58,786 bases of DNA from Collinsella sp. (GTDB taxonomy: Bacteria; Actinomycetota; Coriobacteriia; Coriobacteriales; Coriobacteriaceae): the NCBI GenBank assembly GCA_019414645.1, contig DXLP01000014.1, positions 1-58,786 on the forward strand. Reading direction: 5' to 3'. Both the position numbers and the translations under genes were made by a program. The notes below the pieces were generated by a model that saw only the letters and a program-made list of their open reading frames with translations, ran no database searches and was not told the DNA's origin. How positions within the stretch are numbered: the stretch's first letter is position 1; each line of letters opens with the position of its first letter. Below, one piece after another: positions 1 through 58,786 of the stretch.

Positions 1-303
1 CCCGTGGGTTATACCCTAAGAGCAAACCACCCTTTTTAAGGGTGGTTCTGATTTGGGGTCCCGGTCTCCACAATTTCCGTCAAGCTTTTGGTCAGCTTTT
101 GGTTAGTTGGCGGGTTGGTGGAAGGGCAAAAGATCATTCGGTAAAAAAGCTCAGAGAAAGTGCTGGTAGGGGAGTTGTTGAGCTTTTCGACAGCTTTTGA
201 GCAAAAGAAACTTTGTGGCTATTGCCGGCGATTGCGTTGTCGCGGTCATGGCGGTGCGGGATGCTGGTCGTAAGCGTCGAACGCTCCGATTTTGGAGGCC
301 AAC
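1..303. other. Intergenic region at window start
   Basis: No open frame here has a ribosome site and convincing protein features. Positions 25-47 hold a perfect 10-bp hairpin (arms AACCACCCTT and AAGGGTGGTT, loop TTT). It lacks a clear T-run on the + strand, so it may be the end of an upstream transcript or a repeat remnant. Positions 80-200 carry several loose copies of an AGCTTTTGG-like word in direct orientation. The ribosome site of the first gene, GGAGG, is at 294-298. Confidence 0.5.
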
Positions 304-738
304 ATGGACCTGTTTCTTGAGACCCCACAGCAACAAGCCGAGCGCATGCTGCGGCAGCAGCGGCGGCTTATAGAGATGCAAATGCAAGGGGTTGCCAACC
401 AGGCGCCCGTGCAAAACGTCGTGCCCGCTGCTGTACCTGCAGCCGTGCCCGGGTGCGAATCGGCACCAGAGGCCTATTCCGTACAGCAAGATTCATATGC
501 GCAGGAGCTCGCGTTCGACAAGCGTCGTGCGCGTCGTCGCCGCGTGGGCCAGCGCCTGCGCACATTGGCGATGATCGTGCTCATTCCGCTAGGACTTGCG
601 GCAATCTTCTTGGCCTCATATGCCCTCACGTGCATTCTCAACGGTGCCTCGCCCAATGAGGTGCTCCAGCATCTAGCGGCCCTGGGCCAGCGCCTAGGCG
701 ATGTCGCAACAACCATCCGCGCCGGCTGGGAGAGTTAG
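304..738 (+). CDS. Small single-pass membrane protein, unknown function
   Basis: I do not recognise a family. The 144-residue product has a Gln-rich start (about residues 5-30), a low-complexity Pro/Val/Ala stretch, a basic cluster (KRRARRRR) at about residues 73-80, and one strongly hydrophobic segment (about residues 91-110, MIVLIPLGLAAIFLASYAL) followed by a short tail. The basic patch before the segment predicts that the N-terminal part stays in the cytoplasm. The ATG at 304 is chosen over an in-frame TTG at 292 because GGAGG at 294-298 sits five bases upstream of the ATG. The gene stands alone. A membrane-anchored regulatory or envelope role is possible, but nothing in the sequence decides it. 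Confidence 0.7.
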   Translation: MDLFLETPQQQAERMLRQQRRLIEMQMQGVANQAPVQNVVPAAVPAAVPGCESAPEAYSVQQDSYAQELAFDKRRARRRRVGQRLRTLAMIVLIPLGLAAIFLASYALTCILNGASPNEVLQHLAALGQRLGDVATTIRAGWES

Positions 739-828
739 CGTTTGTCACATTAGGACTTCCAGGGTGTACGAATTATCGCCACGAGCAGAATTCTTGCATC
801 CTGTGGGTCCTGTCGTGCGACTGAATAG

Positions 829-849
829 TATTATTGAAGATAAATAATA
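829..849. promoter_or_regulatory. AT-rich dyad upstream of the nucleotidyltransferase gene
   Basis: TATTATT (829-835) and AATAATA (843-849) form perfect 7-bp arms around a 7-bp spacer. It lies 13-33 bases before the ATG of the next gene, in a stretch far richer in A+T than its surroundings. It is placed where an operator for the HTH partner encoded downstream would be expected. Function is inferred from position only. Confidence 0.4.
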
Positions 850-861
850 ATAGGATTTGCT

Positions 862-1392
862 ATGTATAAGCAGGATTTAGAGCAGACTCTTTTGGGCATT
901 GACGAAGAGGCGGAGCTGGAAATAGGTCCAAGAGACGACAGGCCGAACGTTGTATTGGTGGGAGGAAGCGCCTTCATGCTAAACGATGTGACGGATCGTT
1001 CGGTTACACATGACATTGATGTGTTTGAGGCAGATAGGTGCCTCCGCGAGATCATAGCTCGATACCCCGAGGTGAATGGTATGGCGGTGGCATATTGTAA
1101 TCAGATGCCGTTCAATTACGAAGATCGTTTGATTCCCTTGGATATTGGGGCGCGCTTTATCAGGTACTTTACGCCATCCTTGGAGGACCTGGCGGTAATG
1201 AAGCTCTATGCCTGTCGTCCGAACGACATCATCGATCTTCATAGCCAGGCATTCGTCGACCGACTTGATTGGGGACTGCTCGAACGGCTTATATTCGACG
1301 AGGGCGAGGCGCTGGCGTCGTCGCCTTCGGAGCGGAGTTATCAAGAGATGGTCTGCGCATACAGCCAATACAAAAAGGAGGTGCTCGGTTGA
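862..1392 (+). CDS. DUF6036-like nucleotidyltransferase, candidate toxin of a bicistronic module
   Basis: The 176-residue protein has the start of a minimal nucleotidyltransferase fold: VLVGGSAFML at about residues 31-40, followed by THDIDVFEAD at about 50-59, where the D-x-D pair would bind metal. This arrangement is seen in DUF6036/AbiEii-like nucleotidyltransferases, many of which act as toxins or modify RNA or proteins. A second conserved-looking patch, PSLEDLAVMKLYA, follows at about 101-113 and is typical of the family. The stop codon overlaps the start of the next gene (an HTH protein), so the pair is translationally coupled. The AT-rich leader hints at horizontal acquisition. Family assignment is fairly safe; the toxin role is inference from the pairing. 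Confidence 0.7.
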   Translation: MYKQDLEQTLLGIDEEAELEIGPRDDRPNVVLVGGSAFMLNDVTDRSVTHDIDVFEADRCLREIIARYPEVNGMAVAYCNQMPFNYEDRLIPLDIGARFIRYFTPSLEDLAVMKLYACRPNDIIDLHSQAFVDRLDWGLLERLIFDEGEALASSPSERSYQEMVCAYSQYKKEVLG

Positions 1393-1952
1393 ATCTGACC
1401 TTTGAGGGATTCTTAAAAGGCTATTGCCGAGAGCTATCCGGACAGCAGTCGCTCAGTTTTAGAAAACTGGTTAAGCAAGCGACGACGGTTGCGCCGCGCG
1501 TGGCGGAGCCCCTGTTTTTGCTCGCTTTGGCACAGGGTAAAGCCGAATACGTTCTGGGCTTATCCGAGGGTTCGTGGATGGAAGAGGGTTACCGAGGCGT
1601 TTTGTCCTTGTACGCCCAAACGGGTAGCCTGGCATCTCTATGCGCCGAGGACAAACTTCCTAATCGTTATGCCAACGTTTGGCGTGCGTATAGAGCGGTG
1701 AAGGAAAAGCCAGTGGCGGACAGAAGAATCAACGCCCTGATGCGAAAAAGAACGTTGGGAGCGCTAGAGGAATCGGGTGTAACGCGCTACGGTCTCTGCC
1801 GCGATTTGAATCTGAATAAGGGAAACGTGTACGCATATTTAGCCGGTGATGACTCAAAGGTGAGCAGGGAGACGGCGCGCCGCATTATGGAATATGCGGA
1901 GGAGAGGGGCGCCCAAGAAGGGGCCGGGCGCCCGGTGCGTGTGGCGGGGTAA
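1389..1952 (+). CDS. HTH protein coupled to the nucleotidyltransferase, candidate antitoxin/repressor
   Basis: I start this gene at TTG 1389, which overlaps the preceding TGA by three bases and has AAGGAGG about seven bases upstream. This gives 187 residues. The first ~110 residues are helical with no family I know. The C-terminal part (about residues 125-175) reads as a helix-turn-helix: RYGLCRDLNLNKGNVYAYL, then a second helix around SRETARRIMEYAEE, as in Xre-like DNA-binding domains. An HTH partner fused behind a nucleotidyltransferase suggests an antitoxin that also represses the operon, perhaps through the AT-rich dyad at 829-849. Toxin first and antitoxin second is the reverse of the AbiEi-AbiEii order. 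The role is inferred. Confidence 0.65.
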   Translation: MNLTFEGFLKGYCRELSGQQSLSFRKLVKQATTVAPRVAEPLFLLALAQGKAEYVLGLSEGSWMEEGYRGVLSLYAQTGSLASLCAEDKLPNRYANVWRAYRAVKEKPVADRRINALMRKRTLGALEESGVTRYGLCRDLNLNKGNVYAYLAGDDSKVSRETARRIMEYAEERGAQEGAGRPVRVAG

Positions 1953-2003
1953 GATTGATCGCGGTTTTGATTGATGATCGATTGGGTTTGTTGGGCGGAG
2001 TTT

Positions 2004-3359
2004 ATGTCTGCAATTGATATTGCACTTATTGTGATTGCTTTGGTGGCGGTGGGGGTCGCTGCGGCCTGTGCCCTGCAGCTCAAGGGCCTTCGCGTCGAGC
2101 TGCAGGAGCGCGGCGATAGCGGGGCAGAGATGCTGGCTGCGCTCGAGCAGGCCAACAATGCGCTCGACACCCTGAACGTCGCTTTGGCCGAAACCCGCCG
2201 CACGGCAAATGCCATCGCGCAGCAGCAGACGACCGATGCGGCCGTAGAGCAGCAGCGCTACCTGACCATCGCGCGTGAGTTCTCGCAGGCCGGCGACCGT
2301 ATGGATGACCTGCGCCGCGAGACAGCCCAACAGCTTGGCGCCAACCGCGAGGGTATCGAGCACCGCCTGGACAAGGTTCGCGAGACGGTCGATGCCCAGC
2401 TGAGCGCCATCCGCAAGGACAACAACGTGCAGCTCGATCAGATGCGCGCGACGGTGGACGAGAAACTCTCCCGTACGCTCAACGATCGCCTGTCCGCATC
2501 GTTTAAGCAGGTGAGCGACCAGCTCGAGGCTGTGTACAAGGGTTTGGGCGATATGCAGTCCATTGCCACCGGCGTAGGCGACCTCAAGCGCGTGCTGGGC
2601 AATGTAAAAGCGCGCGGCATTTTGGGCGAGGTACAGCTGGGTGCGATCCTGGCGGACATCCTTACGCCCGACCAGTATCTGGAAAACGTCGCCACCAAGC
2701 CCGGCGCCTCGGAGCGCGTTGAGTTTGCCGTCAAGCTGCCGGTGGACGAGGGCGATCCCGTGCTGCTGCCGATCGACTCCAAATTCCCGGGCGACGCGTA
2801 CGAGCATCTGCTCGACGCGCAAGAGTCGGGTGATGCCGAAGCTGTGGCCACCGCGCGCAAGACACTCGATGCTATGGTGAAACGCGAGGCAAAGGACATC
2901 TGCGAAAAGTACCTGAGCGTGCCCGCGACCACCAATTTTGGCATTATGTTCGTGCCGTTTGAGGGCCTGTACGCCGAGGTCGTCAGCCGCCCCGGGCTTA
3001 TCGAGACCCTGGGCCGCGACTATCACGTTAACGTTGCCGGCCCCAGCACCATGGCGGCCATCCTCAACAGCCTGCAGATGAGCTACCAGACGTTTAGGCT
3101 GCAAAAGCGCACCGACGACGTGCTGCGTGTGCTCTCTGCCGTCAAGGCCGAGCTGCCGCGCTATCAGGCGGCGCTGCGTCGTGCCCAGCAGCAGATCGAG
3201 ACCGCGGGTAAAACGGTCGAGGGCATCATCACCACGCGCACCAACGTTATGGAGCGCAAGCTCAAGGACATCGACGCGCTGGAAGATGCCGAGGAGGCCG
3301 ACGAGATCTTGGGGCTCACATCCGCGGAGCTGCTCGCAGACCAAAAAGACGAGGACTAG
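2004..3359 (+). CDS. rmuC: DNA recombination protein RmuC
   Basis: 451 residues with the RmuC layout: an N-terminal membrane anchor (about residues 3-25, IDIALIVIALVAVGVAAACAL), a long coiled coil (about 35-190, rich in Gln, Arg and Glu), and a C-terminal nuclease-like domain starting near GNVKARGILGEVQLGAIL and including PIDSKFPGDAYEHLL and the FVPFEGLYAEV patch. RmuC proteins limit inversions between short inverted repeats and have a PD-(D/E)XK-related fold; the D-S-K segment matches that core. The ATG at 2004 is preferred to one at 1971 because GGCGGAG precedes it and the membrane segment then begins at the N-terminus. RmuC is notable in a window so full of inverted repeats, though that may be chance. 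Confidence 0.9.
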   Translation: MSAIDIALIVIALVAVGVAAACALQLKGLRVELQERGDSGAEMLAALEQANNALDTLNVALAETRRTANAIAQQQTTDAAVEQQRYLTIAREFSQAGDRMDDLRRETAQQLGANREGIEHRLDKVRETVDAQLSAIRKDNNVQLDQMRATVDEKLSRTLNDRLSASFKQVSDQLEAVYKGLGDMQSIATGVGDLKRVLGNVKARGILGEVQLGAILADILTPDQYLENVATKPGASERVEFAVKLPVDEGDPVLLPIDSKFPGDAYEHLLDAQESGDAEAVATARKTLDAMVKREAKDICEKYLSVPATTNFGIMFVPFEGLYAEVVSRPGLIETLGRDYHVNVAGPSTMAAILNSLQMSYQTFRLQKRTDDVLRVLSAVKAELPRYQAALRRAQQQIETAGKTVEGIITTRTNVMERKLKDIDALEDAEEADEILGLTSAELLADQKDED

Positions 3360-3484
3360 CTGCATCTGACGGCGGAGCGCCTGCGCAAGCGCGGGGCGCG
3401 GACGCTTTTCGCGTCGCACTTGCCTGAAGTGCGCTTTAGTGTGCAACAATGGCGTTTCGCCCTATCAGACGCGAAAGGAAGCCC

Positions 3485-5287
3485 ATGTCTCAGAGAAACA
3501 CCAGTCCGCTCAAACGCTCCACCGTGCGCCGCACGCTGCAGCGTTTTTGGGACGTCACGCGCACGCAGCCGCTGATTGTCTTTCTCTCGGTGTTCTCGTC
3601 GGCGGGCTACATCTTTTTGCTCACGTTTGCCAACACCTATGTGATGGCCCTCATCGTCGACCGTGTCCAAGCGGGTCCCGTGGCGGGCGATCAAGTATTC
3701 GAGGTCTTTGGTCCCTACATTCTGGCGCTCGTGCTCGTTAACCTGGTAGGCCAGATCCTCTCCAAGCTGCAGGACTACACCGTCTACAAGCTCGAGATTG
3801 CGGGCAACTATCACCTGGCGCGCTTGTGCTTCGACACGCTCTCCAATCAATCCATGACATTCCACACCAGCCGATTTGGCGGATCGCTCGTGAGCCAGAC
3901 GAGTCGTTTTATGAGCGGCTACACGGGGCTGGTGGACGTGACGGTGTATTCGCTCATCCCCACTATCACCTCGGTTGTCTGCACGGTAGCGGCGCTCGCC
4001 CCGGTGGTGCCCACATTTACCGTGATCCTGGTGGGCATCATGGTCGTTTACATCGCGTTTGTCTGGCTTATGTACAAACGCATCATGCCGCTTTCGGCCG
4101 CGACGTCCGCCGCGCAGAACAAGCTATCGGGTGTGCTTTCCGATGCGGTCACGAATATCCTGGCCGTCAAGACTTGTGGGCGCGAGGACTTTGAGCGTGA
4201 CCTATTCGATACCGCCGACCGTGCCGCGCGCGACGCCGAGACGGTTTCGATGCACGCCATGATGCAACGCAACTTTACGACCTCGGGCCTTATCGTTATC
4301 ACCATGGCCGTGGTGAGTGTGTTCGTGGCGGGCGGCAACGCGTGGTTTGGCATCTCTGCCGGCGCGCTCGTCATGATCTTTACCTATACGTACAACCTCA
4401 CCATGCGTCTGAACTATGTGAGCTCCATGATGCAGCGCATCAACCGCGCGCTCGGCGATGCGGCCGAGATGACGCGCGTGCTGGACGAGCCGCGTCTGGT
4501 GGCAGACGACGAGAACGCCCCCGAGCTCAAGGTGGGCGAGGGCGCGATTGATTTTGAGCACCTGAGCTTTGCATACCGTGACGCCGCGGCGGGCGAGAAC
4601 GTGTTCGACGATCTGACGCTCCATGTGGCAGCGGGCCAGCGCGTGGGCCTGGTGGGCAAATCGGGCTCGGGCAAGACAACACTCACCAAGCTGTTGCTGC
4701 GCTTGGACGACGTACAGGGTGGCCGCGTGCTCGTGGACGGCCAAGACGTCTCGCGCTGCACGCAGCAGAGCCTGCGCCGCCAGGTTGCCTACGTGCCTCA
4801 GGAGGCGCTGCTGTTCCACCGCTCCATTCGCGAGAATATCGCCTACGGGCGTCCCGACGCCACCGACGAACAGATTCGCGAGGCGGCACGCCTGGCCAAT
4901 GCCCTGGAGTTTATCGATCGCCTGCCCCATGGCTTTGACACCATGGTGGGCGAGCGCGGCGTTAAGCTTTCGGGTGGACAACGCCAGCGCGTGGCCATCG
5001 CCCGCGCTATCCTGACCGACGCGCCGATTTTGGTGCTCGACGAGGCGACCTCTGCCCTGGACAGCGAGTCCGAGGCGTTGGTGCAGGAGGCGCTCGAGAA
5101 CCTGATGCGCGGTCGAACCTCTATTGTGGTGGCGCATCGCCTGTCCACCGTGGCGGCACTCGACCGCATCGTGGTGCTGGCGGACGGCGAGATTGTCGAG
5201 GACGGTACGCATGCACAGCTTGTCGAGGCGGGCGGCGAGTACGCAAGCCTGTGGGGCCGCCAGACCGGCGCATTTTTGGAGGTGTAA
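3485..5287 (+). CDS. ABC transporter, fused permease and ATPase (exporter type)
   Basis: 600 residues forming a half-transporter: about six membrane helices in residues 25-320, then an ATP-binding domain. Walker A (GKSGSGKTT) is at about residues 390-398, the signature LSGGQRQRVA at about 495-504, and Walker B ILVLDEATSALD at about 515-526, with the switch histidine in VVAHRLSTV. This fits the ABCB/MdlB-type lipid or drug exporter family working as a homodimer or heterodimer. No partner half-transporter is adjacent, so a homodimer is likely. The ATG at 3485 follows GAAAGGAAGCCC; an upstream in-frame start at 3449 lacks a ribosome site. The substrate cannot be read from sequence. Confidence 0.88.
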   Translation: MSQRNTSPLKRSTVRRTLQRFWDVTRTQPLIVFLSVFSSAGYIFLLTFANTYVMALIVDRVQAGPVAGDQVFEVFGPYILALVLVNLVGQILSKLQDYTVYKLEIAGNYHLARLCFDTLSNQSMTFHTSRFGGSLVSQTSRFMSGYTGLVDVTVYSLIPTITSVVCTVAALAPVVPTFTVILVGIMVVYIAFVWLMYKRIMPLSAATSAAQNKLSGVLSDAVTNILAVKTCGREDFERDLFDTADRAARDAETVSMHAMMQRNFTTSGLIVITMAVVSVFVAGGNAWFGISAGALVMIFTYTYNLTMRLNYVSSMMQRINRALGDAAEMTRVLDEPRLVADDENAPELKVGEGAIDFEHLSFAYRDAAAGENVFDDLTLHVAAGQRVGLVGKSGSGKTTLTKLLLRLDDVQGGRVLVDGQDVSRCTQQSLRRQVAYVPQEALLFHRSIRENIAYGRPDATDEQIREAARLANALEFIDRLPHGFDTMVGERGVKLSGGQRQRVAIARAILTDAPILVLDEATSALDSESEALVQEALENLMRGRTSIVVAHRLSTVAALDRIVVLADGEIVEDGTHAQLVEAGGEYASLWGRQTGAFLEV

Positions 5288-5349
5288 GCGCCCCGGACGT
5301 GGGACAATCGTGCCTGTAGTTTGTTGTGCCGCTGAGCTGAGGAGACGCT

Positions 5350-6015
5350 ATGCCACGCGAGACCAATGCCGCCAAACGCGAGCGCGCCGTTGAGGTGTGC
5401 GAGCGCCTCAACCGTCGCTATGGCCCGGTCGAGTGCTTCTTGGACCACGAGAATCCCTTTAGGCTGCTCATCGCGGTACTGCTCTCGGCTCAGACGACCG
5501 ATGCACAGGTCAACAAGGTGACGCCGCGGCTGTTTGCCCAGTGGCCCACGCCCGAGGCCATGGCGGGGGCGAGCGTGGCCGATGTGGCCGACACCATTAA
5601 GTCACTCGGCTTTTATAAGAGCAAGGCCAAGCACGCCGTGGAGGCCGCGCAGATGATCGTTGCCGATTACGGCGGCGAGGTGCCGGCCGACATGAAGGAG
5701 CTCGTCAAGCTACCGGGTGTGGGGCGCAAAACGGCGAACATCGTGCTCAACGTGGGGTTTGGCATTGTCGAGGGCATCGCGGTCGATACGCACGTCAACC
5801 GCATCGCGCACCGCCTGATGCTGAGCCCCAAGACGCATGCCAAAGAGCCGCTCAAGACCGAGCAAGATCTGCTCAAGATTTTGCCGCACGAGTATTGGGA
5901 GTCGGTCAACCACCAGTGGATCACCTTTGGCCGCGAGATCTGCGACGCTCGCAAACCTAAGTGCGACGAGTGCCCGCTGGCAGACCTTTGCCCCAGCGTG
6001 CGCGTGACGGGGTAG
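5350..6015 (+). CDS. nth: Endonuclease III (DNA glycosylase/AP lyase)
   Basis: 221 residues, the usual length for Nth. The helix-hairpin-helix LPGVGRKTANIVL (about 121-133) carries the catalytic lysine K127, and the catalytic aspartate is D146 in VDTHVNR. Four cysteines with C-x6-C-x2-C-x5-C spacing (198, 205, 208, 214) make the 4Fe-4S cluster loop. The enzyme removes oxidised pyrimidines and nicks the abasic site in base excision repair. GAGGAGAC precedes the ATG. It sits 62 bp after the ABC exporter and may be its own unit. Confidence 0.95.
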   Translation: MPRETNAAKRERAVEVCERLNRRYGPVECFLDHENPFRLLIAVLLSAQTTDAQVNKVTPRLFAQWPTPEAMAGASVADVADTIKSLGFYKSKAKHAVEAAQMIVADYGGEVPADMKELVKLPGVGRKTANIVLNVGFGIVEGIAVDTHVNRIAHRLMLSPKTHAKEPLKTEQDLLKILPHEYWESVNHQWITFGREICDARKPKCDECPLADLCPSVRVTG

Positions 6016-6133
6016 GGCCCGGCACGTTTTGCCGGCGTCCGAAGGCTTTGGCCAATGTTGCGCAACACATTTGGGTCGCGAGGGCTCAATATGATGACGG
6101 CAGATGCCGTTTGTTGTAAGGGGATGCCCGAAT

Positions 6134-7180
6134 ATGTTTTGCACCAAGTGTGGCTCCGAGATGCCCGACGGAACCGATTTTTGCACGAACTGCGGGGCAC
6201 GCATGGGCGCTGCCTCTCCGGCGGCCGCGCCTGCTGAGCCCGCACCGATGCCGGCGGCAGGGATGCCTTCCGTGCAGAAGAAGTCGTATAAGCGCGCGGT
6301 GATTATCGGCATATGTATAGCGGGCGTGCTTGTGGCCGGTGGCGCTGCGCTGGCGCTGACCGGCGTGCTGGGTCCGCTTGGGCAGGGCAATTCATCGCAG
6401 ATTACAGTACTTGGGTCCGACGAGGGTTCGGCCGAGCACAAGGACAAGGGAAGCGCCAAGGAGAAGCCTGCTGAAGAGCAAGAAGAGCCGGAAGAGCCCG
6501 AGCAGACGGGCGGCAGCGTAAAAGTCGACCTCAACGACCAGGCAACTTATGCCGCCGCAAACCTGTTCCTGTCGAACTTTACGGAGGAACACTTCGATCG
6601 GGACTGGTATCAGGCGGGCGGCTTCGATTCGACTGACGGACTTTCTGATGACGAGAAATACAAGCTGGTCAAGTTTATCTGGTGCCATTTTATTGACAAC
6701 GCGCCGTATCGAATCGAGAAAGGCGACTATGACAACGGTCACTATCAGCGCATGGCGACCGATGTGATCAATAGGGAACTCAATCGCCTGACGGGTCTGA
6801 CGCTCTCGGATGCTGACATGACCTTTGATAAAGGGTCGGGTGGGCAGATGCTTGCCGATTCGGCCGAAGCGCATGACGGGTACTTGTATCTGAAGCAGGA
6901 ATACGGCCAGGGAAATTACAACCCATCGTGTGCCATCGTTACGGGCGCGACTGACCTTGGCGACAACATCTACGAGCTCACCTATGAGGTTTACAGTGCT
7001 GGCGGTGCGTTACTTCCTTCCGACATCCCCGAGAGCACCTACGGCCTGCCAAAGGACCAGTTCATCGCCGCAATTCAAGCGGATGCATCCAGGGGCCGTA
7101 CCGAAACTTGCACGGTCCGCGTCGCACAGGGTGACGGCGCCCCGACCTTCACACTGCTTAAAATGGGCGTCTACGATTAG
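6134..7180 (+). CDS. Zinc-ribbon membrane protein with extracytoplasmic domain
   Basis: 348 residues. The N-terminus is a zinc ribbon (MFCTKCGSEMPDGTDFC, then TNCGARM; two CxxC pairs in residues 3-22). A Pro/Ala linker follows, then one membrane helix (about 55-80, VIIGICIAGVLVAGGAALAL), an acidic Lys/Glu-rich spacer (about 95-125) and a ~220-residue C-terminal domain outside the membrane. I do not recognise that domain; it is rich in aromatic residues and ends in VRVAQGDGAPTFTLLKMGVYD. Zinc-ribbon/membrane/variable-domain proteins are common in coriobacteria and may be envelope sensors. ATG 6134 is chosen because the zinc ribbon then starts the protein; another ATG lies 30 bases upstream. 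A clear terminator follows. Confidence 0.75.
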   Translation: MFCTKCGSEMPDGTDFCTNCGARMGAASPAAAPAEPAPMPAAGMPSVQKKSYKRAVIIGICIAGVLVAGGAALALTGVLGPLGQGNSSQITVLGSDEGSAEHKDKGSAKEKPAEEQEEPEEPEQTGGSVKVDLNDQATYAAANLFLSNFTEEHFDRDWYQAGGFDSTDGLSDDEKYKLVKFIWCHFIDNAPYRIEKGDYDNGHYQRMATDVINRELNRLTGLTLSDADMTFDKGSGGQMLADSAEAHDGYLYLKQEYGQGNYNPSCAIVTGATDLGDNIYELTYEVYSAGGALLPSDIPESTYGLPKDQFIAAIQADASRGRTETCTVRVAQGDGAPTFTLLKMGVYD

Positions 7181-7206
7181 ACTCGGCGTATAGCTCACTC
7201 TGATAA

Positions 7207-7236
7207 CGCCAGGCGACTCGTCCGTCTGGCGTTTTT
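7207..7236 (+). terminator. Rho-independent terminator after the zinc-ribbon gene
   Basis: Arms CGCCAGGCG (7207-7215) and CGTCTGGCG (7223-7231) pair over 9 bp with one G-U pair and are followed by TTTTT (7232-7236). Confidence 0.8.
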
Positions 7237-7269
7237 GTTGCGGGGCTGGGCATGCGCTTGAGCTGGAGT
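7225..7269 (+). repeat. Left copy of a 45-bp direct repeat
   Basis: This 45-bp stretch, which includes the right arm and T-run of the terminator, recurs at 8937-8981 with three mismatches. The two copies bracket the ATP-grasp gene. The right copy lacks the left arm of the hairpin. Confidence 0.7.
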
Positions 7270-7389
7270 ATTTGTCGCCTCCTGCCGCCTCATGCAAAAA
7301 TGTGTTGCTAATTTAGAAGCCTATTCAAGCGCGCCGAAGTCGTGCGTGCTGGCGTAGCATGAGCAAAAAATCAAGCAATGGAGGGTAAC

Positions 7390-8856
7390 GTGGCAACATT
7401 GAAGACGCGAGAGCTCGAAGATTATTTTGAACGCATCGTACGCACGCGCGAAGGTGACCTACCTGGTCGTCGCAAAGGCGACGAATACTTGTCTCAAACC
7501 CATGCGCTCTACCATGGTGATCCTGCGCCCTGGGCTCTGACGCCAAAGATATTCGACATGGATATGACGGCGCTTCTTAAGGAGGCCGCCGAGCGCATGT
7601 ACGGCATTATGGACAAGGTGACGCGGGCGTTTTGTTCCGATGCCTCCGTGCGTGCGTGGTTTCGCATGGATCCGGCTTTTGCTGACCTGTGCGCTATGGA
7701 TGCCGGCTATGATTGCCAAATTCCCCTTGCGCGTGTTGATATCTTTCTTGACGAAGATGCCGGTTCGTATACGTTTTGCGAGCTCAATACCGACGGCAGT
7801 GCCGGAATGGTAGTGACCGATGCGGTCTGTCAGGCGGTGCGAATGACGCCTTCCTTTGAGGAGTTTGCATCCGACCACCCCGGCTTTCGGCAGTACGATT
7901 TGTGCGGTAGCTGGATAGACGCATTGTTTGAGACCTATGCAGAGTGGAAGCTGGCCCATCCTCGCCGCACCGAGGATAGTGCACGATCGGACGACGGGAC
8001 CCGCGTTGACGAGGGGCTCTATGCACCGCAATCAAAAATATATCCTGCTTCGGTGGCAATCGTCGACTATTCGGAAAGCATCGACTTGGAAGATGCGGCT
8101 CATTTTGTCGACCTTATGAGGCGACGGGGTGTGGTGGCGCGCTTTGCGGATGTGCGCGACCTGCGGATTGGCGAAGACGAGAGCGGTGCTAGGCGGCTGT
8201 GCGATGCCGCCGGTCCTATTGATTGCGTTTGGCGGCGCGCGGTGACCGGCGAGCTGTGGGATAAGCCGTGCGACGGACGCTCGGCCTTAATCGAGGCGGC
8301 TCAAGAAGGGCTCGCGTGCATCGTTGGTGGTTTTAGAACGTGGCCGTGTGCGACTAAGACCGTATTTGCATTTCTGTGGTCTCGGGCCGGTCAGTCCTTG
8401 TTGAGCCCGGAGGAGCAATCGTTTGTACGGGAGCATGTGCCCTATACCGAGATTTTGGACGAAAGCGCCCAGTTGTCGAGATTTGCCGAAAAGGATCGAT
8501 GGATTGTCAAGCCGTGCGGCGGCTACAACGCGGTTGGCGTTGTTGCCGGCTTGGATGCCACGGAACGGGAATGGTCCCAGGTGCTTGCTCGCGCTGCGGC
8601 CGCTGGGGCGATTGTACAGGAGTATGCTCAGCAGTATCAGACTCCCTGCTTGCGCGGAACGCTTGTCAATGGGCCGCATCGAGGAGAGGCACCAAAAGGA
8701 CTTGTGGATGATCTTGGTTTTGCGCCCGCTTCTAATATGGAAGGCCTGTACCTGTATCGCGGTCGTTTCGCGGGCGTGTACACACGCGTCGGCTTTGCCA
8801 ACACCATAGGCGAGTGGACGAGCCGCTTGAACGTTGCGAGCTTTTTTGAGGAATAG
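7390..8856 (+). CDS. Glutathionylspermidine synthase-like ATP-grasp enzyme
   Basis: About 488 residues resembling the C-terminal synthetase of glutathionylspermidine synthase and related circularly permuted ATP-grasp ligases. Landmarks are RVDIFLDEDAGSYTFCELN (about 117-135), NTDGSAGMV just after it, the lysine-bearing DRWIVKPCGGYNAVGV (about 370-385), IVQEYAQ, and a C-terminal NMEGLYLYRGRFAGVYTRVG. These ligases form an amide bond using ATP; the substrate here is unknown, since coriobacteria are not known to make glutathionylspermidine. I favour GTG 7390, five bases after GGAGG; ATG 7378 would put that ribosome site inside the gene. The gene is bracketed by a 45-bp direct repeat, which hints at insertion. 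Confidence 0.75.
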   Translation: MATLKTRELEDYFERIVRTREGDLPGRRKGDEYLSQTHALYHGDPAPWALTPKIFDMDMTALLKEAAERMYGIMDKVTRAFCSDASVRAWFRMDPAFADLCAMDAGYDCQIPLARVDIFLDEDAGSYTFCELNTDGSAGMVVTDAVCQAVRMTPSFEEFASDHPGFRQYDLCGSWIDALFETYAEWKLAHPRRTEDSARSDDGTRVDEGLYAPQSKIYPASVAIVDYSESIDLEDAAHFVDLMRRRGVVARFADVRDLRIGEDESGARRLCDAAGPIDCVWRRAVTGELWDKPCDGRSALIEAAQEGLACIVGGFRTWPCATKTVFAFLWSRAGQSLLSPEEQSFVREHVPYTEILDESAQLSRFAEKDRWIVKPCGGYNAVGVVAGLDATEREWSQVLARAAAAGAIVQEYAQQYQTPCLRGTLVNGPHRGEAPKGLVDDLGFAPASNMEGLYLYRGRFAGVYTRVGFANTIGEWTSRLNVASFFEE

Positions 8857-8936
8857 CCGTTTCTTGGGGCACCTTCCGTGGTTGCGGCGTTCGAAGTGAC
8901 GGGGAGATTTTGGCGAAGCCGATGAGCCCGGTTCTA

Positions 8937-8981
8937 TCTGGCGTTTTTGTTGCGGGGCTGGGCGTACGCCTGAGCTGGAGT
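8937..8981 (+). repeat. Right copy of the 45-bp direct repeat
   Basis: It matches 7225-7269 at 42 of 45 positions. It contains the right arm and T-run of the terminator but not the left arm, so it looks like a partial duplication and not an independent terminator. Confidence 0.7.
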
Positions 8982-9078
8982 CCTCTTCATGCGCTACCAT
9001 GACAGACAACGAATTTGACGAACGACCCGCCGAGCTTGCCCCGGCGGGCTTTTGGCGTTGCGATGCCGGAGGAACAGC

Positions 9079-12000
9079 ATGCTCATTCACCGTATAGCCG
9101 CGCAGCTCTACACTGCCGAGGCACTGCAGACCGTCGAGGCCGGACTCGATGCCGGCGAGGACGTGACGTTGGCCGTGTCGCAGTCGGGTCGCACGCTTAT
9201 GGCGGCCGCCCAGTTTGCGCGCCGTCCGCGTCCCACGGTCTATATCGTGAGCGGCGAGGACGCTGCCGATCGCGCCGCGCGCAGCCTGGCCGCCTATGTG
9301 GGCCTGGCGCACGTGTGCCGCTTTCCCGAGCGCAAGGACTACCCGTGGCGCGAGCAGGCGCCCGACGATGCCGTGGTGGCGCAGCGCTGCGAGGCCCTGG
9401 GACGCATCGTGCGCGGTGACAACTGCATTATGGTTGCCTCAGCCCGCGCGCTGCTGCGTTGCGTGCCGCCAGTCGAGAGCCGCTACTGGGAGTCCACGAC
9501 CTTTGCGGTGGGCGAGGAGATCCCTTTTGACGAGGTGCCGCAGCGCCTGGTGGGCATGGGCTATACCAATGCCGGTGCCGCCGACGCACCCGGCCTGTTC
9601 CGCGTGCACGGTGATACCGTCGAGGTGTTCCCCGCGCAGGAGAAGGCACCCGTGCGCATTGAATTTTTCGGCGACGAGATCGACCGCATCCGCCGCATGG
9701 TGAGTTCCACGGGCCAGACCATCGGCAACGAGGACAGCATCGAGATCTTCCCCTGTCGCGAGCTCGCACTTACCGACGACGCCGTCCACAACATGCATGT
9801 GGCGCTCTGCCGTGCCAGCCAGGACGACAGTAAGCTGGCGGCGCTGCTCGAGATGGTGGATGCACGCATCGTCACGCCCGAGCTCGACCGCTTTTTGCCG
9901 GTGATGTACGGCCAGACCGTGAGCCCGCTGTCGCATGTGAGCGGCAAGGCGCTCGTGGTGCTGTCCGAGCCGCGCTCGCTGTTCGACGACTGCCTGCGCG
10001 CCTACGAGGATATCGAGGCGCGTGCCGGCGAGGCGGGGGTCGACCGTCTGGACGGCCTGTACGTGCGTGCCCAGCAACTCGACTTTGGTGCCCAGCAGCG
10101 CCTTAACTACGTGAGCTTGATTCGTGCCGGCGGTGCGGTGACGGCAGAGCTCAAGATTGAGCAGCCGGCCATCGCGGGCTCGGACAATCGCTTTATGACG
10201 CGCATCCAGGAGGTCGTGGGCAAGCGCTATGCCTGCGTATTTGCCATCCCCGACCGCGGTGCGCGCGAGTCGATGGAGCTCACCTTTGGCGATGAGGGTA
10301 TTACTTTTGAGGAGTCGCTGACGGCCGCGCCCGAAAACGCGGGCGCTATTGGCGACCGTGTGCGCGTGGCAGCGGCGGATTCTGCCGATCGTGCTGTCCG
10401 CCAGGATGCTCATGCTGCAATTCGCGAACGCAAGGCCGACGCGCTCAACGCCCGCTCGCTCGAGGCAGGTGCCGCCCAGGCTGCCGCCGGCGCCACCGTG
10501 CCCACCATCTCGCGCGGACGCGTGACCTTTGTCGATGCCGCCTTGCCGCAGGGCGTGGTGGTGCCCGATGCCAACCTGGCCGTGTTCTCGATCGCCGACC
10601 TCAACGCCCGCATGGACGCCAACCGCGCGCGCAGCCGCCGCAAGGTGGACATTACGCAGATCACGTTTCCGTTTAAGCCGGGCGACTACGTGGTGCACGC
10701 CACTCACGGCATCGCGCTCTTTAGCGAGATCGCGCGCCAGGAAGTGGGCGGCAAGGAGCGCGACTACTTTTTGCTGGAATATGCCGACGGCGACAAGCTC
10801 TACGTGCCGCTCGAGCAGGTTGACCGCATCACACGCTATGTTGGCCCCGACGGCGACAAGCCGCGCCTGACCAGGCTCAACACCGCCGACTGGACGCGCG
10901 CCACCAACAAGGCGCGCAAGAACGCCAAAAAGCTGGCGTTTGACCTGGTCGATCTGTATACGCGCCGCTCTTCGATTACCGGTATCGCTTGCCCGCCCGA
11001 CACGCCCGAGCAGATCGAGATGGAGCAGAGCTTCCCCTACGACGAGACGCGCGATCAGCTGGAGGCCATCGCTGACATTAAGGCCGATATGGAGGCGCCC
11101 AAGCCCATGGACCGCCTGCTGTGCGGAGACGTGGGCTTTGGCAAGACCGAGGTCGCCCTGCGCGCGGCGTTTAAGTGCGTGGACTCCGGTCGCCAGGTCA
11201 TGGTGCTCTGCCCCACGACCATTCTGGCCCAGCAGCACTACGAGACGTTCTTTGAGCGTTTTGCCCCGTTTGGCCTTGAAGTCGAGGTACTCAGCCGCTT
11301 TCGCACGCCGGCGCAGCAAAAGCGCGCGCTCAAGGCATTTGCCGAGGGCACGATCGATGTGCTCATCGGCACGCATCGTCTGCTTTCGGCCGATGTGAAC
11401 CCCAAGAACCTAGGCCTGGTAATCATCGACGAGGAGCAGCGCTTTGGCGTGCAGCACAAGGAGCAGCTCAAGAACCTGCGTGAGCAGATTGACGTGCTTA
11501 CGCTTTCGGCAACGCCTATTCCGCGAACCATGCAGATGGCCACGAGCGGCGTGCGCGACATGAGCCTGATCACCACGCCGCCGACTGGGCGTCGTCCCGT
11601 GATCGTGCACGTGGGGGAGTACGACCCCGATGTGGTGAGCGCGGCGATTCGCCTGGAGGTGGGCCGCGGCGGCCAGGTGTACTACGTGTCCAACCGCGTC
11701 AAGACCATCGACGACGCCGTGGCGCGCGTGCACGAGGCCGCGCCCGAGGCGCGCGTGGGCGTGGCGCACGGAAAGATGAGCCCGCGCGAGGTCGAGGACG
11801 TGATGATTGAGTTCGCGACCAAAAAGATCGACGTGCTCATCGCCACGACCATCGTGGAGAGCGGCATCGACAACGCGACCGCCAACACGCTGATCATCGA
11901 GGACTCGCAGCGCTTGGGTCTGGCACAGCTCTACCAGCTCAAGGGCCGCGTGGGTCGCTCTGCCACGCAGGCCTACGCGTACTTTATGTTCCCGGGCGAG

Positions 12001-12711
12001 CTGCCGCTCACCGAGGAGGCCACGGCGCGCCTGACTGCACTTTCCGAGTTCCAGGACCTGGGCAGCGGCATGCGTATCGCCATGCGCGACCTGGAGATTC
12101 GCGGCGCCGGTTCGCTGATGGGCGCTGAGCAGCACGGCAACCTGTCGAGCGTGGGCTTTGATCTGTTTACGCAGATGTTGGGCCAGGCCGTGGCCGAGGC
12201 GCGCGGCGATGACGACGCCGGCGTGGAGGCGGCGAGCGTGGGTATTAATCTGCCGGCCGATTACTTCTTGTCCGAGGAGTACCTGCCGGCGGTGGACCAG
12301 CGCGTGCTCGTGTACCGCAAGCTCGCAGCGGCCGAGGACCTGGAGAGCATCGACGAGGTGCAGGAAGAGACCGAGGCCGCGCATGGCGAGCTGCCGTTGG
12401 CGGGACTCAATCTGTTCAACCGCGCGCGTATCCGTATCCGCGGCGAGCGCCTGGGGCTCGAGAGCGTCACGCTCAGCGGCGGACGCATCACGTTTTTGGG
12501 CGTCGACGTGCCCAAGAAGGTGGCCTTTGAGCTTAAGACCCGCTATGGCGCGGTGAACTTTCCCAAGAGCCGCAAGCTGTCGGTGCCCTACAAGGCGGGC
12601 GCCGGCGCGGGCAGTGGCCTGGGTCGCGGCCTCGACGCCAACGACGGCACCGGCCCGGTGGCCGCGGCACTCATGCTGCTGCAGCAATTAGGCACGAGCG
12701 ACGATGACTAA
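9079..12711 (+). CDS. mfd: Transcription-repair coupling factor Mfd
   Basis: 1210 residues, close to the family's ~1150. The N-terminal UvrB-like part includes PAQEKAPVRIEFFGDEID. The RNA-polymerase-interacting CarD-like domain (FKPGDYVVHATHGIALF) is near residue 531. The RecG-like translocase has Walker A GDVGFGKTEVAL (about 683-694), the DEEQ box in IIDEEQRFGVQHKE (about 782-795), SATPIPRTMQMA and the helicase motifs through QLKGRVGRS, then the TRCF C-terminal domain. Mfd releases RNA polymerase stalled at lesions and recruits UvrA. ATG 9079 follows GGAGGAACAGC; an in-frame ATG at 9052 lacks a site. A Ser/Ala-rich stretch (about residues 425-500) looks like an insertion relative to better-known homologues. 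Confidence 0.97.
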   Translation: MLIHRIAAQLYTAEALQTVEAGLDAGEDVTLAVSQSGRTLMAAAQFARRPRPTVYIVSGEDAADRAARSLAAYVGLAHVCRFPERKDYPWREQAPDDAVVAQRCEALGRIVRGDNCIMVASARALLRCVPPVESRYWESTTFAVGEEIPFDEVPQRLVGMGYTNAGAADAPGLFRVHGDTVEVFPAQEKAPVRIEFFGDEIDRIRRMVSSTGQTIGNEDSIEIFPCRELALTDDAVHNMHVALCRASQDDSKLAALLEMVDARIVTPELDRFLPVMYGQTVSPLSHVSGKALVVLSEPRSLFDDCLRAYEDIEARAGEAGVDRLDGLYVRAQQLDFGAQQRLNYVSLIRAGGAVTAELKIEQPAIAGSDNRFMTRIQEVVGKRYACVFAIPDRGARESMELTFGDEGITFEESLTAAPENAGAIGDRVRVAAADSADRAVRQDAHAAIRERKADALNARSLEAGAAQAAAGATVPTISRGRVTFVDAALPQGVVVPDANLAVFSIADLNARMDANRARSRRKVDITQITFPFKPGDYVVHATHGIALFSEIARQEVGGKERDYFLLEYADGDKLYVPLEQVDRITRYVGPDGDKPRLTRLNTADWTRATNKARKNAKKLAFDLVDLYTRRSSITGIACPPDTPEQIEMEQSFPYDETRDQLEAIADIKADMEAPKPMDRLLCGDVGFGKTEVALRAAFKCVDSGRQVMVLCPTTILAQQHYETFFERFAPFGLEVEVLSRFRTPAQQKRALKAFAEGTIDVLIGTHRLLSADVNPKNLGLVIIDEEQRFGVQHKEQLKNLREQIDVLTLSATPIPRTMQMATSGVRDMSLITTPPTGRRPVIVHVGEYDPDVVSAAIRLEVGRGGQVYYVSNRVKTIDDAVARVHEAAPEARVGVAHGKMSPREVEDVMIEFATKKIDVLIATTIVESGIDNATANTLIIEDSQRLGLAQLYQLKGRVGRSATQAYAYFMFPGELPLTEEATARLTALSEFQDLGSGMRIAMRDLEIRGAGSLMGAEQHGNLSSVGFDLFTQMLGQAVAEARGDDDAGVEAASVGINLPADYFLSEEYLPAVDQRVLVYRKLAAAEDLESIDEVQEETEAAHGELPLAGLNLFNRARIRIRGERLGLESVTLSGGRITFLGVDVPKKVAFELKTRYGAVNFPKSRKLSVPYKAGAGAGSGLGRGLDANDGTGPVAAALMLLQQLGTSDDD

Positions 12712-12722
12712 CAAGTAGGGGC

Positions 12723-12762
12723 GTGGCGGGGCATAGCTACCAGTTGTTCTTTGCCCCGCCAC
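12723..12762. other. Hairpin downstream of mfd
   Basis: Perfect 11-bp arms GTGGCGGGGCA (12723-12733) and TGCCCCGCCAC (12752-12762). No T-run follows, so intrinsic termination is doubtful. Confidence 0.5.
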
Positions 12763-12798
12763 CTCGCAGGTTGATTCCAGCCCCATCGAAAGGAAAGC

Positions 12799-13662
12799 AT
12801 GTTCGGATACATCTATAAGAAAGATGTCGCTATTATCGCGGCCGTCCTGTGCCTTTGTCTGGGCGTGGGCAGCTTCTTTGATTATCAGATCTCGAGTGCG
12901 CTGTTCAACATCGGCAGCATGTACGGTCGCTTTGTCGAGGCGGCCGGCGAGCTACCGTTCGAGCTGACGGCGAGCGTCGCGGGCGTTATGCTCGTGCGCG
13001 CGGTGCGTTCCGACTCCAAGGTGAGCAAGTGGCTCGCTGCGCTGGGCGTTTTGATCAACGTGGGTCTGGTCGGCTACGAGATTATCGGATCGCTGCGCGT
13101 CGGCGGCAAGCTTATTGCGTTTCAGCTGGTTCTGACGTTTGCGTTGGTCATCGCAGCCAACTTCATCGCCTACCGCCTCACGCGCACGACCGAGCCCGAC
13201 GAGCTTACGCGCTGGGCGTTGATGGTGCTGGCCGTGTGGGTCGCTCAGGCCATCATCCTCAACGTCATTGTTAAGCCGTTATGGTCGCGCCCGCGCATGC
13301 GCGTGATCGAGGTCACGCCGGGGCTCAATTTTCAGCCGTGGTGGGTGATCGGCAACCCCGACAAGTGGGCCTATATCGCCGCCGGCGTGATCAAGGACGG
13401 GTTCAAGTCGTTTGCGAGCGGACACACGGCGCATGCGGCGATCGGCCTTATGCTCGCCGGGCTTCCCGCGGCAGCCTTTAAGGAAAAACCTTCGCGTCGC
13501 CGCGTGATCTTTTGGGCGGCGGTTGTTGTTGCAGCGTTCGTCGCCTTTGGGCGCATCGTGATCGGCGCGCACTTTTTGAGTGACGTGAGCTGCGGTTTTG
13601 CCCTGGTACTGGCACTTGAGTGCCTTGCCGCACGCATTGCCTATCCCAACGGCGTACAATAG
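12799..13662 (+). CDS. PAP2-family membrane phosphatase
   Basis: 287 residues with about six membrane helices. The lipid-phosphatase signature is present in order: KPLWSRPR (about 159-166), SGHTAHA (207-213, with the catalytic-site His 209), and GRIVIGAHFLSD (251-262, nucleophile His 258 and Asp 262). Such enzymes remove phosphate from phosphatidate, undecaprenyl pyrophosphate or related lipids at the membrane surface. The first motif has four residues instead of the usual six between K and RP, a small departure. ATG 12799 follows CGAAAGGAAAGC. Threonine aldolase starts 45 bp downstream, so they may be co-transcribed without sharing a pathway. Confidence 0.85.
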   Translation: MFGYIYKKDVAIIAAVLCLCLGVGSFFDYQISSALFNIGSMYGRFVEAAGELPFELTASVAGVMLVRAVRSDSKVSKWLAALGVLINVGLVGYEIIGSLRVGGKLIAFQLVLTFALVIAANFIAYRLTRTTEPDELTRWALMVLAVWVAQAIILNVIVKPLWSRPRMRVIEVTPGLNFQPWWVIGNPDKWAYIAAGVIKDGFKSFASGHTAHAAIGLMLAGLPAAAFKEKPSRRRVIFWAAVVVAAFVAFGRIVIGAHFLSDVSCGFALVLALECLAARIAYPNGVQ

Positions 13663-13707
13663 CTCCGTTTGAATCATCTGGCCGATACCCGGTAAGAGAG
13701 GATTGCC

Positions 13708-14733
13708 ATGCTCGCGTTTAACAACGATTATTCCCACGGCGCACATCCGGCAGTGCTGCAGGCGCTCGTCGACACCAATATGGAGCCGCAGCCCGGCTAC
13801 GGTACCGATGCGCACACCGAGCGTGCCAAGCAGCTTATCCGCGAGGCCTGTCAGGCCCCCGATGCCGACGTGTTTTTTCTGGTGGGCGGCACGCAGGCCA
13901 ACGCGACGGTGATTGACATGCTGCTCGCGCCGTACGAGGGCGTCGTTGCTGCCGAGACCGGCCACGTCGCCTGCCACGAGGCGGGCGCCATCGAGTTTGG
14001 CGGTCACAAGGTGCTCACCATCCCCGGCTACGAGGGCAAGATGCACGCCGAGGATCTGGAGAACTATATCCAGGTGTTCTACGAAAACGAGAGCTACGAG
14101 CACACGGTGTTCCCGGGCGCCGTGTACGTGAGCCTATCGACCGAGTACGGCACGCTGTACTCCAAGGCCGAGCTCGCGGCGATTCACGCAGTGTGCCAGA
14201 AGCGCGAGATTCCGCTGTTTGTGGACGGTGCCCGCCTGGCCTATGCGCTGGCGGCCGATGAGTGCGACATTACCCTGCCCGAGCTGGCGCAGCTGTGCGA
14301 CGTGTTCTACATCGGCGGCACCAAGTGCGGCGCTCTGTGCGGCGAGGCTGTGGTGTTTTGCGGCATGCACACCCCGGCGCATCCCATTCCGCGTATTAAG
14401 CAGCACGGCGCGCTGCTTGCCAAGGGCCGCCTGACGGGTGTGCAGTTCGAGGCCCTTTTTACCGATGGCCTGTATTTTGAGATTGGTCGCCAGGCGATTG
14501 AGACCGCTCAGGCGCTGCGTCGCGTGCTGCACGAGCGCGGCTACCAGTTCTTCTTGGAGACGCCGACCAACCAGCAGTTTGTGATTCTGCCCAACGAGGA
14601 CATGGCCCGCATTCGCGAGCATGCCTCGATCGAGTACTGGGAAAAGTACGACGATACTCACACGGTGGTGCGCTTTTGCACCAGCTGGGCCACGACGCAG
14701 GAGGATATCGACGCGTTGGCGGCTGTCCTGTAG
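13708..14733 (+). CDS. Low-specificity threonine aldolase (PLP lyase)
   Basis: 341 residues of the fold-type I aldolase/beta-eliminating lyase family. NNDYSHGAHPAVLQAL opens the protein, GGTQAN (about 60-65) precedes the cofactor stacking region, ETGHVACHEAGA (83-94) contains the substrate-site His, DGARLA (173-178) has the cofactor-pyridine Asp, and the Schiff-base lysine is K206 in GGTKCGALCGE. These enzymes split threonine or allo-threonine to glycine and acetaldehyde. The ATG follows AGAGAGGATTGCC. A strong terminator follows 18 bp after the stop. Confidence 0.9.
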   Translation: MLAFNNDYSHGAHPAVLQALVDTNMEPQPGYGTDAHTERAKQLIREACQAPDADVFFLVGGTQANATVIDMLLAPYEGVVAAETGHVACHEAGAIEFGGHKVLTIPGYEGKMHAEDLENYIQVFYENESYEHTVFPGAVYVSLSTEYGTLYSKAELAAIHAVCQKREIPLFVDGARLAYALAADECDITLPELAQLCDVFYIGGTKCGALCGEAVVFCGMHTPAHPIPRIKQHGALLAKGRLTGVQFEALFTDGLYFEIGRQAIETAQALRRVLHERGYQFFLETPTNQQFVILPNEDMARIREHASIEYWEKYDDTHTVVRFCTSWATTQEDIDALAAVL

Positions 14734-14751
14734 CCTGATGTAATGACAAGG

Positions 14752-14795
14752 GGCCGCCCTGCGCCTGAGCTTGGCGCAGGGCGGCCTTTGCTTTT
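14752..14795 (+). terminator. Terminator after threonine aldolase
   Basis: A perfect 14-bp stem, GGCCGCCCTGCGCC (14752-14765) with its complement (14773-14786), and a 7-nt loop, followed by TTTGCTTTT. Confidence 0.88.
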
Positions 14796-14810
14796 GGGGA
14801 GAAGGGTTGT

Positions 14811-15392
14811 ATGACCGAGATGTCCGAGCCGACGATTCGCCTGGCGACGCCCGATGATGCGCCGGCGTTGCTTGCCATCTATGAGCCGTATGTGCGCCAG
14901 ACGGCGATTACCTGCGAATACGAGGTGCCGAGCGTTGAGGAGTTCGCTGGGCGCATCGAGCGTACGCTCAAGCGCTATCCATATTTGGTGATGGAGTTGG
15001 ACGGGCGTCCGGTAGGCTATGCCTACGTGAGTTCGCTTAACAGCCGCGAGGCGTACGACTGGTCGGTCGAGACATCGATCTACCTGGCGCGCGATGTGCG
15101 CCACGGCGGGCTGGGCCGCAAGCTGCACGACGCGCTCAAGCAATGTCTGATCGCGATGGGCATCACCAACATGTGCGCGCTCATTGCCGTGCCGCACGAC
15201 AAGGACGACGAGTACCTGACGCACAACAGCCAGGATTTCCATGCCCATATGGGATATCGCCTGGTGGGCGCCTTCGACCGCTGCGCCCAAAAGTTCGGCC
15301 GCTGGTACGACATGTGCTGGATGGAGCTGGTCCTGGCCGAGCGCGTCCCTAACCAACCTAAGCCAACCTGGTTCCCCGACCTCCTCGCCTAA
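14811..15392 (+). CDS. GNAT acetyltransferase, phosphinothricin-acetyltransferase-like
   Basis: 193 residues. The opening, IRLATPDDAPALLAIYEPYV followed by TAITCEYEVPS, is characteristic of the Pat/Bar-like branch of GNAT enzymes. The acetyl-CoA loop lies around DVRHGGLGRKLHDAL (about 101-115), and the C-terminal half has NSQDFHAHMGYRLVGAFDR, the usual motif for that branch. These enzymes acetylate small amines such as methionine sulfoximine or other amino acids; the natural substrate here is unknown. ATG 14811 is preceded by GGGGAGAAGGG. Its stop abuts a 16-bp palindrome. Confidence 0.82.
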   Translation: MTEMSEPTIRLATPDDAPALLAIYEPYVRQTAITCEYEVPSVEEFAGRIERTLKRYPYLVMELDGRPVGYAYVSSLNSREAYDWSVETSIYLARDVRHGGLGRKLHDALKQCLIAMGITNMCALIAVPHDKDDEYLTHNSQDFHAHMGYRLVGAFDRCAQKFGRWYDMCWMELVLAERVPNQPKPTWFPDLLA

Positions 15393-15431
15393 AACCACCA
15401 CAAAGGTGCCTGTCCCCTTTGTGGTGGTTTT
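15391..15431. terminator. Palindrome between convergent genes, likely bidirectional terminator
   Basis: A perfect 16-bp stem (15391-15406 with 15416-15431) ends in AAAA/TTTT on the outside, so it can terminate from both directions between the GNAT and the GntR regulator. The loop contains GCCTGTCC, a core shared with other hairpins in this window. A half-copy lies at 33838-33862 on the other strand. Confidence 0.7.
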
Positions 15432-15439
15432 GGTGTTGG

Positions 15440-16162
15440 TTAGCCGATGGGTTCGGTGTATTTGGCACGGTCGGTGCGTTGGATGCGCTTGGAGACATGG
15501 AGCGGGCGGCCGTCGGTGTCGTAGACGTAGTCGGTGATCAGGATTAGTGCCTGCCCGCGCTCGACGTTGAGCAAAAACGCCTCGTTTTGCGAGGCGTAGC
15601 ACACCTCAAAGGTCTTATGCCCCTGTGCCGGCGCGCGATGGAATTCTTGGCGCAGCGTCGCGTAGAGCGAACCGTTGATATCGCGATCGATGAGCGTCTC
15701 GAAGCTTGGCGGCAGGTAGGTGGTCTCCAGGCACAGCGGCACGTCGTCCAGGTAGCGCAGACGGACAAGTTTGACGAGCTTGCTGCCCACGGCGGCGTCA
15801 AAGAACTTAGCTATGCTGCCGGCCGCCTTGGCAAAGCCCGAGTCCACGGTGCGCGTGGTGGGCTTCATGCCCTGACCTTCGACCTGCTTGGTATAGCTCG
15901 AAAACACTAGGTTGTTCTCGTGGAGCGCGGGCGTGTCGGCCACAAAGGCGCCACGCCCGCGCTCGGTGCGCACCAGGCCCTCATCAACGAGAACCTTAAG
16001 GGCGTGGCGCACGGTGCTGCGCGACAGCCCCGATTCGTCCATGAGTTCCATCTCGGACGGCAGCTTGTCTCCGCGTGCGTAGATGCCGGCGGCGATGCGG
16101 TCACGCAACATGCCCGCCAAGCGCTCGTATTGGCTCAGTTTCTTTTTAGATGAGACGCTCAT
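15440..16162 (-). CDS. GntR/HutC-family repressor (UTRA domain)
   Basis: 240 residues. An N-terminal winged helix (about 10-75) includes KLPSEMELMDESGLSRSTV and HALKVLVDEGLVR, followed by a UTRA ligand domain (about 90-235) with LCLETTYLPPSFETLI and ending VSKRIQRTDRAKYTEPIG. It is divergent from the first deglycase gene, with 205 bp between them that carry repeated TTGTATGC sites, so it most likely represses that gene and itself. UTRA domains usually bind phosphorylated sugars or amino sugars; here the ligand would be a fructosamine phosphate or similar. Confidence 0.88.
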   Translation of the reverse strand: MSVSSKKKLSQYERLAGMLRDRIAAGIYARGDKLPSEMELMDESGLSRSTVRHALKVLVDEGLVRTERGRGAFVADTPALHENNLVFSSYTKQVEGQGMKPTTRTVDSGFAKAAGSIAKFFDAAVGSKLVKLVRLRYLDDVPLCLETTYLPPSFETLIDRDINGSLYATLRQEFHRAPAQGHKTFEVCYASQNEAFLLNVERGQALILITDYVYDTDGRPLHVSKRIQRTDRAKYTEPIG

Positions 16163-16181
16163 ATTGCCAACCTATATCTAA

Positions 16182-16330
16182 CTTGTATGCCTATCTAAGC
16201 AAGCATGTATTTAATACAACAACAAAACCGCTGGTAACGAGCAATCGAAAACCACAGCAGCAAAATTTCTAAGTCAAATATAGCATACAACTAGTCGACA
16301 TCGTTAAAACATGTATGTAACTTGTATGCC
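16182..16330. promoter_or_regulatory. Candidate operators between the GntR gene and deglycase 1
   Basis: The 12-mer AACTTGTATGCC occurs twice, at 16182-16193 and 16319-16330. An inverted relative, GCATACAACT, is at 16283-16292, and AAGCATGTAT and ACATGTATGT are further partial matches. Repeated sites in both orientations in a divergent spacer are the expected pattern for autoregulation by the adjacent GntR protein. The binding protein is inferred. Confidence 0.5.
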
Positions 16331-16367
16331 ATCGAGAGCATCAAACGAGAAGAAAGGCTGATGCACG

Positions 16368-17360
16368 ATGACTACTCAGGAACAGGTTAAGGACGTCGTC
16401 TCCCAGGTTTTGGCTGACAAGGCAGACAAGGGCGGCATCAAGCGCGTCGTGTGGATTGGCGCTGGCGGATCCAACGGTGGCAACTATCCTGCTCAGTATT
16501 TTATGGAGCACGAGGCCACGCAGGTCGTGAGCTCCAGCTACACCAGCAACGAGTTCGTGCACGCCACCCCGGCCTACGTCAACGAGAACACCCTGGCCGT
16601 CGTCGTGTCCATGCGCGGCACCAAGGAGACCATCGTTGCCGCCCAGGTCGCCAAGGACCACGGCGCCAGCACCATCGCCATCTATGTTGACGAGTCCGGC
16701 CTCACCGAGGTCTGCGACTACAAGATCCAGTACGACAGCCTGGCCGTCGACGAGTCCTGCATGGGTCGCACCAACTCCGCCGTCGTGACCATGATCGCCA
16801 TGGAGCTCACGCAGCAGACCGAGGGCTATGCCGAGTACGAGACCGCTATGGCCGCGTTTGACTTGGTCGACCCCATCTATCGTAAGGCCGTCGAGTACAC
16901 CCGTCCGCTCGCTGCCAAGTGGGCCGAGCAGAACGCCGACAAGCCCTGCATCAACGTCATGGCCCAGGGCCCGCTCTTTGGTGCCGCCTACGTCTTTAGC
17001 ATCTGCAACGTGCAGGAGATGCTGCAGATCGACTCTTGCACCATCAACACCTGCGATTTCTTCCATGGCCCCTTCGAGATCCTGGACAAGCGCACCTCGC
17101 TGTTCCAGCTCATCAGCGTCGGCCGCAGCCGCTGCAACGACGAGCGCGGCATCCGCTTCGTCAACCAGTACGGTGGCGAGCGCGTCTATCAGCTCGACGC
17201 CAAGGAGCTCGGCCTTAACGACATCAAGGACAGCGTGAGCGAGTACTTCAACCACCTGATCTTTGCCCCGATCCTCAACAACGTGTACATGCGCGCGCTC
17301 TCTGCCGTCACCCACAAGGACTACATGACGCGCCGCTACATGTGGAAGCTGGACTACTAA
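16368..17360 (+). CDS. SIS-domain deglycase, FrlB/GfrF-like (copy 1)
   Basis: 330 residues with two SIS domains, similar in layout to fructoselysine-6-phosphate and glucoselysine-6-phosphate deglycases. GAGGSNGGNYPAQYF (31-45) is the sugar-phosphate loop of the first SIS domain. The catalytic glutamate and histidine of this family lie 16 residues apart, and here E217 and H233 fit that spacing, in EMLQID and FFHGPFE. The residue three before the histidine is Asp (CDFFHG) where the other two copies have Glu (GEYFHG). The expected reaction is hydrolytic removal of the amine from a 6-phosphorylated Amadori product, giving a hexose 6-phosphate. The C-terminal RRYMWKLDY matches copy 2. A structured repeat begins four bases after the stop. 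Confidence 0.8.
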   Translation: MTTQEQVKDVVSQVLADKADKGGIKRVVWIGAGGSNGGNYPAQYFMEHEATQVVSSSYTSNEFVHATPAYVNENTLAVVVSMRGTKETIVAAQVAKDHGASTIAIYVDESGLTEVCDYKIQYDSLAVDESCMGRTNSAVVTMIAMELTQQTEGYAEYETAMAAFDLVDPIYRKAVEYTRPLAAKWAEQNADKPCINVMAQGPLFGAAYVFSICNVQEMLQIDSCTINTCDFFHGPFEILDKRTSLFQLISVGRSRCNDERGIRFVNQYGGERVYQLDAKELGLNDIKDSVSEYFNHLIFAPILNNVYMRALSAVTHKDYMTRRYMWKLDY

Positions 17361-17364
17361 GAGC

Positions 17365-17530
17365 TACGCGGTTTTACCAAACCGCGTAACGGGCCGACGC
17401 TGCAAACCCACCTGAGCGGCAATCTGCCTTTCAGCTTCAGCGGCATGACCAGAAGGTCAATGCCGCTTCGCTTCAAGGCACCTTGCTCGCTCAGGTGGGT
17501 TTTCGCTGGCGTTGCCAAAGCATCGGCGTC
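17365..17530 (+). ncRNA. Structured repeat element, copy 1 (candidate RNA)
   Basis: About 165 nt with four helices: TACGCGGTTT/AAACCGCGTA (17365-17388); a long stem AAACCCACCTGAGC (17404-17417) with 17489-17502; an inner stem CAATCTGCCTT (17420-17430) with AAGGCACCTTG (17475-17485); and an apical stem AGCGGCAT-GACC closed by the loop AGAA (17439-17467, with one bulged A). Copies at 25909 and 47612 keep the fold with paired base changes. Collinsella carries a published candidate motif named Collinsella-1; from memory I cannot confirm this is it. Confidence 0.65.
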
Positions 17531-17545
17531 GCCTTGGTCCAGATG

Positions 17546-17684
17546 TGGCACTTGGGGACAGTCCTAGTCGTTGGACGTTCTTAAATGACTAGTCATCCAA
17601 GGACGTCCCCAACGACTACTCATTTAAGTACGTCCCTAATGAGTACCCAATGAGTGTGTGGGCGAGCGGATTTTCCCGCTCGCC
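17546..17684. repeat. Palindromic spacer with GTCC/GGAC repeats and a hairpin
   Basis: Positions 17552-17660 hold overlapping copies of ACGTCC, TTGGGGAC and CGACTACTCATT-like words in both orientations, with a GGGGACAGTCC core. A perfect hairpin follows, GGCGAGCGG (17661-17669) with CCGCTCGCC (17676-17684), ahead of GATTTGTGTCTTG; it may terminate weakly. I see no gene between 17361 and 17762. A related stretch lies at 47780-47815 after the third copy of the structured element. Confidence 0.5.
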
Positions 17685-17762
17685 GATTTGTGTCTTGAAA
17701 AATGTATATAACGACTATAACGTAGTGTGAAACATATTGGAAACAATACCGAGGAGGCTGCG

Positions 17763-18845
17763 TTGAAGAAAAGCAATCTGGGCTATGTGCTGGTGCTGAT
17801 CGCCGCGCTTATGTGGGGCAGCATCGGAATCTTTGTAAACGGCATCTCGGCCATGGGCGTTTCGTCCCAGAGCATGGCCGCCTTTCGCTTGTTGGTCGGA
17901 GCGCTTATCTTGGCACCGGTCCTGATGTTTATGGGCTGCCGTCCGGGTGAGGGGTCTACCGTGGCTCAGGGTCCGCTGGCCCTGTTCAAGGCAAGCCCTA
18001 AAGAGCTTGTTCCCTGCGCGCTTGTCGGTATCGTCGGTTTGGCCGCCGCCAACACCTGCTATTACGAGTGCATGGGCGAGGTGGGCATGTCCACGGCCTC
18101 GGTGCTGCTCTATACCTCGCCGGTGTTTGGCGTCGTGCTCGGCCGCGTGCTTTATCGCGAGGACGTGACCCCCAACAAGCTCGTTGCCATTGTCTTTAAC
18201 ATCGTTGGCTGTGTACTTGCAGTGACCAATGGCGACCTTTCCGGTTTCCATTTTTCGGTTTGGGGCGTCACGTCGGGCGTGATTGCAGGCCTTTGTGGTG
18301 CGTCGCTCGCGGTGTTTAGCCGAATAGCAACCAAGACGGTCCACCCGCTGGCTGTCACGTTTTGGGGTTTTGTTTTTGGCGGTGCGGTTATGGCGGCCAT
18401 CGCGGCTCCGTGGCCGGATGTCGCTGCGGCAATGTCGCCACAGCTGTTGTTGTTGTTCCTTGGCTTTGGACTCATCCCCACAGCCGTGGCCTACATCTTA
18501 TATATGCAGGGTCTGTCCATGGGGCTCGAGACGTCGAAAGTTCCCGTCGTAATGTCATTCGAGACGGTCGTCACCGTACTGGTGGGCATTGGTGTCTATG
18601 CCGAGTCCGCCGGCGCGATCAAGGTTCTGGGCATTGTGCTTGTGCTCGCATCCATCCTGATCATGAACACCGACTTCTCCAAGCTGCGCAACAGTGTGTT
18701 TGTCGGTCATGTCATTGAGAGCATGACCTTTAAGCCCAACGCGTGGTGGACCGAAAAATCTCAGGACATGGATCTGTTTAAGGAACGCACCGGCATCGCG
18801 CTGGAACCCACCGTGCAGGAAAGCCCTTGGTACTTCGTGCGATAG
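17763..18845 (+). CDS. EamA-family (DMT) transporter with C-terminal extension
   Basis: About 360 residues with ten membrane helices in two EamA repeats (residues ~1-140 and ~155-295). LMWGSIGIFVNGIS near the start and YILYMQGLSMGLE in the second half are typical. TTG 17763 is chosen because GAGGAGG lies five bases before it; GTG 17727 has no site. After the last helix there is a hydrophilic tail of about 60 residues (from FSKLRNSVFVGH to SPWYFVR) that the family normally lacks. It sits between deglycase 1 and the PTS genes, so moving the sugar-amine or the released amino acid is plausible, but DMT substrates cannot be predicted from sequence. Confidence 0.82.
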   Translation: MKKSNLGYVLVLIAALMWGSIGIFVNGISAMGVSSQSMAAFRLLVGALILAPVLMFMGCRPGEGSTVAQGPLALFKASPKELVPCALVGIVGLAAANTCYYECMGEVGMSTASVLLYTSPVFGVVLGRVLYREDVTPNKLVAIVFNIVGCVLAVTNGDLSGFHFSVWGVTSGVIAGLCGASLAVFSRIATKTVHPLAVTFWGFVFGGAVMAAIAAPWPDVAAAMSPQLLLLFLGFGLIPTAVAYILYMQGLSMGLETSKVPVVMSFETVVTVLVGIGVYAESAGAIKVLGIVLVLASILIMNTDFSKLRNSVFVGHVIESMTFKPNAWWTEKSQDMDLFKERTGIALEPTVQESPWYFVR

Positions 18846-18993
18846 AGGATTGTGTGCGGCGTCTGACCTGGGGTTATCCAGCCAGCGCCGGCCTATCCAG
18901 CCCCAACGTTTCAAGTACGTTAAACCCGTCAACGGTCGATTTTCACCCGCGAACGGTCTTTATACTAATTAGCAATATAGGCAACGTATAAGA

Positions 18994-19012
18994 CGTTATA
19001 ATGACCATAACG
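18994..19012. promoter_or_regulatory. Dyad overlapping a TATAAT box before the PTS operon
   Basis: CGTTAT (18994-18999) and ATAACG (19007-19012) are inverted arms around a 7-bp spacer, and the left arm overlaps TATAAT at 18997-19002. ATAACG also occurs twice at about 17709-17723, just before the DMT gene. This suggests a shared regulator, possibly one of the GntR proteins in the locus. No good -35 box is visible. Confidence 0.4.
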
Positions 19013-19028
19013 AAAAGGAGGAGGCAAG

Positions 19029-19952
19029 ATGAATCAGATCATTCTCGCATCTCATGGCGGCCTGGCCGCAGGCGCCAAAGACACGCTCGAGATGGTTCTC
19101 GGCGACGTGTCGAACGTCCACGTCGTGTCGCTTGCTCGTGACGACAAGGAGCCCATCACCAATAAGGTTGAGGCTATGATCGCCACGTTCAACGCGGACG
19201 ACACCGTCTATGTGCTGACCGATATGCTCGGCAGCTCGGTCAACAACAACATGGTCGAGCTTTCCAAGAACGGCACGAAGTTCACGGTTGTCAGCGGTTT
19301 CAACATTCCGTTGGCACTGACGCTCGCTATGAGCCCCGTCCCCGTCAAGGGCGCCGAGCTCGCGGCCCTCATCAACGAGGCCCGCACCGGTCTGACCAAC
19401 CCCAACGCACCGGTCGAGGCCGCCGCGGCTCCCGCCAAGAAAGCCAAGGCGTCCCGTCACAGCTCCGGTCCCGCCAAGATCGTCCTCGCACGTCTTGACT
19501 ACCGTCTGCTGCACGGCCAGGTCGTCTTTACCTGGAGCACCAAGGTTCAGGCCGAGCGCATCATCGTCGTCGACAACGCTGCCGCCAACGATGACATCAA
19601 GAAGGGCGCTCTTAAGCTGGCCAAGCCCCAGGGCGTGCGCCTGAACGTCTTCACCGTCGAGCGTGCCCTCGCCAAGATGGACAAGCTCAACACCCTCGGC
19701 GAGCGCGTCATGTTCGTCTTTGGCAACACGGCCGAGATGCTGCAGTTCTGCCAGGGCTACAAGCTCGACGCCATCAACCTGGGCGCCACCGCCAACCACG
19801 ACGGTGCCGATCAGGTCGGCGGCAAGGACAGCTCCGTCTTCCTCGACGCCACCCAGAAGGCCGACGTCAACCAGCTGCTCGACATGGGCATTAAGCTCTA
19901 TGTCCAGCAGACCCCTACGTATCAGAGCGTCGACATCGACGCCAAGCTGTAA
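19029..19952 (+). CDS. Mannose-family PTS component EIIAB
   Basis: 307 residues, a fusion of EIIA (about 1-125) and EIIB (about 148-307) through an Ala/Lys-rich linker (130-147). The EIIA phosphorylation site is H9 in LASHGGLAAG; the EIIB site is H162 in RLDYRLLHGQVV. Phosphate passes from HPr to H9, then to H162, then to the sugar as it crosses the membrane. Together with the next two genes this makes a complete mannose-type permease. Next to SIS deglycases this resembles the Salmonella gfr operon for glucoselysine and fructoselysine more than a mannose operon. GGAGGAGG precedes the ATG. Confidence 0.9.
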   Translation: MNQIILASHGGLAAGAKDTLEMVLGDVSNVHVVSLARDDKEPITNKVEAMIATFNADDTVYVLTDMLGSSVNNNMVELSKNGTKFTVVSGFNIPLALTLAMSPVPVKGAELAALINEARTGLTNPNAPVEAAAAPAKKAKASRHSSGPAKIVLARLDYRLLHGQVVFTWSTKVQAERIIVVDNAAANDDIKKGALKLAKPQGVRLNVFTVERALAKMDKLNTLGERVMFVFGNTAEMLQFCQGYKLDAINLGATANHDGADQVGGKDSSVFLDATQKADVNQLLDMGIKLYVQQTPTYQSVDIDAKL

Positions 19953-19988
19953 TCAACCAGGCTTTTGCCTGACTGAAAGGAGAAGGGT

Positions 19989-20783
19989 ATGAATACGTTC
20001 ATCAGTGCGGTGCTCGTCGGCCTCGTCGGCGTGTTCTGCATGTGGGACTCCCGCCTGCTCGGTCGTCTTAACTTCGAGCAGCCCCTCGTTGGCGCTACGC
20101 TCGTCGGTCTGCTGCTGGGCGATGTGCCCACCGGCCTTGCCGTCGGTGCCGCCGTCGAGCTCGTGTCCATGGGCCTGGTGCAGGTCGGCGCCGCCGTTCC
20201 GCCCGATATGGTCCTGGGCGGCATCGTGGCCGCTGCCTTTGCGTGCCTGACCGACGCTTCCGCCGAGACCGCCATGACGATCGCCATCCCGGTCGCCGTC
20301 CTGGGTCAGCTCCTCGGCATCGTGTTCCGTTCCATCATCGCCGTCCTCACCCATGTGGCAGATAACGCGATCGATAACGGAAAGTTCAAGACCGCCTACC
20401 GTATGCACATCTGCGCCGGCTCCGGTCTGTACGCCATCATGTACTTCCTGCCGATCTTCCTCGCCGTTTTTGTTGGCACCGACCTGGTTCAGGCCATCGT
20501 CAACATGGTTCCCGAGTGGCTGTCCACTGGTCTTAACGTTTCGACCAAGATCATGACCGCCTACGGCTTGGCCCTGCTGCTCACCATGATGATCAAGAAG
20601 GGTATGACTCCGTTCCTGTTCATCGGTTTCCTGCTCGCCGCTTACCTCAACCTGTCCGTCATCGCGGTCGCTCTGATCGGTGTGTGCCTGGCTGTCGTCT
20701 TCATGGGCTTCAAGTTCAACGGTTCCCATGCAGCCGCCGGTGTCGATTCCGACTACGATCCGCTCGAAGACGACGAAGACTAA
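19989..20783 (+). CDS. Mannose-family PTS component EIIC
   Basis: 264 residues, about eight to ten hydrophobic segments. The EIIC pattern is clear: MNTFISAVLVGLVGVF at the start, LVGATLVGLLLGDVPTGLAVGA (about 34-55), AVELVSMGLVQVGAAVPPD just after, and a short acidic C-terminus. EIIC and EIID together form the membrane channel of mannose-type permeases. It lies 36 bp after EIIAB, with AAAGGAGAAGGGT before the ATG, and 13 bp before EIID. Confidence 0.92.
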   Translation: MNTFISAVLVGLVGVFCMWDSRLLGRLNFEQPLVGATLVGLLLGDVPTGLAVGAAVELVSMGLVQVGAAVPPDMVLGGIVAAAFACLTDASAETAMTIAIPVAVLGQLLGIVFRSIIAVLTHVADNAIDNGKFKTAYRMHICAGSGLYAIMYFLPIFLAVFVGTDLVQAIVNMVPEWLSTGLNVSTKIMTAYGLALLLTMMIKKGMTPFLFIGFLLAAYLNLSVIAVALIGVCLAVVFMGFKFNGSHAAAGVDSDYDPLEDDED

Positions 20784-20796
20784 GGAGGAACACACT

Positions 20797-21630
20797 ATGG
20801 CAACCGCAACCAAGGACGTGTCCCTGAACAAGAAGGTCAGCCAGTTCTTCTGGCGCTCCTGGGCCATCCAGGCCTCTTGGAACTACGAGCGTCAGATGAA
20901 CATGGGCTTCCTCTACGGTATGGTTCCCACGCTCGATCGCCTCTATCCGGACGAGTCCGACCCCAAGCAGCTTGCTGCTAAGAAAGAGGCTTACCACCGT
21001 CACATGGCGTTCTACAACTGCACCCCGCAGACGAGCGCTTTCATCCTGGGCCTCGCCGCCTCCATGGAGGAGGAGTACGCCAAGGATCCCGAGAACTTCA
21101 ACCCCGATTCGATTAACGCGGTCAAGACCTCCCTTATGGGCCCGCTTTCCGGCATCGGTGACTCCTTCTTCCAGGGCACCATCCGCGTTATCGCCTTTGG
21201 CTTGGGCGTTCAGCTGGCTCAGCAGGGCTCCATCATGGGCCCGATCCTGGCCCTTCTCATCTCCATCGTCCCCTCCGTGCTGATTACTTGGTTCGCAGCC
21301 AAGATGGGCTATCAGGGCGGCCACGAGTACCTGAGCAAGCTTCAGGGCGGCGACCTCATGGAGAAGCTCATGTATGTCTGCGGCATCGTGGGTCTTATGT
21401 CCGTGGGCGGCATGATCGCCACGCTGATCGGCGCCACCACCCCGCTGCAGTTCGCTGAGGGCACCGTCGTTATCCAGGACATCCTGGACAGCATGATGCC
21501 CCAGATGATCTCCCTTGGCCTCACCGGCCTTATGTACTGGCTCATCAAGAAGAACGTCAACACCGGTTGGCTTCTCGTGATCGCCATTGTGGGCGGCATC
21601 GCCCTCTCCGCGGTCGGCATCCTGGCTTAG
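20797..21630 (+). CDS. Mannose-family PTS component EIID
   Basis: 277 residues. The N-terminal half is cytoplasmic and carries family landmarks: FFWRSWAIQASWNYERQM (about 15-32), GFLYGMVPTLDRLY (34-47), HMAFYNCTPQTSAFILG (about 69-85), and LMGPLSGIGDSFFQG (about 116-130). Hydrophobic segments fill the C-terminal half. ATG 20797 follows TAAGGAGGAACACACT; an ORF starting at 20680 overlaps EIIC and has no site. It completes the permease begun by the two genes upstream. Confidence 0.93.
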   Translation: MATATKDVSLNKKVSQFFWRSWAIQASWNYERQMNMGFLYGMVPTLDRLYPDESDPKQLAAKKEAYHRHMAFYNCTPQTSAFILGLAASMEEEYAKDPENFNPDSINAVKTSLMGPLSGIGDSFFQGTIRVIAFGLGVQLAQQGSIMGPILALLISIVPSVLITWFAAKMGYQGGHEYLSKLQGGDLMEKLMYVCGIVGLMSVGGMIATLIGATTPLQFAEGTVVIQDILDSMMPQMISLGLTGLMYWLIKKNVNTGWLLVIAIVGGIALSAVGILA

Positions 21631-21664
21631 TCGCGACTAAGCGCCTAACCGCTTTCCCCCGGGG

Positions 21665-21695
21665 GCCTGCCTGGCATCCCATACCCCAGGCAGGC
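21665..21695 (+). other. Hairpin between EIID and deglycase 2
   Basis: Perfect 10-bp arms GCCTGCCTGG (21665-21674) and CCAGGCAGGC (21686-21695), with no T-run. It could slow transcription or stabilise the upstream message between the PTS genes and the deglycase. Confidence 0.5.
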
Positions 21696-21708
21696 TTCCA
21701 TCCCCAAA

Positions 21709-21739
21709 ATGCGACAATGGGACAGTCCCTTTGTCGCAT
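21709..21739. repeat. REP-like palindrome with GGGACAGTCCC core
   Basis: ATGCGACAA and TTTGTCGCAT flank the loop TGGGACAGTCCC, which is itself self-complementary. The core matches the loop words in the hairpins at 15391, 22913, 25041 and 33031, although the stem is unrelated. Confidence 0.55.
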
Positions 21740-21829
21740 CCTCAACGGGCCGGCGACTCGGTCCAAACCACGGTAACCCTGCGAGCGCCCGGCAATGTGG
21801 CGCCGCAAAAATTGAAAGGAATGTGTCAG

Positions 21830-22813
21830 ATGTACGAGATCGACCTTAACCTCCCTAAGCAGATCGTCGCTGACGTCCTGTCCAACCACGAGATCCACAG
21901 CGTCGCTTTCGTCGGCTGCGGCGCCTCCATGTCCGACCTTTACCCCGCCAAGTACTTCCTGGCCAACAACACGGACAAGCTGAACGTTCAGATCTTCACT
22001 GCTAACGAGTTCAACTACGACACGCCTTCCTGGGTCAACGAGCACACCTTCGTGATCACCTGCTCCCTCGGTGGCTCCACGCCCGAGACCGTCGAGGCCA
22101 ACAAGACCGCCAAGAAGCACAACTGCCCGGTCGTCTCCCTCACCAACAAGGCTGGCTCCGCTCTGACCGTCGACGCTGACTACGTCATCGTTCACGGCTT
22201 CCACGCCAACTTCGCTGCCAAGTGCGAGAAGCCCGGCTACGCCATCGCTCTTGCTGTCGAGATCCTTCAGCAGACCGAGGGCTATGACCACTACGAGGAC
22301 ATGATCACCGGCCTCACCAACGTCTTCGATCTCTGCGAGAACGCTGCTCAGTCCTGCAAGAAGCTCGCCAAGAAGTTCGCCGAGGACTTCAAGGACGACA
22401 AGATGATCTACTTCATGGCTTCCGGTGCCTCCGAGAAGATGGCTTATTCTCACGCCGCCTTCCTGTTCACCGAGATGCAGTGGATCGACGCCGCCGCCTA
22501 CAACACCGGTGAGTACTTCCACGGCCCGTTCGAGGTTTCCACCGAGGGTAAGCCCTACGTCTTCTTCATGTCCGATGGCGCTACCCGTCCGATGGACGCC
22601 CGCGCCCTCACCTTCCTTAAGCGCATGGGCGCCAAGGTCGCTCTGATCGACTCCAAGGACTACGGCCTGGCTGACGCCGTGCCCGCGAGCGTCGTCACCT
22701 ACTTCAACCCGCTGCTGCACCTCGCCGTTATGCGCGAGTACGGCAACCAGATCGCCGAGGCCCGTCAGCACCCGCTGACCATGCGTCGCTACATGTGGAA
22801 GCTTTCCTACTAA
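21830..22813 (+). CDS. SIS-domain deglycase, FrlB/GfrE-like (copy 2)
   Basis: 327 residues with the same two-SIS layout as the other copies: VGCGASMSDLYPAKYF (28-43), CSLGGSTPETV (78-88), and the catalytic pair E215 and H231 in TEMQWID and TGEYFHGPFE. ATG 21830 follows GAAAGGA nine bases upstream; an ATG three codons earlier is too close to that site. It is the last gene of the PTS operon and is followed by a strong terminator. With the PTS it should act on the 6-phosphate of the imported Amadori compound. Which copy takes fructoselysine-6-P and which glucoselysine-6-P cannot be told by eye. Confidence 0.82.
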   Translation: MYEIDLNLPKQIVADVLSNHEIHSVAFVGCGASMSDLYPAKYFLANNTDKLNVQIFTANEFNYDTPSWVNEHTFVITCSLGGSTPETVEANKTAKKHNCPVVSLTNKAGSALTVDADYVIVHGFHANFAAKCEKPGYAIALAVEILQQTEGYDHYEDMITGLTNVFDLCENAAQSCKKLAKKFAEDFKDDKMIYFMASGASEKMAYSHAAFLFTEMQWIDAAAYNTGEYFHGPFEVSTEGKPYVFFMSDGATRPMDARALTFLKRMGAKVALIDSKDYGLADAVPASVVTYFNPLLHLAVMREYGNQIAEARQHPLTMRRYMWKLSY

Positions 22814-22846
22814 TCACAAGTAAGTAGACCTTACGGGTTGATTGAG

Positions 22847-22878
22847 AGGGGATGGGGTTTGCGCCCCGTCCCCTTTTT
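22847..22878 (+). terminator. Terminator of the PTS/deglycase operon
   Basis: Arms AGGGGATGGGG (22847-22857) and CCCCGTCCCCT (22864-22874) pair over 11 bp with one G-U, followed by a run of five T. Confidence 0.88.
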
Positions 22879-22912
22879 GCTTTGGGGGCGTGTCTGTCGC
22901 GTCGCAAAACAC

Positions 22913-22955
22913 CAGATAAAACCTACCAAAATAAACCTGTCCCTTTTTGGCAGGT
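22913..22955 (+). repeat. CCTACCAAAA hairpin family, copy 1
   Basis: Stem ACCTACCAAAA (22921-22931) with TTTTGGCAGGT (22945-22955), one mismatch, and loop containing AAACCTGTCCC, preceded by CAGATAAA. Copies are at 25041-25090 (+) and 33031-33082 (-). Each is read in the same sense as the gene immediately downstream. Here its right arm runs straight into the GGGAGGAG ribosome site of the HAD gene. Confidence 0.7.
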
Positions 22956-22969
22956 GGGAGGAGATGCGT

Positions 22970-23599
22970 ATGATCAAGGCAGTGCTGTTTGATATGGACG
23001 GCGTGCTGGTCGATACCGAGTGGTTCTACAACCGTCGCCGCGTGGCGTTTATGGAGGAAAAGGGGTTCCACTTTGACGAGATCCCCGATCTTTCGGGGTC
23101 TAACGAGCCTGCCATCTGGAAGTCGCTGGTGCCCGACGATGTTGAGCTGCGCGAGCGCTTGCGCGTTGAGTACAAGCAGGTCTACAGCCCGGTTCACCCT
23201 GTTCCGTATGCCGAGCTGCTCAACGAGCAGACGGAGCCGGTGATGCGCGAGCTGCACGAGCGCGGCGTCAAGTGTGCCATCGCGAGCTCGTCCTATCGCG
23301 AGCTTATTGACGAGCTGGTGGAGATTGCCGGTATCGCCGACGTGCTGGACTACACCATCAGTGGTCACGAGTGCAGCGCGTTTAAGCCCGACCCCGAGAT
23401 CTACCTGCGCGCCATGGAGGCGCTGGGGGTGGAGCCTGCCGAGTGCCTGGTTATCGAGGATTCGCCTTTGGGCATCGAGGCCGGCAAGCGCTCCGGCGCC
23501 CGCGTCCTGGCGCTGCGTCCGCACGAGGGTGTCAATCTGGATCAGTCCGCCGCCGACGTTGTCATCGACAACCTGACCGACATTTTGGCCGCTTTGTAG
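22970..23599 (+). CDS. HAD-family phosphatase, beta-phosphoglucomutase-like
   Basis: 209 residues. Motif I is LFDMDGVLVDTEWF (nucleophile Asp 8 and acid/base Asp 10), motif II is the serine in CAIASSSYRELI (about 100-111), motif III lysine is in SAFKPDPEIYLRA (about 141-153), and motif IV is VIEDSPLGIEAGKRSG (about 164-179). This is the subfamily of DhaG/YcjU-type phosphatases and beta-phosphoglucomutases acting on sugar phosphates. ATG 22970 has GGAGG eight bases upstream; ATG 22964 is too close. It lies behind the terminator of the PTS operon, so any role in sugar-amine breakdown is only suggested by position. Confidence 0.85.
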   Translation: MIKAVLFDMDGVLVDTEWFYNRRRVAFMEEKGFHFDEIPDLSGSNEPAIWKSLVPDDVELRERLRVEYKQVYSPVHPVPYAELLNEQTEPVMRELHERGVKCAIASSSYRELIDELVEIAGIADVLDYTISGHECSAFKPDPEIYLRAMEALGVEPAECLVIEDSPLGIEAGKRSGARVLALRPHEGVNLDQSAADVVIDNLTDILAAL

Positions 23600-23954
23600 T
23601 GTCAATCCGCCGCGAGAAGCACGGGTTCAAACGTTTTTTGCGGTGGACTGGCTCAATTTGGTTTCGATTTTGATCCGTTTGGCTTCGATTCGGGCTAAGT
23701 GAGTAGACTTTTTGGCGCAGGCCGAGCACAAAGTGCATCTGCTCTAGTAAAACCGCAGGTCACAGAGGTGGCTGTTTTGGGTGTGCTCGGCAGATCGTAA
23801 AAAGTCTACTCACTTGGAATTTAGCCCTTTGGTCGTGGGGGTTGCTGGTCCCGTTTTGGTTGTCGAGAGAGGGTGAATTGAAGCGCCCCCGCACGCTCCA
23901 TGCTACAATCGCGGGCATGCCCCACAACTACATCTGCCTTCGAAGGGAGCCTAC
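23600..23954. other. Intergenic region with a long inverted repeat
   Basis: I see no gene here. The main content is the inverted repeat at 23697-23815 (listed separately). Before it, 23640-23690 is a GT-rich stretch with TTCGATT words repeated. The ribosome site AAGGGAG of the YitT gene is at 23942-23948. Confidence 0.5.
23697..23815. repeat. MITE-like inverted repeat, 17-bp outer and 9-bp inner arms
   Basis: Outer arms AAGTGAGTAGACTTTTT (23697-23713) and its exact complement (23799-23815); inner arms CCGAGCACA (23722-23730) and TGTGCTCGG (23782-23790). The flanks GGGCTAA and TTAGCCC extend the symmetry. It encodes nothing. A fragment, AAGTAAGTAGACC, lies at 22818-22830. Confidence 0.65.
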
Positions 23955-24962
23955 GTGGCGAACGCCATCGAACAGCTCACGGACCGCGTGCTCGTGCTCG
24001 GCCGCCTCACCATCGTCCGCCGCGCCATTACCGCCGTGGCGGTCACCATTTCTGCCGTTCTCCAGACATTTCTGATCCAGGCGTTCATTCAACCCGCCGA
24101 CTTGCTTCCGAGCGGTCTCACCGGCGTCGCGGTCCTACTCGATCGCGTTACCTCGCTCGGCGGCGTCCACATCGACATCTCGCTCGGTATGCTCGCGCTC
24201 AACATCCCCGTGGCACTCTTATGCTGGAGCGGCATTAGCAAGCGCTTCGTCATCTTCTCGATGATGCAGGTCGTGCTCTCATCGCTGTTCCTCAACATCT
24301 TTCACTTTGCTCCGTTTTTGGGCGACAAGATCATGCTCATCATTTTTGGCGGCGTGGTCTCGGGTCTGGGCGCTGCCATCGCGCTAAAGTCCGGCGCATC
24401 CACCGGCGGCACCGACTTTATCGCGCTGTGGGTCTCCAACCACACGGGCAAGACTATCTGGGGCGTCATTTTTGGTTTCAACTGCTTTATCCTGGCGATC
24501 TTTGGCTTTATGTTTGGCTGGGACAATGCGGCGTACTCCATCGTGTTCCAGTTTATTTCGACCAAGACCATCGACAGTTTCTATCGTCGCTACGACCGCG
24601 TGACGCTGCAGATCACGACGCGCAAGGCAGACGAGGTCATGACCGCCTATGTTGACCATTTTCAGCACGGCATTAGCTGCGCCGAGGTCATCGGCGGATA
24701 CAGCCGCGAAAAGATGTACCTGCTGCACGCCGTTGTCTCGACCTACGAGAGCCAGGACATCATCAAGCTGGTGTGCGACATTGATCCCGGCGCCGTGATC
24801 AACGTGTTCCACACGCTCGACTTTGTGGGCGGCTGGTGGGGCGGTCATGTCGACGAGCCCATGCCCACGGCCGTTCCCGATCCTGACAAGCCCGCACGTA
24901 TGGCCAACAGGCGGTCGCGCCTCTGCGAGCAGGACAGCCTGCAGCAGGACGACGGCAAGTAG
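23955..24962 (+). CDS. YitT-family membrane protein
   Basis: 335 residues. The first ~200 hold five or six membrane helices with YitT landmarks (IQPADLLPSGLTGVAVLLD about 37-55, GLGAAIALKSGASTGGTDF about 137-155). The DUF2179 cytoplasmic domain follows (about 225-285, including TRKADEVMTAYVDHFQHGI and LHAVVSTYESQDIIKLV). A charged tail of about 45 residues ends the protein. GTG 23955 has AAGGGAG six bases upstream. The function of the family is not established. Confidence 0.87.
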   Translation: MANAIEQLTDRVLVLGRLTIVRRAITAVAVTISAVLQTFLIQAFIQPADLLPSGLTGVAVLLDRVTSLGGVHIDISLGMLALNIPVALLCWSGISKRFVIFSMMQVVLSSLFLNIFHFAPFLGDKIMLIIFGGVVSGLGAAIALKSGASTGGTDFIALWVSNHTGKTIWGVIFGFNCFILAIFGFMFGWDNAAYSIVFQFISTKTIDSFYRRYDRVTLQITTRKADEVMTAYVDHFQHGISCAEVIGGYSREKMYLLHAVVSTYESQDIIKLVCDIDPGAVINVFHTLDFVGGWWGGHVDEPMPTAVPDPDKPARMANRRSRLCEQDSLQQDDGK

Positions 24963-25003
24963 GGTATTGGCATTTTGCCGGCCCGGCGTGATCCTGCCCG
25001 CTT

Positions 25004-25039
25004 GAGCCCCGCGAAAGCCTCGTTGCTTTCGAGGGGCTC
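25004..25039 (+). terminator. Stem-loop after the YitT gene
   Basis: GAGCCCC (25004-25010) pairs with GGGGCTC (25033-25039), and inside it GAAAGC pairs with GCTTTC. CGTTT follows, so termination is plausible but the T-run is short. Confidence 0.55.
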
Positions 25040-25040
25040 T

Positions 25041-25090
25041 CGTTTGCCCAGATAAAACCTACCAAAATGAAGCTGTCGCTTTTTGGTAGG
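25041..25090 (+). repeat. CCTACCAAAA hairpin family, copy 2
   Basis: CGTTTGCCCAGATAAAA leads into a perfect 10-bp stem CCTACCAAAA/TTTTGGTAGG (25059-25068 and 25081-25090), with the loop core changed to AGCTGTCGC. It lies 92 bases before the GntR gene and points the same way. Confidence 0.7.
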
Positions 25091-25182
25091 GAGGGTGTAT
25101 CGTTTTATCAATATGAGGTAACATGAACCTAGATGTTATATACGTATTAGTTATTTCGATATTTCATTAAGAGTGATTAGAT

Positions 25183-25902
25183 ATGCCATCGCCCAAAAAT
25201 GCACCGCTTTACCAGCAGATTTACGACGAAATCAAGGATGCGATCGAGAAAGGTGTTTATGCACCCAAGGAGCGTATTCCGTCCGAGCTCGAGCTTGCCG
25301 AGCAGTACGAGGTGAGCCGCATTACGGTGCGCCGCGCCGTCGAGGAGCTGTGCTCCGATGGCTACCTGGTTAAGCAGCAGGGCCGTGGCACCTTTGTCTC
25401 CACGCCGCACATCAACCGCCAGTTTCACGCCTCGACGCTGCAGACGTTTACCGCGCTGTGTGCCGGCAACGGCATGAAGGCCGGTGCACATGTGGTCGAT
25501 CGCCAGATTGTGCCGGCGCGCCAAAACGAGATGGAGTTCTTTGGCCTGCAGAAGGATGCGCTACTGCTGCATATCAAGCGCGTGCGTACGGCCGACGGCG
25601 AGCCCATATTTGAGGAGAACATCTTTGTGCCGTTTGACGCCTACCGTGAGCTGTTGACGGCCGATCTTGAGGACAAGTCGATTTTTGCTGAGGTCGAGCG
25701 TGTTGGCGGAACGCCGATTGTCTCGGTTGGCTACCGTACGGTCGAGGCCGTTCGCGCCAATGCCGAGCAGGCGGCCGAGCTGGGCATTGCCCCGCATGAT
25801 CCGCTGCTCAACCTGCGCGCCGGCTTTACCGGTCCCAACGATGAGCCGGTCCTGATGGGTAAGCAGTACTACGTGGGATCGCGCTACGTCATGGTCATGT
25901 AG
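25183..25902 (+). CDS. GntR/HutC-family repressor (UTRA domain)
   Basis: 239 residues. The winged helix (about 5-72) includes IPSELELAEQYEVSRITV and RRAVEELCSDGYLVKQQGRG; the UTRA domain (about 85-235) includes LLLHIKRVRTADGEPIFEEN and ends YYVGSRYVMVM. It is about 60 percent like the regulator at 28258 by eye, especially in the DNA-binding helices, so the two probably arose by duplication. The leader is AT-rich and the ribosome site is weak (AGAGTGA). A structured repeat begins seven bases after its stop. Likely targets are the PTS operon or deglycase 3, inferred from proximity. Confidence 0.88.
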   Translation: MPSPKNAPLYQQIYDEIKDAIEKGVYAPKERIPSELELAEQYEVSRITVRRAVEELCSDGYLVKQQGRGTFVSTPHINRQFHASTLQTFTALCAGNGMKAGAHVVDRQIVPARQNEMEFFGLQKDALLLHIKRVRTADGEPIFEENIFVPFDAYRELLTADLEDKSIFAEVERVGGTPIVSVGYRTVEAVRANAEQAAELGIAPHDPLLNLRAGFTGPNDEPVLMGKQYYVGSRYVMVM

Positions 25903-25908
25903 CTCTAG

Positions 25909-26074
25909 TTGCGCGGTTTTCCAAACCGCGCAACGGCTCGACGCTGCAAGCCCGCCAGAGCGGCAATCTGCCTTTCAACTTCGGCGGCATGATCAGAAGA
26001 TCAATGCCGCCTTGTTTCAAGGCATCTTGCTCGCTCTGGCGGGCTTTCGCTGACATTGCCAAAACATCGACTAC
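25909..26074 (+). ncRNA. Structured repeat element, copy 2 (candidate RNA)
   Basis: Same fold as the copies at 17365 and 47612. First hairpin TTGCGCGGTTT/AAACCGCGCAA (25909-25933); long stem AAGCCCGCCAGAGC (25948-25961) with GCTCTGGCGGGCTT (26033-26046); inner stem CAATCTGCCTT with AAGGCATCTTG; apical stem GGCGGCAT-GATC, loop AGAA, then GATC, a bulged A and ATGCCGCC. Against copy 1, A-T pairs become G-C and the reverse on both sides of several helices. Confidence 0.65.
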
Positions 26075-26080
26075 CCGCAG

Positions 26081-26179
26081 AATGAGCGTGGATAATCTCC
26101 CGTTTTTGGCTCAACGGCGTGCTCAAAGTGGGAGATTATCCACGCTCATCCGGAAAGTGTCCAAAAATCCACGCTCATT
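26081..26179. repeat. ATGAGCGTGGAT inverted-repeat family, locus 1
   Basis: A perfect 20-bp inverted repeat, ATGAGCGTGGATAATCTCCC (26082-26101) with its complement at 26130-26149, followed by a third arm AAAATCCACGCTCATT (26164-26179). The same arm word recurs three times at 37326-37422. Confidence 0.65.
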
Positions 26180-26275
26180 CGCCTTGGATTGCGTTGCCCG
26201 TGGCCGGCAGCCGCGCGGCACCGGTCCGCGTGGCGGCGTATAATCGGCGGCAGATGACTTGGACGTTAGGAAACC

Positions 26276-28255
26276 ATGACCGATAACATGCAGCAGATGG
26301 CGCTCGACACGCTCGGCGCCTATTTTGGCTACACCTCGTTTCGCCCGGGACAGGACCGCATGGTCGATGCGATCCTTGCCGGTCGCGATGCGCTGGGTGT
26401 TATGCCCACGGGCGCCGGAAAGTCCATTTGCTACCAGGTGCCCGCGCTCATGCTGCCCGGCATCACCTTTGTGGTGAGTCCGTTGCTGTCGCTTATGGAG
26501 GACCAGACCCGCGCACTGCTCGCGGCGGGTGCGCGCCCCAGCTATCTCAACTCCAGCCTTACGCTGGCTCAGCAAAATACCGTGCTCAAGCGTGCTCGTG
26601 AGGGGCGCTACCAGCTAATGTATGTGGCACCCGAGCGCCTGCTCGAGCCACGCTTTCTGGCCTTTGCGCAGGAAGTTGCGGCCGAAGGCGGCATTGGCGT
26701 GCCACTCGTAGCTATTGACGAGGCCCACTGCGTGAGCCAGTGGGGGCAGGATTTCCGCCCCGCCTACCTGCAGATTCGCGAGTTCATCGATTCGCTGCCG
26801 CAGCGCCCCATCGTGGCGGCGTTTACCGCCACGGCGACCGAGCGCGTGCGTGCGGACATTCAGCAGATGCTCGGCCTGCAAAACCCCGCGACGGTGGTGA
26901 CGGGTTTTGATCGCAAGAACCTCTACTTTGGTTGCGAGGAGATGGGCGACAAGGCCAAGACCGCGTGGGTGCGCGACTACGTGATTGCGCATTCGAGCGA
27001 GAGCGGCATCGTGTATTGCTCGACCCGCAAGACGGTCGACGCGCTGGCCGCGGAGCTTGCCGAGGCTCTGGGCCCCAGCGGCATTCGCGTTGGCCGCTAC
27101 CATGCAGGCATGGGCAACGACGCCCGTCGCCAAAGCCAGCGCGCCTTTATCGACGACGATATCCAGGTGATGGTTGCCACCAACGCCTTTGGCATGGGCA
27201 TCGACAAGCCCAACGTGCGCTACGTGATCCACAACAACGTGCCCGAGAGCATTGAGGCCTACTACCAGGAGGCGGGCCGCGCCGGCCGCGATGGCGACCC
27301 GGCCAGCTGCCATCTGCTGTGGAACGGCAACGATTTTCGCATGCGCCGCTTTCTGATCGATCGCGGCGATGCTGCCGATGAGGCACTCGACGACGAGCAG
27401 CGTGCGTGGGCGCTCCAGAATCGATATCGTCTGCTCAGCCAGATGGAGGGCTACTGCAATACCACCGGCTGCTTGCGCGAATACATGCTGCGCTACTTTG
27501 GCGACGAGGCCGCGGTCGAGCATGCCGCGGCCGGTACGGGCGGCGTCGCCACGGACGACGTCGAGGGCTGCGGCAACTGCAGCAACTGCCTCACGCAGTT
27601 CGAGGTCGAGGACGTCACCGATATGGCCCGCGCTGCCGTGCGCTATGTGGCCATGCGGCCCATGCGCTTCGGCAAGTCGCTCATCGCCGACGTGCTCCAC
27701 GGCGGCAACACCGAGCGCATTCGCCAGATGCATTTGGACGAGGACCGCGGCTACGGTGAGCTGTCGAGCGAATCGGTCGGGCGCATCAAGGACATCATCG
27801 GCCAGCTGTGCGGCCGCGGTTATCTGGCTACCTCGCAGGGACAGTACCCGGTCGTGGGGCTGGGCCCGCGTGTCGCCGAGGTCGAGGATGAGGCGTTCGC
27901 CTTTACCGTTAAGCGTCGCGCGTCCAAGCGCAAGGCCTCGGCCCGCGCCCGCCGTGCGGTGGATCTGCTGCGCGAGGAGGCCGAGCTGGATCAGCGCCCG
28001 CGCGTGGGTGACGATGCCGAGCTGTTCGAGCGCCTGCGTGCCCTGCGCAAGGAGATTTCGACCGAGCTGGAGATGGCGCCGTACATGGTCTTCTCCGACA
28101 AGGCCCTGCGCGGCCTGTGCCGTCTGCGCCCCCAGACGCGCGACGAGCTGATTCAGGTCAACGGCATTGGCGAGAAAAAGGCCGACGCCTTTGGCGAGCA
28201 GTTTATGACGGCGATCGAAGAGTTTGAGTCCGAGCATGCGCGGGATGGAGCGTAA
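26276..28255 (+). CDS. recQ: ATP-dependent DNA helicase RecQ
   Basis: 659 residues. The helicase core has GVMPTGAGKSICYQVP (about 41-56), DEAH in AIDEAHCVSQWGQDFRP (about 146-162), TATATERVRADI, and motif VI YYQEAGRAGRDGDPA (about 330-344). The zinc-binding region GYCNTTGCLREYML to GCGNCSNC (about 393-440) and a winged helix follow. The HRDC domain is near residue 590, FSDKALRGLCRLRPQTR, then a helix-hairpin ending VNGIGEKKADAFG. RecQ unwinds recombination intermediates with 3'-5' polarity. It separates the two GntR genes and overlaps neither; a GntR gene starts two bases after its stop, so they may be co-transcribed. Confidence 0.95.
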   Translation: MTDNMQQMALDTLGAYFGYTSFRPGQDRMVDAILAGRDALGVMPTGAGKSICYQVPALMLPGITFVVSPLLSLMEDQTRALLAAGARPSYLNSSLTLAQQNTVLKRAREGRYQLMYVAPERLLEPRFLAFAQEVAAEGGIGVPLVAIDEAHCVSQWGQDFRPAYLQIREFIDSLPQRPIVAAFTATATERVRADIQQMLGLQNPATVVTGFDRKNLYFGCEEMGDKAKTAWVRDYVIAHSSESGIVYCSTRKTVDALAAELAEALGPSGIRVGRYHAGMGNDARRQSQRAFIDDDIQVMVATNAFGMGIDKPNVRYVIHNNVPESIEAYYQEAGRAGRDGDPASCHLLWNGNDFRMRRFLIDRGDAADEALDDEQRAWALQNRYRLLSQMEGYCNTTGCLREYMLRYFGDEAAVEHAAAGTGGVATDDVEGCGNCSNCLTQFEVEDVTDMARAAVRYVAMRPMRFGKSLIADVLHGGNTERIRQMHLDEDRGYGELSSESVGRIKDIIGQLCGRGYLATSQGQYPVVGLGPRVAEVEDEAFAFTVKRRASKRKASARARRAVDLLREEAELDQRPRVGDDAELFERLRALRKEISTELEMAPYMVFSDKALRGLCRLRPQTRDELIQVNGIGEKKADAFGEQFMTAIEEFESEHARDGA

Positions 28256-28257
28256 CG

Positions 28258-29013
28258 ATGGCATTCGACGATAAAACCGACCGCTCTGGCGCATCCGCCG
28301 TGCCGCTGTATCAGCAGGTTATGGACGACCTGAAAGGCGAGATCGCACGCGGCGTGTACGCGGCCGGCTCGCGCATTCCTTCCGAGATGGAGCTCGCGAA
28401 GTCCTACGGCGTGGGGCGCATCACCGTGCGCCGTGCCATCGAGGAGCTGTCGCGCGCGGGGTATCTCAACCGCCAGCAGGGGAGGGGCACGTTTGTGTGC
28501 GCCCCCAAGCTCAAGCGCAAGATTCGCCAGAAGGGTGACGTCCAGAGCTTTACTGAGGGTTGTGCTGCCAACGACATGGTGCCGGGTGCGCGTCTGGTGT
28601 CGCGCACGGTGGTCGCGGCGACGCACGAGGATGCGGCGTTCTTTGGCGTGGAGCCCGGCTGCGAGCTTATCGTGGTCGAGCGCGTGCGCACGGCCGACGG
28701 CATCCCCGTCATGCTCGAGAACAACGCCTTTGTGCTCGCCGACCATCCCTACCTGCAGACGCTGGCCGACGAGGACCTCACCGATAACTCAATCTTTGCG
28801 CTCGTTGCCGAGCATTCGGGTCGCGCGCCGCTCAAGTCCGACCCCTGCACCGTGGAGATTGCGCTTGCCGATACTCAGACGGCCCCGCTGCTGGAGGTGC
28901 CGGTCGGCGAGCCGCTCTTCTATATGGAGGCCTACTTTACCGATGAGGACGAGCGGCCCCTGCTGCTCGGTCGTCAAAAGATCGTGGGCTCGCGCTACGT
29001 GTTCGACATCTAA
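28258..29013 (+). CDS. GntR/HutC-family repressor (UTRA domain)
   Basis: 251 residues. The winged helix (about 13-85) has IPSEMELAKSYGVGRITV and RRAIEELSRAGYLNRQQGRG; the UTRA domain follows, with VVERVRTADGIPVMLENNAF and the closing GRQKIVGSRYVFDI. It precedes deglycase 3 in the same orientation, with two near-identical 17-mers in the 144-bp gap that are good operator candidates. The start lies two bases after the recQ stop, which ties its expression to recQ unless it has a promoter inside that gene. Confidence 0.88.
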   Translation: MAFDDKTDRSGASAVPLYQQVMDDLKGEIARGVYAAGSRIPSEMELAKSYGVGRITVRRAIEELSRAGYLNRQQGRGTFVCAPKLKRKIRQKGDVQSFTEGCAANDMVPGARLVSRTVVAATHEDAAFFGVEPGCELIVVERVRTADGIPVMLENNAFVLADHPYLQTLADEDLTDNSIFALVAEHSGRAPLKSDPCTVEIALADTQTAPLLEVPVGEPLFYMEAYFTDEDERPLLLGRQKIVGSRYVFDI

Positions 29014-29022
29014 CGTTCACGA

Positions 29023-29101
29023 ATAGAACAACATGGAACAAATTTACCGCAATGGCTTCCACCGTGGCTGCATGCGTGGTATATATAGAACAACATAGAA
29101 C
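29023..29101. promoter_or_regulatory. Paired candidate operators before deglycase 3
   Basis: ATAGAACAACATGGAAC (29023-29039) and ATAGAACAACATAGAAC (29085-29101) differ at one of 17 positions and are 62 bases apart start to start. TATATA at 29082-29087 may be a -10 box overlapping the second site. The half-word ATAGAACA also appears twice upstream of hicA (33784 and 33801). Confidence 0.5.
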
Positions 29102-29157
29102 GACAGCAGGTACGAGCAGCCGTCGCCAAAAGCCGCCACACAAGGAGGGGCATCAGC

Positions 29158-30126
29158 ATGAACGCACATGATCTGATTCAGGAAATTATCGAGCGCAAGG
29201 GCAAGATCGAGAACGTCTTTTGGATCGCTTGCGGCGGTTCGATGATCGATCTCATGCCGGCCAACGAGCTGCTCAAGCGTGAGGCCACCACGTTTACCTC
29301 GACGGTCTACACGGCACGCGAGTTTTGCCTGATGGCTCCCAAGAGTCTTGGCGAGAAGTCGCTCGTCATCGCCTGCAGCCACAGCGGCAACACGCAGGAG
29401 GTCGTCGACGGCTGCGAGATGGCGCTGGCCGCCGGTGCCGAGGTCATTGCCCTTACCGACTGCGAGGGCTCAAAGATCGACAACGGCAAGTGGACTACCT
29501 GGGTCTATCCGTGGGGTGAGGGCGTGTCGCAGGCCGAGGTGCCGCAGGGCATTGGCGCTCTGATCGCCGCCGAGTTGCTCGACCAGCAGGAAGGCTACGA
29601 GTCACTCGCCGACATGTATGAGGGCCTCAAGCAGATGGATGCGCTGCTGCCCGCCGCCCGTGAGAAGGTCAACGCCGAGCTGGGCGCCCGCTTTGCCGAG
29701 CTCTGCCAGCAGCACAAGTTCTTCTATATCCTGGGCTCCGGTCCCAACTTTAGCCAGACCTATGCCATGGCGATCTGCTCGCTCATGGAGATGCAGTGGC
29801 AGCACTGCTGCTACATCCACTCCGGCGAGTACTTCCACGGCCCGTTCGAAGCCACCGAGCCCGGCGTGTTCTACTTTGTGCAGCTCGGATCGGGCGAGTG
29901 CCGCCCCATGGAGGAGCGTGCGCTGGCGTTCCTCAACACGCACACCGATACAGTCATGGTGCTCGATGCGCTCGAGTACGGCGTGGGCGAAGTGCCTGCC
30001 AGCGTGCGTTCGTTCCTGGAGCCGATCTTCTTCTACAACATGAGCTGCGAGCTGCGCGCCGCCCGCGGCAAGGTGTTCGACCACAGCCCCGAGATTCGTC
30101 GCTACATGGGCATCGAGCAGTACTAG
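29158..30126 (+). CDS. SIS-domain deglycase, FrlB-like (copy 3)
   Basis: 322 residues, two SIS domains: WIACGGSMIDLMPANELL (22-39), CSHSGNTQEVVDG (73-85), and the catalytic pair E211 and H227 in MEMQWQH and SGEYFHGPFE. It is more divergent from copies 1 and 2 than they are from each other near the C-terminus (IRRYMGIEQY instead of RRYMWKL-Y). ATG 29158 follows ACAAGGAGGGGCATCAGC. It has its own GntR gene directly upstream, which suggests a different inducer and thus a different Amadori substrate. Confidence 0.82.
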   Translation: MNAHDLIQEIIERKGKIENVFWIACGGSMIDLMPANELLKREATTFTSTVYTAREFCLMAPKSLGEKSLVIACSHSGNTQEVVDGCEMALAAGAEVIALTDCEGSKIDNGKWTTWVYPWGEGVSQAEVPQGIGALIAAELLDQQEGYESLADMYEGLKQMDALLPAAREKVNAELGARFAELCQQHKFFYILGSGPNFSQTYAMAICSLMEMQWQHCCYIHSGEYFHGPFEATEPGVFYFVQLGSGECRPMEERALAFLNTHTDTVMVLDALEYGVGEVPASVRSFLEPIFFYNMSCELRAARGKVFDHSPEIRRYMGIEQY

Positions 30127-30177
30127 GTAACGGGAAAAGCATTCACCTTCGATTCGCGAGCGTGTCGCATGAGCCAA

Positions 30178-30217
30178 AAAGCGGGCCGTGCCGGGGATTT
30201 CCGGCGCGGCCCGCTTT
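30178..30217. terminator. Bidirectional terminator between convergent genes
   Basis: A 17-bp stem (30178-30194 with 30201-30217, one G-U pair) bounded by AAA and TTT, with loop GGATTT. It separates deglycase 3 from the dehydrogenase read from the other strand. Confidence 0.82.
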
Positions 30218-30259
30218 GCATAGCGTCCGTATGAGCGAGGTGTCGCGTCAAGCGGCGGC

Positions 30260-31237
30260 CTACTTCGCGTCGTAGGCCTCGGCGTCCCACCAGTCGAGCT
30301 GGGCGATGTTGTCGCGGATGTGCTGGCAGCTCTTGTGGAAGCCCTCGAGCTCGTGCTCGGACAGGTCCAGCGTGTAGACCTCCTCGACGCCCTCGGCACC
30401 GATCGCGCACGGCAGGGAGGTGAAGATGCCCTCCTCGCCATACTGGCCGGTCATGAGCGTGGAGGCGGAAAGCACGGCGTGCTCGTTATGCAGCACGGCG
30501 GCGCAAACGCGCGCGGCGGAGTTGGCGACGGCGTACTCGGTGCACTGTTTGCCCTGGTAGGTTACGTAGCCGCCCTTGCGCGCGAGCTCCTCGACCTCCA
30601 TGTGGTCAAAGGCGTACTTGTCGGGGTTCTCGGCCTGAAGCTCGTTAAGGCTCTTGCCGGCGATGGTTGCGGCCTTAAAGGCGGCCAGCTGGCTAAAGCC
30701 GTGCTCGCCGATCATGTAGGCGTCGATGGACTTGGGGCTCACGCCGACCTTCTTGGAGATCTCGGTGCGCAGGCGGGCGGAGTCCAGGCCGCAGCCCGAG
30801 CCGATGATCTTCTTGGGATCGTAGCCGGTCAGGTGCCACAGCTCGGTGCACACGACGTCGCAGGGGTTGGAGATGCTCACGAAGATGCCATCAAAGCCGG
30901 CGTCGACGATGCGCTTGGCAAAGGTGCGGGCGGCGTCGGTGGTAAAGAACAGCTCGCCGTCGCGGTTGCCGGCGGCCAGCGCGACCTTGCCGGCGGCGTT
31001 GACGATGACGTCGCAGCAGGCAAGCTCCTCGTAGTGGTCGTAGCAGTTGACGATCTTGGTGTTGTACGGGACAAACGAAAGGGAGTCGCGCAGGTCCTGG
31101 ACCTCGGACGTCACCTTGGCCTGGTTGATATCGCACAGGTACAGCTCATCGGCAATGCCCTGCATAAGCAGGCTGTTGGCAACATGTGCTCCTACGTGGC
31201 CCTGGCCGACCACACCGATCTTACGCGTCTGGTACAT
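30260..31237 (-). CDS. L-2-hydroxyacid dehydrogenase (lactate/2-hydroxyisocaproate type)
   Basis: 325 residues of the LDH/MDH fold. The nucleotide-binding loop is GVVGQGHVGAHVA (8-20), the second-strand acid is D36, and the catalytic His 179 is in IGEHGFSQ, with Asp 152 in LDSARLR completing the relay. The mobile loop, NAAGKVALAAGNRDGE (80-95), does not look like a standard lactate dehydrogenase loop, and EELARKGGYVTYQGK resembles L-2-hydroxyisocaproate dehydrogenase more. The likely reaction is NADH-dependent reduction of a 2-oxoacid. The ATG follows AAAGGATACATAT on the minus strand. Lactate is a likely substrate but not proven. Confidence 0.78.
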   Translation of the reverse strand: MYQTRKIGVVGQGHVGAHVANSLLMQGIADELYLCDINQAKVTSEVQDLRDSLSFVPYNTKIVNCYDHYEELACCDVIVNAAGKVALAAGNRDGELFFTTDAARTFAKRIVDAGFDGIFVSISNPCDVVCTELWHLTGYDPKKIIGSGCGLDSARLRTEISKKVGVSPKSIDAYMIGEHGFSQLAAFKAATIAGKSLNELQAENPDKYAFDHMEVEELARKGGYVTYQGKQCTEYAVANSAARVCAAVLHNEHAVLSASTLMTGQYGEEGIFTSLPCAIGAEGVEEVYTLDLSEHELEGFHKSCQHIRDNIAQLDWWDAEAYDAK

Positions 31238-31314
31238 ATATGTATCCTTTCGGCCGAGTTTTTCGCGTCGAACCATTGTAGCGTCCTGCTGTTACTTTGC
31301 TAGGCTAAAGTGCC

Positions 31315-31349
31315 GTAGATTTTGGGACATGCCTTAATCTCTACTTTTG
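31315..31349. repeat. GGCATGTCCCAAAA hairpin family, copy 1 (minus sense)
   Basis: GTAGATTTTGGGACATGCC (31315-31333) followed by a diverged complement to 31349. Its reverse complement matches 34086-34105. It lies in the divergent gap between the dehydrogenase and metA. Confidence 0.5.
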
Positions 31350-31447
31350 GAGTGATTTGGGCCGTTGACGGCATCGCTGGGCGATGCGCTCGCGCGGATG
31401 GGGCCGGTCGTTGTACCATAGCTGCAACTGACTCGTAAGGAGCATCC

Positions 31448-32374
31448 ATGCCCATTCGTATCCCCGACGCTCTCCCTGCAGCCGCGCAGCTCGAGAGCGA
31501 GAACATCTTTGTCATGACCGAGTACCGCGCGCTGCACCAGGACATCCGTCCGCTGCGCGTGCTCATCCTCAACCTCATGCCCACTAAGATCGCCACTGAG
31601 ACGCAGATCATGCGCAAGCTCTCCAACACGCCGCTGCAGGTGGAGGTGGACCTGCTGCGCACCAAGACGCACGAGGCCACGCACGTGAGCGCCGGCCACC
31701 TGGAGACGTTCTACCGCACGTTCGACGACATCCGCGACATCCACTACGACGGCCTGATCATCACGGGCGCGCCGGTGGAGCAGATGCCGTTCGAGGAGGT
31801 CGACTACTGGCCCGAGCTCTGCCAGATCATGGATTGGTCCACCACGCACGTGCACTCTACGCTGCACATTTGTTGGGGCGCGCAGGCAGGGCTGTACCAT
31901 CATTACGGCATCCAGAAGTACGACCTGCCGGCAAAGGCGAGCGGCGTGTTCGAGCATTATCTGGTGAAGCCGCAAAGCCCGCTGGTCCGCGGCTTTGACG
32001 ACCGCTTCTATGCCGTACATTCGCGCAACACCGACGTGCGCCGCGAGGACGTGGAGGCCGAGCCGCAGCTTGAGGTCGTGGCCGTGTCCGACGAGGTGGG
32101 CCTGTACATCGTCAAGTCGACCGACAGCCGTCGCTTCTTTGTCTTTGGCCATCCCGAGTACGACACCGATACGCTGCGCCTGGAGTACGAGCGCGATGTG
32201 AAGCGCGGGCTCAACCCGGAGGTGCCGGCGCACTACTTTCCGGGTGACGACCCCTCCGCCGAGCCGCGCAACGTCTGGCGCAGCCAAGCTCAGCTGTTCT
32301 ACACCAACTGGCTCAACTACTACGTCTACCAGACCACGCCCTACGACCTGGCCTGCGCCGGCGAGGAGCACTAG
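31448..32374 (+). CDS. metA: Homoserine O-acyltransferase MetA, predicted acetyl-CoA-specific
   Basis: 308 residues, aligning by eye with E. coli MetA without gaps through residue 237. The nucleophile is C142 in [10 protein letters not shown], and H235 and E237 are in FGHPEYD. Residue 111 is Glu (GAPVE) where E. coli has Gly; in this family Glu 111 goes with acetyl-CoA and Gly 111 with succinyl-CoA, so the product is probably O-acetylhomoserine for methionine synthesis despite the MetA fold. ATG 31448 follows TAAGGAGCATCC. No S-box or other leader motif is visible upstream. Confidence 0.93.
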
Positions 32375-32416
32375 GCTGCGATGGTACTGCTGTAGCCGTG
32401 GCTGATATGGCGGCGA

Positions 32417-33013
32417 TTAGGCGCTGATGATGTGGGGTAGCGGCAGGTCGTGAGCGTCGGTGGGAACGCGGTCGACACGCTGCTCGTCAAAGGCGATGCC
32501 GATGATTTGGCATGCGGGCGAGAGCATGGGCAGATAGCGGTCATAGCAACCGCCGCCGTAGCCCAGGCGCGCGCCGGTTTGGTCGAAGGACACGAGCGGC
32601 ACAACAATCATGTCGAGAGCCTCGGCAGGCACGATGGGGAAGCGGTCGCTGTCGATGTCCGTGGCCGCAAAGGCCCGCGTAGGGTGGGCGATAAACGGAG
32701 CCGCGGACGCATCGTCGGCGGCAACTGCCCGCATGCACATGCACTGGCCACAAGCTGCGGCATCAATTGCCGAGAGCATGCACGGATAAGCTACGCGCCA
32801 GCCGCGCGCAGCGGCCGCAGCGGCAAACGCGGCAGGGTCGACTTCGGAGCCCATCGCGGCATAGATGGCAACGGTGTGCGGCGCCGCGGCACCCAGGCAA
32901 TCCAACAGCTCAACAAGCCGCGCACAGATAGTGGCGGACTTCGCCGCCCGCACATCCAAATCAATCGCATCGCGCCGAGCAATCACCGCCCGTCGCAACT
33001 CAGCCTTATCCAT
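32417..33013 (-). CDS. 5-formyltetrahydrofolate cyclo-ligase
   Basis: 198 residues. The N-terminal RRAVIARRDAIDLDVRAAKS, the middle YAAMGSEVDPAA and the C-terminal phosphate/ATP loop DQTGARLGYGGGCYDRYL (about 150-167) are the hallmarks of the family. It converts 5-formyl-THF to 5,10-methenyl-THF with ATP. The start at 33013 is chosen because GAGGGAG precedes it on the minus strand. A CCTACCAAAA hairpin lies just upstream and overlaps the leader. Confidence 0.9.
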   Translation of the reverse strand: MDKAELRRAVIARRDAIDLDVRAAKSATICARLVELLDCLGAAAPHTVAIYAAMGSEVDPAAFAAAAAARGWRVAYPCMLSAIDAAACGQCMCMRAVAADDASAAPFIAHPTRAFAATDIDSDRFPIVPAEALDMIVVPLVSFDQTGARLGYGGGCYDRYLPMLSPACQIIGIAFDEQRVDRVPTDAHDLPLPHIISA

Positions 33014-33030
33014 CCCAGCTCCCTCTCCCA

Positions 33031-33082
33031 AACCTACCAAAAAGGGACAGGTTTATTTTGGCAGGTTTTATCTGGGCAAACG
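33031..33082 (-). repeat. CCTACCAAAA hairpin family, copy 3
   Basis: Read on the minus strand it begins CGTTTGCCCAGATAAAA, then ACCTGCCAAAA, loop TAAACCTGTCCC, TTTTTGGTAGGT. It ends 18 bases before the cyclo-ligase start, again in the same sense as the downstream gene. Confidence 0.72.
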
Positions 33083-33134
33083 TCGAAGCCGCCGCAAAGG
33101 CACCCTTTGTGGCGGCTTCGACTCGACGTTGGCT

Positions 33135-33464
33135 TCACAGCGCCGCAGCGATCGCTTCAGTCACAAACTTATTGAGTGACTCACCCTTCTTTGCCGCCGC
33201 TAGCGCTGCTTGCTTGTGGAGCTCAGAGCCCGTTCTTACGTTGAACGAGCCCTTAAAAGCCCGCTCGGGTTCCTTGCCCTTCTCGGCGCAAAACTCAAGG
33301 TAATCGTCGACGGCGTCGTGGAAGCATTGCTCCACTTCTTCAGCCGTGGAGCCTTCAAATACGATTGCGTCCCTAATGCCGGCGACCATACCTGTTAGCA
33401 CATGCTGTTCGGCATCGAACTCGACCGGGGCGAAATAACCCTTGTATGCCAAAACGTTACTCAT
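33135..33464 (-). CDS. hicB: HicB-family antitoxin
   Basis: 109 residues. The partial RNase-H-like HicB fold spans about 1-60 (YKGYFAPVEFDAEQHVLTGMV opens it, here in two pieces, then VFEGSTAEEVEQCFHDAVDDYL), and a ribbon-helix-helix or similar DNA-binding tail follows (about 70-105, SFNVRTGSELHKQAALAA and SLNKFVTEAIA). HicB neutralises HicA and represses the operon. The start at 33464 is set by GGAGG five bases upstream and overlaps the end of hicA by eight bases. Confidence 0.88.
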   Translation of the reverse strand: MSNVLAYKGYFAPVEFDAEQHVLTGMVAGIRDAIVFEGSTAEEVEQCFHDAVDDYLEFCAEKGKEPERAFKGSFNVRTGSELHKQAALAAAKKGESLNKFVTEAIAAAL

Positions 33465-33720
33465 GACTACCTCCGACATCTTGCAGAAAGCGAACGATGT
33501 TTCGAATGGTCCCCGCTGTCAATTCGTCAGATGGATGAGGCGCGTGCATTACGAACATCCTGCCATCTGATGGCCTGTAGAAGCGAACGCGCGATCCGGA
33601 TGTCTTGCCTTTGCTGTCCATTTCAAAGCCATATGAAGCCATAACTTTAAGAAAGTCAGCGAATCTATACGTTGAAGGACAGCTAAGCAGCTGGGCGATG
33701 AGTTTGTCGATCCGAGTCAT
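33457..33720 (-). CDS. hicA: HicA-family mRNA interferase toxin
   Basis: 87 residues, the usual small size. The double-stranded-RNA-binding-like fold shows YRFADFLKVMASYGFE (about 18-33), SGSRVRFYRP (41-50), and the active-site His in MFVMHAPHPSDELTAGTIRN (about 55-74). HicA cuts mRNA independently of translation when HicB is lost. It is the first gene of the pair, and its start lies 16 bases from a perfect palindrome with an embedded -10 box, so it should be controlled by HicB. Confidence 0.88.
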   Translation of the reverse strand: MTRIDKLIAQLLSCPSTYRFADFLKVMASYGFEMDSKGKTSGSRVRFYRPSDGRMFVMHAPHPSDELTAGTIRNIVRFLQDVGGSHE

Positions 33721-33735
33721 CCTGCCTCACATCCC

Positions 33736-33772
33736 GCAACTATATTATAGTTGCAATTTAAGCCCGAAGCAA
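33736..33772 (-). promoter_or_regulatory. hicAB promoter with embedded palindromic operator
   Basis: On the minus strand, TTGCTT (33767-33772) and TATAAT (33744-33749) are separated by 17 bases. The -10 box sits inside a perfect 19-bp palindrome, GCAACTATA plus one central base plus TATAGTTGC (33736-33754). A repressor bound there would block polymerase directly. HicB is the obvious candidate. Confidence 0.7.
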
Positions 33773-33885
33773 TCACCCATACTATAGAACACATGTACGT
33801 ATAGAACAAGTGTTCGAACCACAACTGAGGAAGGAGACAGGCACCTTTGTGGTGGTCTGTGCTGTGGAGTGGGCGTCTGCGGCGG

Positions 33886-34034
33886 TTTGTCTCAATCTGT
33901 AACAGTAACTCGGCAAAATTGGACCTAGATGTTACAGATTGAGACAAAGAGCTGGTGCCGTTTGGGAACGTCTCGACCTGTAACATCTGGAGCCGATATT
34001 GCCGTCTAGATGTTACAGATTGAGACAAACCGCC
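33886..34034. repeat. Tandem hairpin array built from GTCTCAATCTGTAACA arms
   Basis: Four arms occur in alternating orientation: GTCTCAATCTGTAACA near 33897, TGTTACAGATTGAGAC near 33933, a diverged GTCTCGACCTGTAACA near 33970, and TGTTACAGATTGAGAC near 34012. The outermost arms extend further to GCGGCGGTTT and AAACCGCCGC. This allows either two small hairpins or one large one. Confidence 0.65.
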
Positions 34035-34072
34035 GCGGTGGGCTGCGCCGCCCCGCTCAAACCGCAGAAAAA

Positions 34073-34107
34073 AGGTAGATTTTCGGGCATGTCCCAAAAA
34101 TCTACCT
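34073..34107 (-). terminator. AAAGGTAGATTTT hairpin after the metalloprotease
   Basis: Arms AAAGGTAGATTTT and AAAATCTACCTTT surround a loop with GGCATGTCCCA. It lies just beyond the stop of the minus-strand protease gene and ends in TTT, so it may terminate it. The loop and right arm recur at 31315-31333 in reverse. Confidence 0.55.
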
Positions 34108-34117
34108 TTGCCGTGCG

Positions 34118-37100
34118 TTAGCCCATCAGGTCGACGACGTTAAAGCCGGCGTTGCTCTTGGCGATGACTTCGCGGCCGCCAAAGACGCAGGTGGGCGACT
34201 CGGCTGCGATGCGCGTTACGTCGGTGCCGAGCGAGCGCAGCTCACCGGGTGTGGCGGCGAGCATCTGGGCGCGGCGCTCCTCGCGTGCGTGCGGATCGAG
34301 CCCGGCCAGGTAGGTCGTGTTGCGGCGCTTGGTGAGCGCGTACGGCTTCACCGGCGCGTCCATGCCGCTCACGCAGCTCACGATAAAGCCCTCAAAGGCG
34401 GCCTCGTCGGGCTCAAAGCTGCCAAGCCATGCACCCGCGCGCTTCACGCGCTCAATCGAAGGATCGATCGCCGGGTCGCGGTAGGTGTAGAACGCCGTCT
34501 GGCGCTCGCCGGCTGCGCGGAATCCGCAGCCGTACGCACCGCCCTTTACGCGGATCTCGTTCCACAGGTAGTCGTAGGAGAGCGCGTTGGCAGCAACTGC
34601 CCAGGCGCCCGTCACGTCGATGCCCAGGCGACGCGGGTCGCACGCGCTTGCCGCAAAGCAGATGTCGCTGGGGATGACAAAAGCCTCTTGGCGATTGCAC
34701 GGCGTCGGCACCACGAGCGCGTCGCGGCCGGCATCGGCGCCGTCGTCCGCGTCCAGCCCCAGGTCGCCCGCGGCATCCCAGTACGCGTCAAAGTCCTCGT
34801 CGCTGCCGGTAAAGCTCGCCATGCAGCCATCGGCCACAAAGATGCGCTCCGCCAGCTCGGCAAGCTTGGTACGCAGCCCGTCCACGCGCTCGTCAAAGTG
34901 GTCGAGCAGATCGCGCAGGAACAGGTAGAAGTCTACGCCCGAGAGCTGCTCACGCACTACGGCCGAAGGCGAGCTGTAGCTCATCGCGCGACCGAGCGCC
35001 GTCGAGTGGCCGTTGTTGATAAAGCCCTGTTCAAGCCCAATGCGAATCTGCGTGAGCACGTCGCGCACGCGGTCGGCGTCGGCATCTGCCAAAAGCGTGC
35101 TCGACCATACCTCGCGCGGCAGACTCGCCAGCGCATCGATTTTCTCGGACAGGGCGCCGGCGCTCACCAGCAGATAGGGGCGCACGCCGTCCACGTCGGG
35201 CTGGGTCATGACTTCGGTCGTAAAGCTCAAAAAGCCCAGCTTGCCGGCGAGCAGGTTGTCGAGCTCCTCGGCCGAGTGTTCGCTCGTGGGCAGCTGTTTG
35301 AGCAGGCGGCAGAGCAGCGTCACATAGGGCAGGTCCTCAAACGCGACGCAGCTCAGGTCGAAATACTGTATGGCGTAGGCCAGGCGGTTGGTGGGGATGC
35401 CGTGGCGCAGGCAGGGGATGGGTGCGGTCGTGTCTACGACCAGCGGCGGCTCGGGGCGCGCCTCGCCAATGTCGGACACGCGCAGGCGCGGCAGCGTGGC
35501 CTTGGCCTCGGGCGTGTCTTCTGCCTCCTGCGCGGCACGCAGCGCGGCCGTGCGCTCGACCACGTCGGCCAGCTCGGAATCGGTCATGGCGTCGCGCTTG
35601 GCTGCCAGCTCGATGGCCTCGGCACCCTCCGAACCCTCGGCGGCGTCCACCGGCACCAGCTCGACCAGCGCCATGTGGTCGTTCTGGAGCACCAGCTCGC
35701 GCAGCAGGTCCTCAAAGTAGGTGCCGTCCAGCTCGCTGCGCAGCTCCTCGTACACCGGGCCGTACTTGAGTGCCAGCGTCGCGGCGTCGTCATCGTAGAG
35801 CCAGGTGCTCAGCGCGTCGCACGCAATGGCCACGCCATCGGCGATACCGTAGTCGCGCTGGCGCAGATCGTATTCGTTGCTGCTGATGATGGCTTCCAGG
35901 CGCTCGCGCGGAACGCCGTGCTCGCACAGGTCGCGGCAGGCGTCCTGGAACACGCGACGCAGCTCGCGCGCCACGCCGGGCTGAGCGTTTTGCAGCATGA
36001 TGAGCTCGTAGGGCTGCAGGCTCTCGGCCGCGGTGTAGCTCACCACGTTGCCGCCCAGGCCGGCGGCCAGAATGGCCTTCTTAACCGGCGCTTCGTTGGA
36101 GCCTAGTAGCGCCTCGAACAGGATATCCGCCGCGATCGTGCGCTTGCGGTCGAGCGCGCTGCCCAGCACAAGGCCCAGGCCCACCAGGGCGTTCTCGGGC
36201 GTGGTGGCCATCTCGACGCGCTTATACTCGCAGGTCACGGGCGCCTGCACGCCCAGCGGATTGGGTGCCAGCGTGGACGGGTCCTCGCCGGCGGCGACGG
36301 CAGCGTCCATGCGGCGGCTCGCGGCGCTCGGCTGCGACAGATAGCGCTCGTCCAAAAAGGCCAGCGCGCGGTCCACGTCCAGGTCGCCGTAGAGCGTGAT
36401 GTAGGAGTTGGAAGGATTGTAGTGGCGCGCGTGCGTGTCCAGGAACTGCTCGTAGGTGAGCGCGGGAATCGCGCGCGGGTCGCCGCCGCTCTCGTGCGCA
36501 TAGGCGGTGTCGGGATAGAGCGCGGCGTTGACGGCGTCGTCCAGCACGCTCATGGGGTCGGACAGCGCGCCCTTCATTTCGTTGAACACCACGCCGTTAT
36601 AGCGCAGCGTACCCTCGCGCAGGCTCGCGGAGCTGCCGTCGCCCTCGCCCTCGGCGCTCTCCGGCAGGTCCAGCTCGTAGTGCCAGCCCTCCTGCTGAAA
36701 AATGGTGGGTTTGGTATAGATGGCCGGGTTGAACACCGCGTCCAGATACACGTCCATCAGGTTGTACAGATCCTGCTCGTTGGTGGTGGCAACGGGGTAG
36801 ATGGTCTTGTCGGGGTAGGTCATGGCGTTGAGGAACGTCTGCATGGAGCTCTTGATCAGGTCGACAAATGGCTCCTTGACGGGAAACTTGGCCGATCCGC
36901 ACAGCACCGAGTGCTCAAGAATATGGAACACGCCGGTGGAATCGGCCGGCGGCGTCTTAAAGCCAATGGCAAAGGCCTTGTTTTCGTCGTCGCACGCCAG
37001 GTACAGCAGACGAGCGCCCGAGGCAGTGTGTCGCAGCACGTAAGCGTCCGAGTCGAGCTCGGGCACGGTCTCGCAGCGCTCGACGGCAAAACCGTGACAG

Positions 37101-37162
37101 ATGGTACCGGGCACCAGCAGTGCGGCAGCAGCGGCGCGCGGGTCGGTTGAGGTGGTGGACAT
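34118..37162 (-). CDS. M16C (PreP/insulinase-like) zinc metalloprotease
   Basis: 1014 residues. The inverted zinc motif HxxEH is FHILEHSVLCGS with H80, E83 and H84, and GVVFNEMKGAL about 80 residues later supplies the third zinc ligand glutamate. The four-domain layout of presequence-protease-like M16C enzymes follows, with a long helical hinge around ELAAKRDAMTDSELADVVERT in two parts. Such enzymes degrade unfolded peptides of up to about 65 residues in an enclosed chamber. No signal peptide is visible, so it should be cytosolic. The start at 37162 has AAAGGAGACTGCAT before it; a longer frame to 37369 lacks a site. Confidence 0.93.
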   Translation of the reverse strand: MSTTSTDPRAAAAALLVPGTICHGFAVERCETVPELDSDAYVLRHTASGARLLYLACDDENKAFAIGFKTPPADSTGVFHILEHSVLCGSAKFPVKEPFVDLIKSSMQTFLNAMTYPDKTIYPVATTNEQDLYNLMDVYLDAVFNPAIYTKPTIFQQEGWHYELDLPESAEGEGDGSSASLREGTLRYNGVVFNEMKGALSDPMSVLDDAVNAALYPDTAYAHESGGDPRAIPALTYEQFLDTHARHYNPSNSYITLYGDLDVDRALAFLDERYLSQPSAASRRMDAAVAAGEDPSTLAPNPLGVQAPVTCEYKRVEMATTPENALVGLGLVLGSALDRKRTIAADILFEALLGSNEAPVKKAILAAGLGGNVVSYTAAESLQPYELIMLQNAQPGVARELRRVFQDACRDLCEHGVPRERLEAIISSNEYDLRQRDYGIADGVAIACDALSTWLYDDDAATLALKYGPVYEELRSELDGTYFEDLLRELVLQNDHMALVELVPVDAAEGSEGAEAIELAAKRDAMTDSELADVVERTAALRAAQEAEDTPEAKATLPRLRVSDIGEARPEPPLVVDTTAPIPCLRHGIPTNRLAYAIQYFDLSCVAFEDLPYVTLLCRLLKQLPTSEHSAEELDNLLAGKLGFLSFTTEVMTQPDVDGVRPYLLVSAGALSEKIDALASLPREVWSSTLLADADADRVRDVLTQIRIGLEQGFINNGHSTALGRAMSYSSPSAVVREQLSGVDFYLFLRDLLDHFDERVDGLRTKLAELAERIFVADGCMASFTGSDEDFDAYWDAAGDLGLDADDGADAGRDALVVPTPCNRQEAFVIPSDICFAASACDPRRLGIDVTGAWAVAANALSYDYLWNEIRVKGGAYGCGFRAAGERQTAFYTYRDPAIDPSIERVKRAGAWLGSFEPDEAAFEGFIVSCVSGMDAPVKPYALTKRRNTTYLAGLDPHAREERRAQMLAATPGELRSLGTDVTRIAAESPTCVFGGREVIAKSNAGFNVVDLMG

Positions 37163-37566
37163 ATGCAGTCTCCTTTGACGCCCCAGCGGGGGCGAATCGA
37201 GTCGAATCCCCGAGAGTATACCCATATGGGGCCGCGGCTCTGCGGCGAACTGAAGACGATGCTGGCGGATTGGGCAAAGGCCCCGCGTGACCGCCGCGCG
37301 AGCGTGGAAACTTGGACGCCTATCGAATGAGAGTGGATTTTCGGACGGAATCAGCCTCAAAACGCCCAAAAACCGTCCAAATATCCACCCTCATTTTCCG
37401 ACCGTCCAAAATCCACGCTCATCCGCCGCCCACACATCTCTCATATCTCATTCGTCTCTAATATGAGAGATAACAGAAAGATGAGAGATAATTACAAGAG
37501 ATAACTGAGAGACGAAGGAAATTTATTCGCGGCATTCTCCGCAGAACCGAGCGAAAGGACGTGCAG
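37163..37566. other. Intergenic region between the protease and the AlbA_2 gene
   Basis: No gene seen. It contains the ATGAG-GTGGAT inverted repeat (37326-37422, listed separately). From 37437 to 37515 it becomes AT-rich with repeated GAGAGATAA/ATATGAGAGA words, ahead of the AAAGGACG ribosome site. The AT-rich block fits a promoter region for the accessory gene downstream. Confidence 0.5.
37326..37422. repeat. ATGAGCGTGGAT inverted-repeat family, locus 2
   Basis: AATGAGAGTGGATTTTCGGA continuing to GG (37326-37348) pairs with CCGTCCAAATATCCACCCTC continuing to ATT (37373-37395), and a further arm CCGTCCAAAATCCACGCTCA is at 37402-37421. The GTGGAT/ATCCAC and ATGAG/CTCAT words match those at 26081-26179. 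Confidence 0.6.
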
Positions 37567-39033
37567 ATGAACGAAAACGAACTGACCGGTCTGCTCGAGT
37601 CTTTAAGGCGCATGGGCTCGGACGATTTTAACGTCGAGGTTAAGGAGAGCGCCACGACGCTTTCCCGCGACGTATGGGAAACGGTCAGCGCTTTCGCAAA
37701 CACCGCCGGCGGCATCATCGTACTCGGAGTGAGCGAGCGCGCGGGTTTTGTCCCAGTTGCAAACTTTGAGACCGAGAAAGTGCTCAACCAATTCGTGGCG
37801 GGCATGGGCGATGCGGGCGGTCGCGGAAAGCTGGCCAATCCGCCCAAATACGCGATCGAGCGAGTGGAGCTTCAGGGCGTCATCGTTCTCGTCATTACGA
37901 TTGAGGAGCTCGACCCGTCGAGCAAGCCTTGCTATGTCATAGAGCGGGGCGCTCAAGGTGGCAGCTACAAACGCATCGATGACAAAGATGTCCCGCTTTC
38001 GTCGACCGAGGTTTTGGCACTGCCGTCATATGAGCGGACGAGTCCTAGCGATCGCGATGCGGTGCCCGGCACGAGTGTGGGCGATCTCGACGAGTCGCTG
38101 GTCGACCGCACGATAGAGCGTGCCTATTCGTTGACGCCTCGAGCGATGCGCGGTGCGGCGGACAAGAAGACAAAGATGGAGCGTCTGAATTTCCTCGACT
38201 TCCAGGGCAATGTTACCAAGGCCGGCCTCCTTGCCGCGGGCGTTTACCCTCAGCAGTTCTATCCCAAGCTCTTCATTGACGTGGCTGTCCATGCGGGAAC
38301 TCAGAAGGGCATGGCGGGGTCGCTGAGGTTCATGGACCGCACAATCTGTGAGGGAACGTTGGGCGAGATGATCTCGGATGCCGTCGCAGCCGTCGCCAAG
38401 AATTTGCGGCGAACCTCGACCGTCCAAGGCGTCTCGCGTGTCGACTCGCTTGAGATTCCCGAGGAGGTTCTGCGCGAGGCAATCGCCAATGCCGTAATCC
38501 ATCGAGAATACGGGGATCGGTTCTGTGGACAATCGATCGCCGTCGACGTCTTTGACGATCGTGTCGAGGTGACGAATCCTGGCGGCCTTTACGGGGGAAA
38601 GACTCGCGAGAACTTGTTTGACGGCAGCTCCCGATGCCGTAACGCGACGCTTGTGAAGCTCATGTCGATTGTCCCGCTGCCGGATGGCGCAGGTTCGCCG
38701 GCTGAGGGCAATGGCTCGGGCATCCCGATGATGATCGATGCCATGCGCGCGCATGGTCTGGCCGATCCCCTGTTCTGCCCGGGATTCGATCGGTTCAAGG
38801 TCGTACTTTACCGTTCAAAGATCGAGCCGGTCGATCATGGCGGGGGCTTAATTGTGACGGCACTCAAACACTACGGCGAGCTGGGGACGCGCGAGCTGGC
38901 AGAGCACACAGGGCTCACAATTTCCCAGGTTAGGTCGCGCGTCAACGCGCTCATTGCTCAAGGCGAGCTTGAGCCCACGGCGCCGGCGACGAGCCGCAAC
39001 CGCAAGTATCGACTGTCGGAGCGCGTGGGATAG
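37567..39033 (+). CDS. AlbA_2 (Schlafen-like) plus HATPase-like regulator
   Basis: 488 residues. The N-terminal AlbA_2 domain (about 1-140) has the typical VEVKESATTLSRDVWETVSAF and NTAGGIIVLGV (here in two pieces), and a C-terminal ATP-binding fold has REAIANAVIHREYG (about 304-317) and DDRVEVTNPGGLYGG (about 330-344). A winged-helix tail (about 425-485, GELGTRELAEHTGLTISQV) ends it. This is the common 'ATP-binding protein' type once called RecG-like; members are putative transcriptional regulators or defence proteins. ATG 37567 has AAAGGA seven bases upstream. It opens an accessory cluster. Role unknown. Confidence 0.82.
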   Translation: MNENELTGLLESLRRMGSDDFNVEVKESATTLSRDVWETVSAFANTAGGIIVLGVSERAGFVPVANFETEKVLNQFVAGMGDAGGRGKLANPPKYAIERVELQGVIVLVITIEELDPSSKPCYVIERGAQGGSYKRIDDKDVPLSSTEVLALPSYERTSPSDRDAVPGTSVGDLDESLVDRTIERAYSLTPRAMRGAADKKTKMERLNFLDFQGNVTKAGLLAAGVYPQQFYPKLFIDVAVHAGTQKGMAGSLRFMDRTICEGTLGEMISDAVAAVAKNLRRTSTVQGVSRVDSLEIPEEVLREAIANAVIHREYGDRFCGQSIAVDVFDDRVEVTNPGGLYGGKTRENLFDGSSRCRNATLVKLMSIVPLPDGAGSPAEGNGSGIPMMIDAMRAHGLADPLFCPGFDRFKVVLYRSKIEPVDHGGGLIVTALKHYGELGTRELAEHTGLTISQVRSRVNALIAQGELEPTAPATSRNRKYRLSERVG

Positions 39034-39133
39034 ATGCGTTAGTGGACGAGGCGACCCAATAATCGACCCTCGATTGACGTCCATTAAGGTAAAGCGGTTG
39101 TTGCCCAGTCGATGGTAATGCTAAAGACTCGGC

Positions 39134-39625
39134 TTACGCCGGCATGGCCCCGAACCCGTCTATCAAGAACAGCCTAAGAACCAGCTTGATGACATTTCCC
39201 GGTTTGACTTCAGCCGTGCCAAAGACGCTGCGCTCGGCGAGCTCGCTGCAGTATGCATAGATGTCGCGGATAAGGTCCGCGCCCGAAAGCGTAAACATGT
39301 AGCCTGCGTCCGAAAGCGCATTGGGCGCGGCGGGCAACTTGGCCATGTGGCAGAACGTTTGCAGGTCGGGCGCCATAACATTCTGGTAGTCGAGGTGGCC
39401 GCTGGCATCCTGTTCGGCAAGCTCCAATTGGCGCACAAAATCCAGCGCCGCCGCTAACACAAAGCTCGGTGTAGGCGCATTGACGTCCTGAGTGGTCGCC
39501 ACAAGCCTGCCCGCTGCCTGCGTGATAAGCCAGGCGACCTCGCGCTGGCAACGCACGGCCTTGCGCGTAACCGGCCTGATGGACGAAGAAGAAACGCTTC
39601 CCTTAGGCGGATTCGAAACAGCCAC
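39134..39625 (-). CDS. Conserved-looking protein of unknown function
   Basis: 163 residues, no family recognised. It is mostly helical with an Ala/Leu-rich centre (SFVLAAALDFVRQLELAEQD about 54-73) and ends KLVLRLFLIDGFGAMPA. It has no membrane segment long enough to be convincing and no metal motif. The start codon is a GTG shortly after GGGAGG on the minus strand, which supports a real gene. It is read away from the HNH endonuclease gene and converges with the AlbA_2 gene. Confidence 0.65.
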   Translation of the reverse strand: MAVSNPPKGSVSSSSIRPVTRKAVRCQREVAWLITQAAGRLVATTQDVNAPTPSFVLAAALDFVRQLELAEQDASGHLDYQNVMAPDLQTFCHMAKLPAAPNALSDAGYMFTLSGADLIRDIYAYCSELAERSVFGTAEVKPGNVIKLVLRLFLIDGFGAMPA

Positions 39626-39840
39626 AAGAACCTCCCATGAACGAACCGGCCCAACAAGCCCGGATGAAACACGTGCTACATCAGTATACAGGGGAGTGGG
39701 GCAGCGGGGTACAAGCGCGCCAGCGGCAAACCGAGAGCATCAACGATGTGCCGATCGCGGAATGAGATCTCGTAATAATTGACTCTCGGCCATATTATTG
39801 AGGGGCATGACTCGCGTTCGTATGGTTGTAGGTGCTGGCG

Positions 39841-40923
39841 ATGAACGACATTGACCTTGCTGTTCCGTTGATGGATGGACCAAGCTATGACCGTGCCTGC
39901 AGTCTCGTGCCTTCCGAATACGTTGAGGCATGGGAGTGGTTTCTGGGTGAGGAACAGCGCGGCGGCGTTTGGACCAGCCTTCCGCACCACACCAAGGAAG
40001 ATAGCCCTCAGTATCAGTATCGTTTGAGAATTGGCTCGGACTTCTTTCCCGTAACGCGGGATTCAGGGATCTTCTGGCCGGGCCAGGATCGGGTGAAGCA
40101 AGATCCCAATAAGATCTTTGCGCTTTCGGTCCATAACTCTAAAAAGAGCTTCTACACCGATGTGCCTCCGCTCTATTTGGACGATGGTACGTGGGTCATT
40201 AAGTACTCGGTTCAAGCGCCGGGTACCGTTGGTTTTCGAGACCAGAATTACAACCGTAAAATGCTCAACTGCATGGAATGTGGCGTTCCAGTCGGAGTCA
40301 TATTTGCAACCGAGGTAGGCTACAAGGTGCTCGGCCTTGCGTTTGTTGAGCGGTTCGAGCCCGAAAACGGATGGTTTGTTCTGCACGGTCCTGTTCATAA
40401 AGGCGGACCGGACCCTCGTTTTGCACCCGACATGAGTTATCTGAAGCACATGCCCGTCGATATTGAGTTTACCGGACAGGGTACGACCGACGACGAAAAG
40501 GTCCGCTATGCGTTAAGGCGCGAGCGATTGGGGCAGCAATGGTTCCGCAAACAGCTCGTTGCCGCCTATGATGGCCGTTGCGCGGTGTCGGACTGCGGCG
40601 TCAGCGAAGCTCTGGAGGCTGCACATATCGAGAATTACTCGGGACCCAAATCGCAGGTTGCCAGCAACGGCATTCTGCTTCGGCGCGATCTTCATTCCCT
40701 ATTTGATGCTCACCTGATTTCGTTTGAGCCTGTTTGCGGCGAATATCGGCTGTGCGGATCGTACCTGCTGGATAAGACCGACTACGTTTCCTTTGCGGGT
40801 GCGACGCTAAGGCAGCCGAATGAACGTCAGTGGCGACCCAATACGGTGTTTCTTGAGGCCCATCGCATTGAGTTCGATCGCTCGGAAAAGAAGCGTGAAA
40901 AGGCGGGGCTTCTGCCGTATTAG
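39841..40923 (+). CDS. HNH endonuclease
   Basis: 360 residues. The C-terminal third holds an HNH-type site: YDGRCAVSDCGVSEALEAAH (about 241-260, in which the C-x4-C pair could hold zinc), then ENYSGPKSQVASNGILLRRD and LHSLFDAHLISF (about 262-293). His, Asn and His residues at AAH, SNG and LHS form the expected triad. The N-terminal ~230 residues are not recognised and may recognise DNA or bind a partner. Stand-alone HNH proteins of this type are often restriction or phage-defence enzymes. ATG 39841 is chosen; GTG 39832 is also possible, since neither has a strong site. Confidence 0.78.
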   Translation: MNDIDLAVPLMDGPSYDRACSLVPSEYVEAWEWFLGEEQRGGVWTSLPHHTKEDSPQYQYRLRIGSDFFPVTRDSGIFWPGQDRVKQDPNKIFALSVHNSKKSFYTDVPPLYLDDGTWVIKYSVQAPGTVGFRDQNYNRKMLNCMECGVPVGVIFATEVGYKVLGLAFVERFEPENGWFVLHGPVHKGGPDPRFAPDMSYLKHMPVDIEFTGQGTTDDEKVRYALRRERLGQQWFRKQLVAAYDGRCAVSDCGVSEALEAAHIENYSGPKSQVASNGILLRRDLHSLFDAHLISFEPVCGEYRLCGSYLLDKTDYVSFAGATLRQPNERQWRPNTVFLEAHRIEFDRSEKKREKAGLLPY

Positions 40924-41045
40924 CGTATTTGGCTTTGGCATTCTTTGACAATCGTGTTGTTTGATCGGATCGCGTGGCGATGCAATATCGCGCCCACCCG
41001 CCGGTGCATGCTCTTCCTGATTTGTATAGCGAGAGGGGAGCGTGT

Positions 41046-41330
41046 ATGAGCTGGCGAGGCGATATTGCGATGGGGAAGTACGGAAAACTGCCGTGTGCCC
41101 TTATAGACAACAATATGTTTCCGAGCGTAGAGGTTGATTGCGGGTCGTTTGTCGTCACCTGCCCTTGCTGCGGCTCGCAAATACCGTGTCTCGACATTCG
41201 GTTCATCGATGCGCGCGACAGACTCAGCGACGAAGTGAGAAAACGGACGGGCGTTCATATGCCGGTGTATCCGGAGAAATGCCCTGTTTGTGGCCTCGAT
41301 ATCGTGTACGACGCCGGCGACGAGGGATAG
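41046..41330 (+). CDS. Small zinc-ribbon protein, unknown function
   Basis: 94 residues. Two CxxC-type pairs, TCPCCGSQIPC (about 37-47) and EKCPVCGLDIVYD (about 78-90), are spaced like a zinc ribbon with a 30-residue insert. I know no family. ATG 41046 is preceded by GAGAGGGGAGCG, which supports a real start. It follows the HNH gene by 122 bp in the same direction and may be its partner. Confidence 0.65.
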   Translation: MSWRGDIAMGKYGKLPCALIDNNMFPSVEVDCGSFVVTCPCCGSQIPCLDIRFIDARDRLSDEVRKRTGVHMPVYPEKCPVCGLDIVYDAGDEG

Positions 41331-41367
41331 GTGATGCGGAGGAGTTGGCTGTGAGTGTCTTTTGCCT

Positions 41368-42054
41368 CTACAAATAAACCCCCTCACCGAGTTGCCTGTG
41401 GAACTCGGCGTGATGGTCGCGTGCCCAGGTAAAGAGCGCCTGGTCAAAGTCGGTACGCGTGGCCGGGACGCCAAAGACGCCGGCAACTTCGACGCGTATA
41501 AACTCCAGTGCCGGCAGCTTGTTGATGGCAGTGAGGGCAAACGGGGACGAGGGCTCCTCGAACAGATAGCGGCTGCCTTGCAGCGCGTCGCAACTGGTGC
41601 ACGTGTTGCCGAGCGACGGGGCTTTGGAGGCTCGCGCGCCTACGGGCTTGTAGCCGCAGCGCTTAGAAAGGTAGTCACGGATCTCGCCCGGCACGCAGCC
41701 AAGAGCGGGCACGATGGCGAGTGCGTTGGCGTTGACCGTGTCGATGGCAATGTGCCCGGCTTCGTTGGGCGCGTGCGCGATTACGATGCTCTCGTCGTTA
41801 TCGGCTCGATAGGGAATGCCGAAGGCCGCGACCGGGGTCTCTTTGTGACACTTCCAGCACTCGCGCTTGCCCAGTACTAGATATATATACGGCGCTGAGG
41901 GGTCGGATCGGTCAACACCGGGCAGCCACTCGGCAAAGGGCTCGGGGTTGACGCCGCTGGGTACATACCAGATCTTCTTGGTCCGGTCCCATTTGGCGCC
42001 CAGCGCCTTGGCTTCTTCTTTGTGCGAAAAGGGGACATCGAGCTCGGTGCGCAT
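41368..42054 (-). CDS. DUF5710-like protein with CxxC pairs
   Basis: 228 residues. The N-terminus reads LDVPFSHKEEAKALGAKWD then KKIWYVPSGVNPEPFAEWL (residues 4-43), the motif of DUF5710, a small domain found at the ends of mobile-element and nucleic-acid proteins. ECWKCHKETPV (about 64-74) and NTCTSCDAL (about 150-158) may bind zinc. The ~150-residue remainder is not recognised. The start at 42054 has AAGGAG five bases upstream on the minus strand; a longer frame to 42327 is low-complexity and lacks a site. Confidence 0.7.
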   Translation of the reverse strand: MRTELDVPFSHKEEAKALGAKWDRTKKIWYVPSGVNPEPFAEWLPGVDRSDPSAPYIYLVLGKRECWKCHKETPVAAFGIPYRADNDESIVIAHAPNEAGHIAIDTVNANALAIVPALGCVPGEIRDYLSKRCGYKPVGARASKAPSLGNTCTSCDALQGSRYLFEEPSSPFALTAINKLPALEFIRVEVAGVFGVPATRTDFDQALFTWARDHHAEFHRQLGEGVYL

Positions 42055-42302
42055 GGCGGCTCCTTGGTGCTGCAGGTGCAAGTGACTCAAGGATACCGCA
42101 GGGTGTGGACGTTGTGGCGTTTTGCCGAGAAGCTGCGGCTCAGATGGGTTCGAGACGCGTTGGTCTCGGCCTCGGTGGCTATTGGGGCGGTTTTGATTGA
42201 CTGCGGGGTCAGCCGGGATAGGCGCTTGGGTCGCTGACGCGGTTTTGCGCATGGGCGGGGTGGTTGTTTGGGCGGTTGGAGCTGCCAGCGGATTTGGCGA
42301 CA

Positions 42303-42340
42303 TAAAACAAAACAGCCCAGAGGACATAGCCTCTGAGCTG
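42303..42340 (-). terminator. Terminator of the tRNA-Val gene
   Basis: On the minus strand CAGCTCAGAGG and CCTCTGGGCTG pair over 11 bp with one G-U, loop CTATGT, followed by TTTTGTTTT. It starts nine bases after the tRNA 3' end. Confidence 0.85.
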
Positions 42341-42348
42341 CGAACATT

Positions 42349-42423
42349 TGGTGGGCGTTAGAAGATTTGAACTTCTGACCTCTTCCGTGTCAGGGAAGCG
42401 CTCTCCCCCTGAGCTAAACGCCC
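42349..42423 (-). tRNA. tRNA-Val (anticodon GAC)
   Basis: Read on the minus strand, the acceptor arm GGGCGTT pairs with AACGCCC and CCA is encoded. The anticodon stem CTTCC/GGAAG closes the loop CTGACAC, giving anticodon GAC, which reads GTC/GTT valine codons. The T-arm AGAAGTTCAAATCTTCT is intact. Length is 75 nt with CCA. Confidence 0.95.
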
Positions 42424-42452
42424 GATCAAGGGTGCGCAAGCGCGCAAGGGAT

Positions 42453-42481
42453 AATATAACGGAGCCTGAACTCGGTGGCAA
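42453..42481 (-). promoter_or_regulatory. Promoter of the tRNA-Val gene
   Basis: On the minus strand, TTGCCA (42476-42481) and TATATT (42453-42458) are exactly 17 bases apart, 29 bases upstream of the tRNA 5' end. Confidence 0.7.
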
Positions 42482-42712
42482 GAACATTTTTAAAAATCGC
42501 TTACATTGTGGAATTCGGGGGCTTTGGCGTATCCATCTCAAAAGAGCCTGCTGCCGCGATTTGGCTGTCGCATAATGCAAGGCCATTGCGGTATCGAGCT
42601 ATGGAAAGACGCCTGCGGAATTGTCCTACCGATAAGCGGACAAGCCTCCAGCTGATGACTTCGCCGTGGTAAGGTAAGCCGAATTGTTTCCAGGCTGTTT
42701 CGGGGGAGTGGA

Positions 42713-43735
42713 ATGAGCAAAGAGTGTGTCGAGCAGGTCGAAGGCGCAGGGGCTTCGGTGCCGATGACCGATATATCGAACATTGATGTGCCCGAGGGCA
42801 CCGACGAGCTCAGCCGTAGCACCCGCCGCGCCTGGCGCGAGCGCCTTAACGATGCGTCGTCGCGCAAGATGATCACGGGCGTCTTGGCTACGCTGGTGGG
42901 CGGTTCGTTTTGGGGCTTCTCGGGCACCAGCGCGAGCTTTCTGTTCGATACCTACCACGTCGACACCTTGTGGCTTATGAGCGTACGTCAGATTCTCGCC
43001 GGTCTACTCTTTATGGCCGTGGTTGTTACGCGCGACCGCGAGCGCCTGATTAAGCTCTGGACCACACCCGCCGATCGCAAGCAGCTGCTGCTCTTTACCG
43101 CCTTTGGCCTGCTGTTCAACCAGTTTTGCTATCTTTCGGCCGTGCGCCTGACGAACGCCGGAACCGCGACGGTGCTCCAGTGCCTGCAGCTCGTTATCAT
43201 CATGGGCTACACCTGCGTGATCGATCGCCGCATGCCACGTACTCGCGAAGTCATCGGCATTGGCCTAGCTCTGGGTGGAACCTTTTTAATCGCCACCGGC
43301 GGCGACCCCACCAGCCTGAATATCTCGCCGCTTGGCCTGGCAGCAGGTCTTATGTGTGCGGTCAGCGCCGCGTGTATGGCGGTGATTCCCGCCAAGATCC
43401 TGCCCGAATACGGTAGCCCCATCGTCACGGGCTCGGCAATGCTCACGGCGGGCGTGGTTTCATGTGTCTTCGTGCGGCCCTGGGCGCATATGCCGGCGCT
43501 CGACGCTGCCGGCATCGAGGCGCTCGCGGTGTTCGTGGTTATCGGCTCGTTTTTTGCTTACATGCTTTATATGCAGGGCGTTAAGGACATCGGCTCGGTG
43601 CGCGCGAGCCTCATCGGAACTGTGGAGCCGGTTTCGGCGACTATCACCAGCGCCGTTATGCTGGGCACGGTGTTTTTGCCGACCGACCTTATCGGCTTTG
43701 CCATGATCATCGTGATGATGTTCCTCACGGTGTAG
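42713..43735 (+). CDS. EamA-family (DMT) transporter
   Basis: 340 residues. A hydrophilic N-terminus of about 55 residues precedes ten membrane helices in two EamA repeats (about 56-190 and 205-340). Landmarks are LVGGSFWGFSGTSASFL (about 62-78), RQILAGLLFMAVVV, LTNAGTATVLQCLQLVII in the first repeat and YMLYMQGVKDIG plus GTVEPVSATITSAVML in the second. The substrate is unknown. GGGGGAG precedes the ATG. It stands between a tRNA on the other strand and the DUF4012 gene, with no operon partner evident. Confidence 0.85.
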   Translation: MSKECVEQVEGAGASVPMTDISNIDVPEGTDELSRSTRRAWRERLNDASSRKMITGVLATLVGGSFWGFSGTSASFLFDTYHVDTLWLMSVRQILAGLLFMAVVVTRDRERLIKLWTTPADRKQLLLFTAFGLLFNQFCYLSAVRLTNAGTATVLQCLQLVIIMGYTCVIDRRMPRTREVIGIGLALGGTFLIATGGDPTSLNISPLGLAAGLMCAVSAACMAVIPAKILPEYGSPIVTGSAMLTAGVVSCVFVRPWAHMPALDAAGIEALAVFVVIGSFFAYMLYMQGVKDIGSVRASLIGTVEPVSATITSAVMLGTVFLPTDLIGFAMIIVMMFLTV

Positions 43736-43884
43736 CTGGCGCCGCCGCCAAGACAGAAAAGGTGTTGTGCCGCATTTTCGCCAATTGACGTCCGTGTCTG
43801 GAGTTTAGCTGTCGATGCCCAAAATGCCATAAACTAGTAACGTTATGGACTTTTTCATTGCGACTCAATTGCGAGGATTTCTTT

Positions 43885-46197
43885 ATGGCTGGTAATCACT
43901 TTAAGGGCAGCGATAGCGGCCGTCCTGCAGTTCCGCCGCGTCCGAACGGGGCTGGTAAGGCCGGCACGCCGGGCGGCGCTGGACAGGGCGGTTCCGGTAA
44001 GCGCGTGTCCCCGGGCGAGACGGCGATGTTTACCGCTCTGTACGAGCAGTCTCAAAAGGCAAAAAAGACCGGCCGTGCAAGAGGGAATGTCTTTGCGGGC
44101 GGTGCAACCTCCGCGTCGCAGCCGATCGGGGCTCCTTCGGTACCCGCGAACAACGCGGGTGCTGCCAACGCCGCGAATGCCGCCGGCAACGTTAATGCCG
44201 GCAAGGCCGCCAACAATACTCCCTCTGCCGGTGGCGCGGGGCTTACGGGTAACCTTGGCACGATTTACACCGGCGCCTCCGAGACTGGCACGTTCGCCCG
44301 CCTGGATGATAGCGGTGCCGAGTTTGCGGGCTCGGGTTCCAAGGAAGATTATTACGATTTTGGCTTGAACTACGGTAGCGACGCTTCGTCGAGTTCGACC
44401 TCTGACGGTCTGGTCCGTCATCGTCATCGCAAGGGCGAGCGCAAAAAGCGTCACACCGGCGCCATTATTGCCGCTGTAGTCGCGGTGCTTCTCGTTGCGC
44501 TTGGCGCAAGCGGCTTTATGCTGCTTAACTCGGCAAAGACCGTAAAGAGCGAAGCGAAGGAGGCTGTCGAGATCGTCGGTGGCCTTAAGGACAAGGTCAC
44601 GTCGGGCGATTTTTCGACGCTGCCTGACGACGCGAAGAAGATCGATGAGCTCTGTAACAGCATGAAGGCGAAGACCTCGAGCCCGCTGTGGGCGGCGGCT
44701 TCGTTTATCCCGGTGTATGGCAGCGATATCAATGCGGCCCGCACCATGATCGACGCCCTGTCCGATGTCTCGAGCAATGCGCTGGTTCCCATGGCCGATA
44801 ACCTTTCGCAGGCTACGCCCGGCAAGCTGTTCCAGGACGGCATGATTAACGTGTCCGCGCTGCAGGCGGTCGCCGATTCGCTTTCCAGCAGCTCGAAGGT
44901 GTTCAAGAGCGCCAACGAGAAGGTCCAGGGCATTGGCGATACTCATATTTCCCAGGTGACCGAGCTGGTCGATAAGGCCAAGGACGGCTTTGCCACCCTC
45001 AACGGTGCGGTTGACGCGGCGGAGAAGGTCGCCCCCGTCCTCCCCCAGATGCTCGGCGCCAACGGCCAGACGCGCAACTACCTTGTGTACGCCATGAACA
45101 ACGTCGAGATTCGTGCTTGCGGCGGCTTTGGCGGTTCGCAGGGCCTGATTTCGGTCACCGACGGCCAGATGTCGATTGGCGAGTTTGTTCCCCGCATTGG
45201 ACTCAGCGAGGATGAGGCAGTCGAGAGCGTCGACGAAGAGGATGAGGCGCTGTTCGGCAACCACAGCAACCTGTACAACTCGGGCAATACCTATTCGCCT
45301 GATTGGCCCCGCAACTCGCAGCGTGTCGCCGCGCTGTGGAAGTCCCAGTATGGGCAGGACGTTGACGGCGTCGTGGGTATCGACCCGGTGTTCCTGCAGT
45401 ATCTGCTGGGCCTGGTCGGTAACGTGTCGCTGCCCGACGGAACGGTTGTCGACGGCACCAACGCCGCAAAGGTCCTCATGCACGATGTGTACTGGAACTA
45501 TCCGGTCGAGGAGTCGGACGGCATCTTTGCATCCGTTGCCAGCGCTGCCTTCGACAAGATTCTCGGTGGCATCGGTGACGTCGACGTTACAAAGCTTGTC
45601 GGTGCATTCGAGCGCGGTGCCGAAGAGGGCCGTCTGATTGCTTGGATGAGAAACGATGATGAGCAGAATGCCATCAAAGAGACGGGCATTGACGCCTCGC
45701 TGCCCGATCCGGATGATCCGAGTGCCGATCCCGTTGCCGGCGTTTACTTTAACAACCTGAGCTTTTCCAAGCTCGACTGGTATCTGAACGCCGACACGCA
45801 GATTGGCCAGGGCGTGAAGAACGGCGACGGCACGTGTTCCTATCGCATCACCGTTACCCTGACGAACATCATGACGCAGGAGGAGGCCGGCAAGCTGCCC
45901 GACTACGTCGCGGCGAGCGCGCCCGATGCCGCGCGCGACGACGAGCGTCTGAATGTCTCACTGTTTGCCCCGACGGGCGGCAACATCAGTGACCTTACGG
46001 TTGAGGGCACCCAGTTTGGTCTTGGCGCCGCTACGTGGCATGGAATCCCCTTCTATTCGGGTACCGTTGACCTGCATGCTGGCGAGACGACGACGATCAC
46101 GTATACGCTGACCACGTCGGCCGAGGCGGGGGACAAGCCGCTTACACTGCGTCAGACTCCTACATGCCAGGCGGCTCGCGACAGCGCGTCGGCGTAG
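43885..46197 (+). CDS. DUF4012-type membrane-anchored protein
   Basis: 770 residues. A long disordered N-terminus rich in Gly, Ala and Asn (about 1-190) leads to a basic patch (RHRHRKGERKKRH) and one membrane helix (about 198-218, IIAAVVAVLLVALGASGFML). The extracytoplasmic part follows, with a helical region and then LVYAMNNVEIRACGGFGGSQ (about 403-422), the signature region of DUF4012 proteins, which are thought to be surface or polysaccharide-associated factors. The cytoplasmic disordered arm is unusually long. ATG 43885 follows GAGGATTTCTTT. It is 83 bp ahead of glmM, but a perfect hairpin separates them. Confidence 0.8.
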   Translation: MAGNHFKGSDSGRPAVPPRPNGAGKAGTPGGAGQGGSGKRVSPGETAMFTALYEQSQKAKKTGRARGNVFAGGATSASQPIGAPSVPANNAGAANAANAAGNVNAGKAANNTPSAGGAGLTGNLGTIYTGASETGTFARLDDSGAEFAGSGSKEDYYDFGLNYGSDASSSSTSDGLVRHRHRKGERKKRHTGAIIAAVVAVLLVALGASGFMLLNSAKTVKSEAKEAVEIVGGLKDKVTSGDFSTLPDDAKKIDELCNSMKAKTSSPLWAAASFIPVYGSDINAARTMIDALSDVSSNALVPMADNLSQATPGKLFQDGMINVSALQAVADSLSSSSKVFKSANEKVQGIGDTHISQVTELVDKAKDGFATLNGAVDAAEKVAPVLPQMLGANGQTRNYLVYAMNNVEIRACGGFGGSQGLISVTDGQMSIGEFVPRIGLSEDEAVESVDEEDEALFGNHSNLYNSGNTYSPDWPRNSQRVAALWKSQYGQDVDGVVGIDPVFLQYLLGLVGNVSLPDGTVVDGTNAAKVLMHDVYWNYPVEESDGIFASVASAAFDKILGGIGDVDVTKLVGAFERGAEEGRLIAWMRNDDEQNAIKETGIDASLPDPDDPSADPVAGVYFNNLSFSKLDWYLNADTQIGQGVKNGDGTCSYRITVTLTNIMTQEEAGKLPDYVAASAPDAARDDERLNVSLFAPTGGNISDLTVEGTQFGLGAATWHGIPFYSGTVDLHAGETTTITYTLTTSAEAGDKPLTLRQTPTCQAARDSASA

Positions 46198-46234
46198 GGT
46201 TTTTCTGGTAGCGCAGATAATCGAGTACCATTTT

Positions 46235-46266
46235 GGGGCGGACAGGCAATCTGTCCGCCCCTATTT
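46235..46266 (+). terminator. Terminator between the DUF4012 gene and glmM
   Basis: GGGGCGGACAG (46235-46245) and CTGTCCGCCCC (46251-46261) form a perfect 11-bp stem followed by TATTTT. Only 15 bases separate it from the glmM ATG, so it could also affect glmM translation. Confidence 0.75.
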
Positions 46267-46280
46267 TGTAAGGAGAGCGC

Positions 46281-47612
46281 ATGAAGTACTTTGGCACCGA
46301 CGGCTTTCGCGGTGAGGCCAACGTTGGGCTGACGGTAGAGCACGCTTATAAGATTGGCCGTTTTGTGGGCTGGTATTACGGCGCCAACCGCAGTGCTAAG
46401 GCGCGCGTCATCGTGGGCAAGGACACGCGTCGCTCGAGCTATATGTTTGAGGCGGCGCTGGTGAGCGGCCTGGTCGCGAGCGGCGCGGACGCCTACATGC
46501 TGCACGTGATCCCGACGCCGGGCGTGGCGCATCAGACCGTGGAGGGCTGCTTCGATTGCGGCATCATGATCAGTGCGAGCCACAACCCGTTTTGCGATAA
46601 CGGCATTAAGCTCGTCAACAGCGATGGCTTTAAGATGGACGAGGACGTGCTGGAGCTCATCGAGGACTACATCGATGGCAAGAGCGAAGTTCCGCTGGCC
46701 ACGGGCAACCACATCGGTGCCACGGTGGACTACATGCAGGGCCGCAACCGCTACATTGCTTCGCTCATCGCCAGCGCGAACTTTTCGCTGCAGGGCGTCA
46801 AGATCGGTATTGACTGCGCCAACGGCTCGGCTTCCTCGGTGGCCAAGCCGGTGTTTGACGCGCTGGGCGCCGACGTGCGCGTGATCAATGCCGCGCCTGA
46901 TGGTTTTAACATCAACGTCGACTGCGGCTCCACGCATATGGAGCGCCTACAACGCCACGTGGTGGAGCAGGGCCTGGACGTGGGCTTTGCCTACGACGGC
47001 GATGCCGACCGCTGCCTGGCCGTGGATGAGCGCGGTCGCATGGTAGACGGCGACCAGATCCTGTACGTGTGCGGCGTGTATCTGAACAAGCACGGGCGAC
47101 TCTCGGGCGGTACCGTGGTGCCGACGATTGCCAGCAACTTTGGCCTGGTCAAGTCGCTGGAGCTTGCCGGTCTGAGCGCCGTGACCAGCGGCGTGGGCGA
47201 CCGTCACGTGTATGCCAAGATGCGCGAGGGCGGCTACAGCTTGGGCGGCGAGCAGACGGGCCATACGATCTTTGGCGATATCGAGCGCACGGGCGACGGC
47301 ATTATGACTTCGCTGCGCGTGATGGAAGTGATTCGTGCCGAGCGCGAGACGCTCTCGCAGCTCACGGCTCCGTGCAAGCTGCTGCCGCAGGCGCAGGTGG
47401 CCGTGCACGTGGCGGACAAGGACGCCGCGCTCGAGAACATGGGCGTGCAGAACGCCATCGCCGAGGCCGAGGCCGCGCTGGCAGGCGAGGGCCGCGTACT
47501 GGTGCGCAAGAGCGGAACCGAGTCGGTGATCCGCGTTTTGGCCGAAGCCCCCGACCAAGCCGCCGCCGACGCCGCCATGAAGCGCATCGCAAGCGCTCTG
47601 GAAGCTTTTTAG
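46281..47612 (+). CDS. glmM: Phosphoglucosamine mutase
   Basis: 443 residues, the usual length. FGTDGFRGEAN (4-14), the phosphoserine loop ISASHNPFCDNGIK with catalytic S100, the metal loop DGDADR (about 240-245), the sugar loop GGEQTGH (about 321-327) and the C-terminal phosphate loop RKSGTESVIRV (about 410-420) are all present. It interconverts glucosamine 6- and 1-phosphate for peptidoglycan precursors. ATG 46281 follows TAAGGAGAGCGC. The next structured repeat begins on the last base of its stop codon. Confidence 0.93.
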   Translation: MKYFGTDGFRGEANVGLTVEHAYKIGRFVGWYYGANRSAKARVIVGKDTRRSSYMFEAALVSGLVASGADAYMLHVIPTPGVAHQTVEGCFDCGIMISASHNPFCDNGIKLVNSDGFKMDEDVLELIEDYIDGKSEVPLATGNHIGATVDYMQGRNRYIASLIASANFSLQGVKIGIDCANGSASSVAKPVFDALGADVRVINAAPDGFNINVDCGSTHMERLQRHVVEQGLDVGFAYDGDADRCLAVDERGRMVDGDQILYVCGVYLNKHGRLSGGTVVPTIASNFGLVKSLELAGLSAVTSGVGDRHVYAKMREGGYSLGGEQTGHTIFGDIERTGDGIMTSLRVMEVIRAERETLSQLTAPCKLLPQAQVAVHVADKDAALENMGVQNAIAEAEAALAGEGRVLVRKSGTESVIRVLAEAPDQAAADAAMKRIASALEAF

Positions 47613-47779
47613 TTACGCGGTTTTACCAAACCGCGTAACTGCTCGACGCTGCAAACGGCCCCAAGCGGCAGTCTGACGTTCAATTTCAAGGGCGCGACCA
47701 GAAGGTCAGCGCCCTTTCATTTCACGTCACCTTGCTCGCTTAGGGTCGTTTTCGCTGACGTTGCCAAGACATTAGCGTC
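47612..47779 (+). ncRNA. Structured repeat element, copy 3 (candidate RNA)
   Basis: First hairpin GTTACGCGGTTT/AAACCGCGTAAC (47612-47639), whose first base is the last base of the glmM stop. Long stem AAACGGCCCCAAGC (47653-47666) with GCTTAGGGTCGTTT (47738-47751); inner stem CAGTCTGACGT (47669-47679) with ACGTCACCTTG (47724-47734); apical stem AGGGCGC-GACC, loop AGAA, GGTC, bulged A, GCGCCCT. The inner stem has changed from TGCC/GGCA to TGAC/GTCA on both strands relative to copies 1 and 2. Confidence 0.65.
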
Positions 47780-47813
47780 AACGAACTAGTCATTGGGTAC
47801 CTAGTTATTGGGT

Positions 47814-47855
47814 GAAAAAAGGGGACGCTGCGGATTGGTTCCGCGGCGCCCCCTT
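47814..47855 (-). terminator. Terminator of the M32 carboxypeptidase gene
   Basis: On the minus strand GGGGGCGCCGCGG pairs with CCGCAGCGTCCCC (one G-U, one mismatch), followed by TTTTTTCACC. It begins 24 bases beyond the stop codon. Confidence 0.75.
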
Positions 47856-47878
47856 TGCGTTGGCGTGTCGGTTATGCC

Positions 47879-49453
47879 TTACAGCTCGTAGAGCGTGGTG
47901 AACTTGTCCTGCAGGTAGCTGCAGTAGTAGCGGGCATCGAACGCCATGCCGCAGGCGCCCTTGATGAGCTCCGGCGCGTCCTTGGCGCGGCCCCACTGCC
48001 AAATGCGCTCGCCCAGCCAGGCGCGGACGGGCGCCAGGTCGCCGCTCGCACAGGCGCCGTTAAGGTCGACACCGTCGCGGCACATGGCCGGCACAAACAT
48101 GGCATCGTAGGCACTGCCCAGCGCATACGTAGGGAAGTAGCCAAACGAGCCGCCGCTCCAGTGCGTATCCTGCAGGCAACCACGCGTGTCGTCGGGAACG
48201 GAAATGCCCAGGTACTCGTTCATAAAGCGATTCCAAAGCGCGGGGATGTCCTTGGCCGTGGCCTCGCCGGCAAACAGCATGCGCTCGATCTCGTAGCGCA
48301 CCATAACGTGCAGCGGATAGGTGAGCTCGTCGGCCTCGGTGCGGATCAGCGAAGGCTGCGCGATGTTCACGGCGTGGTAGAGCGTGTCCTCGTCGACGTC
48401 GCCGTAGACCTCGGGTGCGTGGCGGCGCAGCACCTCGAGCAGCGGTCCCATAAAGGCGCGGCTGCGACCCACGGTGTTCTCGAAAAAGCGGCTCTGGCTC
48501 TCGTGGATGCCCATGGAGGTGCCACCCTCCAGGCACGTGCGCGCATAGGCGGGGTTCACGCCCAGCTCGTACATGGCGTGACCTGCCTCATGGATGATGC
48601 TGAAGACGTTGGAGATGCAATCGTCCTCGTAGATGTGCGTGGCGATGCGCGCGTCGCCCACCGAGAAGCCCTCGCTAAACGGATGCTCGGTAAAGGCAAG
48701 CGTGGTGTCGTCCAGGTCCAGGCCGACGAGTTTCATCAGGTCAAAGCTCATGGCGCGCTGGGCGGCCTCGGGCACGCGGGCGTGCAAAAAGTCGGCAGCG
48801 GGCTGCTGGCCGCGTTCGCCGATGGCGTGCACGAGCGGCACGACCGTGGCCTTAACCTCGTCGCAAAACGCATCGAAGCTCTCGGTGGAAAGGCCGCGCT
48901 CGTACTGGTCGAGCCACACGTCGTATGGGTCGCGCTTGGGGTCCATGAGCTCGGCCTGATGCTTGAGCTGGCTGACGATTTTGTCCACATAGGGCTCAAA
49001 GCTCGCCCAGTCGTTGGCCGCTTTGGCCTTGTGCCACACGGCGTCGGCCTCGCAGGTGAGCCTGGTCCAGGCCTCGGCCTCCTCGGTGGGGATGACGCTT
49101 GCCTCGCGCTGGTCGCGGCCGAGCACGCGAATCTCGTCAAGCAACTGCGGGTCGTCGATCTTTCCGCCGGCGACGGTCTCGCGTGCCAGCGAGCGCACAA
49201 GTTCGACAGACTTTTCGCTGGTCAGGAGCTTGTGGTGCTCGCCGGCAAGGGTGCCCATGGCGTCGGCACGGGCGGCGGCACCGTTGGCGGGAGCAATGGT
49301 CGCGCCGTCAAACTCGGCAATCTTGAGTAGGTACTCGCGGGTCCACAGCTTGCCCTCGAGCTTGCGGAACTTCTTGACGGCCTTGTCGGCCTTGACGCCC
49401 TTGGCGGCTTTTGCCACGGCGGCCTTGGCCTTCTTATCGAGTTTCTTTCCCAT
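47879..49453 (-). CDS. M32-family metallocarboxypeptidase
   Basis: 524 residues. The zinc motif HEAGH (H288, E289, H292) is in FSIIHEAGHAMYELG, and HESQSRFFENTVGRS about 35 residues later supplies the third ligand and is diagnostic of M32. DPYDVWLDQYERG (about 175-187) and ETHWSGGSFGY-like GYFPTYALGSAYDA complete the pattern. M32 enzymes remove C-terminal residues from peptides and work in the cytoplasm. A Lys/Ala-rich N-terminal extension of about 30 residues is unusual. The start at 49453 has AAGGATATGGT before it on the minus strand. Confidence 0.93.
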   Translation of the reverse strand: MGKKLDKKAKAAVAKAAKGVKADKAVKKFRKLEGKLWTREYLLKIAEFDGATIAPANGAAARADAMGTLAGEHHKLLTSEKSVELVRSLARETVAGGKIDDPQLLDEIRVLGRDQREASVIPTEEAEAWTRLTCEADAVWHKAKAANDWASFEPYVDKIVSQLKHQAELMDPKRDPYDVWLDQYERGLSTESFDAFCDEVKATVVPLVHAIGERGQQPAADFLHARVPEAAQRAMSFDLMKLVGLDLDDTTLAFTEHPFSEGFSVGDARIATHIYEDDCISNVFSIIHEAGHAMYELGVNPAYARTCLEGGTSMGIHESQSRFFENTVGRSRAFMGPLLEVLRRHAPEVYGDVDEDTLYHAVNIAQPSLIRTEADELTYPLHVMVRYEIERMLFAGEATAKDIPALWNRFMNEYLGISVPDDTRGCLQDTHWSGGSFGYFPTYALGSAYDAMFVPAMCRDGVDLNGACASGDLAPVRAWLGERIWQWGRAKDAPELIKGACGMAFDARYYCSYLQDKFTTLYEL

Positions 49454-49584
49454 ACCATATCCTTAATCTCGCAGGCCGCGCCGCCTTTGGGCGCACGGCC
49501 AGTTTGCACAGCTACCCGTCTTGTACCCAGCGCGAACAAAACGGAACGCGGCGATACGCTCGCACAATGTGGTATCCTATAGCC
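49454..49584. other. Divergent spacer between the M32 gene and the T-box leader
   Basis: No gene seen. The promoter for the T-box transcript should lie here; TGTGGTATCCTATAG near 49567 may hold its -10 region, but no -35 match is convincing. Together with the T-box leader it fills the gene-free stretch up to pheS. Confidence 0.4.
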
Positions 49585-49870
49585 CAATGCGTTGACGGAG
49601 AGGGTTTTGCCCGCCGCGTCGCCGGCAAGAGAGGGAAGGTCATGGGCTGAAAGCCTTCCTGCGGTGGCAAGGGCCAAGCGTTCACTCCCGAGCAGCGACC
49701 TCAACGGGCGCGCGGCCAGCGGCGGCGAAGCCCCAGTAGGGAAGCCGTGAGCCTCGCGATAAGGGGCGCAGAGTGGGCACGGCGGGCCAGACATCCGCCG
49801 GGTCAAACAAGGTGGTACCGCGGAATTCAACCGTCCTTGGGCAATGCACATGCCCGAGGGCGGTTTTTTG
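49585..49870 (+). promoter_or_regulatory. T-box riboswitch, phenylalanine specifier
   Basis: The conserved T-box sequence AAGGTGGTACCGCGG is at 49809-49823. Downstream, CCGTCCTTGGGCA (49831-49843) and TGCCCGAGGGCGG (49851-49863) form a 13-bp terminator stem with TTTTTT after it. Upstream, the Stem I region holds TTC at 49681-49683 in a position suited to the specifier loop, which would read tRNA-Phe and matches the pheS-pheT genes that follow. Uncharged tRNA-Phe should favour the antiterminator and switch the genes on. Confidence 0.92.
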
Positions 49871-49955
49871 TTACCGAACCGGGCCGCGTTTTCGCAACGT
49901 CAGACGGCGGCAGCCGCCTCGGCAAGCGGGGAGCGCGAGAGACGAAAGGGAAGAC

Positions 49956-51032
49956 ATGAGTCTGATTGATGATCTGGTCAAACTCGAGGAAGAGGCCAAG
50001 GAGCTCGTCGCGGGCGCCGACGACGCCGCAAAGCTCGAGGCCGCGCGCGTTGAGCTGCTCGGCCGCAAGGGCCGCATCACTGGCCTGATGCGCATGATGG
50101 GCAAGCTCGCCCCCGAGGATCGTCCCATGATGGGCAAGCGCGCCAACGAGATGCGCCAGCTGATTGAGGGCATGCTCGACGAGCGCACCACCGAGATGAA
50201 GGCCGCCGCCCTCAAGCACACACTCGAGCACGAGGCCGTCGATATCACGCTGCCGGGCATCCGTCCGCAGATCGGTCACCAGCACCTGATCAAGCAGATC
50301 ATCGAGGAGGCCGAGGACATCTTCTGCGGCATCGGCTACACCGTCGAGTCCGGTCCCATGGTCGACACCTCCTACTACAACTTCACCGCGCTCAACGCCC
50401 CCATGGATCACCCGAGCCGCTCGGCCCGCGACACCTTCTACGTGGTCGACAACAACCCCGGCAGCGTCGCACACCCCGAGGCTCACGCCCACGGCGAGTC
50501 CGACGTGCTGCTGCGCACCCAGACCTCGGGCGTGCAGATCCACACCATGGAGTCGCAGAAGCCGCCCATCTACATGATCTGCCCGGGCACCGTCTATCGT
50601 CCCGACACGGCCGACGCCTGCCACCTGCCGCAGTTCAACCAGATCGAGGGCCTGGTCGTCGACGAGGGCATCACCTTTGGCGATCTTAAGGGCACGCTCG
50701 ACTACTTTGTTAAGTGCATGTTTGGCGAGGACCGCAAGACGCGTTACCGCCCGCACTTCTTCCCCTTCACTGAGCCTTCCTGCGAGGTGGACGTGAGCTG
50801 CCATGTGTGCGGCGGCAAGGGCTGCAACTTCTGCAAACACAGCGGCTGGATCGAGATCCTGGGCTGCGGCATGGTCGACCCCAACGTCCTGATCAACTGC
50901 GGTATCGACCCCGAGAAGTACACCGGCTTCGCCTTTGGTATTGGCGCCGAGCGCGTCGCGGCCCTGCGCTACGACCTGCCCGACCTGCGCACGTTGATGA
51001 CTGGTGACATGAGGTTCTTGAACCAGTTCTAG
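49956..51032 (+). CDS. pheS: Phenylalanyl-tRNA synthetase alpha subunit
   Basis: 358 residues. The N-terminal coiled coil (about 1-90) has LIDDLVKLEEEAKEL and GRKGRITGLMRMMGKL. The catalytic class II domain follows with HPSRSARDTFYV (about 149-160, motif 2 region), EVDVSCHVCGGKGCNFCKHS (about 278-297), and the C-terminal GIDPEKYTGFAFGIGAERVA (about 317-336, motif 3). It pairs with PheT as an alpha2-beta2 enzyme charging tRNA-Phe. The start at 49956 follows GAAAGGGAAGAC; longer frames run into the T-box leader. Confidence 0.97.
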   Translation: MSLIDDLVKLEEEAKELVAGADDAAKLEAARVELLGRKGRITGLMRMMGKLAPEDRPMMGKRANEMRQLIEGMLDERTTEMKAAALKHTLEHEAVDITLPGIRPQIGHQHLIKQIIEEAEDIFCGIGYTVESGPMVDTSYYNFTALNAPMDHPSRSARDTFYVVDNNPGSVAHPEAHAHGESDVLLRTQTSGVQIHTMESQKPPIYMICPGTVYRPDTADACHLPQFNQIEGLVVDEGITFGDLKGTLDYFVKCMFGEDRKTRYRPHFFPFTEPSCEVDVSCHVCGGKGCNFCKHSGWIEILGCGMVDPNVLINCGIDPEKYTGFAFGIGAERVAALRYDLPDLRTLMTGDMRFLNQF

Positions 51033-51095
51033 AACGCTTTCTTCTTAGTTGCAGTTTCCGGCTCAAAGCCGCATTTATGAAAGGAGACCAGTTAG

Positions 51096-53549
51096 ATGCG
51101 CGTTTCTTACGACTGGCTCAAGACCATGATCGATATTCCGGAGGATCCCAAGACCCTTTCGGACGAATATATCCGTACCGGCACCGAGGTCGAGGCGATC
51201 GACACCGTGGGCGAGTCCTTCGACCACGTGGTGACCGCCAAGGTGCTCACCAAGACCCCGCACCCCGATAGCGACCACATGTATGTGTGCTCGGTCGACG
51301 TGGGTGACAAGAACCTCGACGCCGACGGCAACCCCGCTCCGCTGCAGATCGTCTGCGGCGCGCAGAACTTCGAGGCCGGCGACCACATCGTCACGGCCAT
51401 GATTGGCGCCGTGCTTCCCGGCGACGTTAAGATCAAGAAGAGCAAGCTTCGCGGCGTCGTGTCCATGGGCATGAACTGCTCCGCGCGCGAGCTCGGCCTG
51501 GGTGGCGACCACTCCGGCATCATGATCCTGCCCGAGGATACGCCCTGCGGCATGCCGTTTGCCGAGTACGTGGGCTCGAGCGACACCGTGCTCGACTGTG
51601 AGATCACGCCCAACCGTCCCGACTGCCTGTCCATGATCGGCATGGCCCGCGAGACCGGCGCCATCTTCGACCGCGATTTCCACGTTGAGCTGCCCGCTAT
51701 CAAGGTCGAGACCGGCCGCGCGACCGACGACGAGCTTTCCGTCGAGATCGCCGACGAGGGCCTGTGCGACCGCTACGTTGCCCGCATCGTGCGCAACGTC
51801 AAGGTCGGCCCGTCGCCAGACTGGATGGTCAAGCGCCTCAACGCCCTGGGCGTGCGCCCGCACAACAACATCGTCGACATCACCAACTACATGATGATGC
51901 TCACCGGTCAGCCGCTGCACGCCTTTGACCTGGACACCTTTGCCGAGCGCGATGGCCACCGTCGTGTGGTGGTTCGTGCCGCCCAGCAGGACGAGAAGTT
52001 CACGACGCTCGACGGCGAGGAGCGCGTGCTCGACGCCGGCATGGGCCTCATCACCGACGGCGAGCGTCCCGTGGCGCTGGCCGGCGTAATGGGCGGCATG
52101 GATTCCGAGATCGAGGACGACACCGTCGACGTGATGGTCGAGAGCGCCTGCTTCAACGCCGGTCGCACCTCGCACACCAGCCGCGACCTTTCGCTGATCT
52201 CCGACGCCTCCATTCGCTTTGAGCGCCAGGTTGACGAGACCGGCTGCGTGGATGTTGCCAACGTTACCTGCGCGCTGATTGAGGAGATCGCCGGCGGCGA
52301 GGTCGCTCCCGGCTATGTGGACGTGTTCCCCGCGCCCAAGACCATCGACAGCATCAAGCTGCGCCTGGCCCGCGTGCACGCCATCTGCGGTGCCGACATC
52401 GAGTCCGACTTTATCGAGCGCTCGCTCACCCGCCTGGGCTGCACCGTCGAGCGCGACGGCGAGGACTTTATGGTCACGCCGCCGAGCTTCCGTCCCGACC
52501 TGCCGCGTGAGATCGACCTGATCGAGGAGGTCTTGCGCTTATGGGGCATGGGCCGCGTGACGGCGACCATTCCGGCTGCCAAGAACCACATCGGCGGTCT
52601 GACCCGCGAGCAGAAGCTCACTCGTAAGGTCGGCGAGATCCTGCGCGCCTGCGGCCTCAACGAGACCACGACTTTTGGCTTTGCCGCCCCGGGCGACCTG
52701 GAGAAGATCGGTATGTCCACCGAGGGTCGCGGTTGCCCCGTGGTGCTCATGAACCCGCTGGTAGCCGAGCAGACCGAGATGCGCCGCTCGCTGTTGCCAG
52801 GCCTGTTGCAGTCTGTGGCCTACAACGAGGCCCACGGCACGCCCAACGTGCATCTGTACGAGGTCGGCAGCTTGTTCCACGGTCGCGAGAACGCCAGCCT
52901 GCCCAAGGAGACCAAGTCCGTGGCGGGCGTGCTCTCGGGCCAGTGGAGCGAGCGGTCCTGGAACATGAAGTACCGTAAGCTGCGCTTCTTCTTTGGCAAG
53001 GGCATTGTCGAGGAGCTGCTTGCTCAGCTGCGCATCGAGAAGGTTCGCTTCCGTCCCGTCGAGGGCGAGGGCTATGCCTTCCTGCAGCCGGGTCGTGCGG
53101 CTGAGGTTCTGTCCGGCGGCACCGTGCTGGGCTGGGTTGGCGAGATCCACCCCAAGGCGCGCGAGGCCATGGGCATCGACGAGGTCGTCGTTGCCTTTGA
53201 GCTCGACTTGGACAAGCTGATCAAGGGCGCCCGCAACCAGGAGAACTACCGCGAGTTCTCGCAGTACCCGGCCGTTGAGCACGACCTTGCTATCGTGGTC
53301 GACAACACTGTGACCTGCGAGGATCTTGAGCGCCGTATTACCAGCGCCGGAGGCAAGCTGCTCGAGGGCGTGCGCCTGTTCGACGTCTACCGCGATCCCG
53401 TCCGTATCGGTGCGGGCAAGAAGTCCATGGCCTTTGCGCTTACGTATCGCTCCGACGACCACACGCTCACCAGCGAAGAGGTCGAAAAAGCGCACCAGAA
53501 GATCGTCACCAAGGTGTGCAAGGGCGTAAACGGCGAGGTCCGCGGCTAG
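51096..53549 (+). CDS. pheT: Phenylalanyl-tRNA synthetase beta subunit
   Basis: 817 residues, normal length. The N-terminal tRNA-binding (EMAP-II-like) domain is about 40-150 (VTAKVLTKTPHPDSDHMYV and IVCGAQNFEAGD). The B3/B4 editing region is about 210-380, B5 follows near residue 410, the inactive class II-like core with LLPGLLQSVAYNE about 565-577, and the ferredoxin-fold anticodon-binding domain at the C-terminus (YREFSQYPAVEHDLAIVVDN to the end). It lies 63 bp after pheS in the same T-box-controlled transcript. The ATG follows AAAGGAGACCAGTTAG. Confidence 0.97.
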   Translation: MRVSYDWLKTMIDIPEDPKTLSDEYIRTGTEVEAIDTVGESFDHVVTAKVLTKTPHPDSDHMYVCSVDVGDKNLDADGNPAPLQIVCGAQNFEAGDHIVTAMIGAVLPGDVKIKKSKLRGVVSMGMNCSARELGLGGDHSGIMILPEDTPCGMPFAEYVGSSDTVLDCEITPNRPDCLSMIGMARETGAIFDRDFHVELPAIKVETGRATDDELSVEIADEGLCDRYVARIVRNVKVGPSPDWMVKRLNALGVRPHNNIVDITNYMMMLTGQPLHAFDLDTFAERDGHRRVVVRAAQQDEKFTTLDGEERVLDAGMGLITDGERPVALAGVMGGMDSEIEDDTVDVMVESACFNAGRTSHTSRDLSLISDASIRFERQVDETGCVDVANVTCALIEEIAGGEVAPGYVDVFPAPKTIDSIKLRLARVHAICGADIESDFIERSLTRLGCTVERDGEDFMVTPPSFRPDLPREIDLIEEVLRLWGMGRVTATIPAAKNHIGGLTREQKLTRKVGEILRACGLNETTTFGFAAPGDLEKIGMSTEGRGCPVVLMNPLVAEQTEMRRSLLPGLLQSVAYNEAHGTPNVHLYEVGSLFHGRENASLPKETKSVAGVLSGQWSERSWNMKYRKLRFFFGKGIVEELLAQLRIEKVRFRPVEGEGYAFLQPGRAAEVLSGGTVLGWVGEIHPKAREAMGIDEVVVAFELDLDKLIKGARNQENYREFSQYPAVEHDLAIVVDNTVTCEDLERRITSAGGKLLEGVRLFDVYRDPVRIGAGKKSMAFALTYRSDDHTLTSEEVEKAHQKIVTKVCKGVNGEVRG

Positions 53550-53671
53550 GTCCTGCGCTGGGGTATGGGTCAGCGGTGGCTGCTGCCGAGTCCTACGTGA
53601 CTGCTGTGCCCGGTATAAGGCACCGTTGAGCCTGCATATATGACACGCGCATTACATAACGGCGTGCTGCT

Positions 53672-53738
53672 TTGTCGGCAGTGCGCCGTTTTGCTATGAT
53701 AGCCCGCGGCGTGTTACGAATCTGACATTACGTAACAC
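53672..53738 (+). promoter_or_regulatory. Promoter and NikR-like operator of the ECF metal transporter
   Basis: TTGTCG (53672-53677) and TATGAT (53695-53700) are 17 bases apart. Starting ten bases downstream, GTGTTACG (53711-53718) and CGTAACAC (53731-53738) form a perfect 8-bp dyad with a 12-base spacer, right where transcription should begin. GTGTTAC-N14-GTAACAC resembles nickel-repressor (NikR) sites described outside the enterobacteria. No nikR gene is in the window. Confidence 0.65.
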
Positions 53739-53795
53739 TGGAAAGGTGATTCAAGCGGCGTTGCAATTCCGTGCGCCGATAACCGGGAGGCGTAC

Positions 53796-54881
53796 ATGCA
53801 CATTCCAGATAATTATCTGTCCCCGCAGACCGATGCCGTTATGGCGGTGGCGATGGTGCCCGTTTGGATCCACTGCATCAAGAAGGTGCGCGCCACGCTC
53901 GATCGCGAGCACATGGCGTTCCTGGGCATCTGCGCCGCGTTCTCCTTCCTGCTCATGATGTTCAACGTGCCGCTGCCTGGCGGCACCACAGGCCACGCCG
54001 TTGGTGGCGCACTCATCGCGCTGCTGCTGGGCCCCGAGGCCGCGGCTATCGCGGTTTCGGTCGCGCTGGCGCTGCAAGCGCTGCTGTTTGGCGACGGCGG
54101 CATCCTGTCCTTTGGCGCTAACTGCTTTAACATGGCCTTCGTGTTGCCGTTTGCCGCAGCCATCGTGTTCCGCGCGCTTAACAGCCGTTTGCACGACAAG
54201 AGCTGGGGCACCTCGGTTTCGGCCATCGTAAGCGGCTGGGTCGGCCTGTGCCTGGCGGCCCTGTGCGCAGCAATCGAGTTTGGTATTCAGCCGATGCTTT
54301 TCACGAATGCTTCGGGCGCTCCGCTGTACTGCCCCTTCCCGCTGTCCATTGCCATTCCGGCCATGATGATCCCGCATATGTTGGCAGCCGGCGTGGTCGA
54401 GGGCGTGGCGACTGCCGCGATCTACGGCTTTATCAAGAAGACGGCGCCGAGCGTTATCGTCGGCCCCGAGGCCGCCGATGGACAGCTTGCTGCCGAGGGC
54501 GCTGCTGCCAAGAAGACCTCGCTGGTCCCCACGCTCATCTTGGTTGCCGTGCTTGTCGTGGCCACGCCGCTGGGCCTGCTGGCCACGGGTGACGCCTGGG
54601 GTGAGTGGGACGCCGAGGGCGCCGCGACCGCCGTTCAGGAGGTTGGCGACGACAGCCTGCAGGCTTCGGTCGGTCTCGACACCCCGACCTTTGCCGATGC
54701 GCTGCCTACGGGTGATTACCTGCAGGCCTATTCCGAGGAGCAGGGTCTCGGCTTTGCCGGTCAGGCTGCCATGTATATCCTGTCCGGCGTGATTGGCGTG
54801 GCGGTGCTCACCATCGCATTCCGTCTGATCTCGCTGACGGTCAAGGAAAGCGGTGCTCATGGCGATGGTCGAGCTGCCTAG
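53796..54881 (+). CDS. ECF metal transporter, substrate-binding NikM/CbiM component with fused C-terminal domain
   Basis: 361 residues. The N-terminus MHIPDNYLSP and His 67 (GGTTGHAVGG) are the metal-binding residues of the NikM-type S component (free amine, His 2, His 67). Six or seven membrane helices follow to about residue 225. A linker and a further pair of helices (about 245-355) form a NikN/PDGLE-like domain fused on. With the two following genes it makes an energy-coupling-factor importer. Nickel is favoured over cobalt by the MHIPD start and the upstream NikR-like dyad, but the protein alone does not settle it. GGGAGG precedes the ATG by five bases. Confidence 0.85.
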   Translation: MHIPDNYLSPQTDAVMAVAMVPVWIHCIKKVRATLDREHMAFLGICAAFSFLLMMFNVPLPGGTTGHAVGGALIALLLGPEAAAIAVSVALALQALLFGDGGILSFGANCFNMAFVLPFAAAIVFRALNSRLHDKSWGTSVSAIVSGWVGLCLAALCAAIEFGIQPMLFTNASGAPLYCPFPLSIAIPAMMIPHMLAAGVVEGVATAAIYGFIKKTAPSVIVGPEAADGQLAAEGAAAKKTSLVPTLILVAVLVVATPLGLLATGDAWGEWDAEGAATAVQEVGDDSLQASVGLDTPTFADALPTGDYLQAYSEEQGLGFAGQAAMYILSGVIGVAVLTIAFRLISLTVKESGAHGDGRAA

Positions 54882-55695
54882 CTGGCTTGCGGTCGAGCAG
54901 CGTTACGAGCCCACGGGCGCTCGTCATCGCGTGATGCAAAAGAACGTCCTGCACCTGGCGAGCCTGCTTGAGCGGGTTCGCCTGGGCGGGGGCGCGCACG
55001 AGGGCGGGTCGATGGTCGACCGCGCCCTTTCTTGCGTTTCGGCTCCGGTGCGCCTGGTGGGGATGTTCTTTTGCGTCCTGTGCGTGTGTCTGACGCAGAG
55101 CCCGCTGTACATCATGTTGATGGCGGCTATCGCGCTGGTGCTCGTTGCCGTGCGCCCTGTACGCGGGCTGCGCGCGACCTTTGTGTCGGCGTTGGCTGCC
55201 GCGGGGTTTGCCGTGGTTCTGGCACTGCCTGCCCTGCTGCTGGGCGCTTCTGCCGCGGGTGCCATGCTCAAAATTGCGCTTAAGACGTTCATTAACGTGT
55301 CGCTCGTGCTGGGTGTTTCGTGGACCCTCACGTGGAGCCGCATGTCGGCGGCGCTCAAGATGCTGCATCTACCCGACGAAGTTATCTTTACGTTTGATAT
55401 GGCGCTCAAGCACATCGAGGTGCTGGGTCGTACGGCGCACGATCTGTGCGAATCGGTCATGCTGCGCAGCGTTGGCCGTGCGCCCGAGGGATTTTCGCGT
55501 ACCGATTTGATCGCGGGTATCATGGGCATGACCTTTATCAAGGCGATGAAATGCAGCCGCGCGATGGACGAGGCTATGCTTTGCCGCGGCTTTGCCGGTG
55601 CGTATCCGGCTCCCGCGCGCGCCAGGTTTGGCTGGCGCGATGCGGCCTATGCGGCCGGCGTGGCGCTGCTGACAGTGTTGTGCGCCGTGCTGTAG
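54859..55695 (+). CDS. cbiQ: ECF metal transporter, transmembrane T component (CbiQ-like)
   Basis: About 278 residues. Five or six membrane helices (about 55-200 and at the end) carry the CbiQ coupling segments: LPDEVIFTFDMALKHIEVLG (about 172-191) and SVMLRSVGRAPEG, the Ala-Arg-Gly-type coupling loop being diverged here. It links the ATPase to the S component. The start is set at ATG 54859, overlapping the upstream gene by 23 bases; ATG 54865 is equally possible. Overlap with its neighbour indicates translational coupling. Confidence 0.85.
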   Translation: MAMVELPSWLAVEQRYEPTGARHRVMQKNVLHLASLLERVRLGGGAHEGGSMVDRALSCVSAPVRLVGMFFCVLCVCLTQSPLYIMLMAAIALVLVAVRPVRGLRATFVSALAAAGFAVVLALPALLLGASAAGAMLKIALKTFINVSLVLGVSWTLTWSRMSAALKMLHLPDEVIFTFDMALKHIEVLGRTAHDLCESVMLRSVGRAPEGFSRTDLIAGIMGMTFIKAMKCSRAMDEAMLCRGFAGAYPAPARARFGWRDAAYAAGVALLTVLCAVL

Positions 55696-55717
55696 GCGCT
55701 GCTGGTTCCGACTGGGG

Positions 55718-56512
55718 ATGCAAATGGGGAAGGGCGACGTTTTGGCAAACGATACAAATGACGCGATGGGCGCGAGCGGTGCTGTTGGCGCCGAGGCAAC
55801 GCCGCTCATCGAGTTTCGCGACGTGGTGTTTTCCTATGCGGGCCATACGGTGGTCGACGGCGTTTCGCTGCGCGTGGACCGTGGTGAACTCGTTGCCCTG
55901 CTCGGTCCCAACGGCTGCGGCAAGACGACGATTATGCGTCTTATTAACGGCCTTGAACTCGTGGATGCAGGGGCATACCTGTTTGACGGGCACGTGATCG
56001 ATGAGGCGTTTCTAAAGGATTCCGCGGCCGCTCAGCGTTTTCATCAGCGCGTAGGTTTTGTGTTTCAGAATGCCGATGCTCAGCTGTTCTGCGCTACGGT
56101 GGGCGAGGAAGTTGCTTTTGGTCCCGCGCAGATGGGGCTGCCGGCAGACGAGCTCGAGCGCCGCGTGCGCGATGCCATGGGGCTGTTCCAGGTTGCCGAC
56201 CTTGCCGACGCCTCTCCCTATCAGCTCTCGGGCGGGCAAAAGAAGCGCGTTGCGCTGGCTGCGGTGGTGTCGATGAACCCGGATATCTTGGTCCTCGACG
56301 AGCCTACCAATGGGCTCGACGAGGATTCATGCGACATTGTGGTCAACTTCTTGCTGGCCTATGTTGCTGCCGGTAAGACGGTCTTGATGAGCACGCACCA
56401 TCAGGATTTGGTACGACGCCTGGGTGCCCGCGCCATCTATATCGATCGATATCACCATGTGGTCGAGGCGCCGGTGTCTTCGTATGGAACCGAGAGCGGC
56501 GCTGCGGAATAG
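55718..56512 (+). CDS. ECF metal transporter, ATP-binding component (CbiO-like)
   Basis: 264 residues. Walker A is LLGPNGCGKTTIM (about 61-73), the Q-loop is in GFVFQNADAQLFC (about 111-123), the signature LSGGQKKRVALA (about 168-179) and Walker B ILVLDEPTNGLD (about 189-200), with the switch His in MSTHHQDLV. GFVFQNPDxQ-type Q-loops are typical of ECF ATPases. The first ~28 residues are poorly conserved, so a later start (such as TTG at about 55742) is possible. It closes the three-gene transporter operon. Confidence 0.9.
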   Translation: MQMGKGDVLANDTNDAMGASGAVGAEATPLIEFRDVVFSYAGHTVVDGVSLRVDRGELVALLGPNGCGKTTIMRLINGLELVDAGAYLFDGHVIDEAFLKDSAAAQRFHQRVGFVFQNADAQLFCATVGEEVAFGPAQMGLPADELERRVRDAMGLFQVADLADASPYQLSGGQKKRVALAAVVSMNPDILVLDEPTNGLDEDSCDIVVNFLLAYVAAGKTVLMSTHHQDLVRRLGARAIYIDRYHHVVEAPVSSYGTESGAAE

Positions 56513-56591
56513 TTGCTGCGTAGAGCGTGCGTAGCGGCCCGCGCGGCTTTGCCGTGATGGTATAGTTATCCAGGTTTTTATGGGGGTGGCT

Positions 56592-57440
56592 ATGCCAAGC
56601 TGGAACATTCATATCGCTCAGACGGAGCGTTTGCTGGAGTGCACCGGCGCGCTTGCCAATAGCGTGCGCGACCGCAATGCCTTTTTGTTTGGCTGCGTGG
56701 TTCCGGATATCTTCGTGGGCTATATGGTCCCTGGTATCGCTGATCCCATTCCGTATCGCATTACGCACTTTGCAAACCCCGAGCCTATCCCTAAGCCGCG
56801 CGAGCACGAGTTCTGGGATACCTATGTGGCGCCGCTGCTCAAAGGGGCGTCTGTTGGTACGCCGGCTGCCGCGACCTCGATCGCCGAGGAGCGCGAGCGA
56901 CTCAATCGGGTGCATTATCCCCAACGCTACAAGGACGCCGAGCCGGTTGCTGGTCCCGGTGCTAGCGAGCTTTCGCTCGCGCCCGGTGACGTGGCGCAGT
57001 CGCTGCTCGATTTGACGCTGGGCGTCTGGTCGCATCTGGTGGCGGATACCGTATGGAATACGCGCGTGAATCAGTACCTGGAGGCGCACGGCGGCAAGCC
57101 GTGCGAGGAATTCCGCATTAAAAAGCAAGGCGACTTTGACTGGTTTGGCAAGACGCTGGGCATCGTTTCCATTCCGCGTGCGACCGATCGCCTCTATACC
57201 GCTGCGACGCGTTTTGGGCAGTATCCCATCCATAAAGAATATGTGCTCAAGACTATCGGCGTCATGCACGAGATTGTACGCGAAAACCCCGGCGAGCCCG
57301 ATCATCCGCCGTATCGCCTGCTAACCGAGGAGTTTTTCGATGCAACGTTTACCGAGGTCATCGAGCTAACCGAGGCGGGATTTGCGGTTCGCGTTGCTGC
57401 TTCTGACGTTCCCGCAGTCCCCCTGATCGCTAGCTGCTAG
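56592..57440 (+). CDS. Zinc-dependent phospholipase C-like protein
   Basis: 282 residues. The opening MPSWNIHIAQTERLLE, then LFGCVVPDIFVGYMV (about 34-48), and the histidine/aspartate cluster VWSHLVADTVWNTRV (about 151-165) match the zinc-dependent phospholipase C family in its bacterial cytoplasmic form. Substrates of that branch are not known. The family begins MPxW, so the ATG at 56592 is preferred to the one at 56580. A possible -10 box TATAGT lies near 56560. Its end overlaps the next, convergent gene by four bases. Confidence 0.7.
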   Translation: MPSWNIHIAQTERLLECTGALANSVRDRNAFLFGCVVPDIFVGYMVPGIADPIPYRITHFANPEPIPKPREHEFWDTYVAPLLKGASVGTPAAATSIAEERERLNRVHYPQRYKDAEPVAGPGASELSLAPGDVAQSLLDLTLGVWSHLVADTVWNTRVNQYLEAHGGKPCEEFRIKKQGDFDWFGKTLGIVSIPRATDRLYTAATRFGQYPIHKEYVLKTIGVMHEIVRENPGEPDHPPYRLLTEEFFDATFTEVIELTEAGFAVRVAASDVPAVPLIASC

Positions 57441-58510
57441 CCGGCCGGCTTAACGGTGAACAGTTCATCCCAATTGACCAACAGCTCCCGTCGCAGGGCA
57501 TCTTCGGTGGTGCGTTCCTGATCGGTCTTTGGGATGTAGGGGAGCCCCGCCTTTTTATGGATGAGTTCGGCGATGTTGTTAAAGCTCTTCGTGTCTTTGA
57601 TTTGCTCATAGGTTATCTGGATAACGTCATAGCCCATGCTTGTGAGGGCGGTGGTGCGCTCGGCATCGGAGAGACTTGCGGCTTCGCTGTCGTGGGCTGA
57701 GCGGCCTTGACATTCCAGAATGACGCCCATGCTGTCGGTGTTGCTCTCGATGAGGATATCGGCGTAGCAGCAGGTTTTGTCATACAGTGAGCGCGCGGCT
57801 TCGCTGAGCGGGATGCGCGCGTTATTGGTGATGTCGATGCCCAAGCCGCCCTCGTCGCGGGGGAGCGAGATGAGTATGGACGTCTGGACTTCGGAGGGCG
57901 AGGCGGTCTGTCCCGTCATATGTTCGGCGGCCCAGCGGAGCTGCTTAACGCCGCGCAGACCTGCGGCCTGCTTGGCGAACGCGGCGATCTCCCCCGCGCT
58001 GAGGAGCGGCGCGCGCTTCCACAAGTTGGTGTCATTGCCCTTGGTGTCGACAACACGCTTCCAACCACAGTCGGGCGGAATGAGCTTAAGTGACATTGCC
58101 TCATCAAGTTGCTGTTGCGTACGCTTACAGGGCGTAAACACTGCAAAGGAACCGCACATCTCGTAGCAAGCCATGAGTAACTGGTTACGTGAGACCTGCG
58201 TAGCAAGGTTGAGCAGTGTGAATTCCGGTGACGTGACATCAAACCCATGCTCAGTCTGCCTAAACGACCCAGGAGGCGGCTCTTGGGTTAGCAGACGGCT
58301 GTGAAATAGCTTTCCGTTCGCGCGTTGTTTTCTTTCGCCCACGAATCTCCAAACTGGTGTGCCGAGCAAGTCTTTAAATACTGGCTGTTTTGAGTAATGC
58401 ACCAAGCGATGGTCATGGTCGGGCGGCAGGATTGCCGGATAGAGTCCGAGTATCTGGGGCGGGATGCGATAGTACTGAAAAGCCGTGGGTCCGCAGGCAA
58501 GAAATGACAT
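57437..58510 (-). CDS. Protein with PD-(D/E)XK/DUF559-like C-terminal domain, unknown role
   Basis: 357 residues. The N-terminal two-thirds are not recognised; FDVTSPEFTLLNLATQVSRN (about 88-107) resembles a winged-helix or recognition element of AbiEi-like and related proteins. The C-terminal part has YADILIESNTDSMGVILECQ (about 247-266), followed by GRSAHDSEAASLSDAERTTA and LTSMGYDVIQITYEQI. The Asp, Glu-x-Gln spacing and the HD just after suit a VSR/DUF559-type nuclease fold. This would make it a single-gene nuclease or defence protein, but I could not identify a named family. It is the last gene before the window end. Confidence 0.6.
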   Translation of the reverse strand: MSFLACGPTAFQYYRIPPQILGLYPAILPPDHDHRLVHYSKQPVFKDLLGTPVWRFVGERKQRANGKLFHSRLLTQEPPPGSFRQTEHGFDVTSPEFTLLNLATQVSRNQLLMACYEMCGSFAVFTPCKRTQQQLDEAMSLKLIPPDCGWKRVVDTKGNDTNLWKRAPLLSAGEIAAFAKQAAGLRGVKQLRWAAEHMTGQTASPSEVQTSILISLPRDEGGLGIDITNNARIPLSEAARSLYDKTCCYADILIESNTDSMGVILECQGRSAHDSEAASLSDAERTTALTSMGYDVIQITYEQIKDTKSFNNIAELIHKKAGLPYIPKTDQERTTEDALRRELLVNWDELFTVKPAG

Positions 58511-58556
58511 GGCGATCCGATCGTTTGAGCGTTGATTGGGCTAGAAAAGCTATTCG

Positions 58557-58686
58557 TTTCGGAAGTGCGGGGAAAAAGACAAATAGGTCAGACACAAGCG
58601 GTATTTAAGCCAACTTTATCAGGGGTTTTGTTGAAATAAAAGGGCTTGTGCTCGGGGGTAAGCAACTTATCCCCGCACTTCCGAAA
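58557..58686. repeat. Long inverted repeat upstream of the nuclease-like gene
   Basis: TTTCGGAAGTGCGGGGA (58557-58573) and its perfect 17-bp complement (58670-58686) surround a second pair, CACAAGC (58593-58599) and GCTTGTG (58644-58650). No gene is seen from 58511 to the window end. It may be an operator, an RNA structure or a mobile palindromic element. Confidence 0.6.
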
Positions 58687-58786
58687 ACGCGGTCGATCCG
58701 GCTCTTGCTAAAACGATTCAGCAGCATCGGATAAGGTGTGGGTTTGCCACCGGGTGAACACTTTTAGCGCCTGAGGCTTTATTTTT

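Follow-up and report, generated by a model that had tools for sequence, protein, structure and literature searches.

Three copies of a structured element in a Collinsella contig

The window analyzed here, 58,786 nucleotides of Collinsella sp. (contig DXLP01000014.1 of assembly GCA_019414645.1), contains three copies of a structured element, each located behind a gene (Table 1). Sequence, alignment, and scores with our model of the element, R1, place the copies where the original prediction had put them, and its claim that each begins 0–6 bases after a stop codon was borne out (M1, the first module, lies 2, 5, and 0 nt behind TAA, TAG, and TAG). The gene upstream of copy 1 encodes a SIS domain. 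The gene preceding copy 2, previously called a GntR repressor, encodes GntR and UTRA domains, and that preceding copy 3 encodes all four PGM_PMM domains expected of GlmM, in agreement with its earlier assignment as glmM. The element consists, in order, of a 28-nt hairpin (M1) whose sequence runs GTT...AAC, the motif GACG, a rod of 112 nt whose internal loops are conserved (M2), and a short tail. Fold z-scores for copies 1 to 3 were −10.0, −8.9, and −9.4, and in each case none of 200 dinucleotide shuffles folded as well.

Table 1 Features of the three element copies in the window
Feature	Position	Strand	Location or basis
M1 hairpin, copy 1	17363..17390	+	2 nt behind TAA of SIS-domain gene
M2 rod, copy 1, subfamily A	17396..17507	+	R1 129.7 bits (copy itself in model); fold
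Tail, copy 1, GGCGTTGCCAAAGCATCGGCGTCGC	17508..17532	+	Sequence, copy alignment
M1 hairpin, copy 2	25908..25934	+	5 nt behind TAG of GntR/UTRA gene
M2 rod, copy 2, subfamily A	25940..26051	+	R1 130.9 bits (copy itself in model); fold
Tail, copy 2, GACATTGCCAAAACATCGA	26052..26070	+	Sequence, copy alignment
M1 hairpin, copy 3	47612..47639	+	First G is third base of glmM stop TAG
M2 rod, copy 3, C-like subfamily, imperfect outer stem	47645..47756	+	R1 117.9 bits (copy itself in model); fold
Tail, copy 3	47757..47784	+	Sequence; like tail behind glmM of genome G001 (L391)
Terminator-like hairpin behind copy 3 (A-run, GC stem, TTT)	47815..47861	+	Sequence by eye

Among the three copies, the inner stem changes from TGCC/GGCA to TGAC/GTCA and the apical stem from GACC/GGTC to GATC/GATC, both as previously described. 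The accompanying claim that the long stem is paired throughout does not extend to copy 3, where CGGCCCCAAGC faces GCTTAGGGTCG with one G-U and one C-A position. An AGAA loop and a bulged A, said to be fixed, are so inside the window; elsewhere the apical loop approximates NNAA, and either A or T is bulged.

A search of the window with Rfam 15 returned no match to the element at the gathering score, which only a tRNA reaches, and we therefore set aside Collinsella-1 (RF01700) and the other Rfam families. Collinsella-1, which had been raised as a possible identity, is likewise listed from human-gut Actinobacteria (Weinberg 2010, PMC2864571); it has no match in the window at the gathering score and is not listed at E ≤ 10 in a search covering copy 2, alone of the three, and a further copy, L108. 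That search returned other families, all below gathering, the best being mir-789 to L108 (E 0.0003, 30.9 versus 100 bits), which we take as a chance match to a long hairpin. By eye, M2 shows no attC core boxes, and an integron attC site was rejected.

Copy number, placement, and variation at gene ends

In Coriobacteriales the element forms a family of dispersed, non-coding palindromic repeats with a modular build. It occurs in many copies per genome, lies at tight distances after stop codons, for the most part on the sense side, and differs between relatives in site and subfamily. Two Collinsella genomes, G001 and G006, carry 31 and 28 distinct M2 sites, respectively. R1 matched 33 of 43 genomes of the genus (E ≤ 1e-4) and, in an order-wide scan with a looser limit, 71 of 297 genomes from 20 of 107 genera sampled, including a single weak M2 match in G019. 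A phylum scan matched 8 of 396 genomes, all in the family of G001 and none outside the order, under stricter filters and with 9 candidates scored per genome; other families of the order with matches in the order-wide scan were missed or not drawn here. Carriage by phages or plasmids was rejected, given that a 23-base apical pattern had no exact match in any viral contig and that the sole match among plasmid records was a 900-kb circular C. aerofaciens replicon.

A same-strand stop codon lies within 50 nt upstream of M2 in 26 of 31 G001 copies, at 31–37 nt in 18 and at −18 to 7 nt in six. The placement recurs in other genera, also of other families (27 of 35 copies, with 18 at 31–37 nt and 8 at −18 to 7 nt; the 35 are the 39 fetched minus L159, L170, L176, and L177, which lie too near contig ends). 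The equivalent count on the 3′ side of M2 is 5/31 in G001 and 5/35 in the other genera. Two copies follow same-strand tRNA genes, at distances of 37 and 41 nt. With downstream genes picked by a crude choice of ORF, the downstream gene in G001 is codirectional at 17 of the 31 sites and opposite at 14, two of the latter being an insertion sequence (IS); there is thus no clear bias toward convergent genes, and we rejected a bidirectional terminator between such genes. Strand bias along the chromosome was viewed by eye and not separated from gene-strand bias.

Orthologous gene ends vary: they may be empty, carry M1 only, lack M2, or bear swapped subfamilies or nested copies. Behind glmM we found no element (L002), M1 plus tail (L391), M1 plus a fragment (L003), and the full element (L001 and the window), with a terminator-like hairpin also following in L002, L003, and L391 and absent from the stretch read of L001. 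In L391 the tail directly follows M1, and M2 is missing exactly between GACG repeats; since the GACG 5′ of M2 hardly changes between copies, this repeat is not a varying target duplication. A TA duplication at L219, suggestive in itself, was set aside, as it does not recur at glmM. Subfamily swaps, nested copies, and a chimera were seen at other gene ends, and an IS110-type IS uses M2 as a target, lying at its 3′ end. This comparison covered 28 of the 31 G001 sites (no upstream gene was found at L228, L232, and L237) and retained two doubtful orthologs: the L210 hit in G006 has a different flank, and the L223 hit in G005 shows 79% identity over 113 of 130 bases. Insertions with target duplications that vary were not seen, so loss or gene conversion may account for part of the differences between sites.

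Compensatory changes, mispairs, and terminators

The stems of the element covary and its internal loops are fixed, with TTCA/TTCA and ATCT/AYCT retained in most M2 copies across genera. The original proposal of a shape conserved through compensatory changes at gene 3′ ends also holds in further copies: double changes occur in 22 of 42 pairs in alignment A2, which was not fitted to the structure, and in 37 of 42 across genera in a structure-fitted alignment (A3, in which one of 34 rows is an antisense hit, and A4 were both fitted to the model). The 36 standard pair types in A2 are no excess over a column-shuffle mean of 37.9. Because the element is a dispersed repeat, subfamily copying accounts for much of the covariation between copies.

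A functional structured RNA should tolerate G-U above A-C on the transcribed strand. By cells, M2 does not: its alignment contains 29 G-U and 50 A-C mispair cells (16 and 24 distinct one-step departures), and a distant set contains 41 and 50. Our control was SRP RNA from related genomes, for which 26 of the 30 loci fetched were used; there the cells number 33 and 2, and the events 4 and 1. The contrast with the element is significant by cells and not by distinct events (p = 0.16). Of 55 alignment rows, moreover, 52 have a sense hairpin predicted to be less stable than its antisense counterpart. That G-U is no commoner than A-C, unlike in SRP RNA, speaks against the sense RNA being the sole object of selection and hints at upkeep at the DNA level; young, unselected copies could account for part of the low G-U counts. 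Given the mispairs, the stabler antisense strand, and dispersed subfamily copying, we do not retain the earlier view that the covariation shows selection on RNA.

A terminator with a U-tract is present in 24 of 72 occupied site-genome pairs versus 18 of 22 element-free pairs (p = 7e-5, with pairs sharing sites and hence not independent) and, kept apart, in 4 of 7 pairs bearing remnants. The table behind these counts comprises 24 of the 28 compared sites (L229, L236, L238, and L239 were left out), excludes six IS-carrying pairs, and draws 11 of its 22 element-free pairs from one outgroup genome, G042, whose pairs at L211 and L233, scored as terminator-less, do show a terminator by eye. Outside the table, a terminator occurs at L238 in G001, G022, G006, G005, and G042, together with M2 in the first two genomes and without it in the other three; at L239, none of five genomes has one. 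One third of the occupied pairs in the table retain a U-tract terminator, as does glmM in the window. Terminator-like hairpins also occur inside many Collinsella M2 copies, chiefly in subfamily B, where a TTTTT run follows the apical hairpin. No long U-tract follows M1 in sequence, and none is evident by eye in most distant M2 copies. The terminator or 3′-end role originally put forward agrees with the lower share of terminators at occupied sites.

Relation to known repeats, origin, and role

REP sequences are hairpins of 20–40 nt, and some of the ISs that target them are of the IS110 type. The M1/M2 family likewise consists of palindromes scattered through intergenic DNA at the 3′ ends of genes; M2, however, forms a rod of 112 nt in which the internal loops are fixed, and the rigid spacing from stop codons is the element's own. 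The REP/BIME elements of enterobacteria and pseudomonads are, as seen here, many palindromes dispersed in 3′ intergenic DNA that form modular mosaics and serve as IS targets (Tobes & Pareja 2006, PMC1525189). The element resembles intrinsic terminators in being a hairpin behind a stop codon, often where relatives have a terminator, and differs in its larger rod, its dispersal as a family, and the absence of a U-tract behind M1 and most distant M2 copies. ERIC-like elements are imperfect intergenic palindromes of ~120–130 bp that vary in presence between strains. Going by this description, they share the element's size, imperfect palindrome, intergenic place, and presence/absence; two separable modules, anchoring to stop codons, and a different clade set the element apart.

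No mobilizer was found. An autonomous partner with the same ends, as expected for a MITE-type transposable element, was not noticed in the loci read; the systematic search covered the Y1 family. A RAYT/REP system, in which M1 and M2 would be REP-like sequences moved by resident Y1 transposases, draws mainly on a strong co-occurrence at the genome level: Y1_Tnp matches were found in 33/33 genus genomes with M2 versus 4/10 without (E ≤ 1e-4), and many Y1 open frames are RAYT-sized (250–350 codons). This association is confounded by phylogeny, and G019, which lacks a Y1 match, has its weak M2 match. At the loci themselves, the evidence is mostly contrary. Scanning about 3.3 kb at each of 39 Y1 loci, we found an M2 match in a single one, L182, about 150 nt before a short Y1 frame that scores as IS200-like. 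Many RAYT genes are followed by palindromes of other kinds, a GGGAC or GTCCC core being present in several, again unlike REP/BIME. We rejected RAYT as the mobilizer and consider such a system very unlikely.

A cis-acting element of the sense mRNA, be it a terminator, a stability element, or a processed small RNA whose shape is under selection, would explain the mostly sense placement directly after stops and behind tRNA genes, the strong covariation, the terminator-like hairpins of subfamily B above all, and the fewer terminators at occupied sites. The mispair counts, the weaker sense hairpin, and the missing U-tracts tell against it, and we judge it unlikely. A purely selfish palindrome without host function, its arms matched by template-switch correction and by its mobilizer's need for a hairpin, would find in the stop codon either the least harmful place to insert or the aim of its enzyme. 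It accommodates the differences at a given site from one species to another, nesting, the chimera, many double and few one-sided changes, A-C mispairs not outnumbered by G-U, and targeting by an IS110-type IS. Template-switch correction, however, would erase the internal loops that persist across genera; harm avoidance predicts loose distances and both orientations rather than one-sided placement at 31–37 nt; and terminators are fewer at occupied sites. We regard this explanation as rather improbable.

Our preferred reading, to which we assign a probability of about 0.55, is that a repeat of Coriobacteriales spreads as DNA, is kept for 3′-end formation or protection, and can relieve a gene of its own terminator. 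Copies would spread and be replaced as DNA by a process that recognizes or recombines the hairpin formed by the folded DNA, and would be kept because the transcribed element in the 3′ UTR forms or protects the transcript 3′ end; the gene might thereby be relieved of its own intrinsic terminator. A likely route is that, once transcription has ended in a Rho-dependent manner or at a weak intrinsic terminator, the hairpins would block 3′-to-5′ exonucleases, and that the 2×2 internal loops would keep the rod from offering RNase III or SbcCD a single long substrate. More tentatively, and with some doubt, the element may be a mobile 3′-end module, a DNA hairpin that lands at stop codons, supplants the intrinsic terminator, and is exchanged as an interchangeable end piece among genes and species by a hairpin-recognizing enzyme, which would give a bacterial order transcript ends that can move.

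Copies of a repeat can show compensatory changes without there being a functional RNA, and the count of G-U versus A-C mispairs is a simple test that could be used in covariation screens. If our reading is correct, interchangeable repeat modules, not gene-specific terminators, would set transcript ends in dozens of genes of a common gut genus, and a mobilization system would recognize a folded palindrome and aim at stop codons.

Anatomy of the element and its copies in the window

The three copies of the element lie where the original prediction had placed them, as matches to R1, a covariance model of the M2 rod, and the starts of the M1 hairpin confirm. Their 186-nt stretches fold with z-scores of -10.0, -8.9 and -9.4 for copies 1, 2 and 3 (200 dinucleotide shuffles each). 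The compensatory changes reported for the inner and apical stems are present, and the matching partners ascribed to the long stem were slightly overstated, as the outer stem of copy 3 holds one G-U and one C-A position. Scanning the whole window with R1 revealed no further strong M2 copy; a weak antisense match is probably due to chance.

Features of the element in the window (R1 was built partly from the window copies that it scores here)
Feature	M1 start	M2 or R1 match	R1 score	Other repeat 3' of the copy
Copy 1	17363	17396-17507	129.7 bits	17555-17640, TAGTCATTGGGGACGTTC-type units
Copy 2	25908	25940-26051	130.9 bits	26083-26185, GATAATCTCCC...GGGAGATTATC
Copy 3	47612	47645-47756	117.9 bits	47787-47815, TAGTCATTGGGGACGTTC-type units
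Weak antisense match		30172-30227	22.6 bits, E 0.005	

M1 is a hairpin of 27-28 nt and about 12 bp (GTTACGCGGTTTTACCAAACCGCGTAAC and variants), whose variants differ in both arms (ACGCGG, ACGGCG, CCGCCG). Some 5 nt after it, at GACGCTGC, begins M2, a rod consisting of four paired segments, two 2x2 internal loops (TTCA facing TTCA; ATCT facing AYCT), one single-base bulge and a terminal loop of approximately NNAA; its 3' end is TCGCT, and many copies continue into a tail such as GACGTTGCCAAAACATCGGCG. M2 comprises several subfamilies unlike in most stem letters; sorting 76 distinct copies roughly by motif put 31 in A, 26 in B, 10 in C, 8 in D and 1 in none of these. Among loci fetched from relatives, M1 occurs without M2 at L390 and L391, and M2 without M1 at L213, L216 and L224.

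The element is of the same broad kind as REP, BIME and ERIC sequences, from which its anatomy and placement are distinct. Full-text literature searches on Collinsella or Coriobacteria palindromic repeats, MITEs, RNA motifs and terminators returned no title or abstract describing it. Collinsella-1 is RF01700 (PMC2864571). A 2021 microbiome RNA survey reports 250 palindromic candidates (PMC8040213), among which the element may be included.

A repeat family anchored to stop codons

The element is a real stop-codon-anchored palindromic repeat family, present in several families of the order. Blastn with copy 2 returned 29, 35, 34 and 22 matches in the relative genome G001 and those of three named C. 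aerofaciens records, counts that include the palindrome's reverse-strand self-matches and separate pieces. R1 was built from 21 copies. In the covariance-model scan of Collinsella genomes proposed with the original prediction, it matched 33 of the 43 genomes of the genus; in 21 genomes there were between 23 and 39 matches each, some of them on the reverse strand. Counted by place, 46 matches in G001 resolve to 31 M2 sites and 41 in G006 to 28. The M1 pattern matched 22 times in G001, 27 in each of G005 and G006, 24 in G022 and once, with a mismatch, in the outgroup genome G042; the reversed pattern, used as a control, gave 0 matches. Across the order, an R1 scan scoring 12 candidates per genome (E<=0.001) matched at least 71 of 297 genomes and at least 20 of 107 genera, some matches being weak. 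Up to 17 matches occur in genomes of another family. In a sample of the phylum, 8 of 396 genomes matched at E<=1e-5, all from G001's own family.

A same-strand stop codon lies within 50 nt upstream of M2 at 26 of the 31 G001 sites, with spacings of 31-37 nt at 18, -18 to 7 nt at 6, and 18 and 46 nt at 2. In the 31-37 nt class M1 stands between, starting about 0-6 nt behind the stop; the -18 to 7 nt class is without M1. The corresponding figure in other genera is 27 of 35 copies (18 at 31-37, 8 at -18 to 7, 1 at 26); counting likewise 3' of M2 gave 5/31 in G001 and 5/35 in other genera, loosely spread. Some distant copies contain a stop codon within the M2 stretch (L180, L173; L167 by eye). Two copies follow same-strand tRNA genes, 41 nt after tRNA-Ser (L166) and 37 nt after tRNA-Gln (L172), much like the spacing from stop codons. 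Three genera carry the element at one and the same gene end (L152, L156, L162), behind like proteins ending AMVFTG-RHFRH, presumably PurH.

In some relatives, the outer M2 stem includes the host gene's stop and last codons (L173, L167, L180); for L173 and L167, inspection by eye indicates that its 3' arm could pair with coding sequence. The L228 and L093 copies stand behind short stretches ending ...VKVPK/N-stop, not a long gene.

What the pairing of M2 preserves

Covariation argues that M2 pairing is under strong constraint. In A2, an alignment of copies not fitted to structure, double changes occur in 22 of 42 pairs, and 96.9% of cells pair, where column shuffles give 84.2% and sliding gives no more than 42%; pair types do not exceed those of shuffles (36 versus 37.9). 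For 33 distinct distant copies in a fitted alignment, double changes reach 37 of 42 pairs, with a covariation score of 0.649, compared with 0.182 after shuffling and no more than 0.099 after sliding.

The original prediction took this pattern as selection on an RNA shape; the constrained pairing with double changes stands, but G-U mispairs do not exceed A-C. The 76 distinct copies hold 29 G-U, 50 A-C and 58 other mispair cells, and the distant set 41 G-U and 50 A-C; among the 76 copies, distinct one-step departures number 16 and 24, or 19 and 22 within subfamilies. The control, SRP RNA, is rod-shaped with internal loops too; in 10 distinct sequences from genomes of the same bacterial family, G-U cells number 33 and A-C cells 2. 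M2 differs from SRP RNA by cells, which are non-independent (p = 2e-9); by events the ratios are 16:24 versus 4:1 (p = 0.16). For 52 of 55 alignment rows, folding is predicted to be more stable on the antisense strand, probably because its loops are GA/GA where the sense strand has TC/TC; this is one shared feature rather than 52 independent ones. We conclude that pairing in M2 is probably not kept chiefly for the sense RNA; DNA that folds, or copying from one arm to the other, explains the data better. A chimeric M2 with unmatched arms (L215 site, G006) counts against strict arm matching. Given the fixed loops, the data suggest that something recognises the M2 shape.

Turnover, mobility and 3' ends

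We compared 28 G001 gene ends with G006, G005 and G022 (26 sites each) and G042 (13 sites found). Behind one stop codon, different species often carry unlike M1 variants and unlike M2 subfamilies; a further M1-M2 is nested in the apical loop of some M2 copies (L127 site in G022, L227 site in G006), and elsewhere only M1 or a fragment is left. At glmM, L002 has no element, G001 (L391) has M1 and the tail with M2 absent exactly between GACG repeats, L003 has M1 and a short M2 fragment, and L001 and the window have the complete element. The exact M2-less state may be an empty site or a deletion.

An IS110-type insertion sequence (373-aa transposase with DEDD_Tnp_IS110 and Transposase_20 domains; inverted ends ATATGACCCAATCCG / CGGATTGGGTCAT; L094, L370-L378) inserts behind TTTCGCT or similar, the 3' base of M2. 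Eight ends were found in five genomes (G001 3, G022 4, G005 1, G006 and G042 0), 5 at a complete M2, 1 at an M2 remnant, 1 behind a terminator-like hairpin and 1 elsewhere. In a public C. aerofaciens record, whose table holds protein genes only, tyrS is followed by the element and then an annotated IS110 family transposase. REP palindromes are already known to serve as IS targets (PMC1525189).

Every one of the 33 genus genomes that matched M2 also has a Y1 match, against 4 of the 10 that did not. Since only 1 of 39 Y1 loci has an M2 match (L182, next to a short Y1 frame), and other palindromes, several with GGGAC/GTCCC cores, stand behind many RAYT genes, RAYT is a weak candidate for the element's mobiliser. 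Given those GGGAC or GTCCC palindromes, the TAGTCATTGGGGACGTTC-type repeats may represent Collinsella's RAYT REP family; one kind of RAYT-associated palindrome also lies 3' of many elements. The L182 match spans 1236-1345, about 150 nt before the IS200-like frame. Single Collinsella genomes encode several distinct RAYT-like proteins (L112-L120, L188-L209); their open frames span roughly 250-350 codons, and some carry an HTH-like end.

Terminators were called identically for all site-genome pairs as a hairpin plus T-run within 200 nt, starting behind the element in occupied pairs or behind the stop in element-free ones, at 24 of the 28 sites. One was present in 24/72 occupied versus 18/22 element-free pairs (Fisher p = 7e-5, for pairs that share sites and are non-independent). 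G005, G006 and G022 alone gave 17/50 versus 9/11, and G042 element-free pairs 9/11. At the L216 site, the space from the stop codon to a repeat that the genomes share downstream is taken by a terminator in two genomes and by the element in two others. The glmM terminator is kept behind the window's full copy and in L002, L003 and L391, with none in the stretch read of L001, which has a full element. The element thus stands in a terminator's place at many genes, not all; for the host, it most likely serves to form or protect 3' ends, often as a substitute for a terminator.
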